Shown here one piece after another: positions 1-64,000 of a stretch of DNA of 64,000 nucleotides (position 1 is its first letter; every line of letters begins with the position of its first letter). Position numbers and translations under genes: made by a program. The notes under the pieces were generated by a model. The model saw only the letters and a list, made by a program, of their open reading frames with translations. It was not told the origin of the DNA and did no database searches. This stretch comes from Asaia bogorensis (GTDB taxonomy: Bacteria; Pseudomonadota; Alphaproteobacteria; Acetobacterales; Acetobacteraceae): positions 92,673-156,672 of the forward strand of contig CALQTN020000001.1 of the NCBI GenBank assembly GCA_943333505.2, given 5' to 3'.

Positions 1-443
1 CGCTTCTGGCCCTCGAAAGCAAACGGCTTGGTCACAACACCGACGGTCAGGATGTCGCGTTCCCGCGCCAGCCGCGCGATGACCGGAGCGGCTCCGGTGC
101 CGGTGCCGCCGCCCATTCCGGCGGTGATGAAGATCATGTTGACGCCCTCGAGGTGGCGCATAAGTTCCTCGGCCGCTTCTTCCGCCGCCGCCTGGCCGAT
201 TTCCGGCTTGGCGCCTGCGCCGAGGCCGAGCGTGAGGTGCAGGCCAAGCTGAATGCGGCAATCGGCGCGCGAGTGCATCAATTGCTGGGCGTCAGTGTTG
301 GCAACAATGAACTCCACACCCTGAAGGTTCATCGCGATCATGTTGTCGACCGCGTTGGTGCCACCGCCGCCAACACCGATCACGGTAATGCGCGGGCGGA
401 AATCGGTGTGCGTGTGTTGTGGTATCGTCAGGTTCAGGGTCAT
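1..443 (-). CDS. ftsZ: Cell division protein FtsZ (3' part beyond window edge)
   Basis: FtsZ is the tubulin-like GTPase that polymerises into the Z-ring at mid-cell. About 147 N-terminal residues are visible. They start [20 protein letters not shown] and contain the first nucleotide-binding segment ([13 protein letters not shown]), the NTDAQ loop and the tubulin signature [12 protein letters not shown]. The ATG at 443 is preceded by GGGAGTGA, a good ribosome binding site. It is the last dcw gene here and lies 58 bp downstream of ftsA, the only non-overlapping junction in the cluster, so it may have its own translation or transcription signals. The C-terminal half, including the T7 loop and FtsA-binding tail, is outside the window. 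Confidence 0.97.
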
Positions 444-501
444 CGCGGGTCACTCCCATATTGGGTTGGCTTTATCTGGTGCAGTCGATTCGTGAACAGG
501 T

Positions 502-1809
502 TCAGGCCCGTTCGCGGAGAAAATTAACAAAGCGGCGAAACCGGCCTTTCGGCCGTTCTGCTTCGAAGTCGATGTCGTGCAGCGGTCGCGCATTGCCGGC
601 AGCCCAGCCGAGCAGGCCGATCAGGGTCGCGAATGCCGGACCGCTGGCAGCGTCCGGCAGACCGCGTGGCAATACCGGCCGGCCGATGCGGACCTGGCGG
701 CCCAGCACGCGCTGGGCGAGGTCGGACATCCCCGATAGCTGGCTTGCCCCGCCGGTCAGCACCACACGATGGGCGGCAGCACGACCAAGACCCTCCTGTT
801 CCAGACGCTGGCGCACCAACTCGAAGGTTTCCTCAAGCCGTGGCTTGATGATGTTCACCACCATGCTGCGCGGAACCTTGTGGATCTGTTCGTCTTCTTC
901 GCCCACCTGTGGGACTGGGAGAAACTCGCGGTCGTCATCCGGGCTACCCTCGGCGTTGCCGAACATCGTCTTGAGCCGCTCGGCATGGGCGGTGGGGGTA
1001 GACAGCACGTTGGCAATATCGCGGGTGACATGCACGCCGCCGAGCGGCAACTGGGCGGTGTATTGCAAATGCCCGTTGGCGTAGACCGCCATGCCGGTGG
1101 TGCCGCCCCCCATATCGAGTACGGTCACACCGAGTTGGCGTTCATCACGGTCGAGCACCGCCTGGGCCGCTGCCATCGGAGCCGCCACCAACTCACTGAT
1201 TTCGAGGTCGCCGCGGGCAAGGCAAGCATCGAGGGTCCGCAACGCGGTGGTTGCGGCATCGATCACGTGCACCCGGCCATACAGGCTGTCGCAGAAGAGG
1301 CCGCGTGGATCGTCCAGGCCCTCGCTGTCATCGGCGGCAAAATCCAGCGGCAAGGCATGGATAAGGGTGCGGCCTTCGGATGCCATCCGACTGCGTGCAT
1401 CGAGCAGCATCCGCCGGATATCAGCCTGCACCACGGCGCGGCCACCGATCTGGGCTTGCAGGTTCAGCACCTGGCTGCGCGGCTGGCCGCAGGACAGGTT
1501 GACGGTGACGGTACGCAGTCGCACCCCGGCTTCTTCTTCCGCCTGGCCGACAGCGGCCCGGATTGCACGTTCGGCCTCGGCAATGTCGATCACCGCCCCT
1601 GCCCGCACGCCCCGGCCTTTCTGCCAGCCAAAGCCGATAACCCGCAGGCTCATATCCGACTCGCTGCGTCCAATGGCGCAGGTGATCTTGCTGGTGCCGA
1701 TATCGAGCACCCCGAAGGCCCCGGACTGGCGGGGTTTACCGCGCGGCGGATCACCCGGCTCGCTGGCTTTGGGTGGCTGGGGCAGCAAGCGGCGCGGAAT
1801 TTCGTTCAC
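502..1809 (-). CDS. ftsA: Cell division protein FtsA
   Basis: FtsA is the actin-fold ATPase that tethers FtsZ to the inner membrane and recruits later divisome proteins. The 435-residue product has the phosphate-1 motif GVLDIGTSKI (about 33-42), the phosphate-2 motif LDMGGGTTGM (231-240) and an adenosine motif VVLTGGASQL near 350. The basic amphipathic C-terminal tail, GRFRRFVNFLRER, matches the family's membrane-targeting helix. The first 30 residues are a proline-rich extension, common in alphaproteobacteria. The start overlaps the ftsQ stop by 4 bp (ATGA), suggesting translational coupling. Confidence 0.96.
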   Translation of the reverse strand: MNEIPRRLLPQPPKASEPGDPPRGKPRQSGAFGVLDIGTSKITCAIGRSESDMSLRVIGFGWQKGRGVRAGAVIDIAEAERAIRAAVGQAEEEAGVRLRTVTVNLSCGQPRSQVLNLQAQIGGRAVVQADIRRMLLDARSRMASEGRTLIHALPLDFAADDSEGLDDPRGLFCDSLYGRVHVIDAATTALRTLDACLARGDLEISELVAAPMAAAQAVLDRDERQLGVTVLDMGGGTTGMAVYANGHLQYTAQLPLGGVHVTRDIANVLSTPTAHAERLKTMFGNAEGSPDDDREFLPVPQVGEEDEQIHKVPRSMVVNIIKPRLEETFELVRQRLEQEGLGRAAAHRVVLTGGASQLSGMSDLAQRVLGRQVRIGRPVLPRGLPDAASGPAFATLIGLLGWAAGNARPLHDIDFEAERPKGRFRRFVNFLRERA

Positions 1810-2762
1810 GTCTTTCTCCCGGTCTGGCTTGCGGTATTGGGCGGCGGGGCGGATTGCGGCGTTTTGGAGTCGCTGTTGGGCCGCAGCGTCAACCGGTCCG
1901 GTAGGCGGAGATCGACGAGCTTCAACGATCGGTCGAGCACGGCGTGGCTCGCCTGCAATTCGACCAGCCGGGCGAGCGCCTGCATCGCGGCACCTTCGGG
2001 GAGCAGCACCTCGGTGCCACCTTTCATTTGCAGATTCCAGCGCCGTGCACCGATCCAGGTCGCGGTTTCCACCCGGGCCTGCACGCTTGGCTGGGTCGCG
2101 AGCGCATCGATGAGATCCGCTGCTGCCTTTTTGGCGCCTTCGCCGGCCACCAGCAAAAGCTCGGCCGAGAACGCCGCAACATCATCGTCCAACACCTCGC
2201 CTGCCCGATCGATCAGAAAGAACTCGCGCTTTTCCTGATAGACCGCGAACGGGCGCCGTTCGTTGATCTGCACCACGATGGTACCGGGCAGCCGGCGCAG
2301 CACATTGGCCGACTGCACCCATTTGATCGCTTCGAGTCGCTTCTGGGCATCGCGCGGCGAAAACGCCAGAATCGGATCGCCCTTACGAATGCTGAGCGCC
2401 CGCGCGATCGCCAGGAGCGGAGTTTTCTCGCGGCCTTCGAGCACGATGTCGGTCACCTTGAGGCCGGCGCGGGCGCCGAGATCGCCGAGTCGATCGCCAA
2501 AATCCGCGCCCTGGCCGAGCGATTGAAAGCCGGTGAACGCGAGCGCACCGCCCGCCAGCACCAGCATTACCAGCAATGCCGTGCGCAATTGTGCACGGGT
2601 GCGTCGCCAGATCAGCCGGCGGCGGCTCGGCCGGTCGGGCATCGCCCATGCCGCGGCCGCTTTCGGTTCTTCCATGGGATCCGCAGCCTGGGCCGTTGGC
2701 ACAGGAACGATGCGTCGGCGTGGCGCGGCGCCGTCAGGGCCCGGAGATTTCACCCGCGACAT
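1806..2762 (-). CDS. ftsQ: Cell division protein FtsQ
   Basis: FtsQ is a bitopic divisome protein linking early (FtsZ/FtsA) and late (FtsL/FtsB, FtsW/FtsI) components. The product has a basic, proline-rich cytoplasmic N-terminus, one membrane segment (ALLVMLVLAGGALAF), a POTRA-like domain (KVTDIVLEGREKTP onward) and the FtsQ C-terminal domain. I chose the ATG at 2762 (MSRVKSPG) because GGAGAA lies just upstream and the overlap with ddl is then only 13 bp. An in-frame start at 2789 would add nine residues. The weakly conserved tail ends in a polar stretch. Confidence 0.93.
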   Translation of the reverse strand: MSRVKSPGPDGAAPRRRIVPVPTAQAADPMEEPKAAAAWAMPDRPSRRRLIWRRTRAQLRTALLVMLVLAGGALAFTGFQSLGQGADFGDRLGDLGARAGLKVTDIVLEGREKTPLLAIARALSIRKGDPILAFSPRDAQKRLEAIKWVQSANVLRRLPGTIVVQINERRPFAVYQEKREFFLIDRAGEVLDDDVAAFSAELLLVAGEGAKKAAADLIDALATQPSVQARVETATWIGARRWNLQMKGGTEVLLPEGAAMQALARLVELQASHAVLDRSLKLVDLRLPDRLTLRPNSDSKTPQSAPPPNTASQTGRKT

Positions 2763-3667
2763 GACGCGTTCTCCACCATCCACGCGCACAGGCTGGGGAA
2801 GTCCATACCGTGATGGGCCGCTTGTTCGGGCAGCAGCGAGGTCGGCGTCAGGCCCGGCTGGGTGTTGACTTCGAGCAGGATCAACCGACCAGGCTCACCG
2901 GCGGTGTCGTCGTAGCGAAAATCCGACCGTGTCGCGCCCCGGCAGCCCAGGGCGCGATGGGCGGCAAGGGCGACGTCCTTGGCCTGCTGATAGATCGCCG
3001 GGTGGATGGCGGCGGGAATGATGTGGCGCGAACCACCCGCAGCGTATTTGGCTTCGTAATCGTAAAACAGATTAGTTGAGGTGATGTCGGTGACATCGAG
3101 CGCCCGATCGCCCATTACGCCCACGGTCAATTCGCGCCCGGGAATGAATTCCTCGACCAGCGCGGTGGGGCCGAAACGCCAGGTGGCAGCAACCTCAGCC
3201 CGGCGATTGCCACCGTCGCGCATGATCTCGACGCCAACCGATGACCCTTCATTGACGGGCTTGATCACATAGGGCAACGGCAACGGATCGGCATGTTCGA
3301 GGGCGGCGATATCGACCACTGCGCCACGCGCGACCGGCAGTCCGGCTGCCAGAAACACTGCCCGGGCCGCCGCCTTGTCCATCGCAACTGCTGACGCACG
3401 GACCCCGGAATGGGTGTAGGGAATGGCGAGCCAATCCAGCACACCCTGGATCGCGCCATCTTCGCCGAACCGGCCATGCAGCGCGTTGAACACGACATCG
3501 GGGCGCGGATCGAGCGCGCGCAACACCGCGGCCAGATCGCTGCCGACTTCCACCGGGGTGACGTCGTAGCCGGCGACGCGCAAGGCCGCGATCACCTGAC
3601 GGCCCGATGACAGGCTGACCTCGCGCTCGGCCGACATGCCGCCAAACAGGACTGCAACCCGGGTCAT
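2750..3667 (-). CDS. ddl: D-alanine--D-alanine ligase
   Basis: Ddl is the ATP-grasp enzyme that joins two D-alanines for the UDP-MurNAc-pentapeptide. It has 305 residues, typical of DdlB forms. The N-terminus VAVLFGGMSAEREVSLSSG is the Ddl signature 1. The segment YVIKPVNEGSSVGV carries the ATP-binding lysine and serine loop, and LLEVNTQPGLTPTSLLPEQA carries the metal-binding and D-Ala-binding residues. It overlaps murB upstream by 4 bp and ftsQ downstream by about 13 bp, as in other dcw clusters. Confidence 0.97.
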   Translation of the reverse strand: MTRVAVLFGGMSAEREVSLSSGRQVIAALRVAGYDVTPVEVGSDLAAVLRALDPRPDVVFNALHGRFGEDGAIQGVLDWLAIPYTHSGVRASAVAMDKAAARAVFLAAGLPVARGAVVDIAALEHADPLPLPYVIKPVNEGSSVGVEIMRDGGNRRAEVAATWRFGPTALVEEFIPGRELTVGVMGDRALDVTDITSTNLFYDYEAKYAAGGSRHIIPAAIHPAIYQQAKDVALAAHRALGCRGATRSDFRYDDTAGEPGRLILLEVNTQPGLTPTSLLPEQAAHHGMDFPSLCAWMVENASCRG

Positions 3668-4581
3668 GCCGGCACCCCGATGCGACGAATTTCCCAGTGC
3701 AGGTCAATCCCACTGGCGGCCTGGACGCGACGGCGCAGATCCTCGCCGAGGCCTTCGATATCGGCGGCGGTGGCGTTGCCTGTGTTGATCAGAAAATTAC
3801 AGTGTTTTTCCGACACCTGCGCGCCGCCACGGATCAAGCCCCGTCCGCCGACGCTGTCGATCAACTCCCAGGCCTTCATGTCGGGCGGGTTGCGGAAGGT
3901 GGAGCCGCCGGTGCGGGCACGGACCGGTTGGCTGGCCTCGCGTGCGGCACGGATTTCCGCCATTTCGGCCGCGATTCTATGCAGATCGCCGGCACGGGCA
4001 CGCAACCGGGCGCGCACCACCACCGCTTCGGGTGGCAGGCTGGAATGGCGGTACGCCAAGCAGATCTGGCCAGCGGTCAGCCGGTGCAACGCACCATCCC
4101 GCGTCACGATCTCCACCCAGTCGAGGCATCCGGCGATGTCACCGCCGTAAGCACCGGCATTCATCGCGACTGCGCCACCAATGCTGCCGGGGATGCCGCA
4201 CAGGAAGGCGAGGCCGTCGAGGCCGGCGGCGGCGGCATGCTCGGCAACCGTGACATCCAATGCGCCGGCGCCGGCCACCACGCCATCGGCATCAGTTTCG
4301 ATCGCGGTAAAGCCCCGGGTCAGGCGCAAGACAACGCCATGCACCCCACCGTCGCGGATGATCAGGTTCGATGCCGCACCCAGCGTCGTGACGCTGATGT
4401 CAAGCGGCAGCGCGGCAAGGAACTGGCGCAGATCGTCAACATCGGCCGGCCGAACCAGCGCCTCCGCCGGACCACCAACCCGAAACCATGTCGTCGGACC
4501 AAGCGGGGCATCGGCCTGCACCCGCCCACGTAAGGGCGGCAGGCGATCCAGAAGGTGAAGGGTTGCAGGATCGGCCATCAT
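3664..4581 (-). CDS. murB: UDP-N-acetylenolpyruvoylglucosamine reductase
   Basis: MurB is the FAD-dependent reductase that turns UDP-GlcNAc-enolpyruvate into UDP-MurNAc using NADPH. The 305-residue product has the FAD-binding stretches [35 protein letters not shown] and [20 protein letters not shown]. The segment GGSTFRNPP contains the proton-donor serine and [15 protein letters not shown] is a conserved C-terminal motif. The YRHSSL tyrosine and the compact length indicate a type II MurB without the extra loop of the E. coli enzyme. It overlaps murC and ddl by 4 bp each. Confidence 0.97.
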
Positions 4582-6005
4582 CGCTTTGGCGTCCTGGGGC
4601 CTTGCAGAGCGGCAAGTTGCGCGGGCAGCGCCTGGGCCCAGGCAGTAATGTTGCCGGCGCCGAGGCAGACCACCAGATCGCCTGGCTTGGCAATGGCGTG
4701 GACCATTTCGGCGAGATGGGTCGGGCTCGGCAACGGCACTACGCTGCGATGCCCGCTGGCGCGCAGGCCCTCGACCAGGGCATCGCGGTTGATGCCGTCA
4801 ATCGGTGGCTCGCCGGCGGCGTAGACATCGGCCACGATCACCGTGCCAGCTTCGTTCATGCAGGTGCAGAACTCGCTGAACAGGCTTGCCAGGCGGGTGT
4901 AGCGATGCGGTTGCACCACCGCGATCACGTTATTGGCCCCGGTCTGGCGGGCAGCTTTCAGGACCGCGGCGATTTCGACAGGGTGGTGGCCGTAATCATC
5001 GATGACGACGATGCCGCCCGCATCACCGGTGCGGGTGAAACGGCGCTTGACGCCCTTGAAGCCGAGGAAGGCGGATTTGATGCTGTCAGCGTCGATATCC
5101 ATCTCAACCGCAATTGCGATCGCCGCCAATGCGTTGGAAACATTGTGCTGCCCGACCATCGGCAGACGGAACGGACCCATCTGCTTGGTTCGTCCGGTGA
5201 TCCTGTCGGTAACCCCGACATGAAAGGTCGAGCCGTTGGTGTCGGCGTTCAGACGTTCGCCGCGCACATCCGCCTGCGGCGAAAACCCATAGGTGATGAT
5301 GCGGCGATCCGACAGACGCGGGATCATCTGCTGCACAGCGGGGTGGTCGATGCACAGCACCGCAAAGCCGTAGAACGGCACATTCTGCACGAATTGCTCG
5401 AAGCCGCCGAGCATGGCTTCCGCCGTGCCCCAATGGTCGAGATGCTCGGGGTCCATGTTGGTAACGACCGCAATCGTGGCCGGCAGACGCAGGAAGGTGC
5501 CGTCGCTTTCATCGGCCTCGACAACCATCCACTCGCCGTCGCCCAGGCGGGTGTTGCTGCCATAGGCTTCGATGATGCCGCCATTGATCACCATCGGGTC
5601 AAGCCGGGCGGCTTCCAGAACGGCTGCCACCATCGATGTCGTGGTGGTCTTGCCGTGGCTGCCACCGACGGCGATGGCCCAGCGCAGCCGCATCAGTTCG
5701 GCGAGCATTTCGGCGCGGCGCACCACCGGGATCAGCCGTTCGCGCGCGGCCTGGACCTCGGGGTTGCCGGATTTGACGGCAGTCGAGGTAACCACCACCT
5801 GGGCGGCGCCCAGATTGGCTGCGGCATGTCCGATAAAGACCTGAATGCCCGCAGCCCGGAGGCGGGCAACATTGCTGCCCTCGGCGATGTCGCTGCCCTG
5901 CACGGTGTAACCGAGATTATGCAGCACCTCGGCAATGCCGGACATGCCAATGCCGCCAATTCCGACGAAATGAATAGCGCCAATCGAACGTGGCATCGCC
6001 CTCAT
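4578..6005 (-). CDS. murC: UDP-N-acetylmuramate--L-alanine ligase
   Basis: MurC is the Mur ligase that adds L-alanine to UDP-MurNAc. The N-terminal domain starts with the Rossmann-like [18 protein letters not shown]. The ATP-binding P-loop is [23 protein letters not shown] is the metal-binding region, and [10 protein letters not shown] is typical of MurC. The frame is open upstream to 6140. I chose the ATG at 6005 because AGGAGA lies seven bases before it, it forms the usual ATGA overlap with murG, and the upstream residues are low-complexity basic sequence. The product is then 475 residues, normal for the family. Confidence 0.96.
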
Positions 6006-7117
6006 GGCGTGATCTCCTGACGGGCGTGAAACTGGACGAGATCGGCGAGCGCGCTTGCTGCATGGGGCTGGGCGAGCGCGCTCGCGGCGGCGGCGGCACG
6101 GGTCAGCGTGGTCGGAGCGGCCAGCAGGCTCGCAAGGCATTCGGCCAGAGCATCGGCGGTGAAATCGGGCTGCGCGATGAGCCAGGCCGCGCCACCCGCC
6201 GCAAGACCCTCGGCGTTGGCAGTCTGGTGATCGTCGATTGCGGATGGCAGTGGCACCAGAATGCTTGGCCGTCCTGCGACCGCAAGTTCGGCAATGGTTG
6301 ACGCCCCGGCGCGCGCGATCACCAGATGGGCGGCGCGCAGCAGGTCATCGACATTGGGGAAGAAGCTGGACAGCGTCGCCTCGGTTGCGAGGGCTGCGTA
6401 GGCGTCGCGCACTGCCGGCAGATCTTCGCTGCGACATTGCTGGGTTATTGCCAGGCGCGCGCGCAAGTCGGCCGGCAGACGCGCGATGGCCTGCGGCACC
6501 ACATCGCTGAACACCCGCGCGCCGAGCGAACCGCCCAGCACCAGAAGCTGGATGCGATCGGCGGGAGGCACAAAGCCGGTGCCATAAAGGGCCGCAACCG
6601 ACGGGCGCACGGGTGTGCCGGTCAAGACAGTTGCCACGCCCTTGGGCACGGAGCGGATCTCGGCAAAGCTGGTGGCAACGCTATCAGCGAAGCGCGACAG
6701 AAAGCGATTGGCCCGGCCGAGCACCGCGTTCTGCTCGTGCAGGATAATCACCGGACGGGGCTTCAACAACCGTGCGGCCAGCACCGGCGCAACGCTTGGG
6801 TAGCCGCCAAAGGCGACCACCGCCGACGGGTTGAGCCGCGCCATGATCCGGCGCGCCTGGACTGTGCCGGCGGCAAGGAAAGCGGCCGCCTTGATCGCCC
6901 GCACCCAGCCGCGCCCGGCAATGCCGGCGCCACGGATCACGAAGCGTTCGGTATTGGCGAATACTGCGGATGTCAGGCCGGCGGATCGGGCATCGGTCAA
7001 CAACACGACCCGTTCGCCCCGGGCCAGCAACTCCGCCGCCAGTGCCTCGGCGGGAAAGAAATGCCCGCCCGTACCGCCAGCCGCAATCACGATCGGGCGC
7101 ACCATCGGGCCCCTCAT
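6002..7117 (-). CDS. murG: Undecaprenyl-PP-MurNAc-pentapeptide GlcNAc transferase
   Basis: MurG is the GT28 glycosyltransferase on the cytoplasmic membrane face that adds GlcNAc to lipid I to make lipid II. The 371-residue product has the N-terminal glycine-rich loop [20 protein letters not shown], the middle motif [16 protein letters not shown], and the UDP-GlcNAc-binding region [26 protein letters not shown] followed by DDHQTANA. It overlaps ftsW and murC by 4 bp each. A second ATG four codons in is possible, but the first gives the ATGA coupling seen elsewhere in the cluster. Confidence 0.97.
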
Positions 7118-8250
7118 GTCGGTTCACTCGGAATGCGGCGGCGGGTCAACGCCAGCATCATGCCGATGCCGAGTGCCACCGCGAGCGCCGACGATCCGCC
7201 ATAGGAAATGAATGGCAAGGTCATGCCCTTGGGTGGGATCAGCCCGAGGGTGGATGCCATGTTGACCCAGGCCTGCAATCCAAAACCGCAGGCAAGGCCG
7301 GTTACCGCCAGCACCACGAACAGATCGCGTTCCTGCAACTGGCGCATCAGCGCCCGCAGCACAATGAAGGCGAACACCGCGAGAATGAAGATGCAGACCA
7401 GCAGACCGAATTCCTCGCCGGCGACGGCAAAGACAAAATCGGCATGGGCGTCGGGGATGAAGTCCTTAACCCGACCTTCGCCGGCGCCGCGTCCGAGCAG
7501 GCCGCCACTGCCAAAGGCCTGCATCGAGCGGTCGATCTGCGAGGTGCCGTCGCTGCGATTGGGGTGGAGAAATCCTTCGACCCGGTCATGAAAATGGCCA
7601 ATGAAGGTGTAGGCGGCGACCCCGCCGGCAGCGATCAGACCAGCCACGCCCACAGTCAGGAAAATGTTCAGCCCGTTGACGAAAAGCTGGACCACAAACA
7701 CGCCGAGCAACACCGCCAGCATGCCGATATCAGGTTGGGCTTTCAGCAACAGGCCAATGACGGCCATGACCACGAGCGCAGCCGCGGGCCAGATCAGCCG
7801 GCGGAGCCAATTGGTCTCACGCCGACCTTCCGATAGCAGCCAGGCAGCGACCACAGCGAAGCACGGCTTGAGAAATTCGCTCGGCTGCATCGACATGCCG
7901 GGCAGGCTCACCCAGCGCCTGGCGCCTTTGATTTCCATCCCGACAATCAAGGTCATCGCGGTCATTCCGAGGGCGGCAATGCAGCCAGCCAGCGCCAGCA
8001 GACGCACGCCGCGTGGTGACAGCATGCTGACACCGATCACAATTCCAATTGCGATCAGCAGGAAGAACACCTGCTTGAGAATGAAAACGTCACGCGAGAT
8101 GCGAATGCGCTCCGCCACCGCCGGGCTTGCGGCCAGCATCATCACGTAGCCGACGCCGATCAGCACGGCGATGCTGACCAGCGTCAGCCGGTCCACCGTC
8201 CACCACCAGCGGCCGAGGACCGAGTTATCCGCGCGGGTGAAGTCAGACAT
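7114..8250 (-). CDS. ftsW: Peptidoglycan glycosyltransferase FtsW (SEDS)
   Basis: FtsW is the septal SEDS-family glycan polymerase that works with the transpeptidase FtsI. The 378-residue polytopic protein has about ten membrane segments. It carries the family motifs GARRWVSLPGMSMQPSEFLK, the large extracytoplasmic loop QAFGSGGLLGRGAGEGRVK, and IPDAHADFVFAVAGEEFG with the conserved acidic region. The C-terminal motif PPKGMTLPFISYGGSS is typical of FtsW/RodA. It abuts murD with a 1-bp TAATG overlap. Its place between murD and murG supports FtsW over RodA. Confidence 0.96.
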   Translation of the reverse strand: MSDFTRADNSVLGRWWWTVDRLTLVSIAVLIGVGYVMMLAASPAVAERIRISRDVFILKQVFFLLIAIGIVIGVSMLSPRGVRLLALAGCIAALGMTAMTLIVGMEIKGARRWVSLPGMSMQPSEFLKPCFAVVAAWLLSEGRRETNWLRRLIWPAAALVVMAVIGLLLKAQPDIGMLAVLLGVFVVQLFVNGLNIFLTVGVAGLIAAGGVAAYTFIGHFHDRVEGFLHPNRSDGTSQIDRSMQAFGSGGLLGRGAGEGRVKDFIPDAHADFVFAVAGEEFGLLVCIFILAVFAFIVLRALMRQLQERDLFVVLAVTGLACGFGLQAWVNMASTLGLIPPKGMTLPFISYGGSSALAVALGIGMMLALTRRRIPSEPT

Positions 8251-9599
8251 TATGTGCCCTCCCGCAATTTGATGGCGGCGACCTGATCGCGGAACATGTC
8301 GCCACGCTGGTCAAAGCCAGTGAACTGGTCCCAACTCGCGCAGGCCGGGGACAGCAGAACGACCGGGGCCACGCCATCGCGTGCCGCCTGCCAGGCCTGT
8401 TCGGTTGCTTCCGTCAGCGTGCCGACGCAGCGATAAGGCACGCCGTGCCCGGCCAGGGTGGCGGCCAGGATCGGGGCGTCGCGCCCGATCAGCAGTGCCA
8501 AGCGGATGCGCGGGAAGTATTTCGTCAGCGGCTCGATCCCGCCTTCCTTGGCTTGCCCGCCGGCGATCAGGATGAAGTGGTCGTAGCAAACCATGGCCCG
8601 GGCGGTGCTGTCGGCGTTGGTGGCTTTGCTATCATTGATAAAACGAATGCCCGCGATGCTGCCGACATCTTCCTGGCGATGCGGCAGGCCGGGGTAGGAC
8701 AGGATGCCGGCGGCGATTTCGGCGCGGCTGAGCCCGAGATGCAGCGCCATCGCAGACGCTGCCGCCGCATTCTGCGCGTTATGTGCGCCAGGCAGGGCAC
8801 GCGCCTGCGCCAGATCGACGATCACCCCGAAGCTGTCCTGCAATAGCGTGCCGTTGGCCCAAAAATCAGCGCGGGGAACGCCCGCGATGGTGACGGCATG
8901 CAGCTCCGCCGCCATGGCGCGCGACATGTCATCCTCGATGCCCACCACCGCCAGATCGCCATCGGTCTGCCGATCAAAGATCGCCCGTTTGGCGCGCGCG
9001 TAGCCCGCCATATCGCCATGGCGGTCAAGATGATCGGGACTGAGGTTCAACATCACGGCAGCATTAAAGCGAACCGTCGCGAGCCGCTCCAACATGTAAG
9101 ATGACATTTCGATCACATAAACGCCGTCATTGCCGAGCAACGGCAGATCGAGCGCCGCAATCCCGAGATTGCCGCCCGCCGCCACTGGCCGCCCGGTGCC
9201 GGCGATCATGTGGGCGAGCAACGCGGTGGTGGTGGATTTGCCGTTGGTGCCCGTGACGCCGGCGAAGCGCGCCTGCGATCCGGCGAGACGCACGGCACGA
9301 TAGAGCAATTCAACGTCCGACAGGATCGGCACGCCGGCCGCGATCGCCGTGGCGGCAATCGGGTGCGGCTTCGGCAAATGGTGCGGAATGCCGGGCGACA
9401 GCACCAGCGCGTCGAGGCCGTTCATGTCCGGTATCCGCACATCAAGTCCGATCGCCGCCACGCGTGCCGCTTCGGTATCATCCCAGACCGTTACGGCAGC
9501 CCCCAACGCCACCAACCGGCGCGCCACCGGCAGGCCGTTCCTGCCCAGGCCGATAACGGCAAACCGCAATCCCGCAAAAAGATTGGTCGGGAAATTCAC
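8250..9599 (-). CDS. murD: UDP-N-acetylmuramoylalanine--D-glutamate ligase
   Basis: MurD is the Mur ligase that adds D-glutamate to UDP-MurNAc-L-Ala in the cytoplasm. It has 449 residues. The N-terminal domain begins FAVIGLGRNGLPVARRL. The P-loop is FAGVTGTNGKSTTTALLAHM. NLSPDHLDRHGDMAGYARAKRAIF is the conserved central motif and FINDSKATNADSTARAM matches the MurD-specific D/N-DSKATN motif. The GTG or ATG start region overlaps the mraY stop by 4 bp. Confidence 0.96.
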   Translation of the reverse strand: MNFPTNLFAGLRFAVIGLGRNGLPVARRLVALGAAVTVWDDTEAARVAAIGLDVRIPDMNGLDALVLSPGIPHHLPKPHPIAATAIAAGVPILSDVELLYRAVRLAGSQARFAGVTGTNGKSTTTALLAHMIAGTGRPVAAGGNLGIAALDLPLLGNDGVYVIEMSSYMLERLATVRFNAAVMLNLSPDHLDRHGDMAGYARAKRAIFDRQTDGDLAVVGIEDDMSRAMAAELHAVTIAGVPRADFWANGTLLQDSFGVIVDLAQARALPGAHNAQNAAAASAMALHLGLSRAEIAAGILSYPGLPHRQEDVGSIAGIRFINDSKATNADSTARAMVCYDHFILIAGGQAKEGGIEPLTKYFPRIRLALLIGRDAPILAATLAGHGVPYRCVGTLTEATEQAWQAARDGVAPVVLLSPACASWDQFTGFDQRGDMFRDQVAAIKLREGT

Positions 9600-10684
9600 C
9601 GGATTTTCAACGTGGCCAGGCCAAGCAGCGCCAGGATCACCGAGATGATCCAGAACCGGATCACGATGGTGGGCTCGGACCAGCCCTTTTTCTCGAAATG
9701 ATGGTGCAGCGGCGCCATCAGGAACACCCGGCGGCCGGTGCGCTTGTACCAGAACACCTGGATCAGCGACGAGGCGAGTTCGACCACGAACAGCCCGCCA
9801 ACAATGCCAAGCACGATTTCATGCTTGACCGCCACCGCCACCGCCCCCAGCGCGCCGCCCAACGCCAGCGCGCCGGTATCGCCCATGAACACTTTCGCCG
9901 GCGGCGCGTTGAACCACAGGAACCCGAGACCGGCGCCGATCAGCGCCGAGCAGAACACGCACAACTCACCCGCGCCGGCGATGAAATTGAGCTGCAGATA
10001 ATCCGCGAAAACCCGGTTGCCAACCAGATACGCAATCAGCATGAACACCCCCGCGGCGATGATCGTCGGCACGATCGCCAGACCGTCGAGGCCGTCGGTC
10101 AGGTTCACCGCGTTGGAAAACCCCATCATCACAACCATGCCGAAAATTGGAAAGAAAATCCCAAGCGGGATCAGCACTTCCTTGAAAATCGGGATGGTCA
10201 CCCCGGTGCCGAGCGGGGTGGCGGTCAGGCTCGAAATCCACCACGACGCCAGCAGGCCAAGCCCGATCTGCACGATCAATTTGCCGCGCGCCGACAGGCC
10301 CTTGTAGTTGGCCTTGGACAATTTGATGTAGTCATCGACGAAACCCAATACGCCGTAGCCCAGCGTCAGCAGCATCACCGCCCAGACATACTGGTTGCGC
10401 AAATCCGCCCACAGCAAGGTCGAGATGAACAAGGTGGCCAGGATCAGCACGCCCCCCATGGTGGGCGTACCCTGTTTTTCCAGCACATGCCGCTCGGGGC
10501 CGTCGGGGCGGATCGGCTGGCCGGCGCCCTGCACCGATTTCAGCCAGCGGATCAGGCGCGGGCCGAACATCAGCGACAGGATGAGCGCGGTCAGGCACGC
10601 AGCACCTGAGCGGAAGGTAAGATAGCGGAACAAATTGAACAGGATGAACTGGTCCGCGATCGGTCGGGTGAGGAGAAACAGCAT
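9596..10684 (-). CDS. mraY: Phospho-N-acetylmuramoyl-pentapeptide transferase
   Basis: MraY is the integral membrane enzyme that transfers phospho-MurNAc-pentapeptide to undecaprenyl phosphate, giving lipid I. The 362-residue product has about ten membrane segments. It carries the cytoplasmic motifs EKQGTPTMGG, FVDDYIKLSKANYKGLSARGK with the catalytic Asp pair, and NLTDGLDGLA. FMGDTGALALGG contains the metal-binding Asp, and APLHHHFEKKGWSE is the C-terminal HHH loop. The start codon overlaps the murF stop by one base. Confidence 0.98.
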   Translation of the reverse strand: MLFLLTRPIADQFILFNLFRYLTFRSGAACLTALILSLMFGPRLIRWLKSVQGAGQPIRPDGPERHVLEKQGTPTMGGVLILATLFISTLLWADLRNQYVWAVMLLTLGYGVLGFVDDYIKLSKANYKGLSARGKLIVQIGLGLLASWWISSLTATPLGTGVTIPIFKEVLIPLGIFFPIFGMVVMMGFSNAVNLTDGLDGLAIVPTIIAAGVFMLIAYLVGNRVFADYLQLNFIAGAGELCVFCSALIGAGLGFLWFNAPPAKVFMGDTGALALGGALGAVAVAVKHEIVLGIVGGLFVVELASSLIQVFWYKRTGRRVFLMAPLHHHFEKKGWSEPTIVIRFWIISVILALLGLATLKIR

Positions 10685-12054
10685 TAATAAACCTTCACCT
10701 GTTCGATCGCATCGACGATCAACTTCATTTTGCTGCCGAGGCTGCCCTTGACCAGAACCGCGTCGCCGGCGCGCAAGATAGCCGCGACCATCGGCGCAAT
10801 CTCAGCGGAACTGGCGGCATATCCGCCCTGGCTTTCTATCGGGATGGACTGGAAAAGCGGTTGCATCAGCGCACCGCAGGCAAACACGAGATCAGCATTG
10901 CCGAGCACGGCATCACGCAGGCCAAGATGCTCGGCGGGGCCAGCGCCGCCCAGTTCGAGCATATCGCCGAGGACCACCACCCGTCGCTGGGCAGGTTGCA
11001 GGCCCAGCACGGCAAGGGCCGCCCGCATCGACGGGGCGGAAGCGTTGTAGCTTTCATCGAGCAGCATTGCGGCGCCATCCAGCACTGGCCGACGCAGGCC
11101 ACGCCCGGCAACCGGTGCAAAACCGTCGAGACCCGCGACGGCACGCGCCAGATCGGCTCCCAGCGCCAGCACCGCCGCGAGGGTCGCCACCGCATTCATC
11201 GCCATGTGGCGACCAGGGGCGGCGAGGCGCAGTTGGACGGAATGACCCGCGATTGACGCGTTGACCGCGCAGCCCTCGGCGTCGCTGTCGGCGGCCAGCA
11301 GACGGGCGTCGCAATCGGGCATTTCGCCGAACAGCACATGCCGGCGGCTGCCTGCCCTGGCCAACAGGCGCGCCAGCATCGGCGATGCAGCCGGCAACAC
11401 CGCCACGCCATCTACCGGCAACGCCTGCAACAGCGCTGCTTTTTCGTCAGCGATAGCCTCGATGCTGCCGAGATAGCCAATATGGACTTTCTCGACATTG
11501 GTGATCACCGCGACATCGGGCCGGGCAAGATCGGCCAATGGCCGGATTTCACCTTCATGGTTCATGCCGATTTCAACCACGCAATAAGCCGCATCGCGCG
11601 GCAATCGGGCGAGCGTCAGCGGCACGCCCCAATGGTTGTTATGTGACGCCTCCGCCCCCCAGGTCTTGCCGACCGCAGATAGCCCCCGGCGCAGCATGTT
11701 CTTGGTGGTGGTCTTGCCGACGCTACCGGTGACCGCGACCACGCGGCCTTGAAACCGCGCACGGGCAAAGCGCGCCAAAGCGACCAGTCCGGCCATGGTA
11801 TCGGCAACCTGCAACAACGGCGCGTCGTCGGGCACGCCGTCCGGAAGGCGATGCACCATCACCCCGGCGGCACCTTTGGCGAGCGCCACGCCAGCATGGT
11901 CATGGCCATCGCCGTTGTCGCCGACCAGCGCCACGAACAGATCGCCCGGCTTGAGGGTGCGGGTATCGATCGAAATTCCACTGACGTGGAACGGTCGCCG
12001 CAGCAGGCCGCCGGTCGCCAAAGTCAGTTCGGCGGGGGCATAGAGCTTGCTCAT
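10684..12054 (-). CDS. murF: UDP-N-acetylmuramoyl-tripeptide--D-alanyl-D-alanine ligase
   Basis: MurF adds the D-Ala-D-Ala dipeptide made by Ddl to the UDP-MurNAc-tripeptide. The 456-residue product has the N-terminal motif GISIDTRTLKPGDLFVAL, the P-loop VAVTGSVGKTTTKNML, the TWGAEASHNNHWGVPLTL segment and YCVVEIGMNHEGEI, all typical of MurF. The C-terminal domain contains LLDESYNASAPSMRAAL, the signature that separates MurF from MurE. It overlaps murE by 4 bp. Confidence 0.97.
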   Translation of the reverse strand: MSKLYAPAELTLATGGLLRRPFHVSGISIDTRTLKPGDLFVALVGDNGDGHDHAGVALAKGAAGVMVHRLPDGVPDDAPLLQVADTMAGLVALARFARARFQGRVVAVTGSVGKTTTKNMLRRGLSAVGKTWGAEASHNNHWGVPLTLARLPRDAAYCVVEIGMNHEGEIRPLADLARPDVAVITNVEKVHIGYLGSIEAIADEKAALLQALPVDGVAVLPAASPMLARLLARAGSRRHVLFGEMPDCDARLLAADSDAEGCAVNASIAGHSVQLRLAAPGRHMAMNAVATLAAVLALGADLARAVAGLDGFAPVAGRGLRRPVLDGAAMLLDESYNASAPSMRAALAVLGLQPAQRRVVVLGDMLELGGAGPAEHLGLRDAVLGNADLVFACGALMQPLFQSIPIESQGGYAASSAEIAPMVAAILRAGDAVLVKGSLGSKMKLIVDAIEQVKVY

Positions 12055-13490
12055 CCTGCGCCGACCAGGCGCCGCACGGTGGCGACATCATCGAATGGCA
12101 GGATGTCGGATCCGATCGCCTGGCCTTGTTCGTGCCCCTTGCCTGCCACAACCAGCACATCGCCGGGGCCAAGATTGCCGAGACCCGCCGCAATCGCTGC
12201 CCCGCGGTCGCCAATATCGCGCGCATCGGGCGCGCCGGCACCCACCGCGGCACGAATGGCAGAAGCGGCTTCGCTGCGGGGATTGTCGTCGGTAATGATT
12301 GCCCAATCGGCACCAGCCGCCGCCGCTGCGCCCATCAAAGGGCGCTTGCCCGGATCGCGGTCACCACCGGCGCCGAACACCACGCCGAGCGCCCCGCCCG
12401 TGTGCGGGCGGAGCGCTGCAAACAGGCGCTGCAAGGCGTCCGGCGTGTGGGCGAAATCGACATAAACCACGGCGCCGTTGGCAAGGGTCGCGGCATGCTC
12501 AAGCCGACCACGCACACCGGCAAGGCGCGCGAGCAAACCCACCGCCTCGGCAACCCCGGTTGCCATGGCAAGGCCCGCCGCCAACACCGCGTTATCGGCC
12601 TGGAAGCGACCAACCAGCGGCAACACCACATCGAGCGGCCGACCATTGACCCGCATTTCCAGCAACTGGCCGTCCGGGCGCGGGATCGCCCGCACCAAAG
12701 CAAGATCGTCGTTCGGGCCGCCGACTTTGCTGAGCAGCAGGCCGCGGTGTCGGGCGATGTCCTGCAGCGCCACCAGGGTTTCGAGGTCCAACGTCGCGCT
12801 GGCCAACACCGGCGTGCCGGGGTCGATCAGCGTATCGAACAGGCGCAGCTTGGCGCGACGGTAATCGGCTAGGGTGCCGTGGTAATCAAGGTGATCGCGG
12901 GTCAGGTTGGTAAACGCGGCAGCAGTGAAATGCAGCCCGTCGAGGCGGAACTGGTCGAGGCCGTGCGATGAAGCTTCGAGCGCCACATTGGTCACCCCAT
13001 CGCACGCCAAGGCCGCCATGGTGGTGGCGAGGGTCACCGGATCGGGGGTGGTGAGGCCGGAGCCCCCGTCATGCCCGGGTGCGATGACGCCGAGCGTGCC
13101 GAGGCTGGCGGCGCGGCGGCCGGCATGCTGCCAAAGCTGGCGGGTAAACTCGGCGGTACTGGTCTTGCCGTTGGTGCCAGTGATCGCCACGATGGTTTCG
13201 GGCAGTTTGCCAGCGAGGCTGGCGGCGATCCGGGCAAGTGCGCGGCGCGGTTCGGGATCGATCAGCAGCGGACGCGGTGGCACACCATCGGGCCAGATCG
13301 TGCCGGGGGCCGCGAGCACGGCCGCCGCACCTTTGCTGACAGCGTCGGCAATGAAGCGTCGTCCGTCGACATGCACGCCCGCGACGGCCACGAACAACAT
13401 GCCCGGTGTCACCAGACGGCTGTCGGCGGTCACACCCGTGTAGTCACCAGCGCGCGTGGCCAGATTTTCAGGGCCGCACAAGATTGTCAC
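12051..13490 (-). CDS. murE: UDP-MurNAc-L-Ala-D-Glu--meso-diaminopimelate ligase
   Basis: MurE adds the third stem-peptide residue. The 479-residue product has the motif VTADSRLVTPGMLFVAVAG, the P-loop VAITGTNGKTSTAEF, FTNLTRDHLDYHGTLADYRRAK, and GAGGDRDPGKRPLM. The ITDDNPRSE segment contains the DNPR motif that selects meso-diaminopimelate, so the peptidoglycan is predicted to be the standard Gram-negative mDAP type. The start codon is GTG at 13490 and lies inside the 3' end of ftsI (23 bp overlap, the longest in the cluster). Confidence 0.96.
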   Translation of the reverse strand: MTILCGPENLATRAGDYTGVTADSRLVTPGMLFVAVAGVHVDGRRFIADAVSKGAAAVLAAPGTIWPDGVPPRPLLIDPEPRRALARIAASLAGKLPETIVAITGTNGKTSTAEFTRQLWQHAGRRAASLGTLGVIAPGHDGGSGLTTPDPVTLATTMAALACDGVTNVALEASSHGLDQFRLDGLHFTAAAFTNLTRDHLDYHGTLADYRRAKLRLFDTLIDPGTPVLASATLDLETLVALQDIARHRGLLLSKVGGPNDDLALVRAIPRPDGQLLEMRVNGRPLDVVLPLVGRFQADNAVLAAGLAMATGVAEAVGLLARLAGVRGRLEHAATLANGAVVYVDFAHTPDALQRLFAALRPHTGGALGVVFGAGGDRDPGKRPLMGAAAAAGADWAIITDDNPRSEAASAIRAAVGAGAPDARDIGDRGAAIAAGLGNLGPGDVLVVAGKGHEQGQAIGSDILPFDDVATVRRLVGAG

Positions 13491-15459
13491 CCGGGGCCGA
13501 CATCACTGCCTTCACCTCCCGCCGCAGCGGTGGCGCGGTCAAACGCGGACCAGGTTTGACGGGCGGTTGCACCGTCGGCTTAGGCGCACTCGCTGCGACA
13601 GCGGCCGCATAGCCATGGGTTGGCTGCAACGGGATCGCGAGTGCCGCCTTGATGGCGGCTTCGTTCTCGAGATCGGGCAGCATCCCCAACATCGGCGCCA
13701 CCCGGGAGATCACCCGCCCGACAGCCGGCGCGATCACCCAGCCGGCCGTGGCGTAGCCGAAGGTTTTGGCATTGGCATGCGCCTCATCCAGCATCATGTA
13801 GACCGCATAGCGTGGGGCATTCATCGGGAAGACCGAGGTAAATGCCTGGATATTGACATGCTTCTTGTAGCCGCCCGGTCCGGCCTTTTCCGCCGTCCCG
13901 GTCTTGCCGCCGACGTAATAGCCGGGCACCTCGGCGGGTTTGCCGAACCCGTCGCTCACCACCAGGCGCATCAGCTTGCGCATGATGTCGGACACTTCCG
14001 GCCGCATCACCTGTTCGCCAGGCGGGATCGGCGCGTCCGGGCTGAGGGCGAGCAAGGTTGGCCTGACCAGCACCCCGTGATTGGCGATCGCGGAGGTGCC
14101 GCGAACCACATGCAAGGGGGTGACCGAAATACCGTGACCGAAGGCGATCGTGAGGGTCGAAATCTCCTTCCAGTTCGCCGCCGGCGGCGCCATCGGGCGG
14201 CGCACTTCGGGGAGTTCGAGCGGAATGCGGCTCAGCATACCGAGCTTCATGTGCCAGGCGCGCTGGCGCTCGGCGCCGACGGTCTGGGCGATCTTGGCCG
14301 CACCAATATTCGACGAATAGGCGATGACCTCGGGGAAATACAGCGGGCGGCGCTTGCCCTCGAAATCATTGATGGTGAAGCGGCCGATATGGATCGGGCC
14401 GGAGGCATCGAACACGTTCCAGAGATGGGCAGAGCCGGCATCGAGCGCCATGGCGGCGGTTTGCAGCTTGAAGGTGCTGCCCGGCTCGTACAGCCCGAAG
14501 CTTGCGCGATTAAAACGCTGCTCAGACGTCGCCCGGCCAAAGTCGTTGTTGTTGAAATCGGGCAGGTTCACCATGGCGAGGATTTCGCCGGTGCGCACAT
14601 CCATCATGATGCCGCAACCGCCCAGCGCTGTGAAATCGGTGACCGCCTTCAGCAATTCGTCGCGCATCACCGCCTGGACGCGGACATCGATCGACAGCTT
14701 TAACGGTTCCGCGCTGGCGAGCAGCTGGTCGTTGAAATACTTCTCGATCCCGGCGACGCCCTTGCCATCGATATCGACACCGCCGAGCACCTGCGCGGCG
14801 ACCGTGCCGAGCGGATAGCGACGCTGTTCGGTGCGCTGGAAGTCAACGCCCGGAATGCCCAGCGTGTTGATCGCCAGCATGTCGCGCGGGGTGATGCGGC
14901 GGGCAAGATAGACGAAGCGTTTGTCGGTCTTGGTCAGCTGCCGTTTGGTTTCAGCGGCATCGAGGCGCGGCAACACGGTGCGCAGCTTCGCCACCACCTG
15001 GTCGATGTCGTAGACAACCTTGGGGTCGGCAATCAGATCGGCCAGCGGCAGCGAAATCGCCAGTGGCTCGCCCCGTCGGTCGGTGATGGTGGCGCGCTGC
15101 GCCTTCATACCGAAATCCTGCGGACTGATCGGCGGCGCGGCGTTGATAGTCCCACCGATCAGGGTTGGCGGCAGCGGTTCGGGGTGGCGGATGGTCGCCA
15201 CCGGCTTGGGCATAACCGGCATGACGATCGTGGCAAGGGCGAGTTTGACCACAAGCGCCACGAAGAACACCGTGAAGCCGCCAGCGAGCAGGACAATCCG
15301 GCCGCGCGAGGTTTCCAGCCCCTCGGCGCCACGCCGGCCAGGCGCGGTGGCGCGGGTGTTTTCCCGCCGGAAGACGCCGGCGCCCGCAGGGGCACCAAAG
15401 CGATGGGCAATACTGGACGGCTTTGGCGCTTCCGCCTTGCCGCGATCAGGCTCGCTCAT
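13468..15459 (-). CDS. ftsI: Septal transpeptidase FtsI (PBP3)
   Basis: FtsI is the class B penicillin-binding protein that crosslinks septal peptidoglycan. The 663-residue product has a basic cytoplasmic N-terminus, one membrane anchor (about residues 52-75), a pedestal domain and the transpeptidase domain. Active-site motifs are visible: GSTFK with the nucleophile serine, SSN in VIAYSSNIGAAK, and KTGTAEKAG. The C-terminus continues about 70 residues beyond the catalytic domain as a proline/alanine-rich tail. It overlaps ftsL by 4 bp upstream. Confidence 0.96.
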   Translation of the reverse strand: MSEPDRGKAEAPKPSSIAHRFGAPAGAGVFRRENTRATAPGRRGAEGLETSRGRIVLLAGGFTVFFVALVVKLALATIVMPVMPKPVATIRHPEPLPPTLIGGTINAAPPISPQDFGMKAQRATITDRRGEPLAISLPLADLIADPKVVYDIDQVVAKLRTVLPRLDAAETKRQLTKTDKRFVYLARRITPRDMLAINTLGIPGVDFQRTEQRRYPLGTVAAQVLGGVDIDGKGVAGIEKYFNDQLLASAEPLKLSIDVRVQAVMRDELLKAVTDFTALGGCGIMMDVRTGEILAMVNLPDFNNNDFGRATSEQRFNRASFGLYEPGSTFKLQTAAMALDAGSAHLWNVFDASGPIHIGRFTINDFEGKRRPLYFPEVIAYSSNIGAAKIAQTVGAERQRAWHMKLGMLSRIPLELPEVRRPMAPPAANWKEISTLTIAFGHGISVTPLHVVRGTSAIANHGVLVRPTLLALSPDAPIPPGEQVMRPEVSDIMRKLMRLVVSDGFGKPAEVPGYYVGGKTGTAEKAGPGGYKKHVNIQAFTSVFPMNAPRYAVYMMLDEAHANAKTFGYATAGWVIAPAVGRVISRVAPMLGMLPDLENEAAIKAALAIPLQPTHGYAAAVAASAPKPTVQPPVKPGPRLTAPPLRREVKAVMSAPGDNLVRP

Positions 15460-16211
15460 CGACCACTCCCGCCATCATTGGGAAAACTCGGCGCCGGGGT
15501 TGTCGGCATTGGATTGCTGGTACGCGCCATACCAAGAGCGGAGGTGAAGGCGGGTGCAGCCCGCGCATCGGGAACCGGCCGGATAGAACTGGCTTGGTGG
15601 ATGGCAGACTGGTTTTGTGACGGCTGGGGTACCGCGGGCGCCACAGATTGCGGCGTGGACGGCCGGCGTGGTGGCGTGGGCTGCGGGACCAGCGCGGTCG
15701 TCTGGATCGCGGGCTCAGGGGTCGGCTTGATAGGCTTGGGCACGGAGATCGGGAGCGGTGTTGCCAGGACCTGGGCAGGTTGTGGGGTCAGCGGTGCGGC
15801 GGCCGGTGTCCGTACAGGAGGCACCGCCGCCAGTTTTGGCGCGGTCGGGGCCGGTTCCACCTGGGTTACGAACAGCCCGACATCGGGCTCGGCGATCGGC
15901 TCGGGCACCGGATGCGGGGCGAGGTCAACCGGCGGTAAACGCCGTGCAAGTTCGGCCATGGTGCTGAACTGGGTGGGCGCAATCGGCCGCAGGGTCAGGT
16001 GCTGATCGGCGAGGCCTTGCAAACGGGTCGGGTCATTGAGCAGCTGATAATCGGCGCGCAGCATCCCGATGCGCGTCCTGGTATCGTCGGTGGCACGAAC
16101 GATGGTGGCGATCTTGCGATCCAGCAACTGCGATTCGTGCTTGGACTGATACAAATAAAGTCCCGACACCATCGCAAGCACTGCGCAAATCAAGGTGAAT
16201 GGGCGGATCAT
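15456..16211 (-). CDS. ftsL: FtsL-type divisome protein with proline-rich tail
   Basis: FtsL is a small bitopic protein that forms a coiled coil with FtsB and activates FtsWI. Residues 1-92 look like FtsL: a short N-terminus, one membrane segment ([20 protein letters not shown]), then a heptad-like region ending [20 protein letters not shown]. Residues 93-251 are a low-complexity Pro/Ala/Thr tail predicted to lie in the periplasm, so the protein is over twice the usual FtsL length of about 100-120. The position between rsmH and ftsI and the 4-bp overlaps on both sides support the assignment. The tail's function is unknown. Confidence 0.85.
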
Positions 16212-17170
16212 GACACGTTACCTGCAGCAGGGTCGGACGAAACGCATTCGAGCGCGCGCATCCGGGCACTGCGGGCGCGTGGATTGGCGCTGCATTCATC
16301 ATCGCTGGGGCGAACGGCGCGCGCGGTGACGACCTTGAACCGGCTTGGGGCGGCGGCGACCATGCTGCGCGGATCGTGGCGTGATGGCGACGGGCGGCGA
16401 CCACCCTGCTCGGTCATGAAATTCTTGATGAGCCGGTCTTCGAGGCTGTGGAACGAGACGACAACCAGGCGCCCACCGGGGGCCAGAAGGGTCGTCGCCT
16501 GATCCAGTGCCGCGCTGATTTCGCCCAACTCGTCATTCACCCGAATGCGCAGCGCCTGGAAGCTGCGGGTCGCGGGATGATGCCCGTTACGATCGGGGGG
16601 CAGCACCGAGCGGATGATCTCGGCGAGGCGCCCCGTCGTCAGGATCGGCGCCTGGGCACGGGCAGTGACGACGGCGCGGGCAATCCGGCGCGACGCCCGT
16701 TCCTCACCCAGCGTGTAAAGCGTGTCGGCGAGTTCGGCTTCGTCGAGGCCGTTGACCAGATCGGCCGCCGTTGGGCCGGTATGGTCCATCCGCATGTCGA
16801 GCGGGCCATCATGGCGGAAGGAAAACCCGCGCGCGGCCTGATCGATCTGGAACGACGACACCCCGAGATCGAGCACGATGCCGTCAAGCTGGCCTACCCC
16901 ATGGCGTTCCAGCAACCCGACCATATCGCCGAAGCGACCATGGATCAGGTGCAGCCTGCCGGGGAATTCCGCCGCGAGCGCAGCACCACGGGTAATTGCA
17001 TCGGGATCGCGGTCGATCGCCCACAGGCTGCATGCCACGCGCCCGAGAATGCCGCGCGCATAGCCGCCACCGCCAAAAGTGCCGTCAAGATAAACACCAC
17101 CTTCACGCAGGGCGAGGGCCTCCAGAATTTCGGCAAGCAGGACTGGGATATGACCTTGGGCGCTGCTCAT
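16208..17170 (-). CDS. rsmH: 16S rRNA (cytosine1402-N4)-methyltransferase RsmH
   Basis: RsmH (MraW) methylates N4 of C1402 in the 16S rRNA P-site using SAM. The 320-residue product starts [18 protein letters not shown]. It has the SAM-binding [13 protein letters not shown] and [26 protein letters not shown], and the C-terminal motif [20 protein letters not shown]. The frame is open upstream to 17272 inside mraZ. I chose the ATG at 17170 because it gives the ATGA overlap with mraZ and matches the family's N-terminus. Confidence 0.97.
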
Positions 17171-17649
17171 GCGCCGTGCCAATGCGGATTGCGCAGCTTG
17201 CGGCTGGTTGCCATTTCGGCCGCCCGGGCCCGGGCGAGCGCGAGTTTTTCGGCGGCGCCAGTTGTTGACCAAATCTCGAAATGATCACCCGAACTCAGGA
17301 ATGTAACCGAGGTTTCCTTTTCCAGCCCGGCGAAAACGGCCAGCTTGAACGGAAGCACTATGCGACCTTCGCCATCAATATCGGCCCGCATCGCATCCGA
17401 GCTCATCAACTGGCGGATCGCGTCCGCGTCCTCCTTCATCTGGTAGAGTGAAGTTTCCTCGCGCACGTATTGGGCGAAGGCATCGGGCGACCAGCATTCG
17501 ATGCAGCGCGCGGAATGCGACGGATAGAGCACGACCGACAAGGTTTCCCCCGTCGCGGCCTCACGCAGCGCAGTGCGGTAGGCAGCCGGGACCGCGACAC
17601 GGCTCTTAGTGTCCTTTCGTCCCTCGAAGCTGCCAAAAAACTCGCCCAT
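17167..17649 (-). CDS. mraZ: Transcriptional regulator MraZ
   Basis: MraZ is the first dcw gene and encodes an AbrB-like repressor that, in other bacteria, binds repeats upstream of its own operon. The 160-residue protein has the two SpoVT/AbrB-type repeats: [22 protein letters not shown] at the N-terminus and [21 protein letters not shown] in the middle. The start ATG lies about 30 bp downstream of a plausible promoter. As first gene of an overlapping operon it probably sets expression of the whole cluster. Confidence 0.95.
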
Positions 17650-17679
17650 AGCCGTACGCTACGCCTCCACCGACGGGCG

Positions 17680-17707
17680 AATTTAGCGTATTTTCCGGGG
17701 GAGTCCA
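17680..17707 (-). promoter_or_regulatory. Candidate mraZ/dcw promoter
   Basis: On the minus strand, TGGACT (17702-17707) and TAAATT (17680-17685) are separated by 16 bp and lie just upstream of the mraZ ATG. They resemble sigma-70 -35 and -10 boxes. Just upstream, GTGGGG and GTGGCG occur 21 bp apart. MraZ operators in other species are TGGGN repeats at about 10-bp spacing, so these could be operator half-sites. The evidence is sequence resemblance only. Confidence 0.4.
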
Positions 17708-17843
17708 TGGGAATTTGCCCCACTTTGCCGTTATTTCCCGCCACCGAAGGACACGGTGCTCCAACTCCTGGGGAAAGCCAAGCGGAGTCAGCCGCTTAGC
17801 CCGGGAGGGGACTAGCGGGCTTATCCAAAAAAAATTAACGAAT

Positions 17844-18246
17844 TGCCAGACGGCCTGTAAGCCGGGTTCTGTCCGCTCTTGCTTACGCAAAAACGAGACG
17901 ACCATTCCTCTGCGACGCGCATCACTGCGCGCCTGACGCGACCAACCCGGGTGACGGAGCGGAAACGCCCCTGCGTCAACGCGTTAGCGCCTCGCCGGCC
18001 ACCCCTATTCGGTCTTGCTCCCGGTGGGGTTTACCCTGCCGCCCCTGTTGCCAGGGGCGCGGTGCGCTCTTACCGCACCGTTTCACCCTTGCCTGCGGGG
18101 CCTAAACCACGCCGGCGGTTTATTTTCTGTGGCACTTTCCCTGAGGTCACCCTCGCCGGCCGTTAGCCGGCACCGTATTCCCGTGGAGCCCGGACTTTCC
18201 TCCAGCGGAGTTGCCCCCGCCAGCGGTCGTCCGGCCGTCTGGCTCG
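17844..18246 (-). ncRNA. rnpB: RNase P RNA component
   Basis: This is the catalytic RNA of RNase P, which matures tRNA 5' ends. On the minus strand the 5' domain contains GGAGGAAAGTCCGGGCTCCA and the 3' end contains AGAACCCGGCTTACAGGCC, two universal bacterial type A signatures. The outer helix P1 is visible as CCAGACGGCC (18233-18242) pairing with GGCCGTCTGG (17846-17855), which sets both ends. The region also has AGGGTGAAACGGTGCGGTAAGAG-type and ACAGAAA motifs. The length of about 400 nt is normal. A run of eight T follows the 3' end at about 17826-17834, but I see no separate terminator hairpin. Confidence 0.96.
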
Positions 18247-18298
18247 CAGTGCATGCGCCCGGGCGGGTAGCCCGTCAACCTGTGCCGCGCCCACCCCG

Positions 18299-19033
18299 TC
18301 AACCGGCACCGCACAGCCTGGCGACCGCGACCAGTCGCGCGATGGTGCCGGAATCGGCTTGCCCGTTCACGGTTTCCGGCCGCCAATGGCGCTGAAAGGC
18401 GCGTAAAACCTGGGACAGCGCCGGATCGAGCGCACCTTCCGGGGCGATCCGATATCCGATCACCGCGAGGGTGGCCCGCACATCGCGCACCACGCGGGCA
18501 TCGCGCACGATGCCGGTAATGCCAAGATCGGGGGTTCCCTCCGGCCACAGGCCAACCCCCGCCTCGGCGAGGCCGCGCCAATCGAATTTCTCACCCGGAT
18601 CGTCCTTGCGATCGGGCGAAATATCGCTATGGCCAACAATATCGCGCGCCGCGATCGTATGGCGCGACAGGATATCGAGGCAGAGATCGCATACCACCGC
18701 CATTTGCAGGACCGGGAAATTCGGGTAGCCATGCGAATGGCCGGGATTGGCGATTTCAATGCCGATCGAGCGATCATTGAGGTGGGTGTGGCCGCGCCAG
18801 AACGATGGTCCGGCGTGCCAGGCGCGGCGGATTTCCGGCACCAGACGCCAGACTACCCCATCCAGATCGACCATATAGTGGCTCGACACCTTGGCTGCAG
18901 GGTCCCGCAGCCGGGTGAGCGCATCGGCGGCACTGGTCATACCGGTATAGTGGATTACCAGCGTGTCGATCGGGGTACCGTCCGGACGCGCATCGTGATT
19001 GGGGCTTGCCGCGTCCCGCAAGTCGAAGTTCAC
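18299..19033 (-). CDS. N-acetylmuramoyl-L-alanine amidase (AmpD/AmiD-like)
   Basis: This is a zinc amidase that cleaves between MurNAc and L-Ala in muropeptides. The 244-residue protein has an Amidase_2 domain: TLVIHYTGM with a zinc His, SSHYMVDLDGVVWRLV, AWHAGPSFWRG, NDRSIGIEIAN, and GHSDISPDRKDDPGEKFDW with the second zinc His and catalytic residues. Residues about 170-240 resemble a peptidoglycan-binding domain 1 (LDPALSQVLRAFQRHWRPE). I see no clear signal peptide, so it may act in cytoplasmic muropeptide recycling. It overlaps the J-domain gene upstream by 4 bp. Confidence 0.9.
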   Translation of the reverse strand: MNFDLRDAASPNHDARPDGTPIDTLVIHYTGMTSAADALTRLRDPAAKVSSHYMVDLDGVVWRLVPEIRRAWHAGPSFWRGHTHLNDRSIGIEIANPGHSHGYPNFPVLQMAVVCDLCLDILSRHTIAARDIVGHSDISPDRKDDPGEKFDWRGLAEAGVGLWPEGTPDLGITGIVRDARVVRDVRATLAVIGYRIAPEGALDPALSQVLRAFQRHWRPETVNGQADSGTIARLVAVARLCGAG

Positions 19034-19797
19034 AGCCCACGCTCCCGCTTGATGCGGTCCCAGGCGGCATTGATGCGCGCGACCTTTTCGCCAGCACTGC
19101 GGATGAAAGCTTCCGGCACGCCGCGGCTGGCGAGACTATCTGGATGGTGTTCCCGCATCAGGCGCTTCCAGGTGGCGCGCAATTCATCGGGCCGGAGATC
19201 GCGGCTGACGCCGAGCACCGCATAGGGGTCTTCGCCGTCATCGGCGCGTCTTCCGGCCGAGGCACCCCGGGCACGATCCCAAGATGGCTCCCCAAGGGCG
19301 AAAGCGACATGGACCTCGCGCAGGAAAGCATCTTCGGTGCGATTGATCGGCGCATCGGCGCGCGCGATGGAGAACAGCGCCGAGAGCACGTCTTCCAGGA
19401 CAAAAGGGTTATCCGCGAACACCAGTCCCATGCGGCTGGCATAGGGCAGGAACGGCTCGGTACCGTCGCGGGCCTGATCGAACAGGCGGCCGACATCACC
19501 CTCCGACCCGGGCGGCACGCGGAAATGGCGCTTGAAGGCGTCGATTTCGGCGCGATTGACCGACCCATCGCATTTGGCGAGCCGTGCGGCCAGGACGACC
19601 ACGCCGAGGGCAAAGACCTGATCCCGCTGCTGCGGTGGTGCCCCGATGCGGGGATTGCCGCCGGTGAACTGGAATTTGGTGAAGCCAGCGCCGATCCCAC
19701 CATTCTCCGCTGCATGGCCAAGCGCTGCCCCGACCATGGCGCCCAACGGGCCGCCCATGGCGAACCCTGCCATCGCACCGACGATTTTGCCCCACAC
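19030..19797 (-). CDS. TerB/J-domain protein (DjlA-like co-chaperone)
   Basis: This is a DjlA-type membrane-associated co-chaperone predicted to stimulate DnaK. The 255-residue product begins with a glycine/alanine-rich stretch (KIVGAMAGFAMGGPLGAMVGAALG) of the kind found in DjlA-like proteins. A TerB-like helical domain follows (about 55-165, FALGVVVLAARLAKCDGSVNRAEI). The C-terminal J domain (about 185-255) contains DPYAVLGVSRDLRPDELRATWKRL and the essential HPD in REHHPDSL. It probably forms an operon with the downstream amidase. The link to peptidoglycan recycling is only by position. Confidence 0.87.
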   Translation of the reverse strand: MWGKIVGAMAGFAMGGPLGAMVGAALGHAAENGGIGAGFTKFQFTGGNPRIGAPPQQRDQVFALGVVVLAARLAKCDGSVNRAEIDAFKRHFRVPPGSEGDVGRLFDQARDGTEPFLPYASRMGLVFADNPFVLEDVLSALFSIARADAPINRTEDAFLREVHVAFALGEPSWDRARGASAGRRADDGEDPYAVLGVSRDLRPDELRATWKRLMREHHPDSLASRGVPEAFIRSAGEKVARINAAWDRIKRERGL

Positions 19798-19928
19798 TGC
19801 TTATGCGATCCTGCCATTCTACCTGGGATGTCTCTATCACGCAGAAGTTAGCGAAGCCAAAACGTCGCGGCTTGCCGTGGGCAGACTTGCCTCGCATTCT
19901 TAGGGCATATTTTTTCCACCTGGGGTGA

Positions 19929-22900
19929 ATGATGGCTGACTGGCAGTTCTGGATTGATCGCGGCGGCACCTTCACCGACATCGTTGCACGCGACCCGGAT
20001 GGACGGTTATCGACCCATAAGCTGCTCAGTGAAAATCCGGAGCGCTATCGCGATGCCGCGATTGCCGGGATCAAGCGGGTGCTCGGCGTCGCGCCCGATG
20101 CGCCGATCCCGCCTGGGCTGATCGATTGCGTAAAAATGGGCACCACTGTTGCCACCAATGCCTTGCTGGAACGCAAGGGCGAGCGGACCCTGCTGGTGGT
20201 CAACAAGGGCTTCGCCGATATGCTGCGGATCGGCAATCAGGCCCGGCCGCGTCTGTTCGATCTGAAGGTCGTGCTGCCCAGTCTGCTTTACGAGGATGTC
20301 GTCGAAATCACCGGGCGGGTGGGCGTTGATGGCGGGGAGATGGAAAGCCTGGACGAAAGCGCCGCCCGTGCCGCCTTCGTCGCCGCCCGCGAAAAGGGCA
20401 TCGGTGCGGTCGCCATCGTGCTGATGCATGCCTGGAAATACCCAGCGATGGAGCAGCGACTGGCCGAACTGGCGCGCGACGCCGGCTTCGCCCAGGTTTC
20501 CGCAAGCCACGCGACATCCCCCCTGCTGCGCATCGTGCCGCGCGGCGATACCACCGTGGTTGACGCTTATCTGTCGCCGATCCTGCGCCGCTATGTCGAT
20601 CAGGTGGCGTCCGAGCTTGATGGCGTCAGGCTTTATTTCATGCAGTCGAGCGGCGGTCTCGCCGAAGCCCGCCACTTCCAGGGCAAGGACGCGATCCTGT
20701 CGGGCCCTGCCGGCGGCATTGTCGGCGCCGCCCGCACCGCCGGGATGGCGGGGTTTAACCGCATCATCGGGTTCGACATGGGCGGCACATCCACCGACGT
20801 CGCGCTTTACGATGGCGGGTTCGAGCGCGCTTTCGAAACTGCGGTTGCCGGCGTGCGGATGCGGGCACCGATGATGGCGATCAACACCGTCGCCGCCGGT
20901 GGTGGCTCGATCCTGCATTTCGACGGCGCGCGGCTGCGGGTCGGTCCTGACAGCGCCGGTGCCAATCCCGGGCCGGCGGGCTATCGGCGAGGCGGGCCGC
21001 TCACCGTGACCGACGCCAATATCCTGGTGGGCAAGATCGTCCCGGCGCATTTCCCGGCAATTTTCGGCCCGAATGGCGATGAGAGCCTCGATGCCGACGT
21101 GGTCGCGGCGAAATTCGCCATTCTCGCGGGTGAGGTCGAGGCAGTCACCGGGCACGCCCAGGACAAGCGCGACGTCGCAGAAGGCTTCCTGCGCATCGCG
21201 GTCGCCAACATGGCCAACGCGATCAAGCAGGTCAGCGTGCAAAAGGGCCATGACATCAGCGCCTTCGCCCTGCAATGCTTCGGCGGCGCGGGCGGCCAGC
21301 ACGCTTGCCTGGTCGCCGATGAACTCGGCATGCAGACCGTGTTCATCCACCCGTTCGCCGGGGTGCTGTCGGCCTATGGCATGGGTCTCGCCGATCAGAG
21401 CGTGATGCGCGAACAGGCGGTCGAAACCCCGTTGAGCGAAGCCGCCCTGCCCGCCTTGCGCGATGTCGCCGACCGGCTCGCGGAAGCCGCCACCGCAGAT
21501 TTGCGCCGCCAGGGTGCCGAGATCGCCACGCCCCTGCTCACCCGCAAGCTGCATCTGCGCTACGCCGGCACCGAGGCCGCGTTGATCATCGACCTCACCG
21601 ACCACGCCGAGATTGTCGCCGCCTTCACCGCCGCCCATCGCGCCCGGTTCGGCTTTGCCACCCCCGATCGTGCGCTGGTGGTCGAAACCGTGGCAGTCGA
21701 AGCGGTTGCTCCCGGCGAGACAATCATCGAGGCCACGCTTGCCGCCCGCCAGTCCGGCACGCCACAACCGGTTGATCAAATCCACATCTGGAGTGGCGGC
21801 GCCGATCACCCGACGCCGGTATTCGATCGCACCGAACTTTTGGCCGGTGACCGCATCCCAGGCCCGGCGCTGATCCGCGAAGCCAATGCGACCACGGTCG
21901 TCGAACCCGGCTGGACCGCTGAAGTGACCGCGTTGAACCACATGATCCTGCGCCGCACCGCGGCCCGGCCGACCCTGTTTGCATCCGGCACCGACCGCGC
22001 CGACCCGGTGCTTTTGGAATTGTTCAACAATCTGTTCATGAACGTCGCCGAGCAGACCGGGGCAGTGCTGCAGAACACCTCGCAAAGCGTCAACATCAAG
22101 GAACGCCTGGATTTTTCCTGCGCGATTTTCGATGGCAGCGGTGCGCTGGTGGCCAATGCCCCACATGTGCCTGTTCACCTTGGGGCAATGGGCGAGAGCG
22201 TGCGTACGGTGTTGCAAGCCCGCGGCAAAACTTTGCGGCCAGGCGACGTGGTGGCGCTCAACAACCCCTATAATGGTGGCACCCATCTGCCGGATGTGAC
22301 GGTGATCACCCCGGTTTTCGATGAGGCTGGCAGCGAGATCCTGTTCTTCGTCGGCAGTCGCGGCCACCACGCCGATATCGGCGGCATCACCCCAGGCTCG
22401 ACCCCGCCAGCATCGCACACGCTGGAAGAAGAGGGCGTGGTGATCGACGATTTCCTGCTGGTCGAACATGGACATCTGCGCGAAGCCGAATTCCGCGCCG
22501 TGCTGGCGGCGGCCAAATACCCAGCGCGCAGCCCGGATGTGAACGTCGCCGACATCAAGGCCCAGGTCGCGGCCAATGAAAAAGGAGTACAGGAATTACA
22601 GCGCGTGGTCGGCCGCTATGGCTGGGACATGGTGCGCGCCTATATGCGCCACGTGATGGACAACGCCGAAGAAAGCGTCCGGCAGGTGATATCGCGCATC
22701 GGCGATGGCCACTTCGACTACACCATGGACGATGGCGCGCCACTGCGGGTGGTGGTCAAGGTCGATCATGCCAAGCGCAGCGCCGTGGTCGACTTCACCG
22801 GCACCGGGGCGCAGCGCGGCAACAACTTCAACGCACCTCCGGCAGTTACCCGCGCTGCGGTGCTTTATGTGTTCCGGTGTTTGGTCGGCACCGATATTCC

Positions 22901-23528
22901 GCTCAACGATGGCTGCCTCAAGCCGATCAAGATCATTATCCCGCCCGGCACCTTCCTATCGCCATTACCGGGTGCGGCCGTGGTGGCCGGCAACACCGAG
23001 GTCAGCCAGGCGACATGCAATGCGTTATTCGGGGCGTTGGGCGCGCTCGCCTGCAGCCAGGCGACGATGAACAACTTCCTGTTCGGCGATGCCACGCGAC
23101 AATATTATGAAACCATCTGCGGCGGCACCGGCGCGGGGCCAGATTTTGACGGCACTGATGCGGTGCAAACCCATATGACCAACACGCGGATGACCGATCC
23201 GGAGATCCTCGAACTGCGCTATCCGGTGGTGCAGGAAGAATTTTCGATCCGGCGCGGGTCGGGCGGGTTGGGCAAGTTCCATGGTGGCAATGGGTCGCGG
23301 CGGCGGATCCGGTTCCTGGAACCGATGACGGCGGTCATTGTGTCCTCGCGGCGCAACATCGCGCCTTTTGGCCTTGCGGGCGGCGCCGATGGGTCCGCTG
23401 GACGGCAATGGGTGGAACGCGCGGACGGCGCGACCCACGTTCTGACCGGCACCGATCAGGCCGAGTTGCGACCAGGTGATTGCTTCGTGATCGAAACCCC
23501 CGGCGGCGGGGGCTATGGTGCCAGCTAG
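19929..23528 (+). CDS. Fused hydantoinase/5-oxoprolinase (HyuA-HyuB)
   Basis: This is an ATP-dependent enzyme of the 5-oxoprolinase/N-methylhydantoinase family that opens 5-oxoproline or hydantoin rings. The 1199-residue product fuses the HyuA half (1 to about 690) and the HyuB half (about 695-1199). HyuA has the N-terminal [19 protein letters not shown] and the ASKHA phosphate motif [17 protein letters not shown]. HyuB starts [20 protein letters not shown] and contains [16 protein letters not shown] and a glycine-rich C-terminus, TPGGGGYG. An ATG at 19932 is equally possible. The full-length fusion resembles eukaryotic OPLAH and many bacterial oxoprolinases. The substrate cannot be decided from sequence. 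It is monocistronic. Confidence 0.88.
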
Positions 23529-23573
23529 CGACAGGCGTTGCCTTACCGGACCTGTGGGACCAAATACCACGTC

Positions 23574-24557
23574 ATGGCCGACCTAACTGCAATCCAATCC
23601 GCCGATCTGACCGCCGCCCGCGCCGTGCTGGACGCCGAAGCTGCCGGGATTTCGGCCCTGTCGCGCACGCTTGATCGCGGCTTCAGCGCGGCAGTCGATG
23701 TGTTGCTGGCCATTGCTGGCCGCGTGGTCGTGTCGGGGATGGGCAAGTCCGGCCATGTCGCCCGCAAGATTGCCGCCACCTTTGCCTCAACCGGCACCAC
23801 CGCGCTTTACGTGCATCCGGCCGAGGCGTCGCATGGCGATCTCGGGATGATTGCCGAGGGCGATGCCATCCTGGCACTGTCCAACTCGGGGGAAACCGCC
23901 GAGCTCGCGGATTTGATCGGCTATGCGCGCCGCTTCGGCATCAAGTTGATCGCCATTACCGCCGGGGCCACCAGCAGCCTCGCCCAGGCCGCCGATGTGG
24001 CGCTGATCCTGCCCGACGCGGCGGAAGCCTGCCCGATGGGGCTTGCGCCCACCACCAGCACCACGATGCAAATGGCGCTCGGCGATGCATTGGCGGTGGC
24101 ATTGCTGACGCGGCGCGGCTTCGGTCCCACCGATTTCCGCCGCTTCCACCCGGGCGGCAAGCTTGGCGCGCGGCTGCGGCGGACCCGCGACCTGATGCAT
24201 ACCGGCGATGAGATTCCGCTGGCGCCAACCGCGACCGCGATGGCCGACGCGCTGGTGCTGATGACCGAAAAACGCTTTGGCTGCCTGGGGGTTATCGATG
24301 CGGACGGCGCGCTGGTCGGCATTCTGACCGATGGCGATCTACGCCGGGCCATGGCACCCGACCTGCTGACCCGCAGCTTGGGCGCGGTGATGAACACCAG
24401 CCCACGCAGCATCGGCCCAGACGCGCTGGCCGCTGAGGCATTGCATGCGATGAACACCGCCAGCAGCCCATTTACCACCTTGTTCGTGGTCGATGCGGCG
24501 CGCCGCCCGCTCGGCATTCTGCATATCCACGACCTGCTGCGCGCTGGATTGGCCTGA
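23574..24557 (+). CDS. kdsD: D-arabinose 5-phosphate isomerase
   Basis: KdsD interconverts D-ribulose 5-phosphate and D-arabinose 5-phosphate, the first step to KDO for lipopolysaccharide. The 327-residue product has an N-terminal SIS domain (VVVSGMGKSGHVARKIAATFASTGT, ALSNSGETAEL, SSLAQAADVALILPDAAEACPMGLAPTTSTT) and two C-terminal CBS domains (MHTGDEIPLAPTATAMADAL onward). The frame opens at 23538. I chose the ATG at 23574 because it gives the usual length of about 328. It abuts lptC directly, consistent with an LPS operon. Confidence 0.94.
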   Translation: MADLTAIQSADLTAARAVLDAEAAGISALSRTLDRGFSAAVDVLLAIAGRVVVSGMGKSGHVARKIAATFASTGTTALYVHPAEASHGDLGMIAEGDAILALSNSGETAELADLIGYARRFGIKLIAITAGATSSLAQAADVALILPDAAEACPMGLAPTTSTTMQMALGDALAVALLTRRGFGPTDFRRFHPGGKLGARLRRTRDLMHTGDEIPLAPTATAMADALVLMTEKRFGCLGVIDADGALVGILTDGDLRRAMAPDLLTRSLGAVMNTSPRSIGPDALAAEALHAMNTASSPFTTLFVVDAARRPLGILHIHDLLRAGLA

Positions 24558-25277
24558 ATGTCGGAATTGGGTTCACCCTATCCAGGCCCTGACCGTTATC
24601 CAGGCCCCGACCGTCATCCAGGCCCTGACCGTCGTGGCGCCCATTTTCTGCGGGTCCGTCGCGCCGCGCCCAGCACCGCGCAGGCGTTGCGCCGCCGCTG
24701 GCTCATCGGCTTGGCCAAGGGCGCGCTGCCGGTCGCGGCACTGGGCCTGCTGGCACTGCTGACCCTGTGGCCGGAATTGACTGGCGATCTTGACCGCGCC
24801 CGCATCAGCTACCGCCGCCAGACCGTCGTGCAGGATGGCGGCACCCTGCGTAACCCGAGCTATACCGGCTTCGATGAAAACGGCAGCCCGTTCACCATCA
24901 CCGCGATCTCCGCCCGCCAGATCATGGCCGGGCCACAACTGCCGGGCCGAACCGTGCTCACCGCACCGGCTGGCGATATTCAACTGGTCGGCGGTGCCTG
25001 GTTGATGGCGAAGTCCGATCATGGGGTCTATATGCAACGGGATGGGCAGTTGGACCTGTTTGGCGAGGTCAGCTTGTACCGGGATGATGGCATTGAAATG
25101 CAAACCAGCGCCGTGACGATTGATCTCAAAGCTGCCGCGATGATCGGGCCCGAACAAGTGCATGTCCGCGGTCCGTTCGGCACACTCGACGCGCAAGGCT
25201 TTAGCGTCAGCGATCGCGGTATGGTGCTGCATTTCACCGGGCCGGGCCGCTTGGTGCTGGATGGAGCGGGGCGATGA
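24558..25277 (+). CDS. lptC: LPS export protein LptC
   Basis: LptC is the bitopic inner-membrane protein that passes LPS from LptB2FG to the periplasmic bridge LptA. The 239-residue protein has one membrane segment (LAKGALPVAALGLLALLTLWP) and then an OstA-like beta-jellyroll domain (RRQTVVQDGGTLRNPSYTGFDENGSPFTITA onward). The cytoplasmic N-terminus is unusual: it carries a PGPDR(Y/H) repeat encoded by three tandem 18-bp units. The assignment rests on position between kdsD and lptA and on domain shape, as LptC sequences are divergent. Confidence 0.9.
   Translation: MSELGSPYPGPDRYPGPDRHPGPDRRGAHFLRVRRAAPSTAQALRRRWLIGLAKGALPVAALGLLALLTLWPELTGDLDRARISYRRQTVVQDGGTLRNPSYTGFDENGSPFTITAISARQIMAGPQLPGRTVLTAPAGDIQLVGGAWLMAKSDHGVYMQRDGQLDLFGEVSLYRDDGIEMQTSAVTIDLKAAAMIGPEQVHVRGPFGTLDAQGFSVSDRGMVLHFTGPGRLVLDGAGR
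24579..24632 (+). repeat. Three tandem 18-bp units inside lptC
   Basis: Three head-to-tail 18-bp units (24579-24596, 24597-24614, 24615-24632) differ at only one or two positions. The first unit is TATCCAGGCCCTGACCGT. They are in frame and encode repeats of PGPDR plus Y/H in the cytoplasmic N-terminus of LptC. Because the unit is a multiple of three, copy-number change would keep the frame. Confidence 0.95.
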
Positions 25278-26163
25278 TGCGGGCTTTGGCGATGATGATT
25301 TTTGCGACGGCCGCGCTGGCACAGCAGGCAGCAGCGCAGCCGATCGATCTGACCAAGGGCGGCGCGATCGAGCTGACTTGGCGCGACGAGTGGGAAATTC
25401 GCGATCAGGAAAAAACTGCGACCGTCACCGGTGATGCACGGGCGGTGCGCGGCAATGTGACGGTGCTCGCCGACAAGCTGGTGGCGCATTACCGCAAGAA
25501 AGTCGGCAACACGGGCGAAGCGGCGACCGGCGGCAACGAAATTTACCGCCTTGAAGCGCATGGCCATGTCCGGATCGTTACCGCCACCGACGAAGCGGTT
25601 GGCGATGCGGCAGTGTACGACATTGATCAGGCAGTGCTGGTGATGACCGGGACGGCATTGCGGCTGACCACCCCGCAGCAGGTTCTGACCGCACGCGACA
25701 GCCTCGAATACTGGTCCGAGAAGCGCATGGCGGTGGCGCGCGGGGCAGCGGTGGTGACAACCGCCGATGGCCGCCGGATCGCCGCCGACACTTTGGTGGG
25801 CTATACCGCGCCGCCGAAATCGGATCGCGCGGCGACACCCCAGACTGATGCGCTGGCCGCATCGGGAGCACTCGAACGCGTCGAGGCCTATGGTAATGTC
25901 GAGGTTCGCACTGCGGCCGATAATGGCCGCGCCGATCGCGGACTTTATATCGCGGCACTGGATTCCGCCTGGCTGCTGGGCAATGTCCGCCTTTCAGCCG
26001 GCAACGGCATGCAGATGAAAGTCGACGCGGCTGTTGCTAACAAGAAGACCGGCATCTTCCGTACCGTCAACCTGCCGGGCAACCGGGCGCAGGGCATGAT
26101 CCCGCCGAGCGTTGGCAAACCACCTCCGGTTGCGGCGCCGGCGCCGCTTGACAAGCCAAAACG

Positions 26164-26167
<4 letters not shown>
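25274..26167 (+). CDS. lptA: LPS transport periplasmic protein LptA
   Basis: LptA forms the periplasmic bridge carrying LPS from LptC to LptD. The 297-residue product has a signal peptide ([23 protein letters not shown], probable cleavage after AAA). An OstA domain follows: [35 protein letters not shown]. The C-terminal part contains a second beta-rich stretch and a proline-rich tail ([18 protein letters not shown]). It is longer than E. coli LptA (about 185), typical of alphaproteobacteria. It overlaps lptC and lptB by 4 bp each. Confidence 0.91.
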
Positions 26168-26913
<746 letters not shown>

Positions 26914-27030
26914 ATTCGCATCGGCCGGTTCACTTAGCACGATTCTTGCTTGCATCTTTTGTCCGGGCGCGCTGTTCTCTCCCGCAGGTGGGTTCTACCA
27001 CTTTTCGTGCAATCGGTGAGTCCAGAATTT

Positions 27031-28575
27031 ATGGCGATCGGCCCCCGGCTCGACCTACGGCAGTCCCAATCGCTGGTGATGACGCCACTGTTGCGCCAGG
27101 CAATCCAATTGTTGCAATTTAATAATATTGAGGTCACAGCCTTTGTCGAGGAGGAGCTCGAGCGCAATCCACTGCTCGAACGGGACGAAGGCTTTGATGC
27201 ACCGATCGGCGAACGCCCGGACCGCGATCAACGACTTGAGTCGACCGCGTCATCGGAAAACCAAGCCGAGTCCTCCTGGGATGAGGGTGGGGCAACCCGC
27301 GATTCTGCGGATGCGGCGTCGGCGGAAACCCTGTCGAGCAGCCAGGATTCCCCACTCGATGCCGACGCGGCTGAATCCTACGATCCCGGGGGCGCTGGCG
27401 ATGGCGTCAGCGCCCCCGGAGGCAACCAGTCATTCGACGACGATGATCGCAGCATCGACGACTTTGCCGAGAAGGCAACAACGCTGCGAGAACATCTCGG
27501 CGAGCAGCTGCGGCTGTCGTTCAACGATCCGGCTGAACGCCTGATCGGCGCCTATCTGATCGCGCTGCTCGATCCGAGCGGGCGACTTTCTGCCGCACCC
27601 GCGGACTTGGCGAAGGCATTGGGCACCTCGCTTGAAGCCGTCGAGGCCGTGCGTACCAAGATGATGCGGTTTGATCCAACCGGTATGTTCGCCCGCGATC
27701 TGCGCGAATGCCTCGCGGCCCAGCTCGCGGAGAAAAACCGGCTCGACCCGGCGATGATGGCTATGCTCGACAATCTCGACATGCTGGCCAAGCGCGACCT
27801 GAAAGGGTTGATGGTGGTGTGCGGCGTCGATGGCGCCGATATCGCCGACATGATCGCCGAAATCCGTCGGCTCGACCCGAAACCCGGCGCGACCTGGGAT
27901 GCGACCCCGCCCGCGCCGGTCATCCCCGATGTGCTGATGCGGCCGTCACCGTCCGAGGAAGGCGGCTGGTTGCTGGAGCTGAACCCAGAAACCATGCCAC
28001 GGGTGCTGGTCAATCAGGGCTTCACCGCCCAGGTGCTGACCCGCGCCGGTAAGGGTGGCAGCAAGGATGATAAGAATTTCCTCGCCGAAAAACTCCATAC
28101 CGCGACATGGCTGGTTAAATCGCTGCAGCAACGCGCCAACACCATCCTGAAGGTGTCCGCCGAGATCGTCCGCCGCCAGGATGCCTTCTTCCGCCACGGT
28201 GTCAGCCAGCTCAGACCGCTGATATTGCGCGATATTTCTGAAGCGGTGGAATTGCACGAAAGCACCGTGAGCCGGGTGACTTCGAATAAATACATCGCCA
28301 CGCCGCGCGGCATCTTCGAGCTGAAGTATTTCTTTACCACCGCGGTCGCCAGCAATTCGGGCGGGGAAAGCCACAGCGCAGAAGCAATTCGCCAGCGCAT
28401 CAAAACGATGGTGGCGGCGGAAGATCCCATTAATATTCTGTCAGATGACGCAATCGTAACCACCCTGCGGAAGGAAGGCGTGGACATTGCCCGCCGGACC
28501 GTGGCCAAATACCGGGATGCGCTGCATATCCCAAGTTCGGTGCAGCGCAAACGGGAGAAGGCCTTACCGGCATAA
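27031..28575 (+). CDS. rpoN: RNA polymerase sigma-54 factor
   Basis: RpoN is the sigma-54 factor that recognises -24/-12 promoters and needs AAA+ activators. The 514-residue product has region I (MAIGPRLDLRQSQSLVMTPLLRQAIQLLQFNN), which is glutamine and leucine rich and contacts activators, then an acidic region II (about 60-150), a core-binding domain, the helix-turn-helix LRDISEAVELHESTVSRVTSNKYIATPRGIFELKYFF, and the RpoN box ARRTVAKYRDAL near the C-terminus. The frame extends to a TTG at 26950. The ATG at 27031 fits the conserved N-terminus. It sits between lptB and hpf as in many proteobacteria. Confidence 0.96.
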   Translation: MAIGPRLDLRQSQSLVMTPLLRQAIQLLQFNNIEVTAFVEEELERNPLLERDEGFDAPIGERPDRDQRLESTASSENQAESSWDEGGATRDSADAASAETLSSSQDSPLDADAAESYDPGGAGDGVSAPGGNQSFDDDDRSIDDFAEKATTLREHLGEQLRLSFNDPAERLIGAYLIALLDPSGRLSAAPADLAKALGTSLEAVEAVRTKMMRFDPTGMFARDLRECLAAQLAEKNRLDPAMMAMLDNLDMLAKRDLKGLMVVCGVDGADIADMIAEIRRLDPKPGATWDATPPAPVIPDVLMRPSPSEEGGWLLELNPETMPRVLVNQGFTAQVLTRAGKGGSKDDKNFLAEKLHTATWLVKSLQQRANTILKVSAEIVRRQDAFFRHGVSQLRPLILRDISEAVELHESTVSRVTSNKYIATPRGIFELKYFFTTAVASNSGGESHSAEAIRQRIKTMVAAEDPINILSDDAIVTTLRKEGVDIARRTVAKYRDALHIPSSVQRKREKALPA

Positions 28576-28619
28576 GGGTGCCGGTCGGCGGTCCCGAACG
28601 CGTAAATGGGGAGTTTCCC

Positions 28620-29225
28620 ATGCAGATCACGGTCTCGGGTAAACAGGTTGAATTGTCGGACGCATTGCGGACCCGCGTCGAACACCAACTCACCACGATC
28701 ACAGCGAAATATTTCTCCCACGCCCAGGAGGCCCAGGTCACGTTTGGACGGGCGCGAAGTTTTTTCACCTGCGACATCAGCGTCCATGCCGGCCGTGGCC
28801 TGACTTTGCGATCCGAAGGTGAAGCAGCCGACGCCCATGGCGCGCTCGACGATGCGGCCGAACACATCGCCAAGCGACTGCGGCGCTATCGACGCCGGGT
28901 GAACGATCATTCCCGCGACCAGGCCAATCGCGCCCGTCCCCAGGCAGCGCGCCAGTACACGCTGCGCCAGGAAGACGATGGCGATGTCGCTGAGGCCGAC
29001 GGTGCCGATGGTAGCACGGTGCTCGATCACGCCACTTACGCGACCGTGGTCGCCGAAGTCGCCGCCGAAATATTGATCCTGTCAGTCGGGGATGCGGTGA
29101 TGCGAATGGATCTCGCCGATGTTCCGGTGCTGATGTTTCGCAACACCGCGAGCGGTGAATTGAACGTGGTCTATCGCCGCAGCGACGGCAATATCGGCTG
29201 GATTGACCCAGCTTCCGCCACCTGA
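28620..29225 (+). CDS. hpf: Long-form ribosome hibernation-promoting factor
   Basis: HPF binds the 30S subunit and, in its long form, dimerises ribosomes into inactive 100S particles during stress. The 201-residue product has the N-terminal S30AE domain (MQITVSGKQVELSDALRTRVEHQLTTITAKYF) and, after an acidic linker, a C-terminal dimerisation domain (AEILILSVGDAVMRMDLADVPVLMFRNTASGELNVVYRRSDGNIGWI). The ATG at 28620 has GGGGAG upstream; a frame start at 28578 is less likely. Long HPF directly after rpoN is standard in alphaproteobacteria. Confidence 0.94.
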   Translation: MQITVSGKQVELSDALRTRVEHQLTTITAKYFSHAQEAQVTFGRARSFFTCDISVHAGRGLTLRSEGEAADAHGALDDAAEHIAKRLRRYRRRVNDHSRDQANRARPQAARQYTLRQEDDGDVAEADGADGSTVLDHATYATVVAEVAAEILILSVGDAVMRMDLADVPVLMFRNTASGELNVVYRRSDGNIGWIDPASAT

Positions 29226-29335
29226 GCGAAGCAGGGCGGACCGTCGCAGGAGATCGCAAATTCCGCCCTGTTGCCCTGATCGCCATCACACCCGATATAG
29301 TGGGAGAAATCACAAGCAAGACATCGATAGGCGAT

Positions 29336-30307
29336 ATGGCGAAAAACGACTGGGAAATCCCGAGTAACCTGCAACCCGACCCAACCGACTACGCCTACGA
29401 CCTCGAAGGGGCGTTGCGTGCGGTGGTTGGCCTGCGGGCAAACGTGCCTGCCGATGCGTTCACTGCCAACACACTCGGCACCGAACGGGTGGGCAATGGC
29501 GTCGTGATCCGCGCCGACGGGCTGGTGCTGACCATCGGCTATCTGATCACCGAAGCCGAAACCGTGTGGCTGATCACCCATGATGGCAGGGCGGTACAGG
29601 GCCATGCGCTGGCGTTCGACCAGAATAGCGGCTTTGGTCTGGTGCAGGCGCTGGGCCGGCTTGATGTGCCGGTCATGGAAATGGGCGATTCCGACGCACT
29701 CGAAATCGGCGCCGAAGCGGTTTTGGCCGCTGGTGGCGGACGCGAACATGCGATCGAAACCCGGGTGCTCGGGCGCCAGGAATTTGCCGGCTACTGGGAA
29801 TACTTGCTCGACAACGCAATTTTCACCGCCCCCGCCCATCCGTTCTGGTCCGGTTCGGCGCTGATCGGGCGCGACGGCAAGCTACTCGGCATTGGCTCGT
29901 TGATATTGCAGCAAGGCGATGGCAAGCGGCGGATGGACATGAACATGGTGGTGCCGATCGCCTATCTGCGCCCGGTGCTCGATGATCTGCTCGCGCATGG
30001 TCGCCTGCCGCGACCGGCGCGCCCGTGGCTGGGGCTGTACGCGCTGGAAAACGACGGCGGCGTGGTGGTCGGCGGGGTATCCGAGCGTGGTCCGGCCGCC
30101 AAGGCCGGCATCCAGCAGGGTGATCGCATTATCGCCGTCGGCGACGAGGAAGTCGGCGACCTCGCCGGGTTGTGGCGCAAGCTGTGGGCCAGCGGTCCAG
30201 CGGGGGCGCCAGTGCTGCTGCGGGTGTCGCGCGATGGCAGCGAAATGGCTGTGCGCATCACCTCGACCGACCGCACCTCGTTGTTCCGGGCGCCACGTCT
30301 GCACTGA
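29336..30307 (+). CDS. HtrA-like S1C protein with PDZ, probably proteolytically dead
   Basis: The 323-residue product has a trypsin-like S1C domain (about 45-215) and one PDZ domain (230-310, AKAGIQQGDRIIAVGDEEV). Aligned by eye to HtrA/DegP, the catalytic His position (TNNHV) is Tyr69 in LTIGYLI, and the catalytic Asp position (RSDIALI) is Gly99 in NSGFGLV. A serine is kept at 172 (WSGSALI). With His and Asp gone it should not cleave peptides, and it may act as a binding protein or chaperone. I see no signal peptide. The GTG at 29300 is an alternative start. The position after hpf suggests a stress role, which is inference. Confidence 0.8.
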   Translation: MAKNDWEIPSNLQPDPTDYAYDLEGALRAVVGLRANVPADAFTANTLGTERVGNGVVIRADGLVLTIGYLITEAETVWLITHDGRAVQGHALAFDQNSGFGLVQALGRLDVPVMEMGDSDALEIGAEAVLAAGGGREHAIETRVLGRQEFAGYWEYLLDNAIFTAPAHPFWSGSALIGRDGKLLGIGSLILQQGDGKRRMDMNMVVPIAYLRPVLDDLLAHGRLPRPARPWLGLYALENDGGVVVGGVSERGPAAKAGIQQGDRIIAVGDEEVGDLAGLWRKLWASGPAGAPVLLRVSRDGSEMAVRITSTDRTSLFRAPRLH

Positions 30308-30341
30308 AAGCGCCGGGCGGCATTCCATTATCAGAGAATTG

Positions 30342-30413
30342 GATCATCATTCGTTCAATCGGCTTCGATTGGACGGATAAAGATGATCGTGAGAACAAGA
30401 CTCTAGAGTGTGA
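30342..30413. repeat. Dispersed palindromic element, type A, copy 1
   Basis: Copy of a repeat also found at 34294-34388 and 54079-54184. It contains a 47-nt hairpin (30342-30388) with outer arms GATCATC/GATGATC and inner arms CAATCG/CGATTG around a GCTT loop. A terminal motif CTAGAGTGTGACGACCGC follows at 30403-30420; it is near-identical to the end of the type B elements. The TAG (read on the minus strand) is the stop codon of the GT9 gene. It lies between the convergent S1C and GT9 genes and could act as a bidirectional terminator. Confidence 0.85.
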
Positions 30414-31293
30414 CGACCGCCAACAGCCGCGCCGCCGCCGCCGCCGCGTCCGCCACTGACAGCGACGCCATATCCGCGGTCGTCCCTACGGCAGAAGCCG
30501 CAAATCGCCCGGCGGGCGCGTATTCGGTGACCGAGGTCGGGCCGAACAGGCCAAGCGTCGGTACGCCGGTTGCAGCCGAGATATGCATCAGGCCGGAATC
30601 ATTGCCGATAAAAATTCGCACTCGCCCTAGGCAGGCGGCCGCTTCAGACAAGGTCAGCGTGCCGCATAAATCAACCGCATCCGGCAGCCGATCCAGCACC
30701 GCCTGGGCGCCCACGCGTTCATGCGCACCCGGTCCGGCAAAGATCACCGGTCGGGCACCAGGCAGCAATTCGTCGCGCAAAACCTTGAACAGGGCCACGA
30801 AATTCTCCGCTGGCCAGATTTTTCCGCTCCAGTTCGCCGTCGGTCCAAGACCGATCCACGGCCCATCGCCTGGCAGCAACTGCGCGGCACGGGCGCGATC
30901 GGCGGCACTGGTCCAGGTCACCGGCAGCGGCGGTGGGGCAACTGGCAGGATGGCGGCAATCTGATCGGTCTTGTGCCCCGGCGACTTACGCATGATCGCG
31001 CGCCGCCGGGTCGGAACCAGCCAGGCGAGAGCGGAGGCACGGATATCAACCACCAGATCCCAGCCGGTCAGAACCGTTTTTGCCCACAGCCCGAGCCAGT
31101 GCCGTCCATAGCGGCGCTTGTCGAACACGATCAGCCGCTCGAGTTGCGGCATATGCGCGAACAAACCCGCCGCCACCGGCCCGCAGGCGACAGTAAACCG
31201 CGCCTCGGGATAGCGCCGCATCAAATGGTCGAGCAATCCGGTTGACAGGACCGCATCGCCGATACGACTCGATGTTACAAACAAGATACGCAT
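30403..31293 (-). CDS. Glycosyltransferase family 9 (heptosyltransferase-like)
   Basis: GT9 enzymes transfer heptose from ADP-heptose to the LPS inner core. The 296-residue protein begins MRILFVTSSRIGDAVLSTGLLDHLMRRYP, the family's N-terminal motif. It has a GLGPTANWSGKIWPAENFVAL segment and the C-terminal signature IGNDSGLMHISAATGVPTLGLFGPT for donor binding. Its last residues (AVVTL plus stop) are encoded by the flanking repeat, so the native C-terminus may have been replaced. It is divergent from the asnB-like gene. The exact acceptor is unknown. Confidence 0.87.
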   Translation of the reverse strand: MRILFVTSSRIGDAVLSTGLLDHLMRRYPEARFTVACGPVAAGLFAHMPQLERLIVFDKRRYGRHWLGLWAKTVLTGWDLVVDIRASALAWLVPTRRRAIMRKSPGHKTDQIAAILPVAPPPLPVTWTSAADRARAAQLLPGDGPWIGLGPTANWSGKIWPAENFVALFKVLRDELLPGARPVIFAGPGAHERVGAQAVLDRLPDAVDLCGTLTLSEAAACLGRVRIFIGNDSGLMHISAATGVPTLGLFGPTSVTEYAPAGRFAASAVGTTADMASLSVADAAAAAARLLAVVTL

Positions 31294-31389
31294 ACACCTT
31301 GGCTAGCACGTCCTTGGACGTTTTGCGTGTGGGGTGTAGAGCGCGGCCTGGCACGTACAGCGCGCCCGGGTTATTCGGAGTTTCGAGCC

Positions 31390-33138
31390 ATGTGCGGCAT
31401 AGCAGGGATCATGACGCGGAACGGCCGGCCGCCGCAGGGCGGCGCGATCGCGCGCCTGCTCGCCGCCCTCGCCCATCGCGGACCGGACGGGCATGGCCAG
31501 GTGGTGCGCGACAACGTCGCCCTGCTGCAAACTAGGCTCGCGATCATCGACCTCGCGACCGGGGACCAGCCGATGTTTACCCCAAACGGCACCGCGTTGG
31601 TTGCCAATGGCGAGATCTACAACAATCTCGACCTACGCGCCGCGATGACCGATACGCCCTTCGTCACCCGATCGGATTGCGAGGTGCCGCTGTTTCTCTT
31701 TGAAGCCGAAGGGATTGGCTTCGCTGAACGCCTGCGCGGCATGTTTGCGATTGCCATCCACGACCGGGCGGCGCGGCGGCTGGTGCTGGCGCGCGACCCG
31801 TTCGGCATCAAGCCGCTCTACTATTGCGCGACAGACACCGCGTTTGCTTTTGCCTCCGAGCCACAGGCGCTGATCGCGGCAGGCTTTGTGCGCGCCGACA
31901 TCAATCCGGCCGCCCGCAACGAACTGCTGCAACTCAAATTCTCGACCGGGGCTGCGACGATTTTTCCGGGCATCAACCGCGTGCTGCCCGGCGAAACCCT
32001 GGTGATCGAGGATGGCGTGATCGTGGCCCGCCGCCAGCACGCCGCCCTGCCGGCCGGAGGGCCGACGCGGCCCGGCACGACAGGCCAACTGGAAACCGCG
32101 CTGCTGGATAGTGTTTCGATTCATCTGCGGTCCGACGTGCCCTTTGGCCTGTTCCTGTCGGGCGGCATCGACAGCGCCAGCGTGCTGGCCTTGATGCGGC
32201 GCGCCACCGGCCAAAAGGTCCATGCCATCACCTGTGGCTGGGCCGATGGGATCGGGGTCGATGAAACCGCCGAGGCCGCACGCCTTGCCGCCGCGATGGG
32301 GGCCGATTGCCATCGCGTGGAAATGGGCCCGGCGGATTTCTGGAGCCTCGCGCCCCGGATCGCGGCCGCCATTGATGACCCGACCGCCGACGCGGCCGTG
32401 CTGCCAACCTGGATGCTCGGCCGTGCCGCCCGCGCCCAGGGTTTGAAGGTGACGTTGTGCGGCGAGGGCGCGGATGAATTGTTCGGCGGCTACAGCCGCT
32501 ACCGCAAGCGCCGCCCACCGCTGTCCTGGATCAGCCGCAAGCCGCGGAGTTCGGGCGTGTTTGGCGATCCGGCCGCCCTTGCCGGATGGCGCGACGGGAT
32601 AGACGCGCTCGAAGCCGGCGCGGCCGCAGACCGCAGTCCGGTGCAGGCCGCACAAGCCATCGATATTGCCGAATGGTTGCCCAATGATCTGCTCACCAAG
32701 CTCGATCGTTGCCTGATGGCGCATGGGGTGGAAGGACGCACCCCGTTTCTCGACCCGGTCGTCGCCAATTTCGCCTTTCGTTTGCCGGACGCCCAAAAAA
32801 TCGGATGGCGCTTTGGCAAGGTCGTGTTGCGTGACTGGCTGGCAAAGGCGTTCCCGGAAGCGGGTGCCTATGCCCGCAAGAAAGGCTTCAAGCCGCCGGT
32901 TGGCGCCTGGATGCAGGCCAGGAGCGATGAACTCGGCACCCTGGTCGCGGCTCAGCCCGGGATTGCCGCCTGCCTGCCGGCAAGTCTGGTGCGGGCAAGC
33001 TTCGCCGAGGCTGCCGCCAAATCGCAACCGGCCTGGAGCCTACTGTTTTATGCGCTTTGGCATAGCCATCACGTGATCGGCATTCCCGCCGATGGCGATA
33101 TCGCGGCGACCCTCGTGGATGCCGGGCGAGCGGGATAG
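31390..33138 (+). CDS. Asparagine synthase-like glutamine amidotransferase
   Basis: AsnB-type enzymes use glutamine nitrogen and ATP to amidate a carboxylate. The 582-residue product starts MCGIAGIM, with Cys2 as the Ntn nucleophile, which fixes the start at 31390. The N-terminal class II glutaminase domain contains LAHRGPDGHG, RLAIIDLATGDQPM and NGEIYN. The C-terminal synthetase domain has the PP-motif FLSGGIDSASVLALM and GEGADELFGGYSRYRKR. AsnB-like genes often lie in polysaccharide loci where the product amidates uronic acids, and a GT9, a UDP-sugar dehydrogenase and other GTs are nearby. It could equally be the housekeeping asparagine synthetase. Confidence 0.9.
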   Translation: MCGIAGIMTRNGRPPQGGAIARLLAALAHRGPDGHGQVVRDNVALLQTRLAIIDLATGDQPMFTPNGTALVANGEIYNNLDLRAAMTDTPFVTRSDCEVPLFLFEAEGIGFAERLRGMFAIAIHDRAARRLVLARDPFGIKPLYYCATDTAFAFASEPQALIAAGFVRADINPAARNELLQLKFSTGAATIFPGINRVLPGETLVIEDGVIVARRQHAALPAGGPTRPGTTGQLETALLDSVSIHLRSDVPFGLFLSGGIDSASVLALMRRATGQKVHAITCGWADGIGVDETAEAARLAAAMGADCHRVEMGPADFWSLAPRIAAAIDDPTADAAVLPTWMLGRAARAQGLKVTLCGEGADELFGGYSRYRKRRPPLSWISRKPRSSGVFGDPAALAGWRDGIDALEAGAAADRSPVQAAQAIDIAEWLPNDLLTKLDRCLMAHGVEGRTPFLDPVVANFAFRLPDAQKIGWRFGKVVLRDWLAKAFPEAGAYARKKGFKPPVGAWMQARSDELGTLVAAQPGIAACLPASLVRASFAEAAAKSQPAWSLLFYALWHSHHVIGIPADGDIAATLVDAGRAG

Positions 33139-33144
33139 CCGACG

Positions 33145-34296
33145 ATGCAAAAAATCTCGACCTGGCTGGTGCCGCTGCTGGCGCTGCTGCTGATCCGCGC
33201 TACTGGCAGTTTTCAGCTTGCCGCGCCGGCGGCCTTCGGCACCGCACTCACAGCTCAGCTTGGCCTGAGCCATGCCGAAATTGGCATGCTGATGGGTGCG
33301 TTCATGTTGCCGGGCATTTTTGTCACCGTGGCGGCTGGATTGCTGGCCAGTCGGATCGGCGACCGTAAGGTATTGCTGGGCGGGATGGCCTTGATGGCGG
33401 CCGGCACTGCGGCATGCGCGGTGGCGAGCGGCCTGCCCGGTTTGCTGGCCGGGCGGATGATATCGGGCATTGGCGGCGTGGCGATGCTGATGCTGGTCTT
33501 GAAAATGACTGCCGATCGCTTTGCCGGGCCGATGCTGTCAACCGCGACGAGTGTGGTGATCGTGTCCTGGCCGACCGGCTTTGCGCTCAGCCTGGTGGTT
33601 CTCGGCCCGCTGGCGGTCAATACCGATGTCGCCACGCTGTTCCTGCTGTCGGGCGCGCCGGCACTGGTGGCGATCGGACTGATCGGGCTGGTCGGCCACG
33701 CCAAGCCGGCACCGATGGCGATCGTGGGAGCAAGATCGTCGGTCGGGTGGCAAATGATCCTCGCTGCGGCGCTCAGTTGGTCAGCGCTCAACGCCGCAAC
33801 AGCGGTTATGGCGGGGTTTCTGCAAACCTACCTGATCGAAACCGGACATGATCCCGCCGCCGCCGCCAGCCAGGCAAGCTTGAGTTCATGGTGCTTCGCC
33901 GCCGCAACGCCGTTCGGCGGACTGATCGCCGACCGGCTGATTGGGCGCAAGGCCGCAGTGGTGGTCGGCATCCTGCTGACCACGGCGGGCTTCCTGGCCA
34001 TTCCGCTAACCGGCGGTCATGCCTTGGCGCTTGGGGCGCTCGGGCTTGCGTTCGCGCTGATACCAGGCGCCATCACCGCCCAGGTTGGCGCGGCCACTCC
34101 CCCGGCCGCGCGGGCGTTGGTGTTTGGCTGGTACAGCGCCGCGTCTTACCTGGGGCTGACGATTGCGCCGTGGATCGCCGGCGGATTGCACGATCTGACC
34201 GATGATGCCCGGGCGCCGATCTGGTTTGGTGCAGCGGTGACCTTGGCAATGCTGGCACCTTATAGCTGGTTTCTGCGTCGGATCAGCCGGGGCTAG
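33145..34296 (+). CDS. MFS transporter (CynX/NimT-like)
   Basis: Major facilitator superfamily permease with 383 residues and about 12 membrane segments. The MFS motif between TM2 and TM3 is GLLASRIGDRKVLLGG, repeated between TM8 and TM9 as GGLIADRLIGRKAAVV. It begins 6 bp after the asnB-like gene and is likely co-transcribed with it. It is clearly similar to the MFS protein at 54182-55324 (both have GR-(M/L)-(I/M)-SG-(I/S)-G and ADRF motifs), so the two are paralogs. The stop TAG is the first three bases of a type A repeat. Substrate unknown. Confidence 0.86.
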   Translation: MQKISTWLVPLLALLLIRATGSFQLAAPAAFGTALTAQLGLSHAEIGMLMGAFMLPGIFVTVAAGLLASRIGDRKVLLGGMALMAAGTAACAVASGLPGLLAGRMISGIGGVAMLMLVLKMTADRFAGPMLSTATSVVIVSWPTGFALSLVVLGPLAVNTDVATLFLLSGAPALVAIGLIGLVGHAKPAPMAIVGARSSVGWQMILAAALSWSALNAATAVMAGFLQTYLIETGHDPAAAASQASLSSWCFAAATPFGGLIADRLIGRKAAVVVGILLTTAGFLAIPLTGGHALALGALGLAFALIPGAITAQVGAATPPAARALVFGWYSAASYLGLTIAPWIAGGLHDLTDDARAPIWFGAAVTLAMLAPYSWFLRRISRG

Positions 34297-34388
34297 ATCA
34301 TCGGACGAGCCGTGTCTCGCCCTAGAGTCTTGTTTTCACGATCATCTTTATCCGCCCATTCGAAGCCGACTGGGCGAATGATGATCTA
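34294..34388. repeat. Dispersed palindromic element, type A, copy 2
   Basis: This element fills the space between two convergent genes. It starts TAGATCATC and ends GATGATCTA, so the TAG at each end is the stop codon of the flanking MFS gene (34294-34296) and the dehydrogenase gene (34386-34388, minus). The hairpin is 34340-34386. Relative to copies 1 and 3 the inner stem has changed on both sides (GCCCA pairing with TGGGC), a compensatory change supporting a structured RNA or DNA function. Confidence 0.88.
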
Positions 34389-35690
34389 AGCGCCCTGCCC
34401 CAGATAAACCAAATCGGCAACGTCGGCGACTTCCACCGCCAAAATCCGCCAGCAATCCACCACGATCTTCCCCCCCCGAAACGCCGCAACCGGCAAATCC
34501 CGAAACGCCCGCGCCGGCGTCGCGATCACCACCAATTCGGCCGCCATCACCGCCGCCGCCGCGCTGCCAAAGGCTGTCACCGCATCCCCCAACTCCGCGC
34601 CTGCCGCGTCCAAAGCCTCCGGGTCCGCAATCAACACCCGATGCCCAGCCGCCGCCAACGCACGGGCAATCATCATTCCCTGGCTTTCCTCCACCACCGG
34701 CGTATCCGGCTTATACGCCATCCCGAGCACCGCAATCGTCGCCGCCCTCTCGCCGGCCAACCGCCGAACCAGCGCCACCACCCGCCCAACCTGCCGCCGA
34801 TTGACCGCATCGGTCGCCTCGGCCACATCCGCGCGCACCCCAAGCCCGCTCGCCAGCGTGGCCAGCGCCACATTGTCGCGGGGAAAGCACGGCCCGCCAT
34901 AACCCAGCGCCGCGCGCAGATATTTCGGACCGATCCGGCTATCCATCCCCAGCGCCGCTGTCACCACATCCACATCCGCTCCCGGCAGGCGCTCGCAAAT
35001 TTCGCTGAGCATGTTGGCGTAGCTGATCTTGGTGGTAACAAAGGTATTGACCGCGATCTTGGTGATCTCCGCGTCCACCCAGCCCATTCGCCGCACCGAC
35101 GGCACCGTTGCCAGAATGCCGCGATAAACTGCCTCCACCGCATCGCCGGCGCGCGCATCGGACTGGCCGATCAGCACCATGTCTGGGTGCAGCAGATCAT
35201 GCACCACACTGCCGAGTGCGATGAATTCCGGGCTATAGCACAGCCCGACATCAACCCCGACCCGACGCCCGCTCGCCGTTTCCAACGCCGCCCGGATTTC
35301 GCCGCCGGTCGAGCCCGGCATCATCGTGCTGGCAATATTGACCACGTGATACCCGTCTGTCCCCGCCAAGGCCGCCCCGATCCGCCGCACCGCGTCGAGC
35401 ACGAAATGATTTTCGAAGCGACCGTCCGCGCCGCTCGGGGTCGGCACGATCACATATGACAATGCACTTGCCGCAATCGCCTCGGCAAAGTCACACGTCG
35501 CCCGCAACCGGTCCCCCGCCGCATCGATGCAGCCCTGCAACCCCGGTTCGGCAACCGGCGCGCGCCCTTCATTGATCGCAGCAACGGCGCGGGGATCAAG
35601 GTCCACCCCGATCACCCGATGCCCGCGGCTCGCCAGCACGGCGGCAAGCGGCGCGCCAAGTTTCCCAAGACCGATGATCGCGATGTCCAT
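34386..35690 (-). CDS. UDP-glucose/GDP-mannose dehydrogenase family protein
   Basis: These enzymes oxidise a nucleotide sugar (UDP-Glc, UDP-ManNAc or GDP-Man) to the uronic acid with two NAD+. The 434-residue product has the Rossmann motif IAIIGLGKLGAPLAAVLASRGHRVIGVDLD, IASTMMPGSTGG, the catalytic region ALGYGGPCFPRDNVAL with the active cysteine, and the C-terminal LGMAYKPDTPVVEESQG. The frame is open upstream to 35915. The ATG at 35690 has AGGA upstream and matches the family start. The stop codon lies in the repeat. It probably forms an operon with the upstream glycosyltransferase 8 bp away. The exact sugar is undetermined. Confidence 0.9.
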   Translation of the reverse strand: MDIAIIGLGKLGAPLAAVLASRGHRVIGVDLDPRAVAAINEGRAPVAEPGLQGCIDAAGDRLRATCDFAEAIAASALSYVIVPTPSGADGRFENHFVLDAVRRIGAALAGTDGYHVVNIASTMMPGSTGGEIRAALETASGRRVGVDVGLCYSPEFIALGSVVHDLLHPDMVLIGQSDARAGDAVEAVYRGILATVPSVRRMGWVDAEITKIAVNTFVTTKISYANMLSEICERLPGADVDVVTAALGMDSRIGPKYLRAALGYGGPCFPRDNVALATLASGLGVRADVAEATDAVNRRQVGRVVALVRRLAGERAATIAVLGMAYKPDTPVVEESQGMMIARALAAAGHRVLIADPEALDAAGAELGDAVTAFGSAAAAVMAAELVVIATPARAFRDLPVAAFRGGKIVVDCWRILAVEVADVADLVYLGQGA

Positions 35691-35698
35691 CCCGATTC

Positions 35699-37624
35699 CT
35701 AAAACTTGCGGGGTTGGAGCCACGCCGAGGTAATAACCCCCGCGGCCGCCCCGATGCTGGTCAGCCGCAATTCCAGGCTTTGCGGCACACCGCTGCCAAC
35801 CGGGATATCGAAGTCGAGCACAATATCGCCCGCCAACATCGGATAGCGCCGCATCAGCCGCGTCGGCCAGGCATAAACCGTCGCCTGCAACACGCCCGGC
35901 AACCAACCGCGCCATGCCAGCCGCAACCGATACGCCCCCGGCGCCAACAGCATTGGCGGGCCATGCAGCACCTGACCGCGCCGGCCCGGAATGATCTCGA
36001 TGCCATCCTCGCTCCGCCGACTGGCATTCCCCGGCTTGAGCCGCGCCAGAATATCAGCGGGCAAGCCAACCGGCGGATTGCGCAAACCCTGGCGCAATCG
36101 TGTCGCCAAGGGCGCCGAGGCCGCCCCAACCACGCTGCCGATCAGGCTTTCCCATTGGTTCAGCACGGCGTTCACCCCAATGAAGCGGCGCTGAGCCGCC
36201 ATTGGTTGGGCCAGATGCGCATCTTCGGCCGCCGCCATCGCGCGCAACCCGTCGGCGACGAAGCGCAAAACCGGTTCCTGATCCAACGGTACCCGCGAGT
36301 CTGGCGCCCGATCCAACGGCATGCCGAAATCGAACACGAACGCCCCGGCCCCGGTGCCAATCGCTGCGATGTCGGCCCATATTGCATTATCGGGCAAATC
36401 CGGACCCAGCCAGTCCGCATTGCGGGCCACCCAAATCGGGGTTGAAAACCCAAGTGCCGCCCAGGCCACTGCGAAGCGCCCCAGCAACTCGCGCCGCGCC
36501 CCGAACCAGCCCAATTGAAGGTCGCGCGGATAGGCCACCAAGGCATCGATCAGAAATGGCACGACATGGCGTGCGTCATAGTCGACGCGGTCGCGGCTGG
36601 CGCGCCCATGCAACAAATGGCTCGGCGCTGCCATCGGCGCCCCAATCGCCTGCCGCAGCGCGCCAACATAGATCGCGGCACCCTTGTCAAGCCGGATTTC
36701 CTCGATGACCGCATCAGCCAGCCCCCAATTGGGCTGTCCCGGTGCAACCGCGTCGCGAACGTCATCGACGAACCCCCGCCAGTCATTGGCAACGCTGCCA
36801 GGCTTATGCGCGGCGGTCACCTGGCGCGTGTGATCGCAATGATAACCGCCGAGACGAGTGTCGAGCGCCCCGGTTCGCCCACGGATCAATGCCAGTCTGC
36901 GCGCGATATTGGCGTCCACGTGCCAGCCCAGCAGCATGCGTTCGTCGAACCCATGCATCGCCAGCAGATCTTCGCGCAGAATCAGTTGAAAATCGCCCGG
37001 ACCGTCGAAGCCGAAAAAGTCATTATCGGCGGCAACAATCTCGTTGAGGTGAAAATCCCTCCCCCACGCCGCCACAGTCGCCATGGTCCCGGTCGGGTCG
37101 CCGCGATCAAGTGATTCCCACAAAGTTTCCGGGATCTCAAAACGCGGCAGGTGGTAGTACCCGTCTTGCAGGGGCCGGATGATCTCGGTCAGGCTGGCGC
37201 CGTCATGCGGCACGAAAATCATATCGGTGTTGGTCGATAATACCCATCGATTGGCTGGGTTGGCGCGGCGCACTGCGACATTGCGCGCGATCGGTTCGAG
37301 CGCGACCAGGTGGGTCCGGCCGCAAAACCGCGCGTGCTGCGCCGGCCGCACCCGCAGCACACGAAGCTTCGCCCGCGCGCAGTCGGTCAGCGTGTCGGCA
37401 ATCGCTTCGGGGAATGTCGGGAAATCATCCGGGGTGTTGTAGTCCACGAACAGGATTTCATCGTCGGGATCGGTCAGCAATGCGGCGATCGTGTTCAAGC
37501 TCAACGCCGCCCGCTTGTGCAGGTTGTAGCCGTAGCTGTCGTTGCGGCCGTAGAGAATGACGGAGATCAGGGAAGCTACCTCGCGGTTGGGCTTGGTTGT
37601 GGCGCCGGAAATTGCAGGATGCAA
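35699..37624 (-). CDS. Large glycosyltransferase-like protein, start uncertain
   Basis: The reliable part begins at LISVILYGRNDSYGYNLHKRAALSLNTIA (from 37570), a GT2-like start. TNTDMIFVPHDG may be a DxD-like nucleotide-binding site, and GDFQLILREDLLAMHGFDERMLLGWHVDANIARRL follows. The remaining about 400 residues are not recognised by me. No ATG lies near the conserved start: TTG at 37624 is the nearest standard start, and a CTG at 37570 has GAGG upstream. The natural 5' end may have been lost at the junction with the truncated tauD. It precedes the dehydrogenase in the same direction, suggesting surface-glycan synthesis. Confidence 0.65.
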   Translation of the reverse strand: MHPAISGATTKPNREVASLISVILYGRNDSYGYNLHKRAALSLNTIAALLTDPDDEILFVDYNTPDDFPTFPEAIADTLTDCARAKLRVLRVRPAQHARFCGRTHLVALEPIARNVAVRRANPANRWVLSTNTDMIFVPHDGASLTEIIRPLQDGYYHLPRFEIPETLWESLDRGDPTGTMATVAAWGRDFHLNEIVAADNDFFGFDGPGDFQLILREDLLAMHGFDERMLLGWHVDANIARRLALIRGRTGALDTRLGGYHCDHTRQVTAAHKPGSVANDWRGFVDDVRDAVAPGQPNWGLADAVIEEIRLDKGAAIYVGALRQAIGAPMAAPSHLLHGRASRDRVDYDARHVVPFLIDALVAYPRDLQLGWFGARRELLGRFAVAWAALGFSTPIWVARNADWLGPDLPDNAIWADIAAIGTGAGAFVFDFGMPLDRAPDSRVPLDQEPVLRFVADGLRAMAAAEDAHLAQPMAAQRRFIGVNAVLNQWESLIGSVVGAASAPLATRLRQGLRNPPVGLPADILARLKPGNASRRSEDGIEIIPGRRGQVLHGPPMLLAPGAYRLRLAWRGWLPGVLQATVYAWPTRLMRRYPMLAGDIVLDFDIPVGSGVPQSLELRLTSIGAAAGVITSAWLQPRKF

Positions 37625-37629
37625 GCTAG

Positions 37630-38280
37630 GTGCAGGAGGCTGGCCGCACCTCGACCGACGGTTTTCCGGAAATCTATGTCGTGTCGAATGTGATCGAAAA
37701 CGGCGTAGCGATCGGCAGTCTCGGCGCCGGCGAAGCGGTCTGGCACACCGATATGTCCTACCTGCCGGCACCGCCCAAGGCCAGCATGCTCTATTCGCTG
37801 GAAGTGCCGCCGGTCGGGGGCAATACGTCGTTCTGCGACATGTATGCCGCCTTCGAAAGCCTGCCACCGGCGCTGAAAGCCCGCGCGCTTGGCCTACGGG
37901 TCAAGCATGACGGCACCTATAATAGCGGCGGCTTTGTCCGCCAGGGCGTGACGCCGACCGATGATCCGCGCCAGGCGCCGGGGATGATGCACCCGCTGGT
38001 CTGCACCCACCCCGATAGTGGCCGCAAGATGCTCTATCTCGGCCGGCGCCGGATGGCGTGGATCGAGGGCTTGAGCCTCGTGGAATCAGACGCGCTGCTC
38101 GATGAAATCTGGGCGCATGCAACCGCGCAGTCCTTGGTCTGGCCCCATGTCTGGCAGGTCGGCGATCTGGTGCTGTGGGATAATCGCTGCACCATGCACC
38201 GGCGCGATCCGTTCGATGCAAATACGCGCCGGGTCATGCACCGCACCCAGGTCAAGGGTGCGGCACCGCCGGCGGCCTGA
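37630..38280 (+). pseudogene. TauD/TfdA-family dioxygenase, 5'-truncated
   Basis: This encodes the C-terminal three quarters of an Fe(II)/2-oxoglutarate dioxygenase. The 216 residues contain the metal-binding HxD (WHTDMSYLPAPPKASMLYS, His39 and Asp41), the distal His204 in RRVMHRTQVKG, and the conserved LVLWDNRCTMHRRDPFD. Family members are about 270-300 residues. Roughly 70 N-terminal residues, normally before GFPEIYVVSNV, are absent. The sequence upstream belongs to the divergent glycosyltransferase. A GTG at 37630 could start a short product, but it is likely nonfunctional. The break coincides with the uncertain start of the glycosyltransferase. Confidence 0.75.
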
Positions 38281-38324
38281 TCGGGCGCTCGACGGAACAT
38301 ACTGGCGCGCCTATCAGGGCTACG

Positions 38325-39368
38325 ATGAAACTCCTCCAAATCATCGCCGGCGCCGAGATCGGTGGCGCCGAAACCTTTGCCCAGGACGCCATTCTGGCAC
38401 TGCACGCGCGCGGCGTGGCGCAAACCGTCCTGACCCGGCCCTGGCCCGCGGTGATGGCGCGCTACCAGGCGGCCGGCGTTGATGCGCGGCCGTTTTCCTT
38501 CACCCGGCTCGATCGACTGAAACTGGCCCCTCGCCGTATTCGGACCCTGGCGACCGAGCTCGGGGTCGATCTCGTTCATGCCTGGATGCAGCGCGCCGGC
38601 AGTTTTATTCCCCGCGCAATGCCCTGCCCGGTGATCGGCTGGTTCGGGGATTATTACGACCTCAAATACTTCCGCAACGCCGATAGCTGCGTCGCTGTCA
38701 CGCCTGATATCAGCCGCTATATCGTGGCCCAGGGCCGCCCAGCCGATCGGGTCTTCACCGTCAACACGTTCGGCACCATGCCCGCCGCCGCGCCGGTTAC
38801 CCGGGCGAGCCTGAACACGCCCGACAATGTCCCCCTGTTGCTCGTGCTGTCGCGCATGCACCGGGTCAAGGGCATCGACACCATGCTTCACGCCCTGGCC
38901 GAAACGCCCGGCGCCTGGCTGTGGCTCGCCGGCGATGGACCGGAAAAAGTAGCCTATGAAACCCTGGCAGGCCGGCTCGGGGTGGCTGACCGGGTGCGCT
39001 TCCTTGGCTGGCGCAATGATCGCCGCGCGTTGATTGAGGCGTGTGATGTTGTCGTGCTGCCCAGCCGCTACGAGCCGTTTGGCACCGTCATCGCCGAAGC
39101 CTGGGCGATGGACCGGTCGCTGGTCGCAACCCGTGCCGATGGTGCCAGGCAATATGTCATCGATGGGCAAAGCGGCCTGCTCTGCCCCATCGAGGATGCC
39201 GCGAGCCTTGCGGGATGCTTGCGCCGCGTGGTTGCCGATCCGGCGTTGCGCACCCAGCTCGTCGCCGGTGGCCGTGCGGCATATGAGTCCGATTTCACCC
39301 GCGATGTGGTGACCGACCGGCTCCTGGCCTGCTACACGCGCTGTATCGAGCTTGGAAAACGACCATGA
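38325..39368 (+). CDS. Glycosyltransferase family 4
   Basis: Retaining GT-B glycosyltransferase of 347 residues. The N-terminus LLQIIAGAEIGGAETFAQDAILAL carries the GGAE motif of GT4 enzymes. The C-terminal domain has LLVLSRMHRVKGIDTMLHAL, WLAGDGPEKVAYE and the donor-site EPFGTVIAEAWAMDRSLVATRADGARQYV (EX7E-like). It is upstream of lptF and overlaps its possible early start, suggesting a role in LPS core or another surface glycan. The acceptor sugar cannot be read from sequence. Confidence 0.88.
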   Translation: MKLLQIIAGAEIGGAETFAQDAILALHARGVAQTVLTRPWPAVMARYQAAGVDARPFSFTRLDRLKLAPRRIRTLATELGVDLVHAWMQRAGSFIPRAMPCPVIGWFGDYYDLKYFRNADSCVAVTPDISRYIVAQGRPADRVFTVNTFGTMPAAAPVTRASLNTPDNVPLLLVLSRMHRVKGIDTMLHALAETPGAWLWLAGDGPEKVAYETLAGRLGVADRVRFLGWRNDRRALIEACDVVVLPSRYEPFGTVIAEAWAMDRSLVATRADGARQYVIDGQSGLLCPIEDAASLAGCLRRVVADPALRTQLVAGGRAAYESDFTRDVVTDRLLACYTRCIELGKRP

Positions 39369-39381
39369 TGCCCAACCGCCC

Positions 39382-40515
39382 ATGATACCCAGCCGCATCG
39401 ATCGCTATTTGTTTCGCCAATTGCTGATCGGGATGATCGCGGTGGCCATTGGGCTGACCGCGCTGGTGTGGCTGGTCTCGTCGTTGCGGTACGTTGAGGT
39501 GGTGGTGAGCCACGGTCAGTCGATGATCGCCTTTCTCAAGCTGAGCGCGATGAAAATTCCGGAATTTGTCGCAGTGATCCTGCCGATCGCCTGTTTCGCG
39601 GTGACGTTGCGGATTTATCTCCGTCTGTCCGACGATCGGGAACTTACGGTGATGCGGGCGGCCGGCATGTCGCAATTCGCCCTCGCCCGCCCGGCGCTGG
39701 GGGTGGCTGGCGTGACGGTGCTGCTTGGCTACGGGTTGAGCCTGTGGGTGGTTCCCCTAACGGCCACGATGTTTCGCGAATATCTTTTCCAGATCCGCAA
39801 TCAGCTTGATGCCTTCGTGCTGCAGGAAGGCGTGTTCAATCAGATCAATCCGCAAATGATGGTCTACGCCCGGGCGCGGGAGCCTGACGGCACGCTGCGG
39901 GGCATCATGGTCGACGACAGCCGAGACAAGCAGCACCCCTACACCGTGTTCGCCGAAACCGGGCGCCTGGTGATTGGCGCCAGTGGGCCACAAGTCATCC
40001 TGCAGGCTGGCACCAGGCAGGAAATCGATCGCCAGACCGGGCGGCTGAACGTGCTCTCGTTCAGCGAGAACATATTTGATCTGTCGTTGCCCAAAGGCGA
40101 TATCGAGCAACGGGTGCGTGACACCGGTGAACTTGGGCTGCGCGAATTGCTCAATCCTGGCCCGACATTGGCCGGCCGGCAGGATTTGCCGCGCCTGCGG
40201 GGCGAGGCCTTCAAGCGCCTGACATCGCCGCTCAACACGGGCGGCTACGTCCTGATCGCGCTGATTTGTGTGCTATCAGGTCGCTTCGAGCGCCATGGCA
40301 GCCTGATACGTCCGTTGGTGGCTGTGACGGCGGTGGTGGGCCTGGTTGCGATCGGGCTCGGCACCGATAGTCTGATTGCCCGCCAGCCAGACCTTGTGGG
40401 GGTCATGTGGCTCCGCGCGCTCGCGCCCGGGTTGATCGCGGCGACGTATTTGTTTTGGCCGGTATCGGCTGGCCCGGCCTTTCCGCGCGGCGAAACCAGG
40501 GTCGGGACCCGATAA
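39382..40515 (+). CDS. lptF: LPS export permease LptF
   Basis: LptF is one of two YjgP/YjgQ permease subunits of the LptB2FG complex that lifts LPS off the inner membrane. The 377-residue product has the N-terminal IDRYLFRQLLIGMIAVAIGLTALVW, three membrane helices, a periplasmic beta-jellyroll (about 140-260) and three C-terminal helices. LRIYLRLSDDRELTVMRAAGMS matches the coupling helix contacting LptB. The ATG at 39382 is preferred over the upstream in-frame TTG. Usually lptG follows, but here the next gene is thiC. Confidence 0.9.
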   Translation: MIPSRIDRYLFRQLLIGMIAVAIGLTALVWLVSSLRYVEVVVSHGQSMIAFLKLSAMKIPEFVAVILPIACFAVTLRIYLRLSDDRELTVMRAAGMSQFALARPALGVAGVTVLLGYGLSLWVVPLTATMFREYLFQIRNQLDAFVLQEGVFNQINPQMMVYARAREPDGTLRGIMVDDSRDKQHPYTVFAETGRLVIGASGPQVILQAGTRQEIDRQTGRLNVLSFSENIFDLSLPKGDIEQRVRDTGELGLRELLNPGPTLAGRQDLPRLRGEAFKRLTSPLNTGGYVLIALICVLSGRFERHGSLIRPLVAVTAVVGLVAIGLGTDSLIARQPDLVGVMWLRALAPGLIAATYLFWPVSAGPAFPRGETRVGTR

Positions 40516-40616
40516 TAACTTGCCTCGGCGCGTTGGCTTGCGATCCGCGGCATGGCGGGAAGGTCAGGCGGCGCGCCCAATTTGACAGAACCCAACATCC
40601 CCCGCACTGTCCCAGG

Positions 40617-43357
<2,741 letters not shown>

Positions 43358-43601
43358 CCATGCAAGATTTCAGTTGGCAGGCAAGTTGATCGCGGCTAGC
43401 GTGGCGACGCCTGGAGCGACTCCGCGCATAGCGCGTATCCACAATCCTTCGGTTTCGATGCCGGCCCGCGAAATCGGGCGAGGCTCGACCAGGATACTGG
43501 GCAGAAGCCGACGGATCGGAATGGCGCCCTTGTCGGGCGAAGATGGGACCGCCCATTCGCCAAGCCTGCGTCCGCAAACAGGAAAGAACTTTGGCAGCTT
43601 G

Positions 43602-44075
43602 ATGAACATGAAACGCCCGCGCGGCCGCAATAACTTCCAAGGCAATAATCGGAGCGGCGGTGGTGGTGGTGGCAGCGGTGGCCCGCCCAGGCAGCAGGGC
43701 GGCAACATCCCGCTGAACCGCAACCACACCTTCGACAGCTCCGGCCCTGATATGCGGGTGCGCGGTACTGCCCAGCAATTATTCGATAAATACCTGCAAC
43801 TCGGGCGGGACGCGACCGGGTCGGGCGATCGGGTGATGGCGGAAAGCTATTTCCAATATGCGGAACATTATTTCCGCATCCTGGGCGCCATGAACCTCGC
43901 CGCCCAGCAGGGCCAGGGTGGACAGGTCAACAACAACCAGACGCGCCGCTATCAGCAGGACGGCGATCCGGACCCGGAAGACGGCGAAGCACAGACGTTG
44001 CCGGGCTATGGCGAGCAGCCGATGGCGGTCGATAGCCGGGAAATCCCGATTGCGGCGGCGCCCCCGGAAGATTGA
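43602..44075 (+). CDS. DUF4167 domain protein
   Basis: Small alphaproteobacterial protein of unknown function, 157 residues. It starts MNMKRPRGRNNFQGNNRS, then a glycine-rich stretch, then the conserved DUF4167 core NRNHTFDSSGPDMRVRGTAQQLFDKYLQLGRDATGSGDRVMAESYFQYAEHYFRIL. The C-terminus is acidic and low complexity. Position downstream of prmC is conserved in alphaproteobacteria. The basic, RGG-like N-terminus hints at RNA binding, which is inference. The 240 bp between prmC and this gene contains no gene I can support. Confidence 0.88.
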   Translation: MNMKRPRGRNNFQGNNRSGGGGGGSGGPPRQQGGNIPLNRNHTFDSSGPDMRVRGTAQQLFDKYLQLGRDATGSGDRVMAESYFQYAEHYFRILGAMNLAAQQGQGGQVNNNQTRRYQQDGDPDPEDGEAQTLPGYGEQPMAVDSREIPIAAAPPED

Positions 44076-44082
44076 TCAGCCT

Positions 44083-44187
44083 GGAGCGTGATGACCGTAG
44101 GTGGAATCACACGAAGGTCTGAATCACGCGACCAAACAAAGACTTAGAACATGATGACCGCGCCTGTCAGCGGTCATCATGCGCTAA
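44083..44187. repeat. Dispersed palindromic element, type B, copy 1
   Basis: About 105 bp, nearly identical as reverse complement to 57483-57586. One end is GGAGCGTGATGACCG. The other carries a hairpin with arms TGATGACCGC and GCGGTCATCA around a short loop (44151-44180). The shared interior includes TTTGTTTGGTCGCGTG and TTCGTGTGATTCCACCTAC (minus strand). It lies between convergent genes. The last four codons and the TGA stop of the Nudix gene lie inside it. Confidence 0.9.
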
Positions 44188-44994
44188 AGCCGCGCTGAGG
44201 CGGGCGGCTTCGTCGCCCGTCACCAGCCCGTGCCGGATAAACAGTGCGATCAGCACGACACTGACATTGAATTTGAACGCGTCGGTGGTGCGCACCGCGT
44301 GCAATGCGCGTGAGATCGGCCACAACTCGAAGCCCGCAACTTCCCCATCGGTGGGCGTGGGAATGAAATCGTCGGGTAATTCAACCTCGTAGCAGTGTAA
44401 AATGTCACGCCGCAGGCCCTCCGGACGCTCCATCGCATAGCTGATCCTGGTGCATAGCCGGGCATTGGCCAGCAATGCGGCAGGCATCGCGGCTTCTTCC
44501 ATGGCTTCCTTGACCAGACAATCCCAAGGCGTGTAGCCGGCCGGAACGCCGCCGGCGACGATATGGTCGAGCTTGTTGGGGTCGAGCGCCTTGTCGGCGG
44601 CGCGCCGGGCGACCCACAGATGCAAGCCATCCGCGCGTCGGACCAGCCCATCAAGATGCACGCCTGCGGCCGCAATGCCGAAGCTGGGCAGTGCGCCGCG
44701 ATCGATGGTGGAGAGCACCGGCCCATCTGGGTTTGCGCGGACGTCAAACATTTCACCGCGTACCCGGCCGAAGCCCAATCCGGCCATCTGGCGGCCAAGA
44801 TCGGGCAGGTCGGCCGGGTTCGGCAGGGCCAGCCCCTGGGCATCGCGCTGCACACCGGCGAGACGCTCAAGCGCCGCAGCGACGACCGGGGTCAGCCACC
44901 CCACGATCTGCTCGCCATGCCGGAACGCAATCCGCGATCCCGGCAACTCGGCATTATTGCAGGCAGTAAGATGGCGTAACAGGGAGTTGTCCAT
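44167..44994 (-). CDS. Nudix hydrolase with DUF4743 (Tnr3-like)
   Basis: The 275-residue protein has an N-terminal DUF4743 domain (about 10-120) and a Nudix domain. The Nudix box is GGVPAGYTPWDCLVKEAMEEAAMP, with the K-E-A-M-E-E core rather than R-E-x-x-E-E, as in the thiamine-pyrophosphokinase-linked Tnr3 Nudix domains. Studied Tnr3-type enzymes hydrolyse oxidised, toxic thiamine diphosphate analogues. The nearby riboswitch-controlled thiC fits such a role, but function here is inferred. The C-terminal residues HDDR come from the repeat element. Confidence 0.85.
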   Translation of the reverse strand: MDNSLLRHLTACNNAELPGSRIAFRHGEQIVGWLTPVVAAALERLAGVQRDAQGLALPNPADLPDLGRQMAGLGFGRVRGEMFDVRANPDGPVLSTIDRGALPSFGIAAAGVHLDGLVRRADGLHLWVARRAADKALDPNKLDHIVAGGVPAGYTPWDCLVKEAMEEAAMPAALLANARLCTRISYAMERPEGLRRDILHCYEVELPDDFIPTPTDGEVAGFELWPISRALHAVRTTDAFKFNVSVVLIALFIRHGLVTGDEAARLSAALAHDDR

Positions 44995-45073
44995 CGCGTT
45001 GCCCTAGCCTGGAATGGCCGCCCCGCCAACCGGGCCATTTAAAATCAGCCGGCAACGTGCCACATTCACCCGC

Positions 45074-46900
45074 ATGAGACGCACGACAGGCGCAAAGCCG
45101 TTGACCCTTCCTGGCGCGCAGCACACCACGCTGCAAACCCTCGCGGCCCTGCTGCCATTCCTGTGGCCGAAGGACGATATCGGCGCCCGCGTGCGCGCAT
45201 CGCTCGCCGGGTTGTTCCTGGTGACATCGAAAGTCGCCAATGTTTGCGTGCCGCTGGTTTATGCCGCAGCGGTCGATGCGTTGCTGCCAAAGGGCGTGAA
45301 CCCGATCATCGCGGTGCCGGCGGCGTTGATCATCGGATACGGGCTGTTGCGGGTGACGGCGTCGGGCTTCGGTGAAATGCGCGACGCGATTTTCGCCGCC
45401 GTGCAGCAGCGCACCGTGCGCCGGATTGCGTTGCAAACCTTCCAGCACATGCATAAATTGTCGCTGCGCTTCCACCTCGACCGCGCCACTGGCGGCCTGT
45501 CACGCGCGATTGAGCGCGGCACCACCGGCGTTGAAGCGGTGCTGCGGATGATGGTGTTCAGCGTGGTGCCGACCCTGCTTGAAGTGGTGATGGTCACCAT
45601 CATCCTGTGGAACATCTTCGGCTGGGAGTTCTCGGCGGTTACCCTGGTGGCGGTCGGGCTTTATCTGTTCTTCACCTTCATTTTCACCAACTGGCGGGTG
45701 CGCATCCGCCGGACGATGAACGAAACCGACAGCGACGCGCAGTCCAAGGCCGTGGACAGTTTGCTGAACTTCGAAACCGTGAAGTATTTCGGCAACGCCC
45801 AGCACGAAGCCCATCGCTTCGACCAGGCCTGGGCGCGCTATGAACGCGCCGCAGTGAAAAGCCAGGTGACGCTTAACCTGCTCAATCTCGGCCAGGCCTC
45901 GATCATCGCGTTCGGCCTTGCCGTGGTGATGATGATGGCGGCCCAGGGGGTTGAAGCGGGCACCATGACGGTTGGCCGCTTCGTGCTGGTCAATACCTAT
46001 CTCATGCAGCTTTATCAGCCGCTAAACATGCTCGGCACCGTGTATCGGGAGATCAAGCAGGGCCTGACCGACATGGAACAGATGTTCCGCCTGTTGGCAT
46101 TGAGCCAGGAAGTCGCCGACAAGCCGGGCGCGCCGGTGCTGGAAGTCGCGGCCGGCGAAGTGGTGTTCGACGACGTCCGCTTTGGCTACCAACCAGAACG
46201 CACCATTCTGAAAGGCCTGAGCTTCCGGGTACCGGCCGGCCGGTCGCTGGCGATTGTCGGGCCGACCGGGGCAGGAAAATCAACCATCAACCGGCTGCTG
46301 TTCCGCTTTTACGATGTCACCAGCGGGGCGATCCGCATCGATGGCCAGGACATCCGTGATGTGACCCAGGATAGCCTGCGCGCAGCTATTGGGGTGGTGC
46401 CGCAGGATACCGTGCTGTTCAACGACACGATCGGCTACAACATCGCCTATGGCCGAACTGGCGCCAGCCAGGACCAGATCGAGCACGCGGCGCGGTTGGC
46501 ACAGGTGCATGATTTCGTGCTGCGTCTGCCAGATGGCTACAACACGCGGGTCGGCGAACGCGGTCTAAAACTGTCAGGTGGCGAAAAGCAGCGTGTTGCC
46601 ATTGCACGCACCATCCTGAAAGACCCGCGCATCCTGATTTTGGATGAGGCTACGAGCGCACTCGACACCGGCACCGAACAGGAAATCCAATCCGCCTTGC
46701 GCGCGGTATCGGCCAACCGCACCACCATCACCATTGCCCACCGACTTTCGACCGTGGTCGATGCCGATCAGATCATTGTGTTGGACCAAGGCGAAGTGGC
46801 GGAACGCGGCACCCATGCCGAGTTGCTGGCGCAAGACGGGGTTTATGCGCGGATGTGGGCGATGCAGGCCGAACAGCAGGAAAAACTAGCGGCGGACTGA
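45074..46900 (+). CDS. Atm1-type ABC exporter (fused TMD-NBD)
   Basis: A half-transporter of the Atm1/ABCB7 class that in alphaproteobacteria exports glutathione-linked compounds or supports Fe-S and metal homeostasis. The 608-residue protein has an N-terminal six-helix domain with AIERGTTGVEAVLRMMVF and LLNFETVKYFGNAQHE, both hallmarks of Atm1 and matching its glutathione-binding region. The NBD has Walker A GPTGAGKSTINRLL, signature LSGGEKQRVAIART, Walker B ILILDEATSALD and H-loop IAHRLSTV. The ATG at 45074 is preferred over an upstream in-frame start at 45014. Confidence 0.92.
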   Translation: MRRTTGAKPLTLPGAQHTTLQTLAALLPFLWPKDDIGARVRASLAGLFLVTSKVANVCVPLVYAAAVDALLPKGVNPIIAVPAALIIGYGLLRVTASGFGEMRDAIFAAVQQRTVRRIALQTFQHMHKLSLRFHLDRATGGLSRAIERGTTGVEAVLRMMVFSVVPTLLEVVMVTIILWNIFGWEFSAVTLVAVGLYLFFTFIFTNWRVRIRRTMNETDSDAQSKAVDSLLNFETVKYFGNAQHEAHRFDQAWARYERAAVKSQVTLNLLNLGQASIIAFGLAVVMMMAAQGVEAGTMTVGRFVLVNTYLMQLYQPLNMLGTVYREIKQGLTDMEQMFRLLALSQEVADKPGAPVLEVAAGEVVFDDVRFGYQPERTILKGLSFRVPAGRSLAIVGPTGAGKSTINRLLFRFYDVTSGAIRIDGQDIRDVTQDSLRAAIGVVPQDTVLFNDTIGYNIAYGRTGASQDQIEHAARLAQVHDFVLRLPDGYNTRVGERGLKLSGGEKQRVAIARTILKDPRILILDEATSALDTGTEQEIQSALRAVSANRTTITIAHRLSTVVDADQIIVLDQGEVAERGTHAELLAQDGVYARMWAMQAEQQEKLAAD

Positions 46901-47164
46901 TCAGTCCTGCGCCCGCAAGAGTACGCGCCTGACTGCCATAGGGGTCCAATCGGTGCCGCGCACTGTGCGGATGCCACGTCCGTTCATTGCATCAGCGATC
47001 GCGCGCAGGCTGGTGGCGCCGCCAGCCTGCGCCTCGCGGATCGCCGGCAACAAGATCGAGGCAGCGCGGTCGGCATAGACCCGCCGGGCAACTGAAGCCG
47101 CAGCGACACCTTTGCGCCATTCGACAGGCTGCCGACGCACGGAAGTATCATCAGGCTTGCTCAT
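46901..47164 (-). CDS. Small protein with recombinase-type HTH
   Basis: An 87-residue basic protein. Residues about 50-85 (SLRAIADAMNGRGIRTVRGTDWTPMAVRRVLLR) match the DNA-binding Recombinase domain of large serine recombinases, but there is no catalytic resolvase domain. It could be a domesticated remnant or a small DNA-binding regulator. Similar short proteins occur in alphaproteobacteria. It ends directly at the ABC transporter stop (convergent) and starts about 85 bp from a tRNA gene. Function unknown. Confidence 0.72.
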   Translation of the reverse strand: MSKPDDTSVRRQPVEWRKGVAAASVARRVYADRAASILLPAIREAQAGGATSLRAIADAMNGRGIRTVRGTDWTPMAVRRVLLRAQD

Positions 47165-47250
47165 GGCCCCCCACAGTCGGGACTATAGCAGCACAACCAT
47201 CCATCCTGACTTGTAGAATTTTGTAACAAACCAAGTATCGGGGAGGGGGA

Positions 47251-47326
47251 TGGTGGAGCCAAGCGGGATCGAACCGCTGACCTCCTCATTGCGAACGAGG
47301 CGCTCTCCCAGCTGAGCTATGGCCCC
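47251..47326 (-). tRNA. tRNA-Ala (CGC)
   Basis: On the minus strand the 76-nt gene starts GGGGCCATAGCTCAGCTGGG and ends GGCTCCACCA with an encoded CCA. The anticodon arm is CCTCG TTCGCAA TGAGG, giving anticodon CGC, which reads GCG alanine codons. The acceptor stem has the G3-U70 pair that is the main alanine identity element. The T loop is GGTTCGATCCC. All four arms fold. Confidence 0.97.
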
Positions 47327-47411
47327 ATCCCCGGCTAAAACCGCCCTGGCGCGTCCCCAGGTCGGTGGGCGCGGACAATGCTTTCGGCGGACAGGCAAGT
47401 CAAGCGATATA

Positions 47412-47459
47412 CCGCGCTTCATCGGCATATCCGGGCTGACCGTGCCGCGCTTCATCGGC
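47412..47459. repeat. 15-bp direct repeat in intergenic DNA
   Basis: The 15-mer CCGCGCTTCATCGGC occurs at 47412-47426 and 47445-47459. It lies in the 250-bp spacer between tRNA-Ala and yggT, where I see no gene. It may be a relic of a duplicated segment or a regulator site for yggT. Confidence 0.7.
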
Positions 47460-47576
47460 TTGGTCAGTGCAGTGCCAAGCTCCAGCGACTGGTATGGATG
47501 CAGTGTAACCCAACATCGGGTTGCAGGGCGAATGCCACACAGCTAGGTTGCGGCGCCGGAGCAAGGGTCGCCGCAC

Positions 47577-47894
47577 GTGGTCACAATTTTATTCAATATC
47601 GCCAACGAAATCCTATGGTTGTATCAGTGGGCGGTCATCCTGGCCGCACTCTTCAACATGCTCGCCCAGTTCGGCGTGCTCGATACGCGGAACAAGTTTG
47701 TCTGGTCGATCGGCGATTTTCTCTATCGCATCACCGAGCCGGCGCTGCGGCGCATCAGGAACGTGGTACCAAGCTTTGGCAGCATCGATATCAGCACGCT
47801 GGTGCTGATTTTCGGGATTTATGTGCTGCAACAAATCCTGCAACGGGTTTATGCCGCGATCATATCCGGCAATATCTCCGGCCTGCTGCTCTGA
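47577..47894 (+). CDS. YggT family membrane protein
   Basis: A 105-residue protein with two membrane segments (WLYQWAVILAALFNML and LVLIFGIYVLQQILQRVY). It has the YggT signature FLYRITEPALRRIRNVVPSFGSIDISTL between them. YggT proteins are linked to osmotic tolerance and to division or cell-shape genes in other bacteria; the molecular role is unknown. The start is GTG. It overlaps the DUF167 gene as TGATG, the common yggT-yggU arrangement. Confidence 0.92.
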   Translation: MVTILFNIANEILWLYQWAVILAALFNMLAQFGVLDTRNKFVWSIGDFLYRITEPALRRIRNVVPSFGSIDISTLVLIFGIYVLQQILQRVYAAIISGNISGLLL

Positions 47895-48181
47895 TGGCAT
47901 TCTGGCGCCTCGGCGCCGACCGGGTCAGCGTCGCGGTCAAGGTGCAGCCGAAATCGCGCCGGCCTGGCTTGCAAGGGATTGCCGGCGACCGTCTGCGGAT
48001 TGGCGTCACCGAGGCCGCCGAGGATGGCCGTGCCAACCGGGCCGCCTGCGCCACCCTGGCTGACGCGTTGGATATTTCGGCATCAGATGTCAGCGTGCTG
48101 ATCGGCGCCACCAGCCGGGAAAAGACCCTGGTTATCGCGGCACCGTCGCCGCAATTGCTTGAAAGGCTCGCTGCCCTGTGA
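47894..48181 (+). CDS. DUF167 (YggU) family protein
   Basis: A 95-residue protein of the conserved YggU/DUF167 family, function unknown. It contains [50 protein letters not shown] and the C-terminal [11 protein letters not shown], both typical. The ATG overlaps the yggT stop and the gene overlaps folD by 4 bp, so yggT-DUF167-folD form a coupled operon. Confidence 0.93.
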
Positions 48182-49026
48182 CCGCTCGCATCATCGATGG
48201 TAAGGCCGAAGCGGCTGCATTGCGCGCCCGTATTGCCGCACAGGTGGCGACGCTCGATTTCCGCCCTGGCCTCGCCGTGGTGCTGGTTGGCGACGATCCG
48301 GCGAGCAAGGTTTATGTCCGCAGCAAGGACCGTGCGGCGGCCGGGGCCGGGATCACGGCGCGGACGATTTATCTGCCGGCGGATACGTCCGAGGCGGCTT
48401 TGCTCGCCCAGGTCTCGGCACTGAACGCCGATCCGGAGATCGACGGCATTTTGGTGCAAATGCCACTGCCGGCGCAGATCCGGGTTGACGCGGTGCTCGA
48501 CGCGATCGATCCCGCCAAGGATGTCGATGGGTTGACCCCGGTGAGCGCCGGGCTGTTGCTTGCCGGGCGCGCGAGCTTGCAGCCTTGCACCCCGCGTGGG
48601 GTGATGCATTTGCTGGCCGGCACCGATCTGGCCGGCATGCGTGCCATTGTACTCGGGCGGTCGGTGCTGGTCGGCAAGCCGATGGCGGCGTTGCTGACCA
48701 ATGCCAACGCGACCGTGACCATTGCCCATTCCCGCACCCGTGATCTGGCGGGGGAATGCCAGCGCGCCGATCTGGTGGTGGCAGCGATCGGCCGGGCGGA
48801 GATGATCCGGGGCGATTGGATCAAGCCCGGGGCGATCGTGATCGATGTTGGCATCAACCGCCTCGGTGACGGGCGCCTGGTCGGCGATGTCGCCTATGCC
48901 GAGGCGCTGCCGCTTGCCGCCGCTATTACCCCGGTGCCGGGTGGCGTTGGCCCGATGACAATTGCCTGCCTGTTGGAAAACACCGTGACGGCGGCAATTG
49001 CCCGCCGTCAGTTAGCCGCGGCGTAA
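48178..49026 (+). CDS. folD: Methylenetetrahydrofolate dehydrogenase/cyclohydrolase
   Basis: FolD is bifunctional: NADP-dependent 5,10-methylene-THF dehydrogenase and methenyl-THF cyclohydrolase, supplying formyl-THF for purines and initiator tRNA. The 282-residue protein has the catalytic [14 protein letters not shown] (Lys), [21 protein letters not shown] [11 protein letters not shown], the NADP motif [14 protein letters not shown] and the C-terminal [19 protein letters not shown]. The start is GTG, overlapping the DUF167 stop (GTGA). It is convergent with, and overlaps by 19 bp, the CHAP lipoprotein gene. Confidence 0.97.
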
Positions 49027-49592
49027 AGCCGCGCCCTTGGCGCCGGGCGGCCTTTGGTGTCCATGGCGAACCTTGTGGCCGCAGGTGTCGCACGCACCAG
49101 CTCAGCGCGGGTGACTTTCTGCGGCGGGGCAATGAAGCCATAGGCGCGATAGGTGTGGCTGCCCATCTGCTTGGTCGGCGGATACCAGACGCGGATCTGC
49201 GACCAGTCGTTCCTTTCCGAGACATCGACCACAAGCTGGTCCTGATCGACCGTGCTTGGTTCCCAATTGGCTTGAATAAGATGGATTTGCCGGGGTGACA
49301 GCACAGCCGAGACCACGCCGACATGGCCGGATGGCAGACGGTCCTGCTTTTTAAACACCAGCACCGCGCCAATTTCCGGGGTGGCGCCGCGCCGATACCG
49401 TGGAGGCGCCGCATCCCACCAGCCATACGCATCGCCGTAGAGCGCCACGCCCGAGAGCTCACGCGCGAACGGCGCGCAATTGATTCCAGCCTGGCGGGTC
49501 GAACTCCCGACGCCGTAAGAAGCGGTCGGCGTGCTGCTGCCACAGGCGGCGAGCAGTAACAGCAGCACAAACGGGAGTGCACGGGTCAGCAT
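49008..49592 (-). CDS. CHAP-domain lipoprotein (putative peptidoglycan hydrolase)
   Basis: A 194-residue lipoprotein. The signal peptide ends in the lipobox LLAAC (Cys17), predicting acylation and envelope location. The mature part is a CHAP/NlpC-like amidase: the nucleophile is probably Cys39 in [10 protein letters not shown], and the catalytic His is in LPSGHVGVV, followed by NWEP. Such enzymes cleave peptidoglycan peptides. Its 3' end overlaps folD on the opposite strand. Confidence 0.85.
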
Positions 49593-49643
49593 GGTTCGCG
49601 CAGTGTAGCAGATTTTCCGTTCAGGTGACAGGACTCGTTGGCT

Positions 49644-50825
49644 TTACCCCGCCAACAACGTTTCCATCACATAAGCCTGATGCGCCCCAAGCGCCGGCCC
49701 GGTCCAGCCAATTGCGGCCTCCGGTGGATCGCCATCCATCCGGATCGCCGGTCCGACATGGAGGGTGCGACCGATCAGCGGATCGGACACCTCCATCACG
49801 GCCTTGCGGGCGAGAAAATGCGGGTCGGCGGCGGCGTCGGCGATGTCATAGAGCCGGGTCGCCGGCACGTCGGCGGCCTCCAGCAGGTCCTCTGCGGTTT
49901 TCGCCGGCAATGTCATGGTCCAGGCGGCGATGGTGGCATCGAGGGCCGCAACGTTGGCGCAGCGATCGGCGTTGGTCAGGTAGCGCGGGTCGTCGGCGAG
50001 TGCCGGTTGGCCGATCACAGCCATCAGGCGGCGGAAAATCAGGTCGGAATTGCCCGCCACGCACAGCCATCTGCCATCAGCGCAGGGATAGGTGTTGGTG
50101 GGCGCCGCGGTCGGGATACCGGCGCCGGCAGGTTGGCGGATGCGGCCGTCGATGGCGTATTCCGGCAGCATGCCTTCCATCAGCGACAGAATGCTGTCGA
50201 CCAAATTGACATCGACGATGCGTCCGCGCCCGGTGCCGGTCACATCGCGCTCATAAACCGCCGATAGCAGTCCGATGGCGGCATATAGCCCGGCGAGATC
50301 GTCGCCGATCGAAATCCCGCAGCGTGGCGGCGGCAATTCGCTGGAACCCGCCGGATGCGCAGTCAGATGGCGAATGCCGCCCATTGCCTCGCCGATCGCA
50401 CCGAAAGCGGGCTTGTCGCGATAGGGACCGTCCTGGCCGTAGCCGGAGACCCGGGCGATCACCAGGCGCGGATTGCGGGCGTGCAGCACATCGGGGCCAA
50501 GGCCGAGTTTCTCGATCTGGCCGGGGCGGAAATTCTCCACCAGCACATCGGCCCGGTCGATCAGCCGCAAGGCGGCGTCGCGGTCACGCTTGAGGTCCAA
50601 CACCACCGACAGCTTGTTGCGGCCGTGGATGCTGAACCACACCGGGTGGCCGTTCACTTTTGCGCCCCAGCCACGGATCGGGTCACCGGCGGGCGGTTCG
50701 ATCTTGATGACCTCGGCGCCGAGGTCGGCCAGCACCCGGGTGCAGAAGGGGCCGGCGATGTAGTGGCCGAGTTCGACGATCTTCAACCCGACCAACGGGC
50801 CGACACGGGGGGGCGGCGCGGTCAT
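49644..50825 (-). CDS. CaiB/BaiF family III CoA-transferase
   Basis: Family III CoA-transferases move CoA between carboxylic acids through an aspartyl intermediate. The 393-residue protein starts GLKIVELGHYIAGPFCTRVLADLGAEVIKIEPPAGDPIRGWG, the family signature. It has LVENFRPGQIEKLGL and GISIGDDLAGLYAAIGLLSA, where an Asp of the GDD segment is the likely catalytic residue. No neighbouring gene reveals the substrate; the candidate small RNA is divergent upstream. Confidence 0.9.
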   Translation of the reverse strand: MTAPPPRVGPLVGLKIVELGHYIAGPFCTRVLADLGAEVIKIEPPAGDPIRGWGAKVNGHPVWFSIHGRNKLSVVLDLKRDRDAALRLIDRADVLVENFRPGQIEKLGLGPDVLHARNPRLVIARVSGYGQDGPYRDKPAFGAIGEAMGGIRHLTAHPAGSSELPPPRCGISIGDDLAGLYAAIGLLSAVYERDVTGTGRGRIVDVNLVDSILSLMEGMLPEYAIDGRIRQPAGAGIPTAAPTNTYPCADGRWLCVAGNSDLIFRRLMAVIGQPALADDPRYLTNADRCANVAALDATIAAWTMTLPAKTAEDLLEAADVPATRLYDIADAAADPHFLARKAVMEVSDPLIGRTLHVGPAIRMDGDPPEAAIGWTGPALGAHQAYVMETLLAG

Positions 50826-50925
50826 TTCAGCGGTCCTAGCGAAAACGTGATGGGTGAATTGCGCATTTAGCGGCAGTCTCGCACAGTTGTGAACCTTTCA
50901 GTCGCATTTCGGCGTCCAATATAGG

Positions 50926-51042
50926 CATTGAAGCAGCGTTTCTGGCTTCGGACTTCCTCCCTGACCGCGCCGCCCTTTCTCCTCGGGCCTTGCGCGCACC
51001 TTTTGGGCGGTGCTGACCGGTTGGTTGGCGCCGCCTTTTTTT
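50926..51042 (+). ncRNA. Candidate small RNA with intrinsic terminator
   Basis: The 342-bp gap between the CoA-transferase and recX holds no convincing gene, but it holds a plus-strand transcript candidate. It begins after a weak -10-like AATATAGG (50918-50925) and has a short hairpin GAAGC...GCTTC. Two C/U-rich anti-Shine-Dalgarno-like stretches follow (CTTCCTCCC and TTTCTCCTCG). It ends in a strong hairpin plus T7. This layout is typical of trans-acting small RNAs that block ribosome binding sites. No homology is claimed. Confidence 0.4.
51006..51042 (+). terminator. Rho-independent terminator
   Basis: Plus strand: arms GGCGGTGC (51006-51013) and GCGCCGCC (51028-51035) form an 8-bp GC-rich stem with one G-U pair, followed by TTTTTTT (51036-51042). 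Both flanking genes are on the minus strand, so it must end a plus-strand transcript from this gap. Confidence 0.75.
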
Positions 51043-51167
51043 GATTGCACCACCGTTCCTCTGATCAAGAGGATGCAAATCGCCTCAGCGTTGGCAAGGA
51101 TAGACAAGATTTTCAGGCGCATTTTTGGTCGAATTCTGATCCCGATGCGCAACATGCAAAGGGATAT

Positions 51168-51731
51168 TTAGCCCGCCCGAACCCGATGCAACAATGCCTC
51201 CGCCTCCCCCCGATCCATCGCAAGCGCCCGCAGCGCCATGTCTTGGCTGAACCCTGCCCGGGCAAAACTGCCGAGTGCGCGCAGCTTTTGCACCGGATCG
51301 AGCGGCCCCGCCCCAAACGGCCCGACCCGGCGGCGGCGGGCGAGGGCGATTGCGGCGGCGAGTTCAGCGTCCGGGTCGTCAGGCAGCGCATCTTGCGCCA
51401 CAGAAGCCGCCACCCCGCGCACCGCGAGATGGGCGGCAATACCGCGGCGGGATTTGCCGGCGCGGCTCAGGCTTTGCGCCCTTGTGGCGGCAAAAGCCGC
51501 GTCATTCAGCAAGCCGGCGTTGGCGAGACGGATGATCTCGGCGCGTGCCGCAGCTTTTGCCGCCCCAACAGCCTCATCATCCGGCGCAACCAGGCGCGCC
51601 CAGCGCATGATCCGTCGGTCGAGCACGCGCAGCAGCCCGGCCTGGGTCGTCGCATAGCGCGCAAGATGGCGCAGGGCTGCATCGTGCAGCACCGTTGCGG
51701 TAGGGGTTGGTGGCGGTGGTTTGTCGACCAT
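51168..51731 (-). CDS. recX: Regulatory protein RecX
   Basis: RecX binds RecA filaments and modulates recombination and the SOS response. The 187-residue protein is basic and mostly helical. It has ALRHLARYATTQAGLLRVLDRRI at the N-terminus, LANAGLLNDAAFAATRAQSLSRAGKSRRGIAAHLAVRGV in the middle and a FARAGFSQDMALRAL C-terminal repeat, all RecX-like three-helix units. recA is not adjacent, which is common in alphaproteobacteria. Confidence 0.88.
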   Translation of the reverse strand: MVDKPPPPTPTATVLHDAALRHLARYATTQAGLLRVLDRRIMRWARLVAPDDEAVGAAKAAARAEIIRLANAGLLNDAAFAATRAQSLSRAGKSRRGIAAHLAVRGVAASVAQDALPDDPDAELAAAIALARRRRVGPFGAGPLDPVQKLRALGSFARAGFSQDMALRALAMDRGEAEALLHRVRAG

Positions 51732-51920
51732 TGCTGAACATACTCATCTCTGCAAAGCCGTTATGCACGTAAATCCCAGATCCGTGCCGTGCAATATTTG
51801 ACTTAGCGCCCCGGCCCGGCACATTCTCCCGCCCTTCCGAAACCGTACGCGCATGGGCGCGACTGCGGTAGAAGCCCGGAAACCGGTCCCTGACCGGCCC
51901 CCATCGAGGACGATCCAACA

Positions 51921-53117
51921 ATGATCTCCGCTCTGTTGCCGAACTACAACCGTGCACCCCTTGCTTTCGAGCGGGGCGAAGGCGCCTGGCTGTGGACGAC
52001 TGACGGGCGACGATTCCTCGATTTCGGCGCCGGCATCGCCACCGCGTCGATCGGACATGGCCACAAGGGCCTCGCCGACGCGATCGCGGCACAAGCCCAC
52101 AAGGTGATGCACGTCTCGAACCTGTACCGCATTCCGCAGGCGGAAATGCTGGCGCAGCGTCTGGTGGACGCGACTTTTGCCGACACGGTGTTCTTCTGCA
52201 ATTCGGGCGCCGAAGCCAACGAAGGCATGATCAAGATGATGCGCCGCGCGATGTTCGCCAACGGGCATCCGGAACGCTACAAGATAATCTGCTTCGAAGG
52301 CGCGTTCCATGGCCGCACCCTCGCGACCCTGGCTGCCACCGGCAACCATCATTACCTCGAAGGGTTCGGCCCGCCGGTCGAAGGCTTCGTGCATGTGCCG
52401 TTGAACAACCTCAACGCGGTGCGCGACGCGATCGACGGCCAGACCGCCGGGATCATGATCGAACCGGTGCAAGGCGAAGGCGGCATCCGCTCGGCCGATA
52501 TCCAGTTCATGAAGGATTTGCGCGCGACCTGCGACGAATTCGGCATTTTCCTCGGTCTCGATGAAATCCAGTGCGGCATGGGGCGCACCGGCAAGCTGTT
52601 CGCGCATGAATGGGCGGGCATTGAACCGGACGTGCTCTCGGCGGCCAAAGGCATTGGCGGCGGCTTCCCACTCGGCGCGGTGCTGGCCAAGGAAGCGGTT
52701 GGCAAATACCTCGTCCCCGGCACCCATGGCACCACCTATGGCGGCAATCCGCTGGCCTGCACCGCGGGCAACGCGGTGTTGGACGTGATCCTGGCGCCAG
52801 GCTTCCTCGATGATGTTGTGCGCAAGGGCGACGCGCTGATGGCGGGGCTGAAGCAGATCGCGGTGGATTTCCCATCCGTGTTCGAAGGCGCGCGTGGCAA
52901 GGGGCTGATCCTCGGTCTCAAATGCGTTGTGCCGGCCGGCGAAGTGCAGGCAGCGTTTACCGCGCAGGGCCTGATGACCGTGACAGCGGGCGAAAACGTG
53001 GTGCGTATCGTGCCGCCGCTGGTGGTGACCGATAGTGACATCACCGAAGCGCTGGCGATGATGCGCCGCGGTGCCGCGGCCTGCGTGCCGGGCGCCACCA
53101 AAGCCGCAGCCCAGTGA
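51921..53117 (+). CDS. argD: Acetylornithine transaminase
   Basis: ArgD is the PLP-dependent class III aminotransferase making N-acetylornithine in arginine synthesis; it can also act in lysine synthesis. The 398-residue product has [18 protein letters not shown], the FEGAFHGRT motif, [20 protein letters not shown] with the PLP-binding Asp, and [13 protein letters not shown] with the Schiff-base lysine. A TTGACT-like -35 lies about 120 bp upstream, and GAGGA precedes the ATG. It runs into argF with a 10-bp gap. Confidence 0.95.
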
Positions 53118-53127
53118 GCCTGCGACC

Positions 53128-54081
53128 GTGAGCGGCGCTCCGGCGCGGAAGACCGACGGGGAGGCACCGCCTCCCCGTCACTTCATTGACATCAAGGACC
53201 ACGAACCGGCCGTGCTGCGGCACATGCTGGATATTGCCGGCAACCTGAAAGCGGCCGGGCGCGATGCGCTGAAGCCGCTCACCGGCAAGACCTTGGCGCT
53301 GATCTTCGAAAAGCCGAGCACCCGCACGCGGGTAAGCTTCGAGGTCGGGATGCGGCAGCTCGGCGGCGAGGTGATCACGCTCTCTGGTACCGAAATGCAA
53401 CTGGGGCGCGGCGAGACGATTGCCGATACCGCCCGGGTGATGTCGCGCTACGTCGATGCCATTGTGCTGCGCACCTTCGGTCATGCAAGGCTGATGGAAA
53501 TGGCCAATGCGGCGAGCATTCCGGTGATCAACGGGCTGACCGATACGTCGCATTCGGTGCAGTTGATGGCCGATGTGATGACGTTCGAGGAACATCGCGG
53601 CCCGATTGCCGGCCAAATTGTGGCGTGGTCGGGCGATGGCAATAATGTCGCGCGCAGCTGGATCGAAACAGCGGCGCGGTTTGACTTCACCCTGCGCCTG
53701 GCGACTCCGCCGGAATTGCAGCCGGACCCGGAAATGGTGGCCTGGGCGCGCGCGCAAGGCGCCAAGATCGAACTGACCTCCGATCCGGCCGAGGCGGTCG
53801 ATGGCGCGCGCTGCGTGGTCACCGACACCTGGATCAGCATGTCCGACGACCCCAACACCAACCGGCATAATCTGCTGTCGCCCTATCAGGTCAATTCGGC
53901 GCTGATGGCGAAAGCGGCAAAAGACGCGATCTTCATGCACTGCCTGCCGGCGCATCGTGGCGAGGAGGTCACCGATGAGGTGATCGACGGGCCGCAATCG
54001 GTGGTATTCGACGGGGCGGAAAACCGGTTGCACGCGCAGAAGGGCGTGCTGGTTTGGGCATTGCTGGGGGCGGGACGCTAG
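53128..54081 (+). CDS. argF: Ornithine carbamoyltransferase
   Basis: ArgF (OTCase) joins ornithine and carbamoyl phosphate into citrulline. The 317-residue product has the carbamoyl-phosphate motif [29 protein letters not shown], the ornithine motif DTWISMSDD and the [11 protein letters not shown] cysteine motif. The frame opens earlier, inside argD; the GTG at 53128 gives normal length and a 10-bp gap to argD. The stop TAG is the first three bases of a type A repeat. Confidence 0.95.
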
Positions 54082-54184
54082 AGCGTGATCCGTCGAAGCT
54101 CAATCAGCAGACACGCTCTTGAGTCTCGTTTTCACGATCATCTTTATCTGTCCAATCGAAGCCGATTGAACGAATGATGATCTA
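54079..54184. repeat. Dispersed palindromic element, type A, copy 3
   Basis: This element fills the gap between convergent argF and the MFS gene. It starts TAGAGCGTGATC (argF stop TAG) and ends GATGATCTA (MFS stop TAG on the minus strand at 54182-54184). The 47-nt hairpin is 54136-54182, with outer arms GATCATC/GATGATC and inner arms CAATCG/CGATTG. An inner segment, TTTTCACGATCATCTTTATC, is shared with copy 2 and, with one change, copy 1. Confidence 0.9.
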
Positions 54185-55324
54185 ACCGGCCAACCGCTTC
54201 TGCCAAGCCCATAACGGGATTGCCAGCAGCGACAGCAACCCGGCGCAGACCAGCGCACCGCTCGGGTCGCCGACCCAATCGGCGGCTCGTCCGCAAATCG
54301 ATGGGATGACCGAGGCGCCGGCGTAATAGGTCGTGTAAAATATCCCCATCGCGACAGCGCGGTTTTGCGGCTTGGCGGCGAGCGTGCCCATTTCGATAAT
54401 CAAACCGCCATGCAGCGACCCGATAGTGCCGAACAAGGCCGCCCATAGCAGCGGCCAATCGGCGAAGGTTGGGCCGACGACGCCGATAAACGTCACCAGA
54501 GTTCCAACCAGAAACACTTTTCCGCCGCCGAAACGGGTGGCGACAATACCGCCGAGCAGGATCGCCGGCAGATTGCCCCAGGTCGCCAACGACATCACCG
54601 CCCCGGTCAGGCCGAGGGAATGGCCGCGCCCGGCCATCAAACTCGGCAAGAACGCGAGGTAGTTGTGATAGCCGGCGTTGTAGGCAGTCCAGATCAGCCC
54701 GGCGATCGCGACCAGCCAGATTTCATGGCGCGACGGCCAGGCGGCGCTGCGGGCCGGGGCGGCGGGCGCGTCACGCCAGCACAACAGAAACAACAGGAAC
54801 GGCAATGCTGCGGCAATCGCACCGGCGATGAAAGCCGCTTGTACCCCGAAGCTGCTCGCGATACCCGGCAGAATGACCTGCGCCAACCCGAGCCCGATCG
54901 GGAAACTACCGACAATCGCACCCATGATATGGGTGAAGCTGTGGCCGATGAAACGGTCGGCGATGATCTTACCTTGCAGCACGGTGAGCGCGACGACGCC
55001 GCTGCCCGACATCAGGCGCCCGACCATGATCGCCTCGACCGAGCCGAGCGAGGCTACCAGGCTCCCCAGCACCATCAGGCTGAAACCGGTCAATGCAATC
55101 GGATAGTCACCAAAGCGTCGTGCGGCAAAGCCGGCCGGCAGCGCCACCGCCACACCCGCCGCCATATAGACGCCGACCAAAGTGCCGAGCATGGCGTAGT
55201 CGAGTCCGTAAAACTTGGCGAGGTCCGGCCCGAGGGTCGAAATCGTTTGCAGCTGGAAGCCGAACGCGATGCGCGACAGACCGATCGCCAGCGCCACGCC
55301 GGCGGCGTTGCCACGCAGCGTCAC
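54182..55324 (-). CDS. MFS transporter (CynX/YbfB-like)
   Basis: A 380-residue MFS permease with about 12 membrane segments. GFAARRFGDYPIALTG is the TM2-3 loop motif. It resembles the MFS protein at 33145-34296 across its length. The GTG at 55324 overlaps the upstream GNAT stop as GTGA, which fixes the start. The frame is open further upstream but the extra residues look non-native. Its stop lies in a type A repeat. Substrate unknown. Confidence 0.86.
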   Translation of the reverse strand: MTLRGNAAGVALAIGLSRIAFGFQLQTISTLGPDLAKFYGLDYAMLGTLVGVYMAAGVAVALPAGFAARRFGDYPIALTGFSLMVLGSLVASLGSVEAIMVGRLMSGSGVVALTVLQGKIIADRFIGHSFTHIMGAIVGSFPIGLGLAQVILPGIASSFGVQAAFIAGAIAAALPFLLFLLCWRDAPAAPARSAAWPSRHEIWLVAIAGLIWTAYNAGYHNYLAFLPSLMAGRGHSLGLTGAVMSLATWGNLPAILLGGIVATRFGGGKVFLVGTLVTFIGVVGPTFADWPLLWAALFGTIGSLHGGLIIEMGTLAAKPQNRAVAMGIFYTTYYAGASVIPSICGRAADWVGDPSGALVCAGLLSLLAIPLWAWQKRLAG

Positions 55325-55803
55325 GAGACCGGCTTTTCCATGTCCACCGCAGTGGGATAGGCATAGCCCGGATGGGCATATTCGCGGGTTTCGACGAAGC
55401 CGCAACGGGCAAACAGGCGGCGATTATCGGTCAGCACCAGGCGGGTCGACAGCAAGAGCCGATCGAGGCCCATGGCCCGACAGGCATCTTCGGCGGCAGC
55501 AATCAACGCCGGGGCCGCACCCTTGCCACGGGCATCCAGGGCGACCGACAAACGGCCGACGTAAAGCCCGGCGGGTTCGCGATGCCATAGCAGCGCTCCG
55601 ACAACGTGATCGCCGACCACCGCGCAGGCACCACCGCCGGTCGTAAGCTCGGCGGTGACGCTTTCCCCGGTTTCCTTAACCGCCGAGGGCGGCGGATCGG
55701 TCGCCACCGATTGCGCCGCAAAGGCCGCGCGGATCAGGGCGGCAACCGCCGCCGCATCAGCTTGCCGCATGTCGCGGATGATAAAGTCTTGGCGCCCCTG
55801 CAT
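55321..55803 (-). CDS. GNAT family acetyltransferase
   Basis: A 160-residue GCN5-related N-acetyltransferase. The acetyl-CoA-binding motif A is LYVGRLSVALDARGKGAAPALIAAAEDACRAMG, and motif B is LSTRLVLTDNRRLFARCGFVETREYAHPGY. It overlaps the downstream MFS gene by 4 bp, so acetylation and export of a common small molecule is possible (inference). Divergent from hslO. Confidence 0.87.
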   Translation of the reverse strand: MQGRQDFIIRDMRQADAAAVAALIRAAFAAQSVATDPPPSAVKETGESVTAELTTGGGACAVVGDHVVGALLWHREPAGLYVGRLSVALDARGKGAAPALIAAAEDACRAMGLDRLLLSTRLVLTDNRRLFARCGFVETREYAHPGYAYPTAVDMEKPVS

Positions 55804-55848
55804 AGCGGCAAGCTAGCCGACGGCGCGCGCTCTGCCTATGTTACGTCG

Positions 55849-56823
55849 ATGCGTGATCCTGTTGCGAATGCCTCCCCCGCGTTTCTTGATGCCGATCGAC
55901 CCGACGTCCCCGATCTGGTGGTGCCGCGCGGCATCCTGCCGTTCTATCTACCTGACCGCCCGGTGCGCGGCCGGTTGATCCGGCTCGGCAAACTCGCCGA
56001 CGCGCTGTTGAGCCGGCACGACAATCAAGATGCTGTCACCAGCCTGACCGGGCAGGCGCTGGCATTGGTGGCGGCGCTGGCATCGGCGTTGAAATTCAAA
56101 GGCTCGTTCAGCCTGCAAGCCAAGGGCGATGGACCGATCCGCATGCTGCTGGCCGATTGCACCGATAATGGCGAATTGCGCGGCTACGCCCAGGCCAATC
56201 CGGACCGCATGGCGGACTTGCTGGCGCGTGAAGCTGCGCCATCCGCGCGGGACCTGATCGGCGATGGCTATCTCGCCTTCACGGTTGACCAGGGTGTGCA
56301 CACTGAACGCCACCAGGGCATCGTTTCGATTACCGGCACCAGCCTGTCCGACATGGCGCTGCATTATTTCGCGACATCAGAACAAATCGCCTGCACCATC
56401 CGCCTCGCCTGCGCGCGCACCCCGGCGGGCTGGCGGGCGAGTGCACTGATCCTGGAAAAAATCGCCGGCGGCGGCGGGGTTGATCCGGGCCTGACCGCTT
56501 CCGAGCAGGAAGAAGCCTGGCGCACCGCAAATATCCTTGCCGAAACGCTCACTGATGGTGAACTGCTCGATGATACCGTGGCATCGGACACGCTGCTGTT
56601 CCGTCTGTTCCACACCGAAGGGGTCGCCGCCGATCTGCCGCGCGCGCTGGCCTATGGCTGCCGGTGTTCGCGCCAACGCCTGACCGGGGTGCTGGAGACC
56701 TTCAGCACTGACGACCTCGACCACATGGACACCGAGGGCGCGATCGTGATGACCTGCGAATTCTGCAACTACGATTTCCGCTTCGACCGCGGCGATGTTC
56801 GCGGCCAGCGGACAGACCATTGA
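55849..56823 (+). CDS. hslO: Redox-regulated chaperone Hsp33
   Basis: Hsp33 is a cytoplasmic holdase activated by oxidative stress: zinc release from a C-terminal cysteine cluster unfolds the switch domain. The 324-residue product has the N-terminal LPFYLPDRPVRGRLIRLGKLADALLSRH and VDQGVHTERHQGIV. Its four zinc cysteines are in YGCRCSRQRL (CxC) and MTCEFCNYDF (CxxC). The ATG at 55849 matches the family start. argD-argF-hslO are commonly adjacent in alphaproteobacteria, but here an MFS-GNAT pair lies between argF and hslO. Confidence 0.94.
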   Translation: MRDPVANASPAFLDADRPDVPDLVVPRGILPFYLPDRPVRGRLIRLGKLADALLSRHDNQDAVTSLTGQALALVAALASALKFKGSFSLQAKGDGPIRMLLADCTDNGELRGYAQANPDRMADLLAREAAPSARDLIGDGYLAFTVDQGVHTERHQGIVSITGTSLSDMALHYFATSEQIACTIRLACARTPAGWRASALILEKIAGGGGVDPGLTASEQEEAWRTANILAETLTDGELLDDTVASDTLLFRLFHTEGVAADLPRALAYGCRCSRQRLTGVLETFSTDDLDHMDTEGAIVMTCEFCNYDFRFDRGDVRGQRTDH

Positions 56824-56831
56824 GAGCCAAC

Positions 56832-57485
56832 ATGACCCTGCGCGCCCTGCTGCTGCTTTTGCCATTACTGACCCTGGTGGCCTGCGAAACCGCGCCGCCG
56901 GAGCCGGCCTACGAAGCGCCGTCCTATGATTATCTGCCGAAGATCAAGCTGAATGTCCGCGACATTGACATCAACGACAGCTGGGCGCCGCGCGGCACGC
57001 AGCGCCATGTCGAGGCACGGTCGCCAGTTCAGCCACGGGATGCATTGCGCGCCATGGCGGTGGAGCGGCTGATCAGCGGTGGCACCAAGGGACGGGCTGC
57101 ATTCTCCATCACCGATGCGTCATTGGTGCAGGCCAGCGGCAAGGTTACGGCACATTTCGCCGTCAGGATCGATTTGTTCGATGACGCCAATGCCAAGCTT
57201 GCCGAGGTGCCGGCGGATGTGTCGCGCGTGGCACCACTGCCCGATGACGGGGCAACGGCGACCAGGATCGTGCTGTACCGGCTGGTCAACGCGGCGATGG
57301 CGGATATGAATGTCGAGCTGGAATACCAGCTGCGGCAGAAGATGAAGACGCTCCTGCAAACCACGAGTGCCGCAGCGCCCGAAGCCGGACCAGTGGTTAC
57401 CGAAGATCTCAACGCTTCGAAAACCGGTGATCCAAACCCGAGCGGGGTGTTAAAGGCGCCACCAGGTGCGAAACCGACGCCTTAG
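56832..57485 (+). CDS. Hypothetical lipoprotein
   Basis: A 217-residue protein with signal peptide and lipobox LTLVAC (Cys18 or so). The mature part has IKLNVRDIDINDSWAPRGTQRHVEARSPVQPRDALRAMAVERLISGG and a C-terminal coiled-coil-like stretch (MADMNVELEYQLRQKMKTLLQ). This type sits after hslO in other alphaproteobacteria, to my recollection. Function unknown. The stop TAG overlaps the start of a type B repeat. Confidence 0.82.
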   Translation: MTLRALLLLLPLLTLVACETAPPEPAYEAPSYDYLPKIKLNVRDIDINDSWAPRGTQRHVEARSPVQPRDALRAMAVERLISGGTKGRAAFSITDASLVQASGKVTAHFAVRIDLFDDANAKLAEVPADVSRVAPLPDDGATATRIVLYRLVNAAMADMNVELEYQLRQKMKTLLQTTSAAAPEAGPVVTEDLNASKTGDPNPSGVLKAPPGAKPTP

Positions 57486-57586
57486 AGCGTGATGACCGCT
57501 GATCGGCGCGGTCATCACGCTCTATCTCTTTGTTTGGTCGCGTGGCCAGACATTCGTGTGATTCCACCTACGGTCATCACGCTCTA
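57483..57586. repeat. Dispersed palindromic element, type B, copy 2
   Basis: A 104-bp element with perfect 16-bp inverted ends, TAGAGCGTGATGACCG at 57483-57498 and its complement at 57571-57586. A third, inverted copy of the 16-mer at 57509-57524 forms a 16-bp stem with the left end and a 10-nt loop, followed by TCTCTTTGTTT, which is terminator-like. The left TAG is the stop of the upstream lipoprotein; the right TAG (minus strand) is the stop of the oxidase subunit IV gene. Confidence 0.93.
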
Positions 57587-57739
57587 AACCAGAAAGAACG
57601 CCATCGCAGCGAGCAGCACGACGAGGAACACGCTGCTGACGGTGACGAAGTTGCAAAAACCCGACCAAAACTGCATGCGATCGGCCAGAAAGGCTTCGTC
57701 GCTCAGCGGCGCGGGGTTGGTTGACGGTGATTGGGCCAT
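57584..57739 (-). CDS. aa3-type cytochrome c oxidase subunit IV
   Basis: A 51-residue membrane peptide, MAQSPSTNPAPLSDEAFLAD then RMQFWSGFCNFVTVSSV and a hydrophobic tail ending AAMAFFLV. It has a short polar N-terminus and one membrane helix, matching the small subunit IV found in alphaproteobacterial aa3 oxidases. The catalytic subunits are not in this window, so it is an orphan. The stop TAG is the last three bases of the type B element. Confidence 0.83.
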   Translation of the reverse strand: MAQSPSTNPAPLSDEAFLADRMQFWSGFCNFVTVSSVFLVVLLAAMAFFLV

Positions 57740-57772
57740 GGTGCGTTCTCGATCTGCAAGGGATGCCGGTTT

Positions 57773-58258
57773 TTAAGGGGTTCCGGGCGGGTTCGGCAAG
57801 GGGGCTAGAAATTCCGCCAACGCCGGATCGGCCTGCATGGCCGCGAGTTCGTCAGCGTTCGGCAGTTGCGGCTTGTCGCGCGCGGCGTTGACCATGCACA
57901 AAAAGCCCAACGGCCCGTCCGCCTCGGCGCGAAACTGGTGCCAGGTCCAGGCCGGGATGGTGATCAGATCATGCGGGCCGACATCGCGAACCTCGCCGCC
58001 GAGCAGACATTTGCCATGCCCTCGGAAAATCATCACCGCATGGCTGTGCTCGTGGCGTTCGAGGGTTGAATACCCCCCGGCGGCCATTTCGAAATAGCGC
58101 AGTTCGCAGCCCAAAGCAGGTTCGTTGAACAGGGTTTGCCGGGTGATGGCGCGGAAGATCGGGACGCCGGCGGCATCAAGCTGGTCTTCCTTGTAGGGGT
58201 GCACACCAACCCCGTCCCAGCGAAAATCCGGGCTAGATGGGCGAATTTTTGGGTTCAT
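57773..58258 (-). CDS. Cupin protein, likely methylthioxylulose-5-phosphate lyase partner
   Basis: A 161-residue single-domain cupin. The metal-binding motif is ERHEHSHAVMIFRGHGKCLLGGEVRDVGPHDLITIPAWTWHQF (His69, His71, His73, His107). It begins 6 bp after the RuBisCO-like gene, in the same direction. In Rhodospirillum rubrum a RuBisCO-like protein and a cupin act in sequence on methylthio-ribulose 1-phosphate, releasing methanethiol and 1-deoxyxylulose 5-phosphate for isoprenoids. The same role is inferred here from the pairing; substrate not proven. Confidence 0.75.
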   Translation of the reverse strand: MNPKIRPSSPDFRWDGVGVHPYKEDQLDAAGVPIFRAITRQTLFNEPALGCELRYFEMAAGGYSTLERHEHSHAVMIFRGHGKCLLGGEVRDVGPHDLITIPAWTWHQFRAEADGPLGFLCMVNAARDKPQLPNADELAAMQADPALAEFLAPLPNPPGTP

Positions 58259-58264
58259 TTGGCG

Positions 58265-59356
58265 TTACCGATAGGAGTGTTGGGCGACGGCTTGGGCGAA
58301 CTCGGCCGACGCTGCGGCCAGACGTTCGCGGGCCAGCAGCAGATTGCCGCCAATCAGCACCATTACCTCCCGCCCATAGAAGTCAAGCATTTCACCGACG
58401 CGGGCGAGCGTCATGCCGCCGGCAGGGACCGGAATGGAACGGCGCAGGATCGGGTCAGGCGCGGTGGCATTGGCGGCAAGACGCTGGCAGGTCGCCGGCG
58501 AATAGCCGAAGCGGCCACCATGGTTGGGAAAGATCACCGCATCGGCGCCGAGCAGGCGGAACAGCTTGCCGATCAACAGATCGGGGGCGATCCGCGCCGC
58601 ACCACCCAGGGTCGGGTGGGCGAAGAAGGCGAAGCCACGAAATTCGTGCACCAGGGTTTGCAGAGTACTGAAGCCGGCCAGCATCGGCGCCACGATCACG
58701 GCATCAAGCCCGCAATCGGTTGCAACGCGCATTTGCGCCCGCATCGCATCGAGGTCGCCCGATAATGAGGGCACATAGCGCGTCGCAGAGCCGGTGGCGC
58801 GAATGGCTGCCGCAATCGCAGGCACCCGGTCGGCGAAGCGACCATAGGATTGCTCAGCCATGCCATGATCGTCCTTGATGAAATCGAGCCCGCCCTCGGC
58901 AAAGCGCGCGGCAAGATCGGCGAGGTCCTTGATCGGCAATCCCTGTGGCTTGATCGCCGAACAGGTGAAGGCCCGCCCGACAGCGCCGACACGGTCGCGC
59001 AACGCATCCATTCCGATATTCGGGCCGACGAAAATCCGCGCCAGGGCGGGGGGGATCGCCACATCGACCAGGGTGATGTCGTCCTGAAGCGACACGTTGC
59101 CGAACAGCATGTTGAACAACTGCCCGGCATCGGTGCCGATGGTTTCAAGCGCAAGGCCGATCCGCACGTTGAAACGACCGTCGCCGCGATCGGTGATGTC
59201 CTGCACTTGCCCGACGATGTCGCGCAGGACAGCGGCGTCGGTAATCGCCTCAATCGGCATTTCGACACTTTGTTCCACAGCAACAGACAAGGCGCGCGCG
59301 GCGATCGTGGCCGCGTCGGCACGGATGCTGTAAGTGACGGTCAGACGGTCGGTCAT
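58265..59356 (-). CDS. RuBisCO-like protein (form IV)
   Basis: A 363-residue large-subunit-fold protein without RuBisCO catalytic completeness. It keeps a Lys in AIKPQGL (136) and the carbamylation-type lysine 161 in GGLDFIKDDHGM, with Asp162 and Asp163. The position equal to the third metal ligand Glu of RuBisCO is His164. A phosphate-site glycine pair is seen in PAGGM and IGGN. It is shorter than true RuBisCO (about 460). With the cupin downstream it is best explained as a methylthio-ribulose 1-phosphate isomerase, though apionate-type RuBisCO-like enzymes are an alternative. Confidence 0.85.
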   Translation of the reverse strand: MTDRLTVTYSIRADAATIAARALSVAVEQSVEMPIEAITDAAVLRDIVGQVQDITDRGDGRFNVRIGLALETIGTDAGQLFNMLFGNVSLQDDITLVDVAIPPALARIFVGPNIGMDALRDRVGAVGRAFTCSAIKPQGLPIKDLADLAARFAEGGLDFIKDDHGMAEQSYGRFADRVPAIAAAIRATGSATRYVPSLSGDLDAMRAQMRVATDCGLDAVIVAPMLAGFSTLQTLVHEFRGFAFFAHPTLGGAARIAPDLLIGKLFRLLGADAVIFPNHGGRFGYSPATCQRLAANATAPDPILRRSIPVPAGGMTLARVGEMLDFYGREVMVLIGGNLLLARERLAAASAEFAQAVAQHSYR

Positions 59357-59559
59357 TTCACGGCAAACAAATCATGTCGGTTATACCACCATGCGCATCG
59401 GCGCCTTCTAACCCGCTTGCGACATCTCGCACAGGGCCGGTCAATCCGACCTAAACACACCGCCGAAACATTGATCAATGTCAAGGCGAACTGACCCGAT
59501 CCATGGTTAAACTCGCTTCACGCCGCGGCAGCGCCCCAGATCGCCCGGCACGGGCATAA

Positions 59560-60039
59560 ATGTCATTTAAAATAACGACGAGTCAAATCATGAAACTCGA
59601 CCGGCACAGCTTCAAGTCCATGTCAGAACACCGCCCTGCTATGGCAACCGGCATTGCGAATGGAAGTCGCAATAATTCTATCATCGGCAAAGGCAGCGTT
59701 GCCATTGTGGATGATAGCCCAGAAATATTGAATATAATTATGTGCTTAATTGGAAGTAATGGCTATAATATTACTGGGTACAGCTCTCCACATATCCTCA
59801 TTAACCAGACAGAACTGAAGCACACCTGTCTGATTGTCGATCAAATCATGCCCCGAATGACAGGATTGGAATTGGTGTCGCAATTGCGCCAAGCGCAAAA
59901 TCAGATCCCGATACTGTTAATGACCGGACTGGTAACGCCTGCGATAGCCCAGCGTGCGGCCCAGCTCAACATCGCGAAAATTGTTGAAAAGCCAATGGAT
60001 ATCGATGAGGTGCTGACATTCGTCGCGCAACATTGTTGA
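59560..60039 (+). CDS. Single-domain response regulator (receiver)
   Basis: A 159-residue receiver protein without an output domain. AIVDDSPE (Asp51, Asp52) is the acidic pocket, CLIVDQIMPRMTGLEL carries the phospho-acceptor Asp94, LLMTG the conserved Thr122, and VEKP the Lys144. The coding sequence is clearly AT-richer than all neighbours and uses AT-ending codons (ATA, TTA, AAT), a sign of transfer. The first 40 residues are non-conserved, so the start could be at one of several ATGs. No kinase is nearby. Confidence 0.83.
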   Translation: MSFKITTSQIMKLDRHSFKSMSEHRPAMATGIANGSRNNSIIGKGSVAIVDDSPEILNIIMCLIGSNGYNITGYSSPHILINQTELKHTCLIVDQIMPRMTGLELVSQLRQAQNQIPILLMTGLVTPAIAQRAAQLNIAKIVEKPMDIDEVLTFVAQHC

Positions 60040-60090
60040 CACAAGCGCCGAACCCGGCGCCGATTGCTGGCAATTGAGGGAGTCGCACGC

Positions 60091-60483
60091 ATGCCGGTTA
60101 ACCCGTCCACCTTGGCCATTGCTGCACGCGATGCTGCGGCCCGTGCCTACTGCCCCTATTCAAATTTCCATGTTGGCGCGGCGGTGCTCGCCGATGGACG
60201 CGTCTTCTCCGGCTGCAACGTCGAGAATGCCAGTTATGGCCTGACGATCTGCGCTGAGCGCAATGCGATCTTCGCCGCCATTGCGGCGGGCGCACGACGC
60301 ATCCAGGCCATCGCGCTCGTCTGCGTTGACGCCGCCGACGATGCTCCCGCCGCGTCGCGCATGCCCTGCGGTGCCTGTCGGCAGGTGATCGCCGAATTCG
60401 CCCCCCCCGATACGCCGGTGCATATCGAGGGCGTCGGCACCATGACGGTCGCCGAACTCCTGCCGAGCGCGTTTCGCCTATAG
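60091..60483 (+). CDS. cdd: Cytidine deaminase
   Basis: Cdd hydrolytically deaminates cytidine and deoxycytidine in pyrimidine salvage. The 130-residue product has the zinc motif TICAERNAI (Cys54, Glu56) and the second motif PCGACRQV (Cys93, Cys96), with YCPYSNFHVGAAVLADG before. ATG at 60091 follows GAGGGAG. It is homotetrameric in this length class. Its 3' end overlaps the convergent hydrolase by 6 bp. Confidence 0.95.
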   Translation: MPVNPSTLAIAARDAAARAYCPYSNFHVGAAVLADGRVFSGCNVENASYGLTICAERNAIFAAIAAGARRIQAIALVCVDAADDAPAASRMPCGACRQVIAEFAPPDTPVHIEGVGTMTVAELLPSAFRL

Positions 60484-61722
60484 CGTTCGGTTGGCGCGGG
60501 CGACCACGGCCTCGAACAGCACCTGACAGCCGGCGGCCGCTTCCTCGGGTTCAATCGATTCGGCTTCGTTGTGGCTCAGACCGTCCTTGCACGGGGTGAA
60601 GATCATCGCGGTTGGCACGTGGCGGGCGACATAGACCGCATCATGCCCGGCGCCGGACACGATTTCGCGGCTGGAATAGCCGAGCCGGGCGCTGGCCTGA
60701 CGCACCAGATCGACGCAGGACGCATCGAAAGGCTGGGCCGGGATTTTGAACAATTCGGTCAATTCGAGCTGGCAGCCGCTCAGTTCGGCGATCGCTGCGG
60801 CTTCGGAGGGGAATTCGTCGGCGAGAATTTTGATCTCGGCATCGGACGGATGGCGGAATTCGACGGAAAACCGCACCTCGCCCGGGATCACATTGCAGCT
60901 ATTGGGCAGCACGTTGAGCCGCCCGACAGTGCCGCGCCCGTCAGTGCCGCGGGCGCGCATCTTGCGGTCAACCAGATCGATGATGCGCGCGGTTGCCACC
61001 AGCGCATCGCGCCGCGTGCTCGGCGGCGTGGTGCCGGCGTGCGAATCCTGACCGGTCACCACCGCATCGTACCAGACCTGCGCCTGCGCGCCGGTGACGA
61101 CGCCGATTTGTTTGCCCTCGGCTTCGAGGATCGGGCCCTGTTCGATATGAAGCTCGAAATACGCATCTGCCGGGAAGGGTTTGGCTGCTTCCGGTCCCGC
61201 GTAGCCGATGTCCTTCAGCGCCTCGCCCACCGTCATGCCGTCGAGGTCGGTCAGCGCATAAGCCTTGTCCTGGGTGTAGATCCCGGCCCAAACGCCGGAG
61301 CCCATCAGCGAATGGCCGAAGCGGCTGCCTTCTTCGTCCGTCCAGTTGATCAGTTCGACCGGTGCTTCGGTGGTGATGCCGAGATCGTTAAGCGACCGCA
61401 TCACCTCCAGACCCGCGATCACGCCGAGCGCGCCATCGAACTTGCCGCCGGTGGGCTGGCTGTCGAGATGGCTGCCGAACAGCACCGGCAAGCGGTTCGG
61501 GTCGCGGCCAGGGCGGCGGGCGAACATGTTGCCGATCGCGTCAACCCGCACGGTCAGCCCGGCGGCCTCGCAATTGGCGCGGAAATAGTCGCGGCCCTGA
61601 CGGTCGATATCGGTGAGCGTCAGGCGCTTCACCCCGCCTTTGGCCGTCGCGCCGAAGCGCGCCATGTCCATCAGGCTGTCCCATAGCCGTTTGCCGTCAA
61701 TCGCTTGATTGGTCTGCATCAT
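60478..61722 (-). CDS. M20-family N-carbamoyl-amino acid/allantoate amidohydrolase
   Basis: A 414-residue zinc enzyme of the beta-ureidopropionase, allantoate amidohydrolase and L-carbamoylase group. Metal ligands are seen in LFGSHLDSQPTGGKFDGALGV, INWTDEEGSRFGHSLMGSG, ELHIEQGPILE and the C-terminal SGAGHDAVYVA and DGLSHNEAE. It could act in reductive pyrimidine breakdown (N-carbamoyl-beta-alanine) or on hydantoin products; the adjacent cdd slightly favours pyrimidines. No dihydropyrimidinase is in the window. Confidence 0.88.
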   Translation of the reverse strand: MMQTNQAIDGKRLWDSLMDMARFGATAKGGVKRLTLTDIDRQGRDYFRANCEAAGLTVRVDAIGNMFARRPGRDPNRLPVLFGSHLDSQPTGGKFDGALGVIAGLEVMRSLNDLGITTEAPVELINWTDEEGSRFGHSLMGSGVWAGIYTQDKAYALTDLDGMTVGEALKDIGYAGPEAAKPFPADAYFELHIEQGPILEAEGKQIGVVTGAQAQVWYDAVVTGQDSHAGTTPPSTRRDALVATARIIDLVDRKMRARGTDGRGTVGRLNVLPNSCNVIPGEVRFSVEFRHPSDAEIKILADEFPSEAAAIAELSGCQLELTELFKIPAQPFDASCVDLVRQASARLGYSSREIVSGAGHDAVYVARHVPTAMIFTPCKDGLSHNEAESIEPEEAAAGCQVLFEAVVARANRTL

Positions 61723-61784
61723 GCGCCACTCCTGTCACCGACGCGCATCTTGCCCAAGCGCTGGGTTCCTGCAAGCTTGCAGCC

Positions 61785-62195
61785 ATGGAAATCGTCCGCA
61801 CCGCCGTGATTGTTGCTCTGCCGCTGCTCGCCGGTTGCACTCTGGTCGATCAGCGGACCTTCTATCCACCGACGAAACCGGAGCCTCGTGCGCTCGAACG
61901 CTTCGCAAGCCTTGAGCAGCGCCCCGCCCTGACAATTCGGCAAGGCGGGTCAGAACCGGATTGGCGCCCCGCGGTCACGGCCCTGGTGGAGCAAACTCTG
62001 GCCCGCAATCCGCAGGCCGAGTTCGAGGTTGTTGCCGCTATCGCCGCCAACGATCCCACTCAGGAGCAAACCCGCGCTGCCCGCGATGTCGCCCAGGCCA
62101 TCGGCGCGCTCGGCGTGCCGCCGAGCCGGACGCTGCTTGGGTTGCGTACCATTGAGGCCGGTGGCAGCCGTTTTATCCACATTTTTGTGCGCTGA
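61785..62195 (+). CDS. Hypothetical lipoprotein
   Basis: A 136-residue protein with a short signal peptide and lipobox LLAGC (Cys18). The mature part is mostly helical and contains ERFASLEQRPALTIRQGGSEPDWRPAVTALVEQTLARNPQAEFEVVAAI, reminiscent of small OmpA-associated or PRTRC-unrelated lipoproteins. I do not recognise a family. It precedes the EamA gene by 6 bp and may be co-transcribed with it. Confidence 0.72.
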   Translation: MEIVRTAVIVALPLLAGCTLVDQRTFYPPTKPEPRALERFASLEQRPALTIRQGGSEPDWRPAVTALVEQTLARNPQAEFEVVAAIAANDPTQEQTRAARDVAQAIGALGVPPSRTLLGLRTIEAGGSRFIHIFVR

Positions 62196-62201
62196 CGGAA
62201 A

Positions 62202-63101
62202 ATGACCAAACGATCATTCGGCGGCAGTCTGGCCTGGGGCTGGTCGCAACTGGTGTTCACCGCACTCGCCTGGGGGCTGAACTGGCCGGTGCTGAAACTG
62301 GCGGTCGCCGAATTTGACCCGTTCGGGTTTCGCGCCATCACCGGTGTGGGCGGCGTGGCGCTGCTCCTGGTCATTGCGCTGGTGCGCGGCGATCGTTTGC
62401 GGGTGCCGCGCGGCCAGTTCGGCTGGCTGGTGCTGACCTCGATCCTTAACGTGACCTCGATGATGGGGCTGGCGACCTTTGCCCTACTATGGTTGCGGGC
62501 GTCCGAAGCGGTAATCGTGGCCTATACCATTCCGGTCTGGACGACCTTGCTGGCCTGGCCGGTACTCGGTGAACGTCCCAGGCCATTGGGCGTTGTCGGG
62601 CTGGTGCTGGGATTTTCCGGGGTGGTCACCTTGGTGGCCGGCGATGTGCTGACCCTGTCGGCCGCCGAATTCGCCTTTAAGTTTCCTGGCTTTCTGTTGA
62701 TCACCGGGACCGCAGTGATGTTCTCGCTCGGCACCGTGCTGACCAAGCGCCGCCCGATTGTGATGCCGCCAGTGCCGCAGGTCGCGTGGCAGGTGTCGAT
62801 CGGTTTGGCGCCGCTATTGGTCGCTGCGGTCGTCTTCGAGCGTTGGGATGTGAGCCACGTCACCGCGTTGGGATGGGCGAGCGCAAGCTATGTCACGGTG
62901 ATCGCGCTCTGTGGGGCTTATCTGACGTGGTTTGGTGCCCTGCGCATCCTGCCGGCCTCCACGGCGACGGTGGGCATGTTGCTGGTTCCGGTCATCGGGG
63001 TGCTGAGCTCGGCGCTAGTGCTTGGCGAACCATTGGGCCCCCGGCATTTTGTCGCCCTTGGGCTGACGATCACCGGGGTGTTTCTGTCGTCAAAAAGCTG
63101 A
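62202..63101 (+). CDS. EamA/DMT family transporter
   Basis: A 299-residue inner-membrane protein with about ten helices in two EamA repeats. The first repeat has ALAWGLNWPVLKLAVAEFDPFGFRAI and EAVIVAYTIPVWTTLLAWPVLGERP; the second ends with STATVGMLLVPVIGVLSSALVLGEPL. These are hallmark drug/metabolite transporter motifs. Such carriers export amino acids or other metabolites; the substrate is unknown. Confidence 0.9.
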   Translation: MTKRSFGGSLAWGWSQLVFTALAWGLNWPVLKLAVAEFDPFGFRAITGVGGVALLLVIALVRGDRLRVPRGQFGWLVLTSILNVTSMMGLATFALLWLRASEAVIVAYTIPVWTTLLAWPVLGERPRPLGVVGLVLGFSGVVTLVAGDVLTLSAAEFAFKFPGFLLITGTAVMFSLGTVLTKRRPIVMPPVPQVAWQVSIGLAPLLVAAVVFERWDVSHVTALGWASASYVTVIALCGAYLTWFGALRILPASTATVGMLLVPVIGVLSSALVLGEPLGPRHFVALGLTITGVFLSSKS

Positions 63102-63113
63102 GTGTTGGCGCCG

Positions 63114-64000
<887 letters not shown>

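What the first reader, a model, noticed from the sequence alone, without database searches (positions are those of the whole stretch)
30403..57586. Repeat elements supply the stop codon of at least seven genes
Element ends start with TAG. That TAG is the stop of the GT9, MFS-1, dehydrogenase, argF, MFS-2, lipoprotein and COX IV genes, and the Nudix gene ends with HDDR-stop inside an element. In three convergent pairs both genes stop exactly at the two ends of one element. This suggests elements that act as portable stop-plus-terminator modules, or insertion preference at gene ends.
Basis: partly seen in the sequence, partly recalled or inferred. Interest (0 to 1): 0.7.

Follow-up and report, generated by a model that had tools for sequence, protein, structure and literature searches.

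The report
Mini-transposons that land in stop codons
In one Acetobacteraceae genome, repeats of about 105 bases, which likely spread as mini-transposons, sit exactly on gene stop codons that most tested element-free relatives already have at the same place, and the stop reads TAG because a doubled TA is followed by the repeat's own first base G.

Summary
Seven window genes stop on the terminal TAG of a repeat, and three convergent pairs stop at both ends of one copy. In 15 contigs (1.47 of 4.52 Mb) I found 101 repeat clusters. At intact ends 61 genes stop on the terminal TAG and 3 run into the element; the baseline for YTAR sites in gene tails is 64% in frame.

The interpretation needs turning round. 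Of 19 abutting gene ends testable against same-genus relatives, 14 have the stop at the same codon in an element-free relative. Two clean empty sites show one TA (CTAA, TTAA) shared by two overlapping convergent stops. So the repeats mostly do not supply the stop: they sit at Y-TA-R with TA doubled, and their first base G rebuilds TAG on both strands.

Nine IS5-type insertion sequences in related genomes show the same TA flanks at YTAR, so an IS5/IS427-type transposase is the likely mobiliser. The cognate copy was not found.

Most interesting and unexplained: 16 of 32 tightly packed convergent gene pairs with a YTAR carry an intact copy, against 4 of 78 codirectional pairs.

The parts
30340..30405 (-). 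solo A2 unit; right terminal TAG is the stop of the GT9 gene; left TA mutated to TG
34294..34388 (+). A-type copy (95 bp, diverged left part) between MFS (+) and dehydrogenase (-), both stopping at its ends; flanks C-TA..TA-A
44082..44186 (-). B copy; left TA mutated to TG; NUDIX gene (-) runs into it out of frame and ends AHDDR-stop
54079..54184 (+). A copy (A1+A2) between argF-type gene (+) and MFS (-); single-TA empty site CTAA in relative G001
57483..57586 (+). B copy (B1+B2) between the 217-aa gene (+) and the 51-aa gene (-); single-TA empty site TTAA in relative G001
30403..31293 (-). GT9 gene (PF01075) ending on the terminal TAG
33145..34296 (+). MFS gene ending on the terminal TAG
34386..35690 (-). 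UDP-sugar dehydrogenase gene ending on the terminal TAG
44167..44994 (-). NUDIX gene whose C-terminus is replaced by element-encoded residues
53224..54081 (+). carbamoyltransferase (argF-type) gene ending on the terminal TAG
54182..55324 (-). MFS gene ending on the terminal TAG
56832..57485 (+). 217-aa protein gene ending on the terminal TAG (no Pfam match)
57584..57739 (-). 51-aa protein gene ending on the terminal TAG (no Pfam match; missed by my gene finder)

Best explanation
These repeats are miniature elements, likely moved in trans by an IS5/IS427-type transposase, that occupy the sequence Y-TA-R with the TA doubled, so that a TAA or TAG stop lying in the target reads TAG: the host's TA plus the element's first base G. 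Because YTAR contains TAR on both strands, the stop of a gene on either side survives, and two overlapping convergent stops (CTAG, CTAA, TTAG, TTAA) survive together. Each insertion leaves a YTAR at both ends (YTAG and CTAR), so further copies can join by sharing a TA. Shown: target, single TA at two empty sites, stop at the same codon in relatives for 14 of 19 testable gene ends, no intact copy inside a gene, excess at stops and at tight convergent pairs. Inferred: transposition by an IS5-type enzyme, removal of coding insertions by selection, and the cause of the excess at convergent ends.
For: YTAR at 57 of 59 fully intact copies against 984 of 5203 noncoding TA sites; 56 of 58 without end rescue. 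Two single-TA empty sites in G001 at 54079 and 57483. Inferred pre-insertion codons 22 TAA and 20 TAG at 42 gene ends. Stop at the same codon in an element-free relative: 14 of 19 testable ends. Taking out the element re-opens a gene in 0 of 59 intact copies. Units joined by one shared TA at 74 of 86 junctions. Nine distinct IS5-type copies with TA-flanked inverted ends, all Y-TA..TA-R, among 63 loci scanned; IS427-group members of 832-865 bp with 2-bp duplications are published (PMC3281130, passages). Same pattern in 21 B copies of three other genera, 9 stops against 1 run-in.
Against: No IS with the full ends of A or B was found; shared tips are little more than GAG..CTC, and the scan for the nine IS copies required TA flanks. 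5 of 19 testable gene ends have the stop elsewhere in the relatives seen (GT9 -2, C14:62170 right +2, C4:51933 left +14, C8:18659 right +5/-3, C3:65320 right -2 codons), and no baseline for stop conservation at element-free gene ends was measured. 10 of 42 incompletely kept clusters give a gene across the junction when removed; my extrapolated ends are unreliable there, but in 4 the abutting gene itself lengthens. The replication in other genera is weak against the stricter baseline (p=0.08). Movement was not observed.
Confidence: 0.8

Rival explanations
1. Portable stop-plus-terminator modules: the elements bring the stop codon and a hairpin terminator and are kept because genes need them.
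For: B folds strongly (z -7.3 and -6.0) and has a terminator-like hairpin plus T-rich tail in one orientation. 16 of 32 tight convergent pairs with a YTAR are occupied. 5 of 19 testable gene ends do have another stop position in the relatives.
Against: 14 of 19 testable ends have the stop at the same codon without the element. No orientation bias at stop-abutting ends. The A family folds less strongly (z -2.8 to -5.1).
Confidence: 0.12
2. Same elements, but the excess at stops is targeting rather than selection: the transposition machinery prefers the ends of transcription units, for example convergent ends.
For: In convergent contexts stop YTAR are occupied 23 of 69 times, other convergent YTAR 6 of 108 (p=1.8e-6). 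No sequence beyond YTAR is conserved, so the context must matter.
Against: Selection against insertions in operons, promoters and genes, plus retention of useful ones, can give the same counts. Per pair, tight against wider convergent pairs differ less (16 of 32 against 10 of 42, p=0.03).
Confidence: 0.35
3. The mobiliser is an IS630-type (TA-duplicating) transposase rather than IS5/IS427.
For: IS630 DDE_3 matches exist in the own genome (10 matches); TA duplication and the RUP/IS630-Spn1 precedent (PMC2229807, passages).
Against: No TA-flanked inverted ends found in the 25 IS630 loci scanned, some truncated or remnant; nine IS5-type copies match in target and tips.
Confidence: 0.12
4. REP/RAYT elements (repetitive extragenic palindromes moved by a Y1 transposase).
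For: Hairpins, high copy number, 3' location, mixed arrays.
Against: No Y1_Tnp match in the own genome; one just above cut-off in one of five relatives searched. TA is doubled at two sites and ends bear TA, not a GTAG or CGTC tag (tag names from the PMC3733652 listing).
Confidence: 0.03

Closest known systems
MITEPsy1 / ISPsy2 (IS5 family), Pseudomonas syringae, PMC3189936 (passages)
   Same: 100-nt element without genes, 18-nt inverted repeats, linked to an IS5-family IS, target CTAG or YTAA, shown there to transpose
   Different: 4-nt duplication; six copies in the genome described, two of them interrupting loci; no settling in stop codons described in the passages read; here TA is doubled and the G..C tips rebuild TAG
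IS427 group of the IS5 family, e.g. Paracoccus elements of 832-865 bp, PMC3281130 (passages)
   Same: 2-bp duplication in most listed members; the IS5-type copies found here are 836-950 bp with TA-flanked ends at YTAR
   Different: Autonomous; no member with the full A or B ends found; the group label for the copies found here is inferred from duplication and length
RUP / IS630-Spn1, Correia and other TA-ended small repeats, PMC2229807 (passages and one section)
   Same: Small repeats with TA at both ends, TA target, moved in trans
   Different: Other transposase family for RUP; stop-codon targeting not described in the passages read
REP sequences close to stop codons in E. coli, PMC12306157 (passages)
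   Same: Palindromes lying just downstream of stop codons; effects on translation within 15 nt reported there
   Different: They lie downstream and do not form part of the codon; moved by RAYT (recalled), absent from this genome
Br-REP1/Br-REP2 of Bradyrhizobium, PMC5082802 (passages)
   Same: Alphaproteobacterial palindromic repeats in 3' UTRs, one between convergent genes
   Different: No TA duplication or stop-codon overlap described in the passages read

Membership tests
MITE | Short, no transposase gene | tested here: met
   A 106 bp, B 105 bp, units 42-66 bp
MITE | Terminal inverted repeats | tested here: met
   B: 17-base ends (query 1-17 matches the far end reversed); A: shorter and imperfect (TAGAGCGTGAT against TAGATCATCAT)
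MITE | Target-site duplication | tested here: met
   One TA at two empty sites, two TA at the filled sites
MITE | Ends shared with an autonomous element in the same genome | tested here: inconclusive
   Only GAG..CTC tips and target shared with IS5-type copies; no full match found; fragmented assembly
MITE | Observed transposition | not testable with these tools
   Only presence/absence between species seen
IS5/IS427 group (as source of the transposase) | 2-bp TA duplication at YTAR | tested here: met
   Nine distinct IS copies; published 2-bp duplications
IS5/IS427 group (as source of the transposase) | IS5-type DDE transposase domains | tested here: met
   PF01609 and PF13586 on the remnant, PF13340 loci
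REP/RAYT | Y1 transposase gene in the genome | tested here: not met
   PF01797 absent from G000 as held
IS630-mobilised MITE | Ends shared with an IS630 element flanked by TA | tested here: inconclusive
   None in 25 scanned loci, several truncated
Intrinsic terminator | Hairpin followed by a T run, stopping transcription | tested here: inconclusive
   Pattern at one end of B only; termination itself not testable here

The most novel reading that the evidence does not exclude
A stop-codon-safe transposon code. G..C ends and a YTAR/TA target make every TAA or TAG stop preceded by Y, on either strand, a landing site that rebuilds itself as TAG and regenerates YTAR at both ends, so copies can stack without harming a gene. 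Beyond that passive safety, the elements have become bidirectional insulators that settle between convergent genes with no room for a terminator: half of such pairs with a YTAR are occupied.
Probability: 0.28. Interest if true: 0.75.

Novelty: new variant of a known kind. Interest (0 to 1): 0.55.

Why it matters
It explains how a mobile repeat can reach high copy number in a gene-dense genome: its target includes the one codon, the stop, that its own ends rebuild. It turns 'repeats lie between genes' into a measurable rule (YTAR, phase, strand, gene spacing), and it makes testable whether small mobile elements are kept as transcription insulators between tightly packed convergent genes. In this genome the stop codons of many genes are part host, part transposon.

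Tried and rejected
Rejected: one third as the only null, because 64% of YTAR in gene tails are already the stop; both baselines are given. Rejected: a target motif beyond YTAR (nothing conserved over 15 bases each side). Rejected as the cause of the pattern: a directional terminator (no orientation bias). Rejected: REP/RAYT. No Rfam family matched the repeats in window 30000-58000 at gathering scores. No plasmid record held A or B. A hunt for an autonomous partner with full A or B ends found none.

Print: ten searches of the paper library listed no title or abstract on elements landing in stop codons. I saw listings for all of these, passages of PMC10969869, PMC10359306, PMC2229807, PMC5082802, PMC3281130, PMC6382973, PMC12306157 and PMC3189936, and one section of PMC2229807; no paper was read whole. 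Most subscription journals are not in the library.

Rows dropped or left out: the pair analysis kept 1177 neighbour pairs and left out those with damaged or several elements (41 of 1218 expected from 1233 genes on 15 contigs). YTAR occupancy counts only the 59 of 101 clusters with both ends intact. Of 22 joined sites made, 12 were searched; they hold 16 abutting gene ends, of which 12 had a usable relative: 8 with the stop at the same codon, 4 without. With the 7 window genes that makes 14 of 19. A first reading by eye gave 7 of 12 sites; one search replaces it. The other-genus set took 20 loci from the listed hits (14 of G022, 5 of G008, 1 of G014), not all. searches of whole genomes scored at most 40 candidates each, so their match lists are not full counts. 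The gene finder is my own and misses very short genes.
Full report
What is there. The window lies in contig C1 of a 4.52-Mb, 151-contig genome. Its gene at 43119 finds its nearest named relatives in Acetobacteraceae and Rhodospirillales MAGs. Two repeat families occur, A (106 bp) and B (105 bp), bounded by TA, with G as first and C as last inner base. Each is a pair of smaller units sharing a TA: A1 (42 bp) + A2 (66 bp); B1 (42 bp, a near-perfect hairpin) + B2 (65 bp). In 15 contigs (1,467,511 bases) I counted 193 units in 107 arrays: 64 canonical pairs, 31 single units, 12 other combinations; 74 of 86 junctions are exactly one shared TA.

The observation. The coordinates check out. Pfam supports GT9, two MFS, a UDP-sugar dehydrogenase, a carbamoyltransferase and NUDIX; the 'lipoprotein' and 'COX IV' proteins had no Pfam match. 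Gene calls elsewhere come from a Markov-model finder that I wrote and trained on long ORFs; it misses very short genes such as the 51-aa one.

Is it more than chance? Of 153 intact ends in 101 clusters, 61 are the stop of a gene, 3 are entered by a gene out of frame, 48 have a gene stopping earlier, 35 face a gene start, 6 have no neighbour. 61:3 is far from one third (p=1e-25) and from the 64% baseline for YTAR in gene tails (p=4e-9). Stronger gene calls give 58:3 and 48:2; no end rescue gives 60:3. In 21 B copies of three other genera it is 9:1 (p=4e-4 against one third, 0.08 against the stricter baseline).

What it is. The flanks of 57 of 59 fully intact copies read Y-TA[..]TA-R; 984 of 5203 noncoding TA sites do. 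Nothing further is conserved. In relative G001 the sites of the 54079 and 57483 copies are empty and hold a single TA, within CTAA and TTAA; in both, the stops of the two convergent genes overlap on that TA. The doubled TA thus comes from the target and the third base of today's stop, G, from the element.

Did the element supply the stop? Mostly not. I extended the alignment of each abutting gene's last 60 residues to the stop in four same-genus genomes. Six of the 7 window genes have the stop at the same codon in at least one element-free relative; GT9 has it two codons earlier. Of 16 abutting gene ends at 12 further sites, 4 found no relative, 8 have the stop at the same codon (C2:48532 left, C4:51933 right, C1:9139, C3:19916, C4:39330, C6:6453, C6:73580, C7:82005) and 4 do not (C14:62170 right +2, C4:51933 left +14, C8:18659 right +5/-3, C3:65320 right -2 codons). 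TAA, TAG and TGA all occur in the relatives. No baseline for stop conservation at element-free gene ends was measured. At 42 gene ends the codon inferred before insertion is TAA (22) or TAG (20); TGA, the commonest stop (631 of 1233), contains no TA.

Where copies sit. No cluster lies inside a called gene although 1129 empty YTAR do. An insertion would itself break a gene call, so I also removed each element and called genes again: 0 of 59 intact copies leave a gene across the junction. 10 of 42 incompletely kept ones do, where my extrapolated ends are unreliable; in 4 of them the abutting gene lengthens, so a few may be truncations. Occupancy by fully intact copies: 6 of 13 YTAR that serve two stops, 30 of 240 that serve one, 6 of 108 in convergent spacers, 12 of 561 in codirectional, 2 of 255 in divergent ones. 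Per gene pair with a YTAR: 16 of 32 convergent pairs spaced -4 to 30 bp, 4 of 78 codirectional pairs of that spacing, 10 of 42 wider convergent pairs, 1 of 108 divergent pairs; with stronger gene calls the first two are 12 of 23 and 4 of 69. Selection against damage explains the empty genes and promoters. It does not by itself explain why stop YTAR beat other convergent YTAR (23 of 69 against 6 of 108, p=1.8e-6): either convergent ends are preferred in transposition, or copies there are kept, for example as insulators.

Mobiliser. Among 63 IS5-type loci scanned, nine distinct copies have inverted ends flanked by TA (the scan required TA), and all nine read Y-TA..TA-R: L305, L321, L322, L323, L327, L403, L406, L407, L411. 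L407 and L411 sit in the terminal TA of repeat units. L313, L314 and L326 have three-base flanks instead. IS427-group members of 832-865 bp with 2-bp duplications are published (PMC3281130, passages), IS5 is tied to YTAR (PMC10359306, passages), and MITEPsy1 targets CTAG or YTAA (PMC3189936, passages). So the kind is known. No IS with the full ends of A or B was found. RAYT is absent from the genome as held; IS630 is present but without TA-flanked ends in my scan.

Terminator question. B folds strongly (z -7.3, -6.0), A less (z -2.8 to -5.1), and one end of B gives a hairpin with a T-rich tail. Genes abut either end equally, so a directional terminator does not place them; insulation in both directions stays open.

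The exception in the window. The NUDIX gene enters the 44082 copy out of frame and ends ...ALAHDDR-stop; relative G003 at that place reads towards its stop without the element.

Verdict. Observation confirmed and widened; 'elements supply the stop' mostly overturned; settling in existing stops supported, with a rule that preserves the stop on both strands. New MITE families of an IS5-like kind with an unusual, countable relation to stop codons.

Noticed in passing
window 40613-40721 (+): TPP riboswitch (RF00059, 70.4 bits) upstream of the ORF at 40768-42588.
   Followed up: no
window 47254-47326 (-): A tRNA by Rfam.
   Followed up: no
L369 (G001) against L358 (G003): G001 carries an A-like element of a different subfamily in the same stop codon that is filled in the own genome at C6:6453, while G003 is empty there: possible repeated use of one stop.
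   Followed up: partly
window 54081/54182; L213, L216, L228: Relatives G002, G003 and G004 have about 0.8-1.1 kb of other DNA between argF and the MFS gene, so this convergent junction differs repeatedly.
   Followed up: partly
L407 around 1246-1416 (G022): Another genus has further TA-ended hairpin repeats in arrays, with an IS5-type copy seated in a terminal TA.
   Followed up: no
L197 around 1840-1980 (own contig C13): An IS5-type remnant ends ..GGACTC-TG directly against a B copy, as if both once shared the TA.
   Followed up: partly
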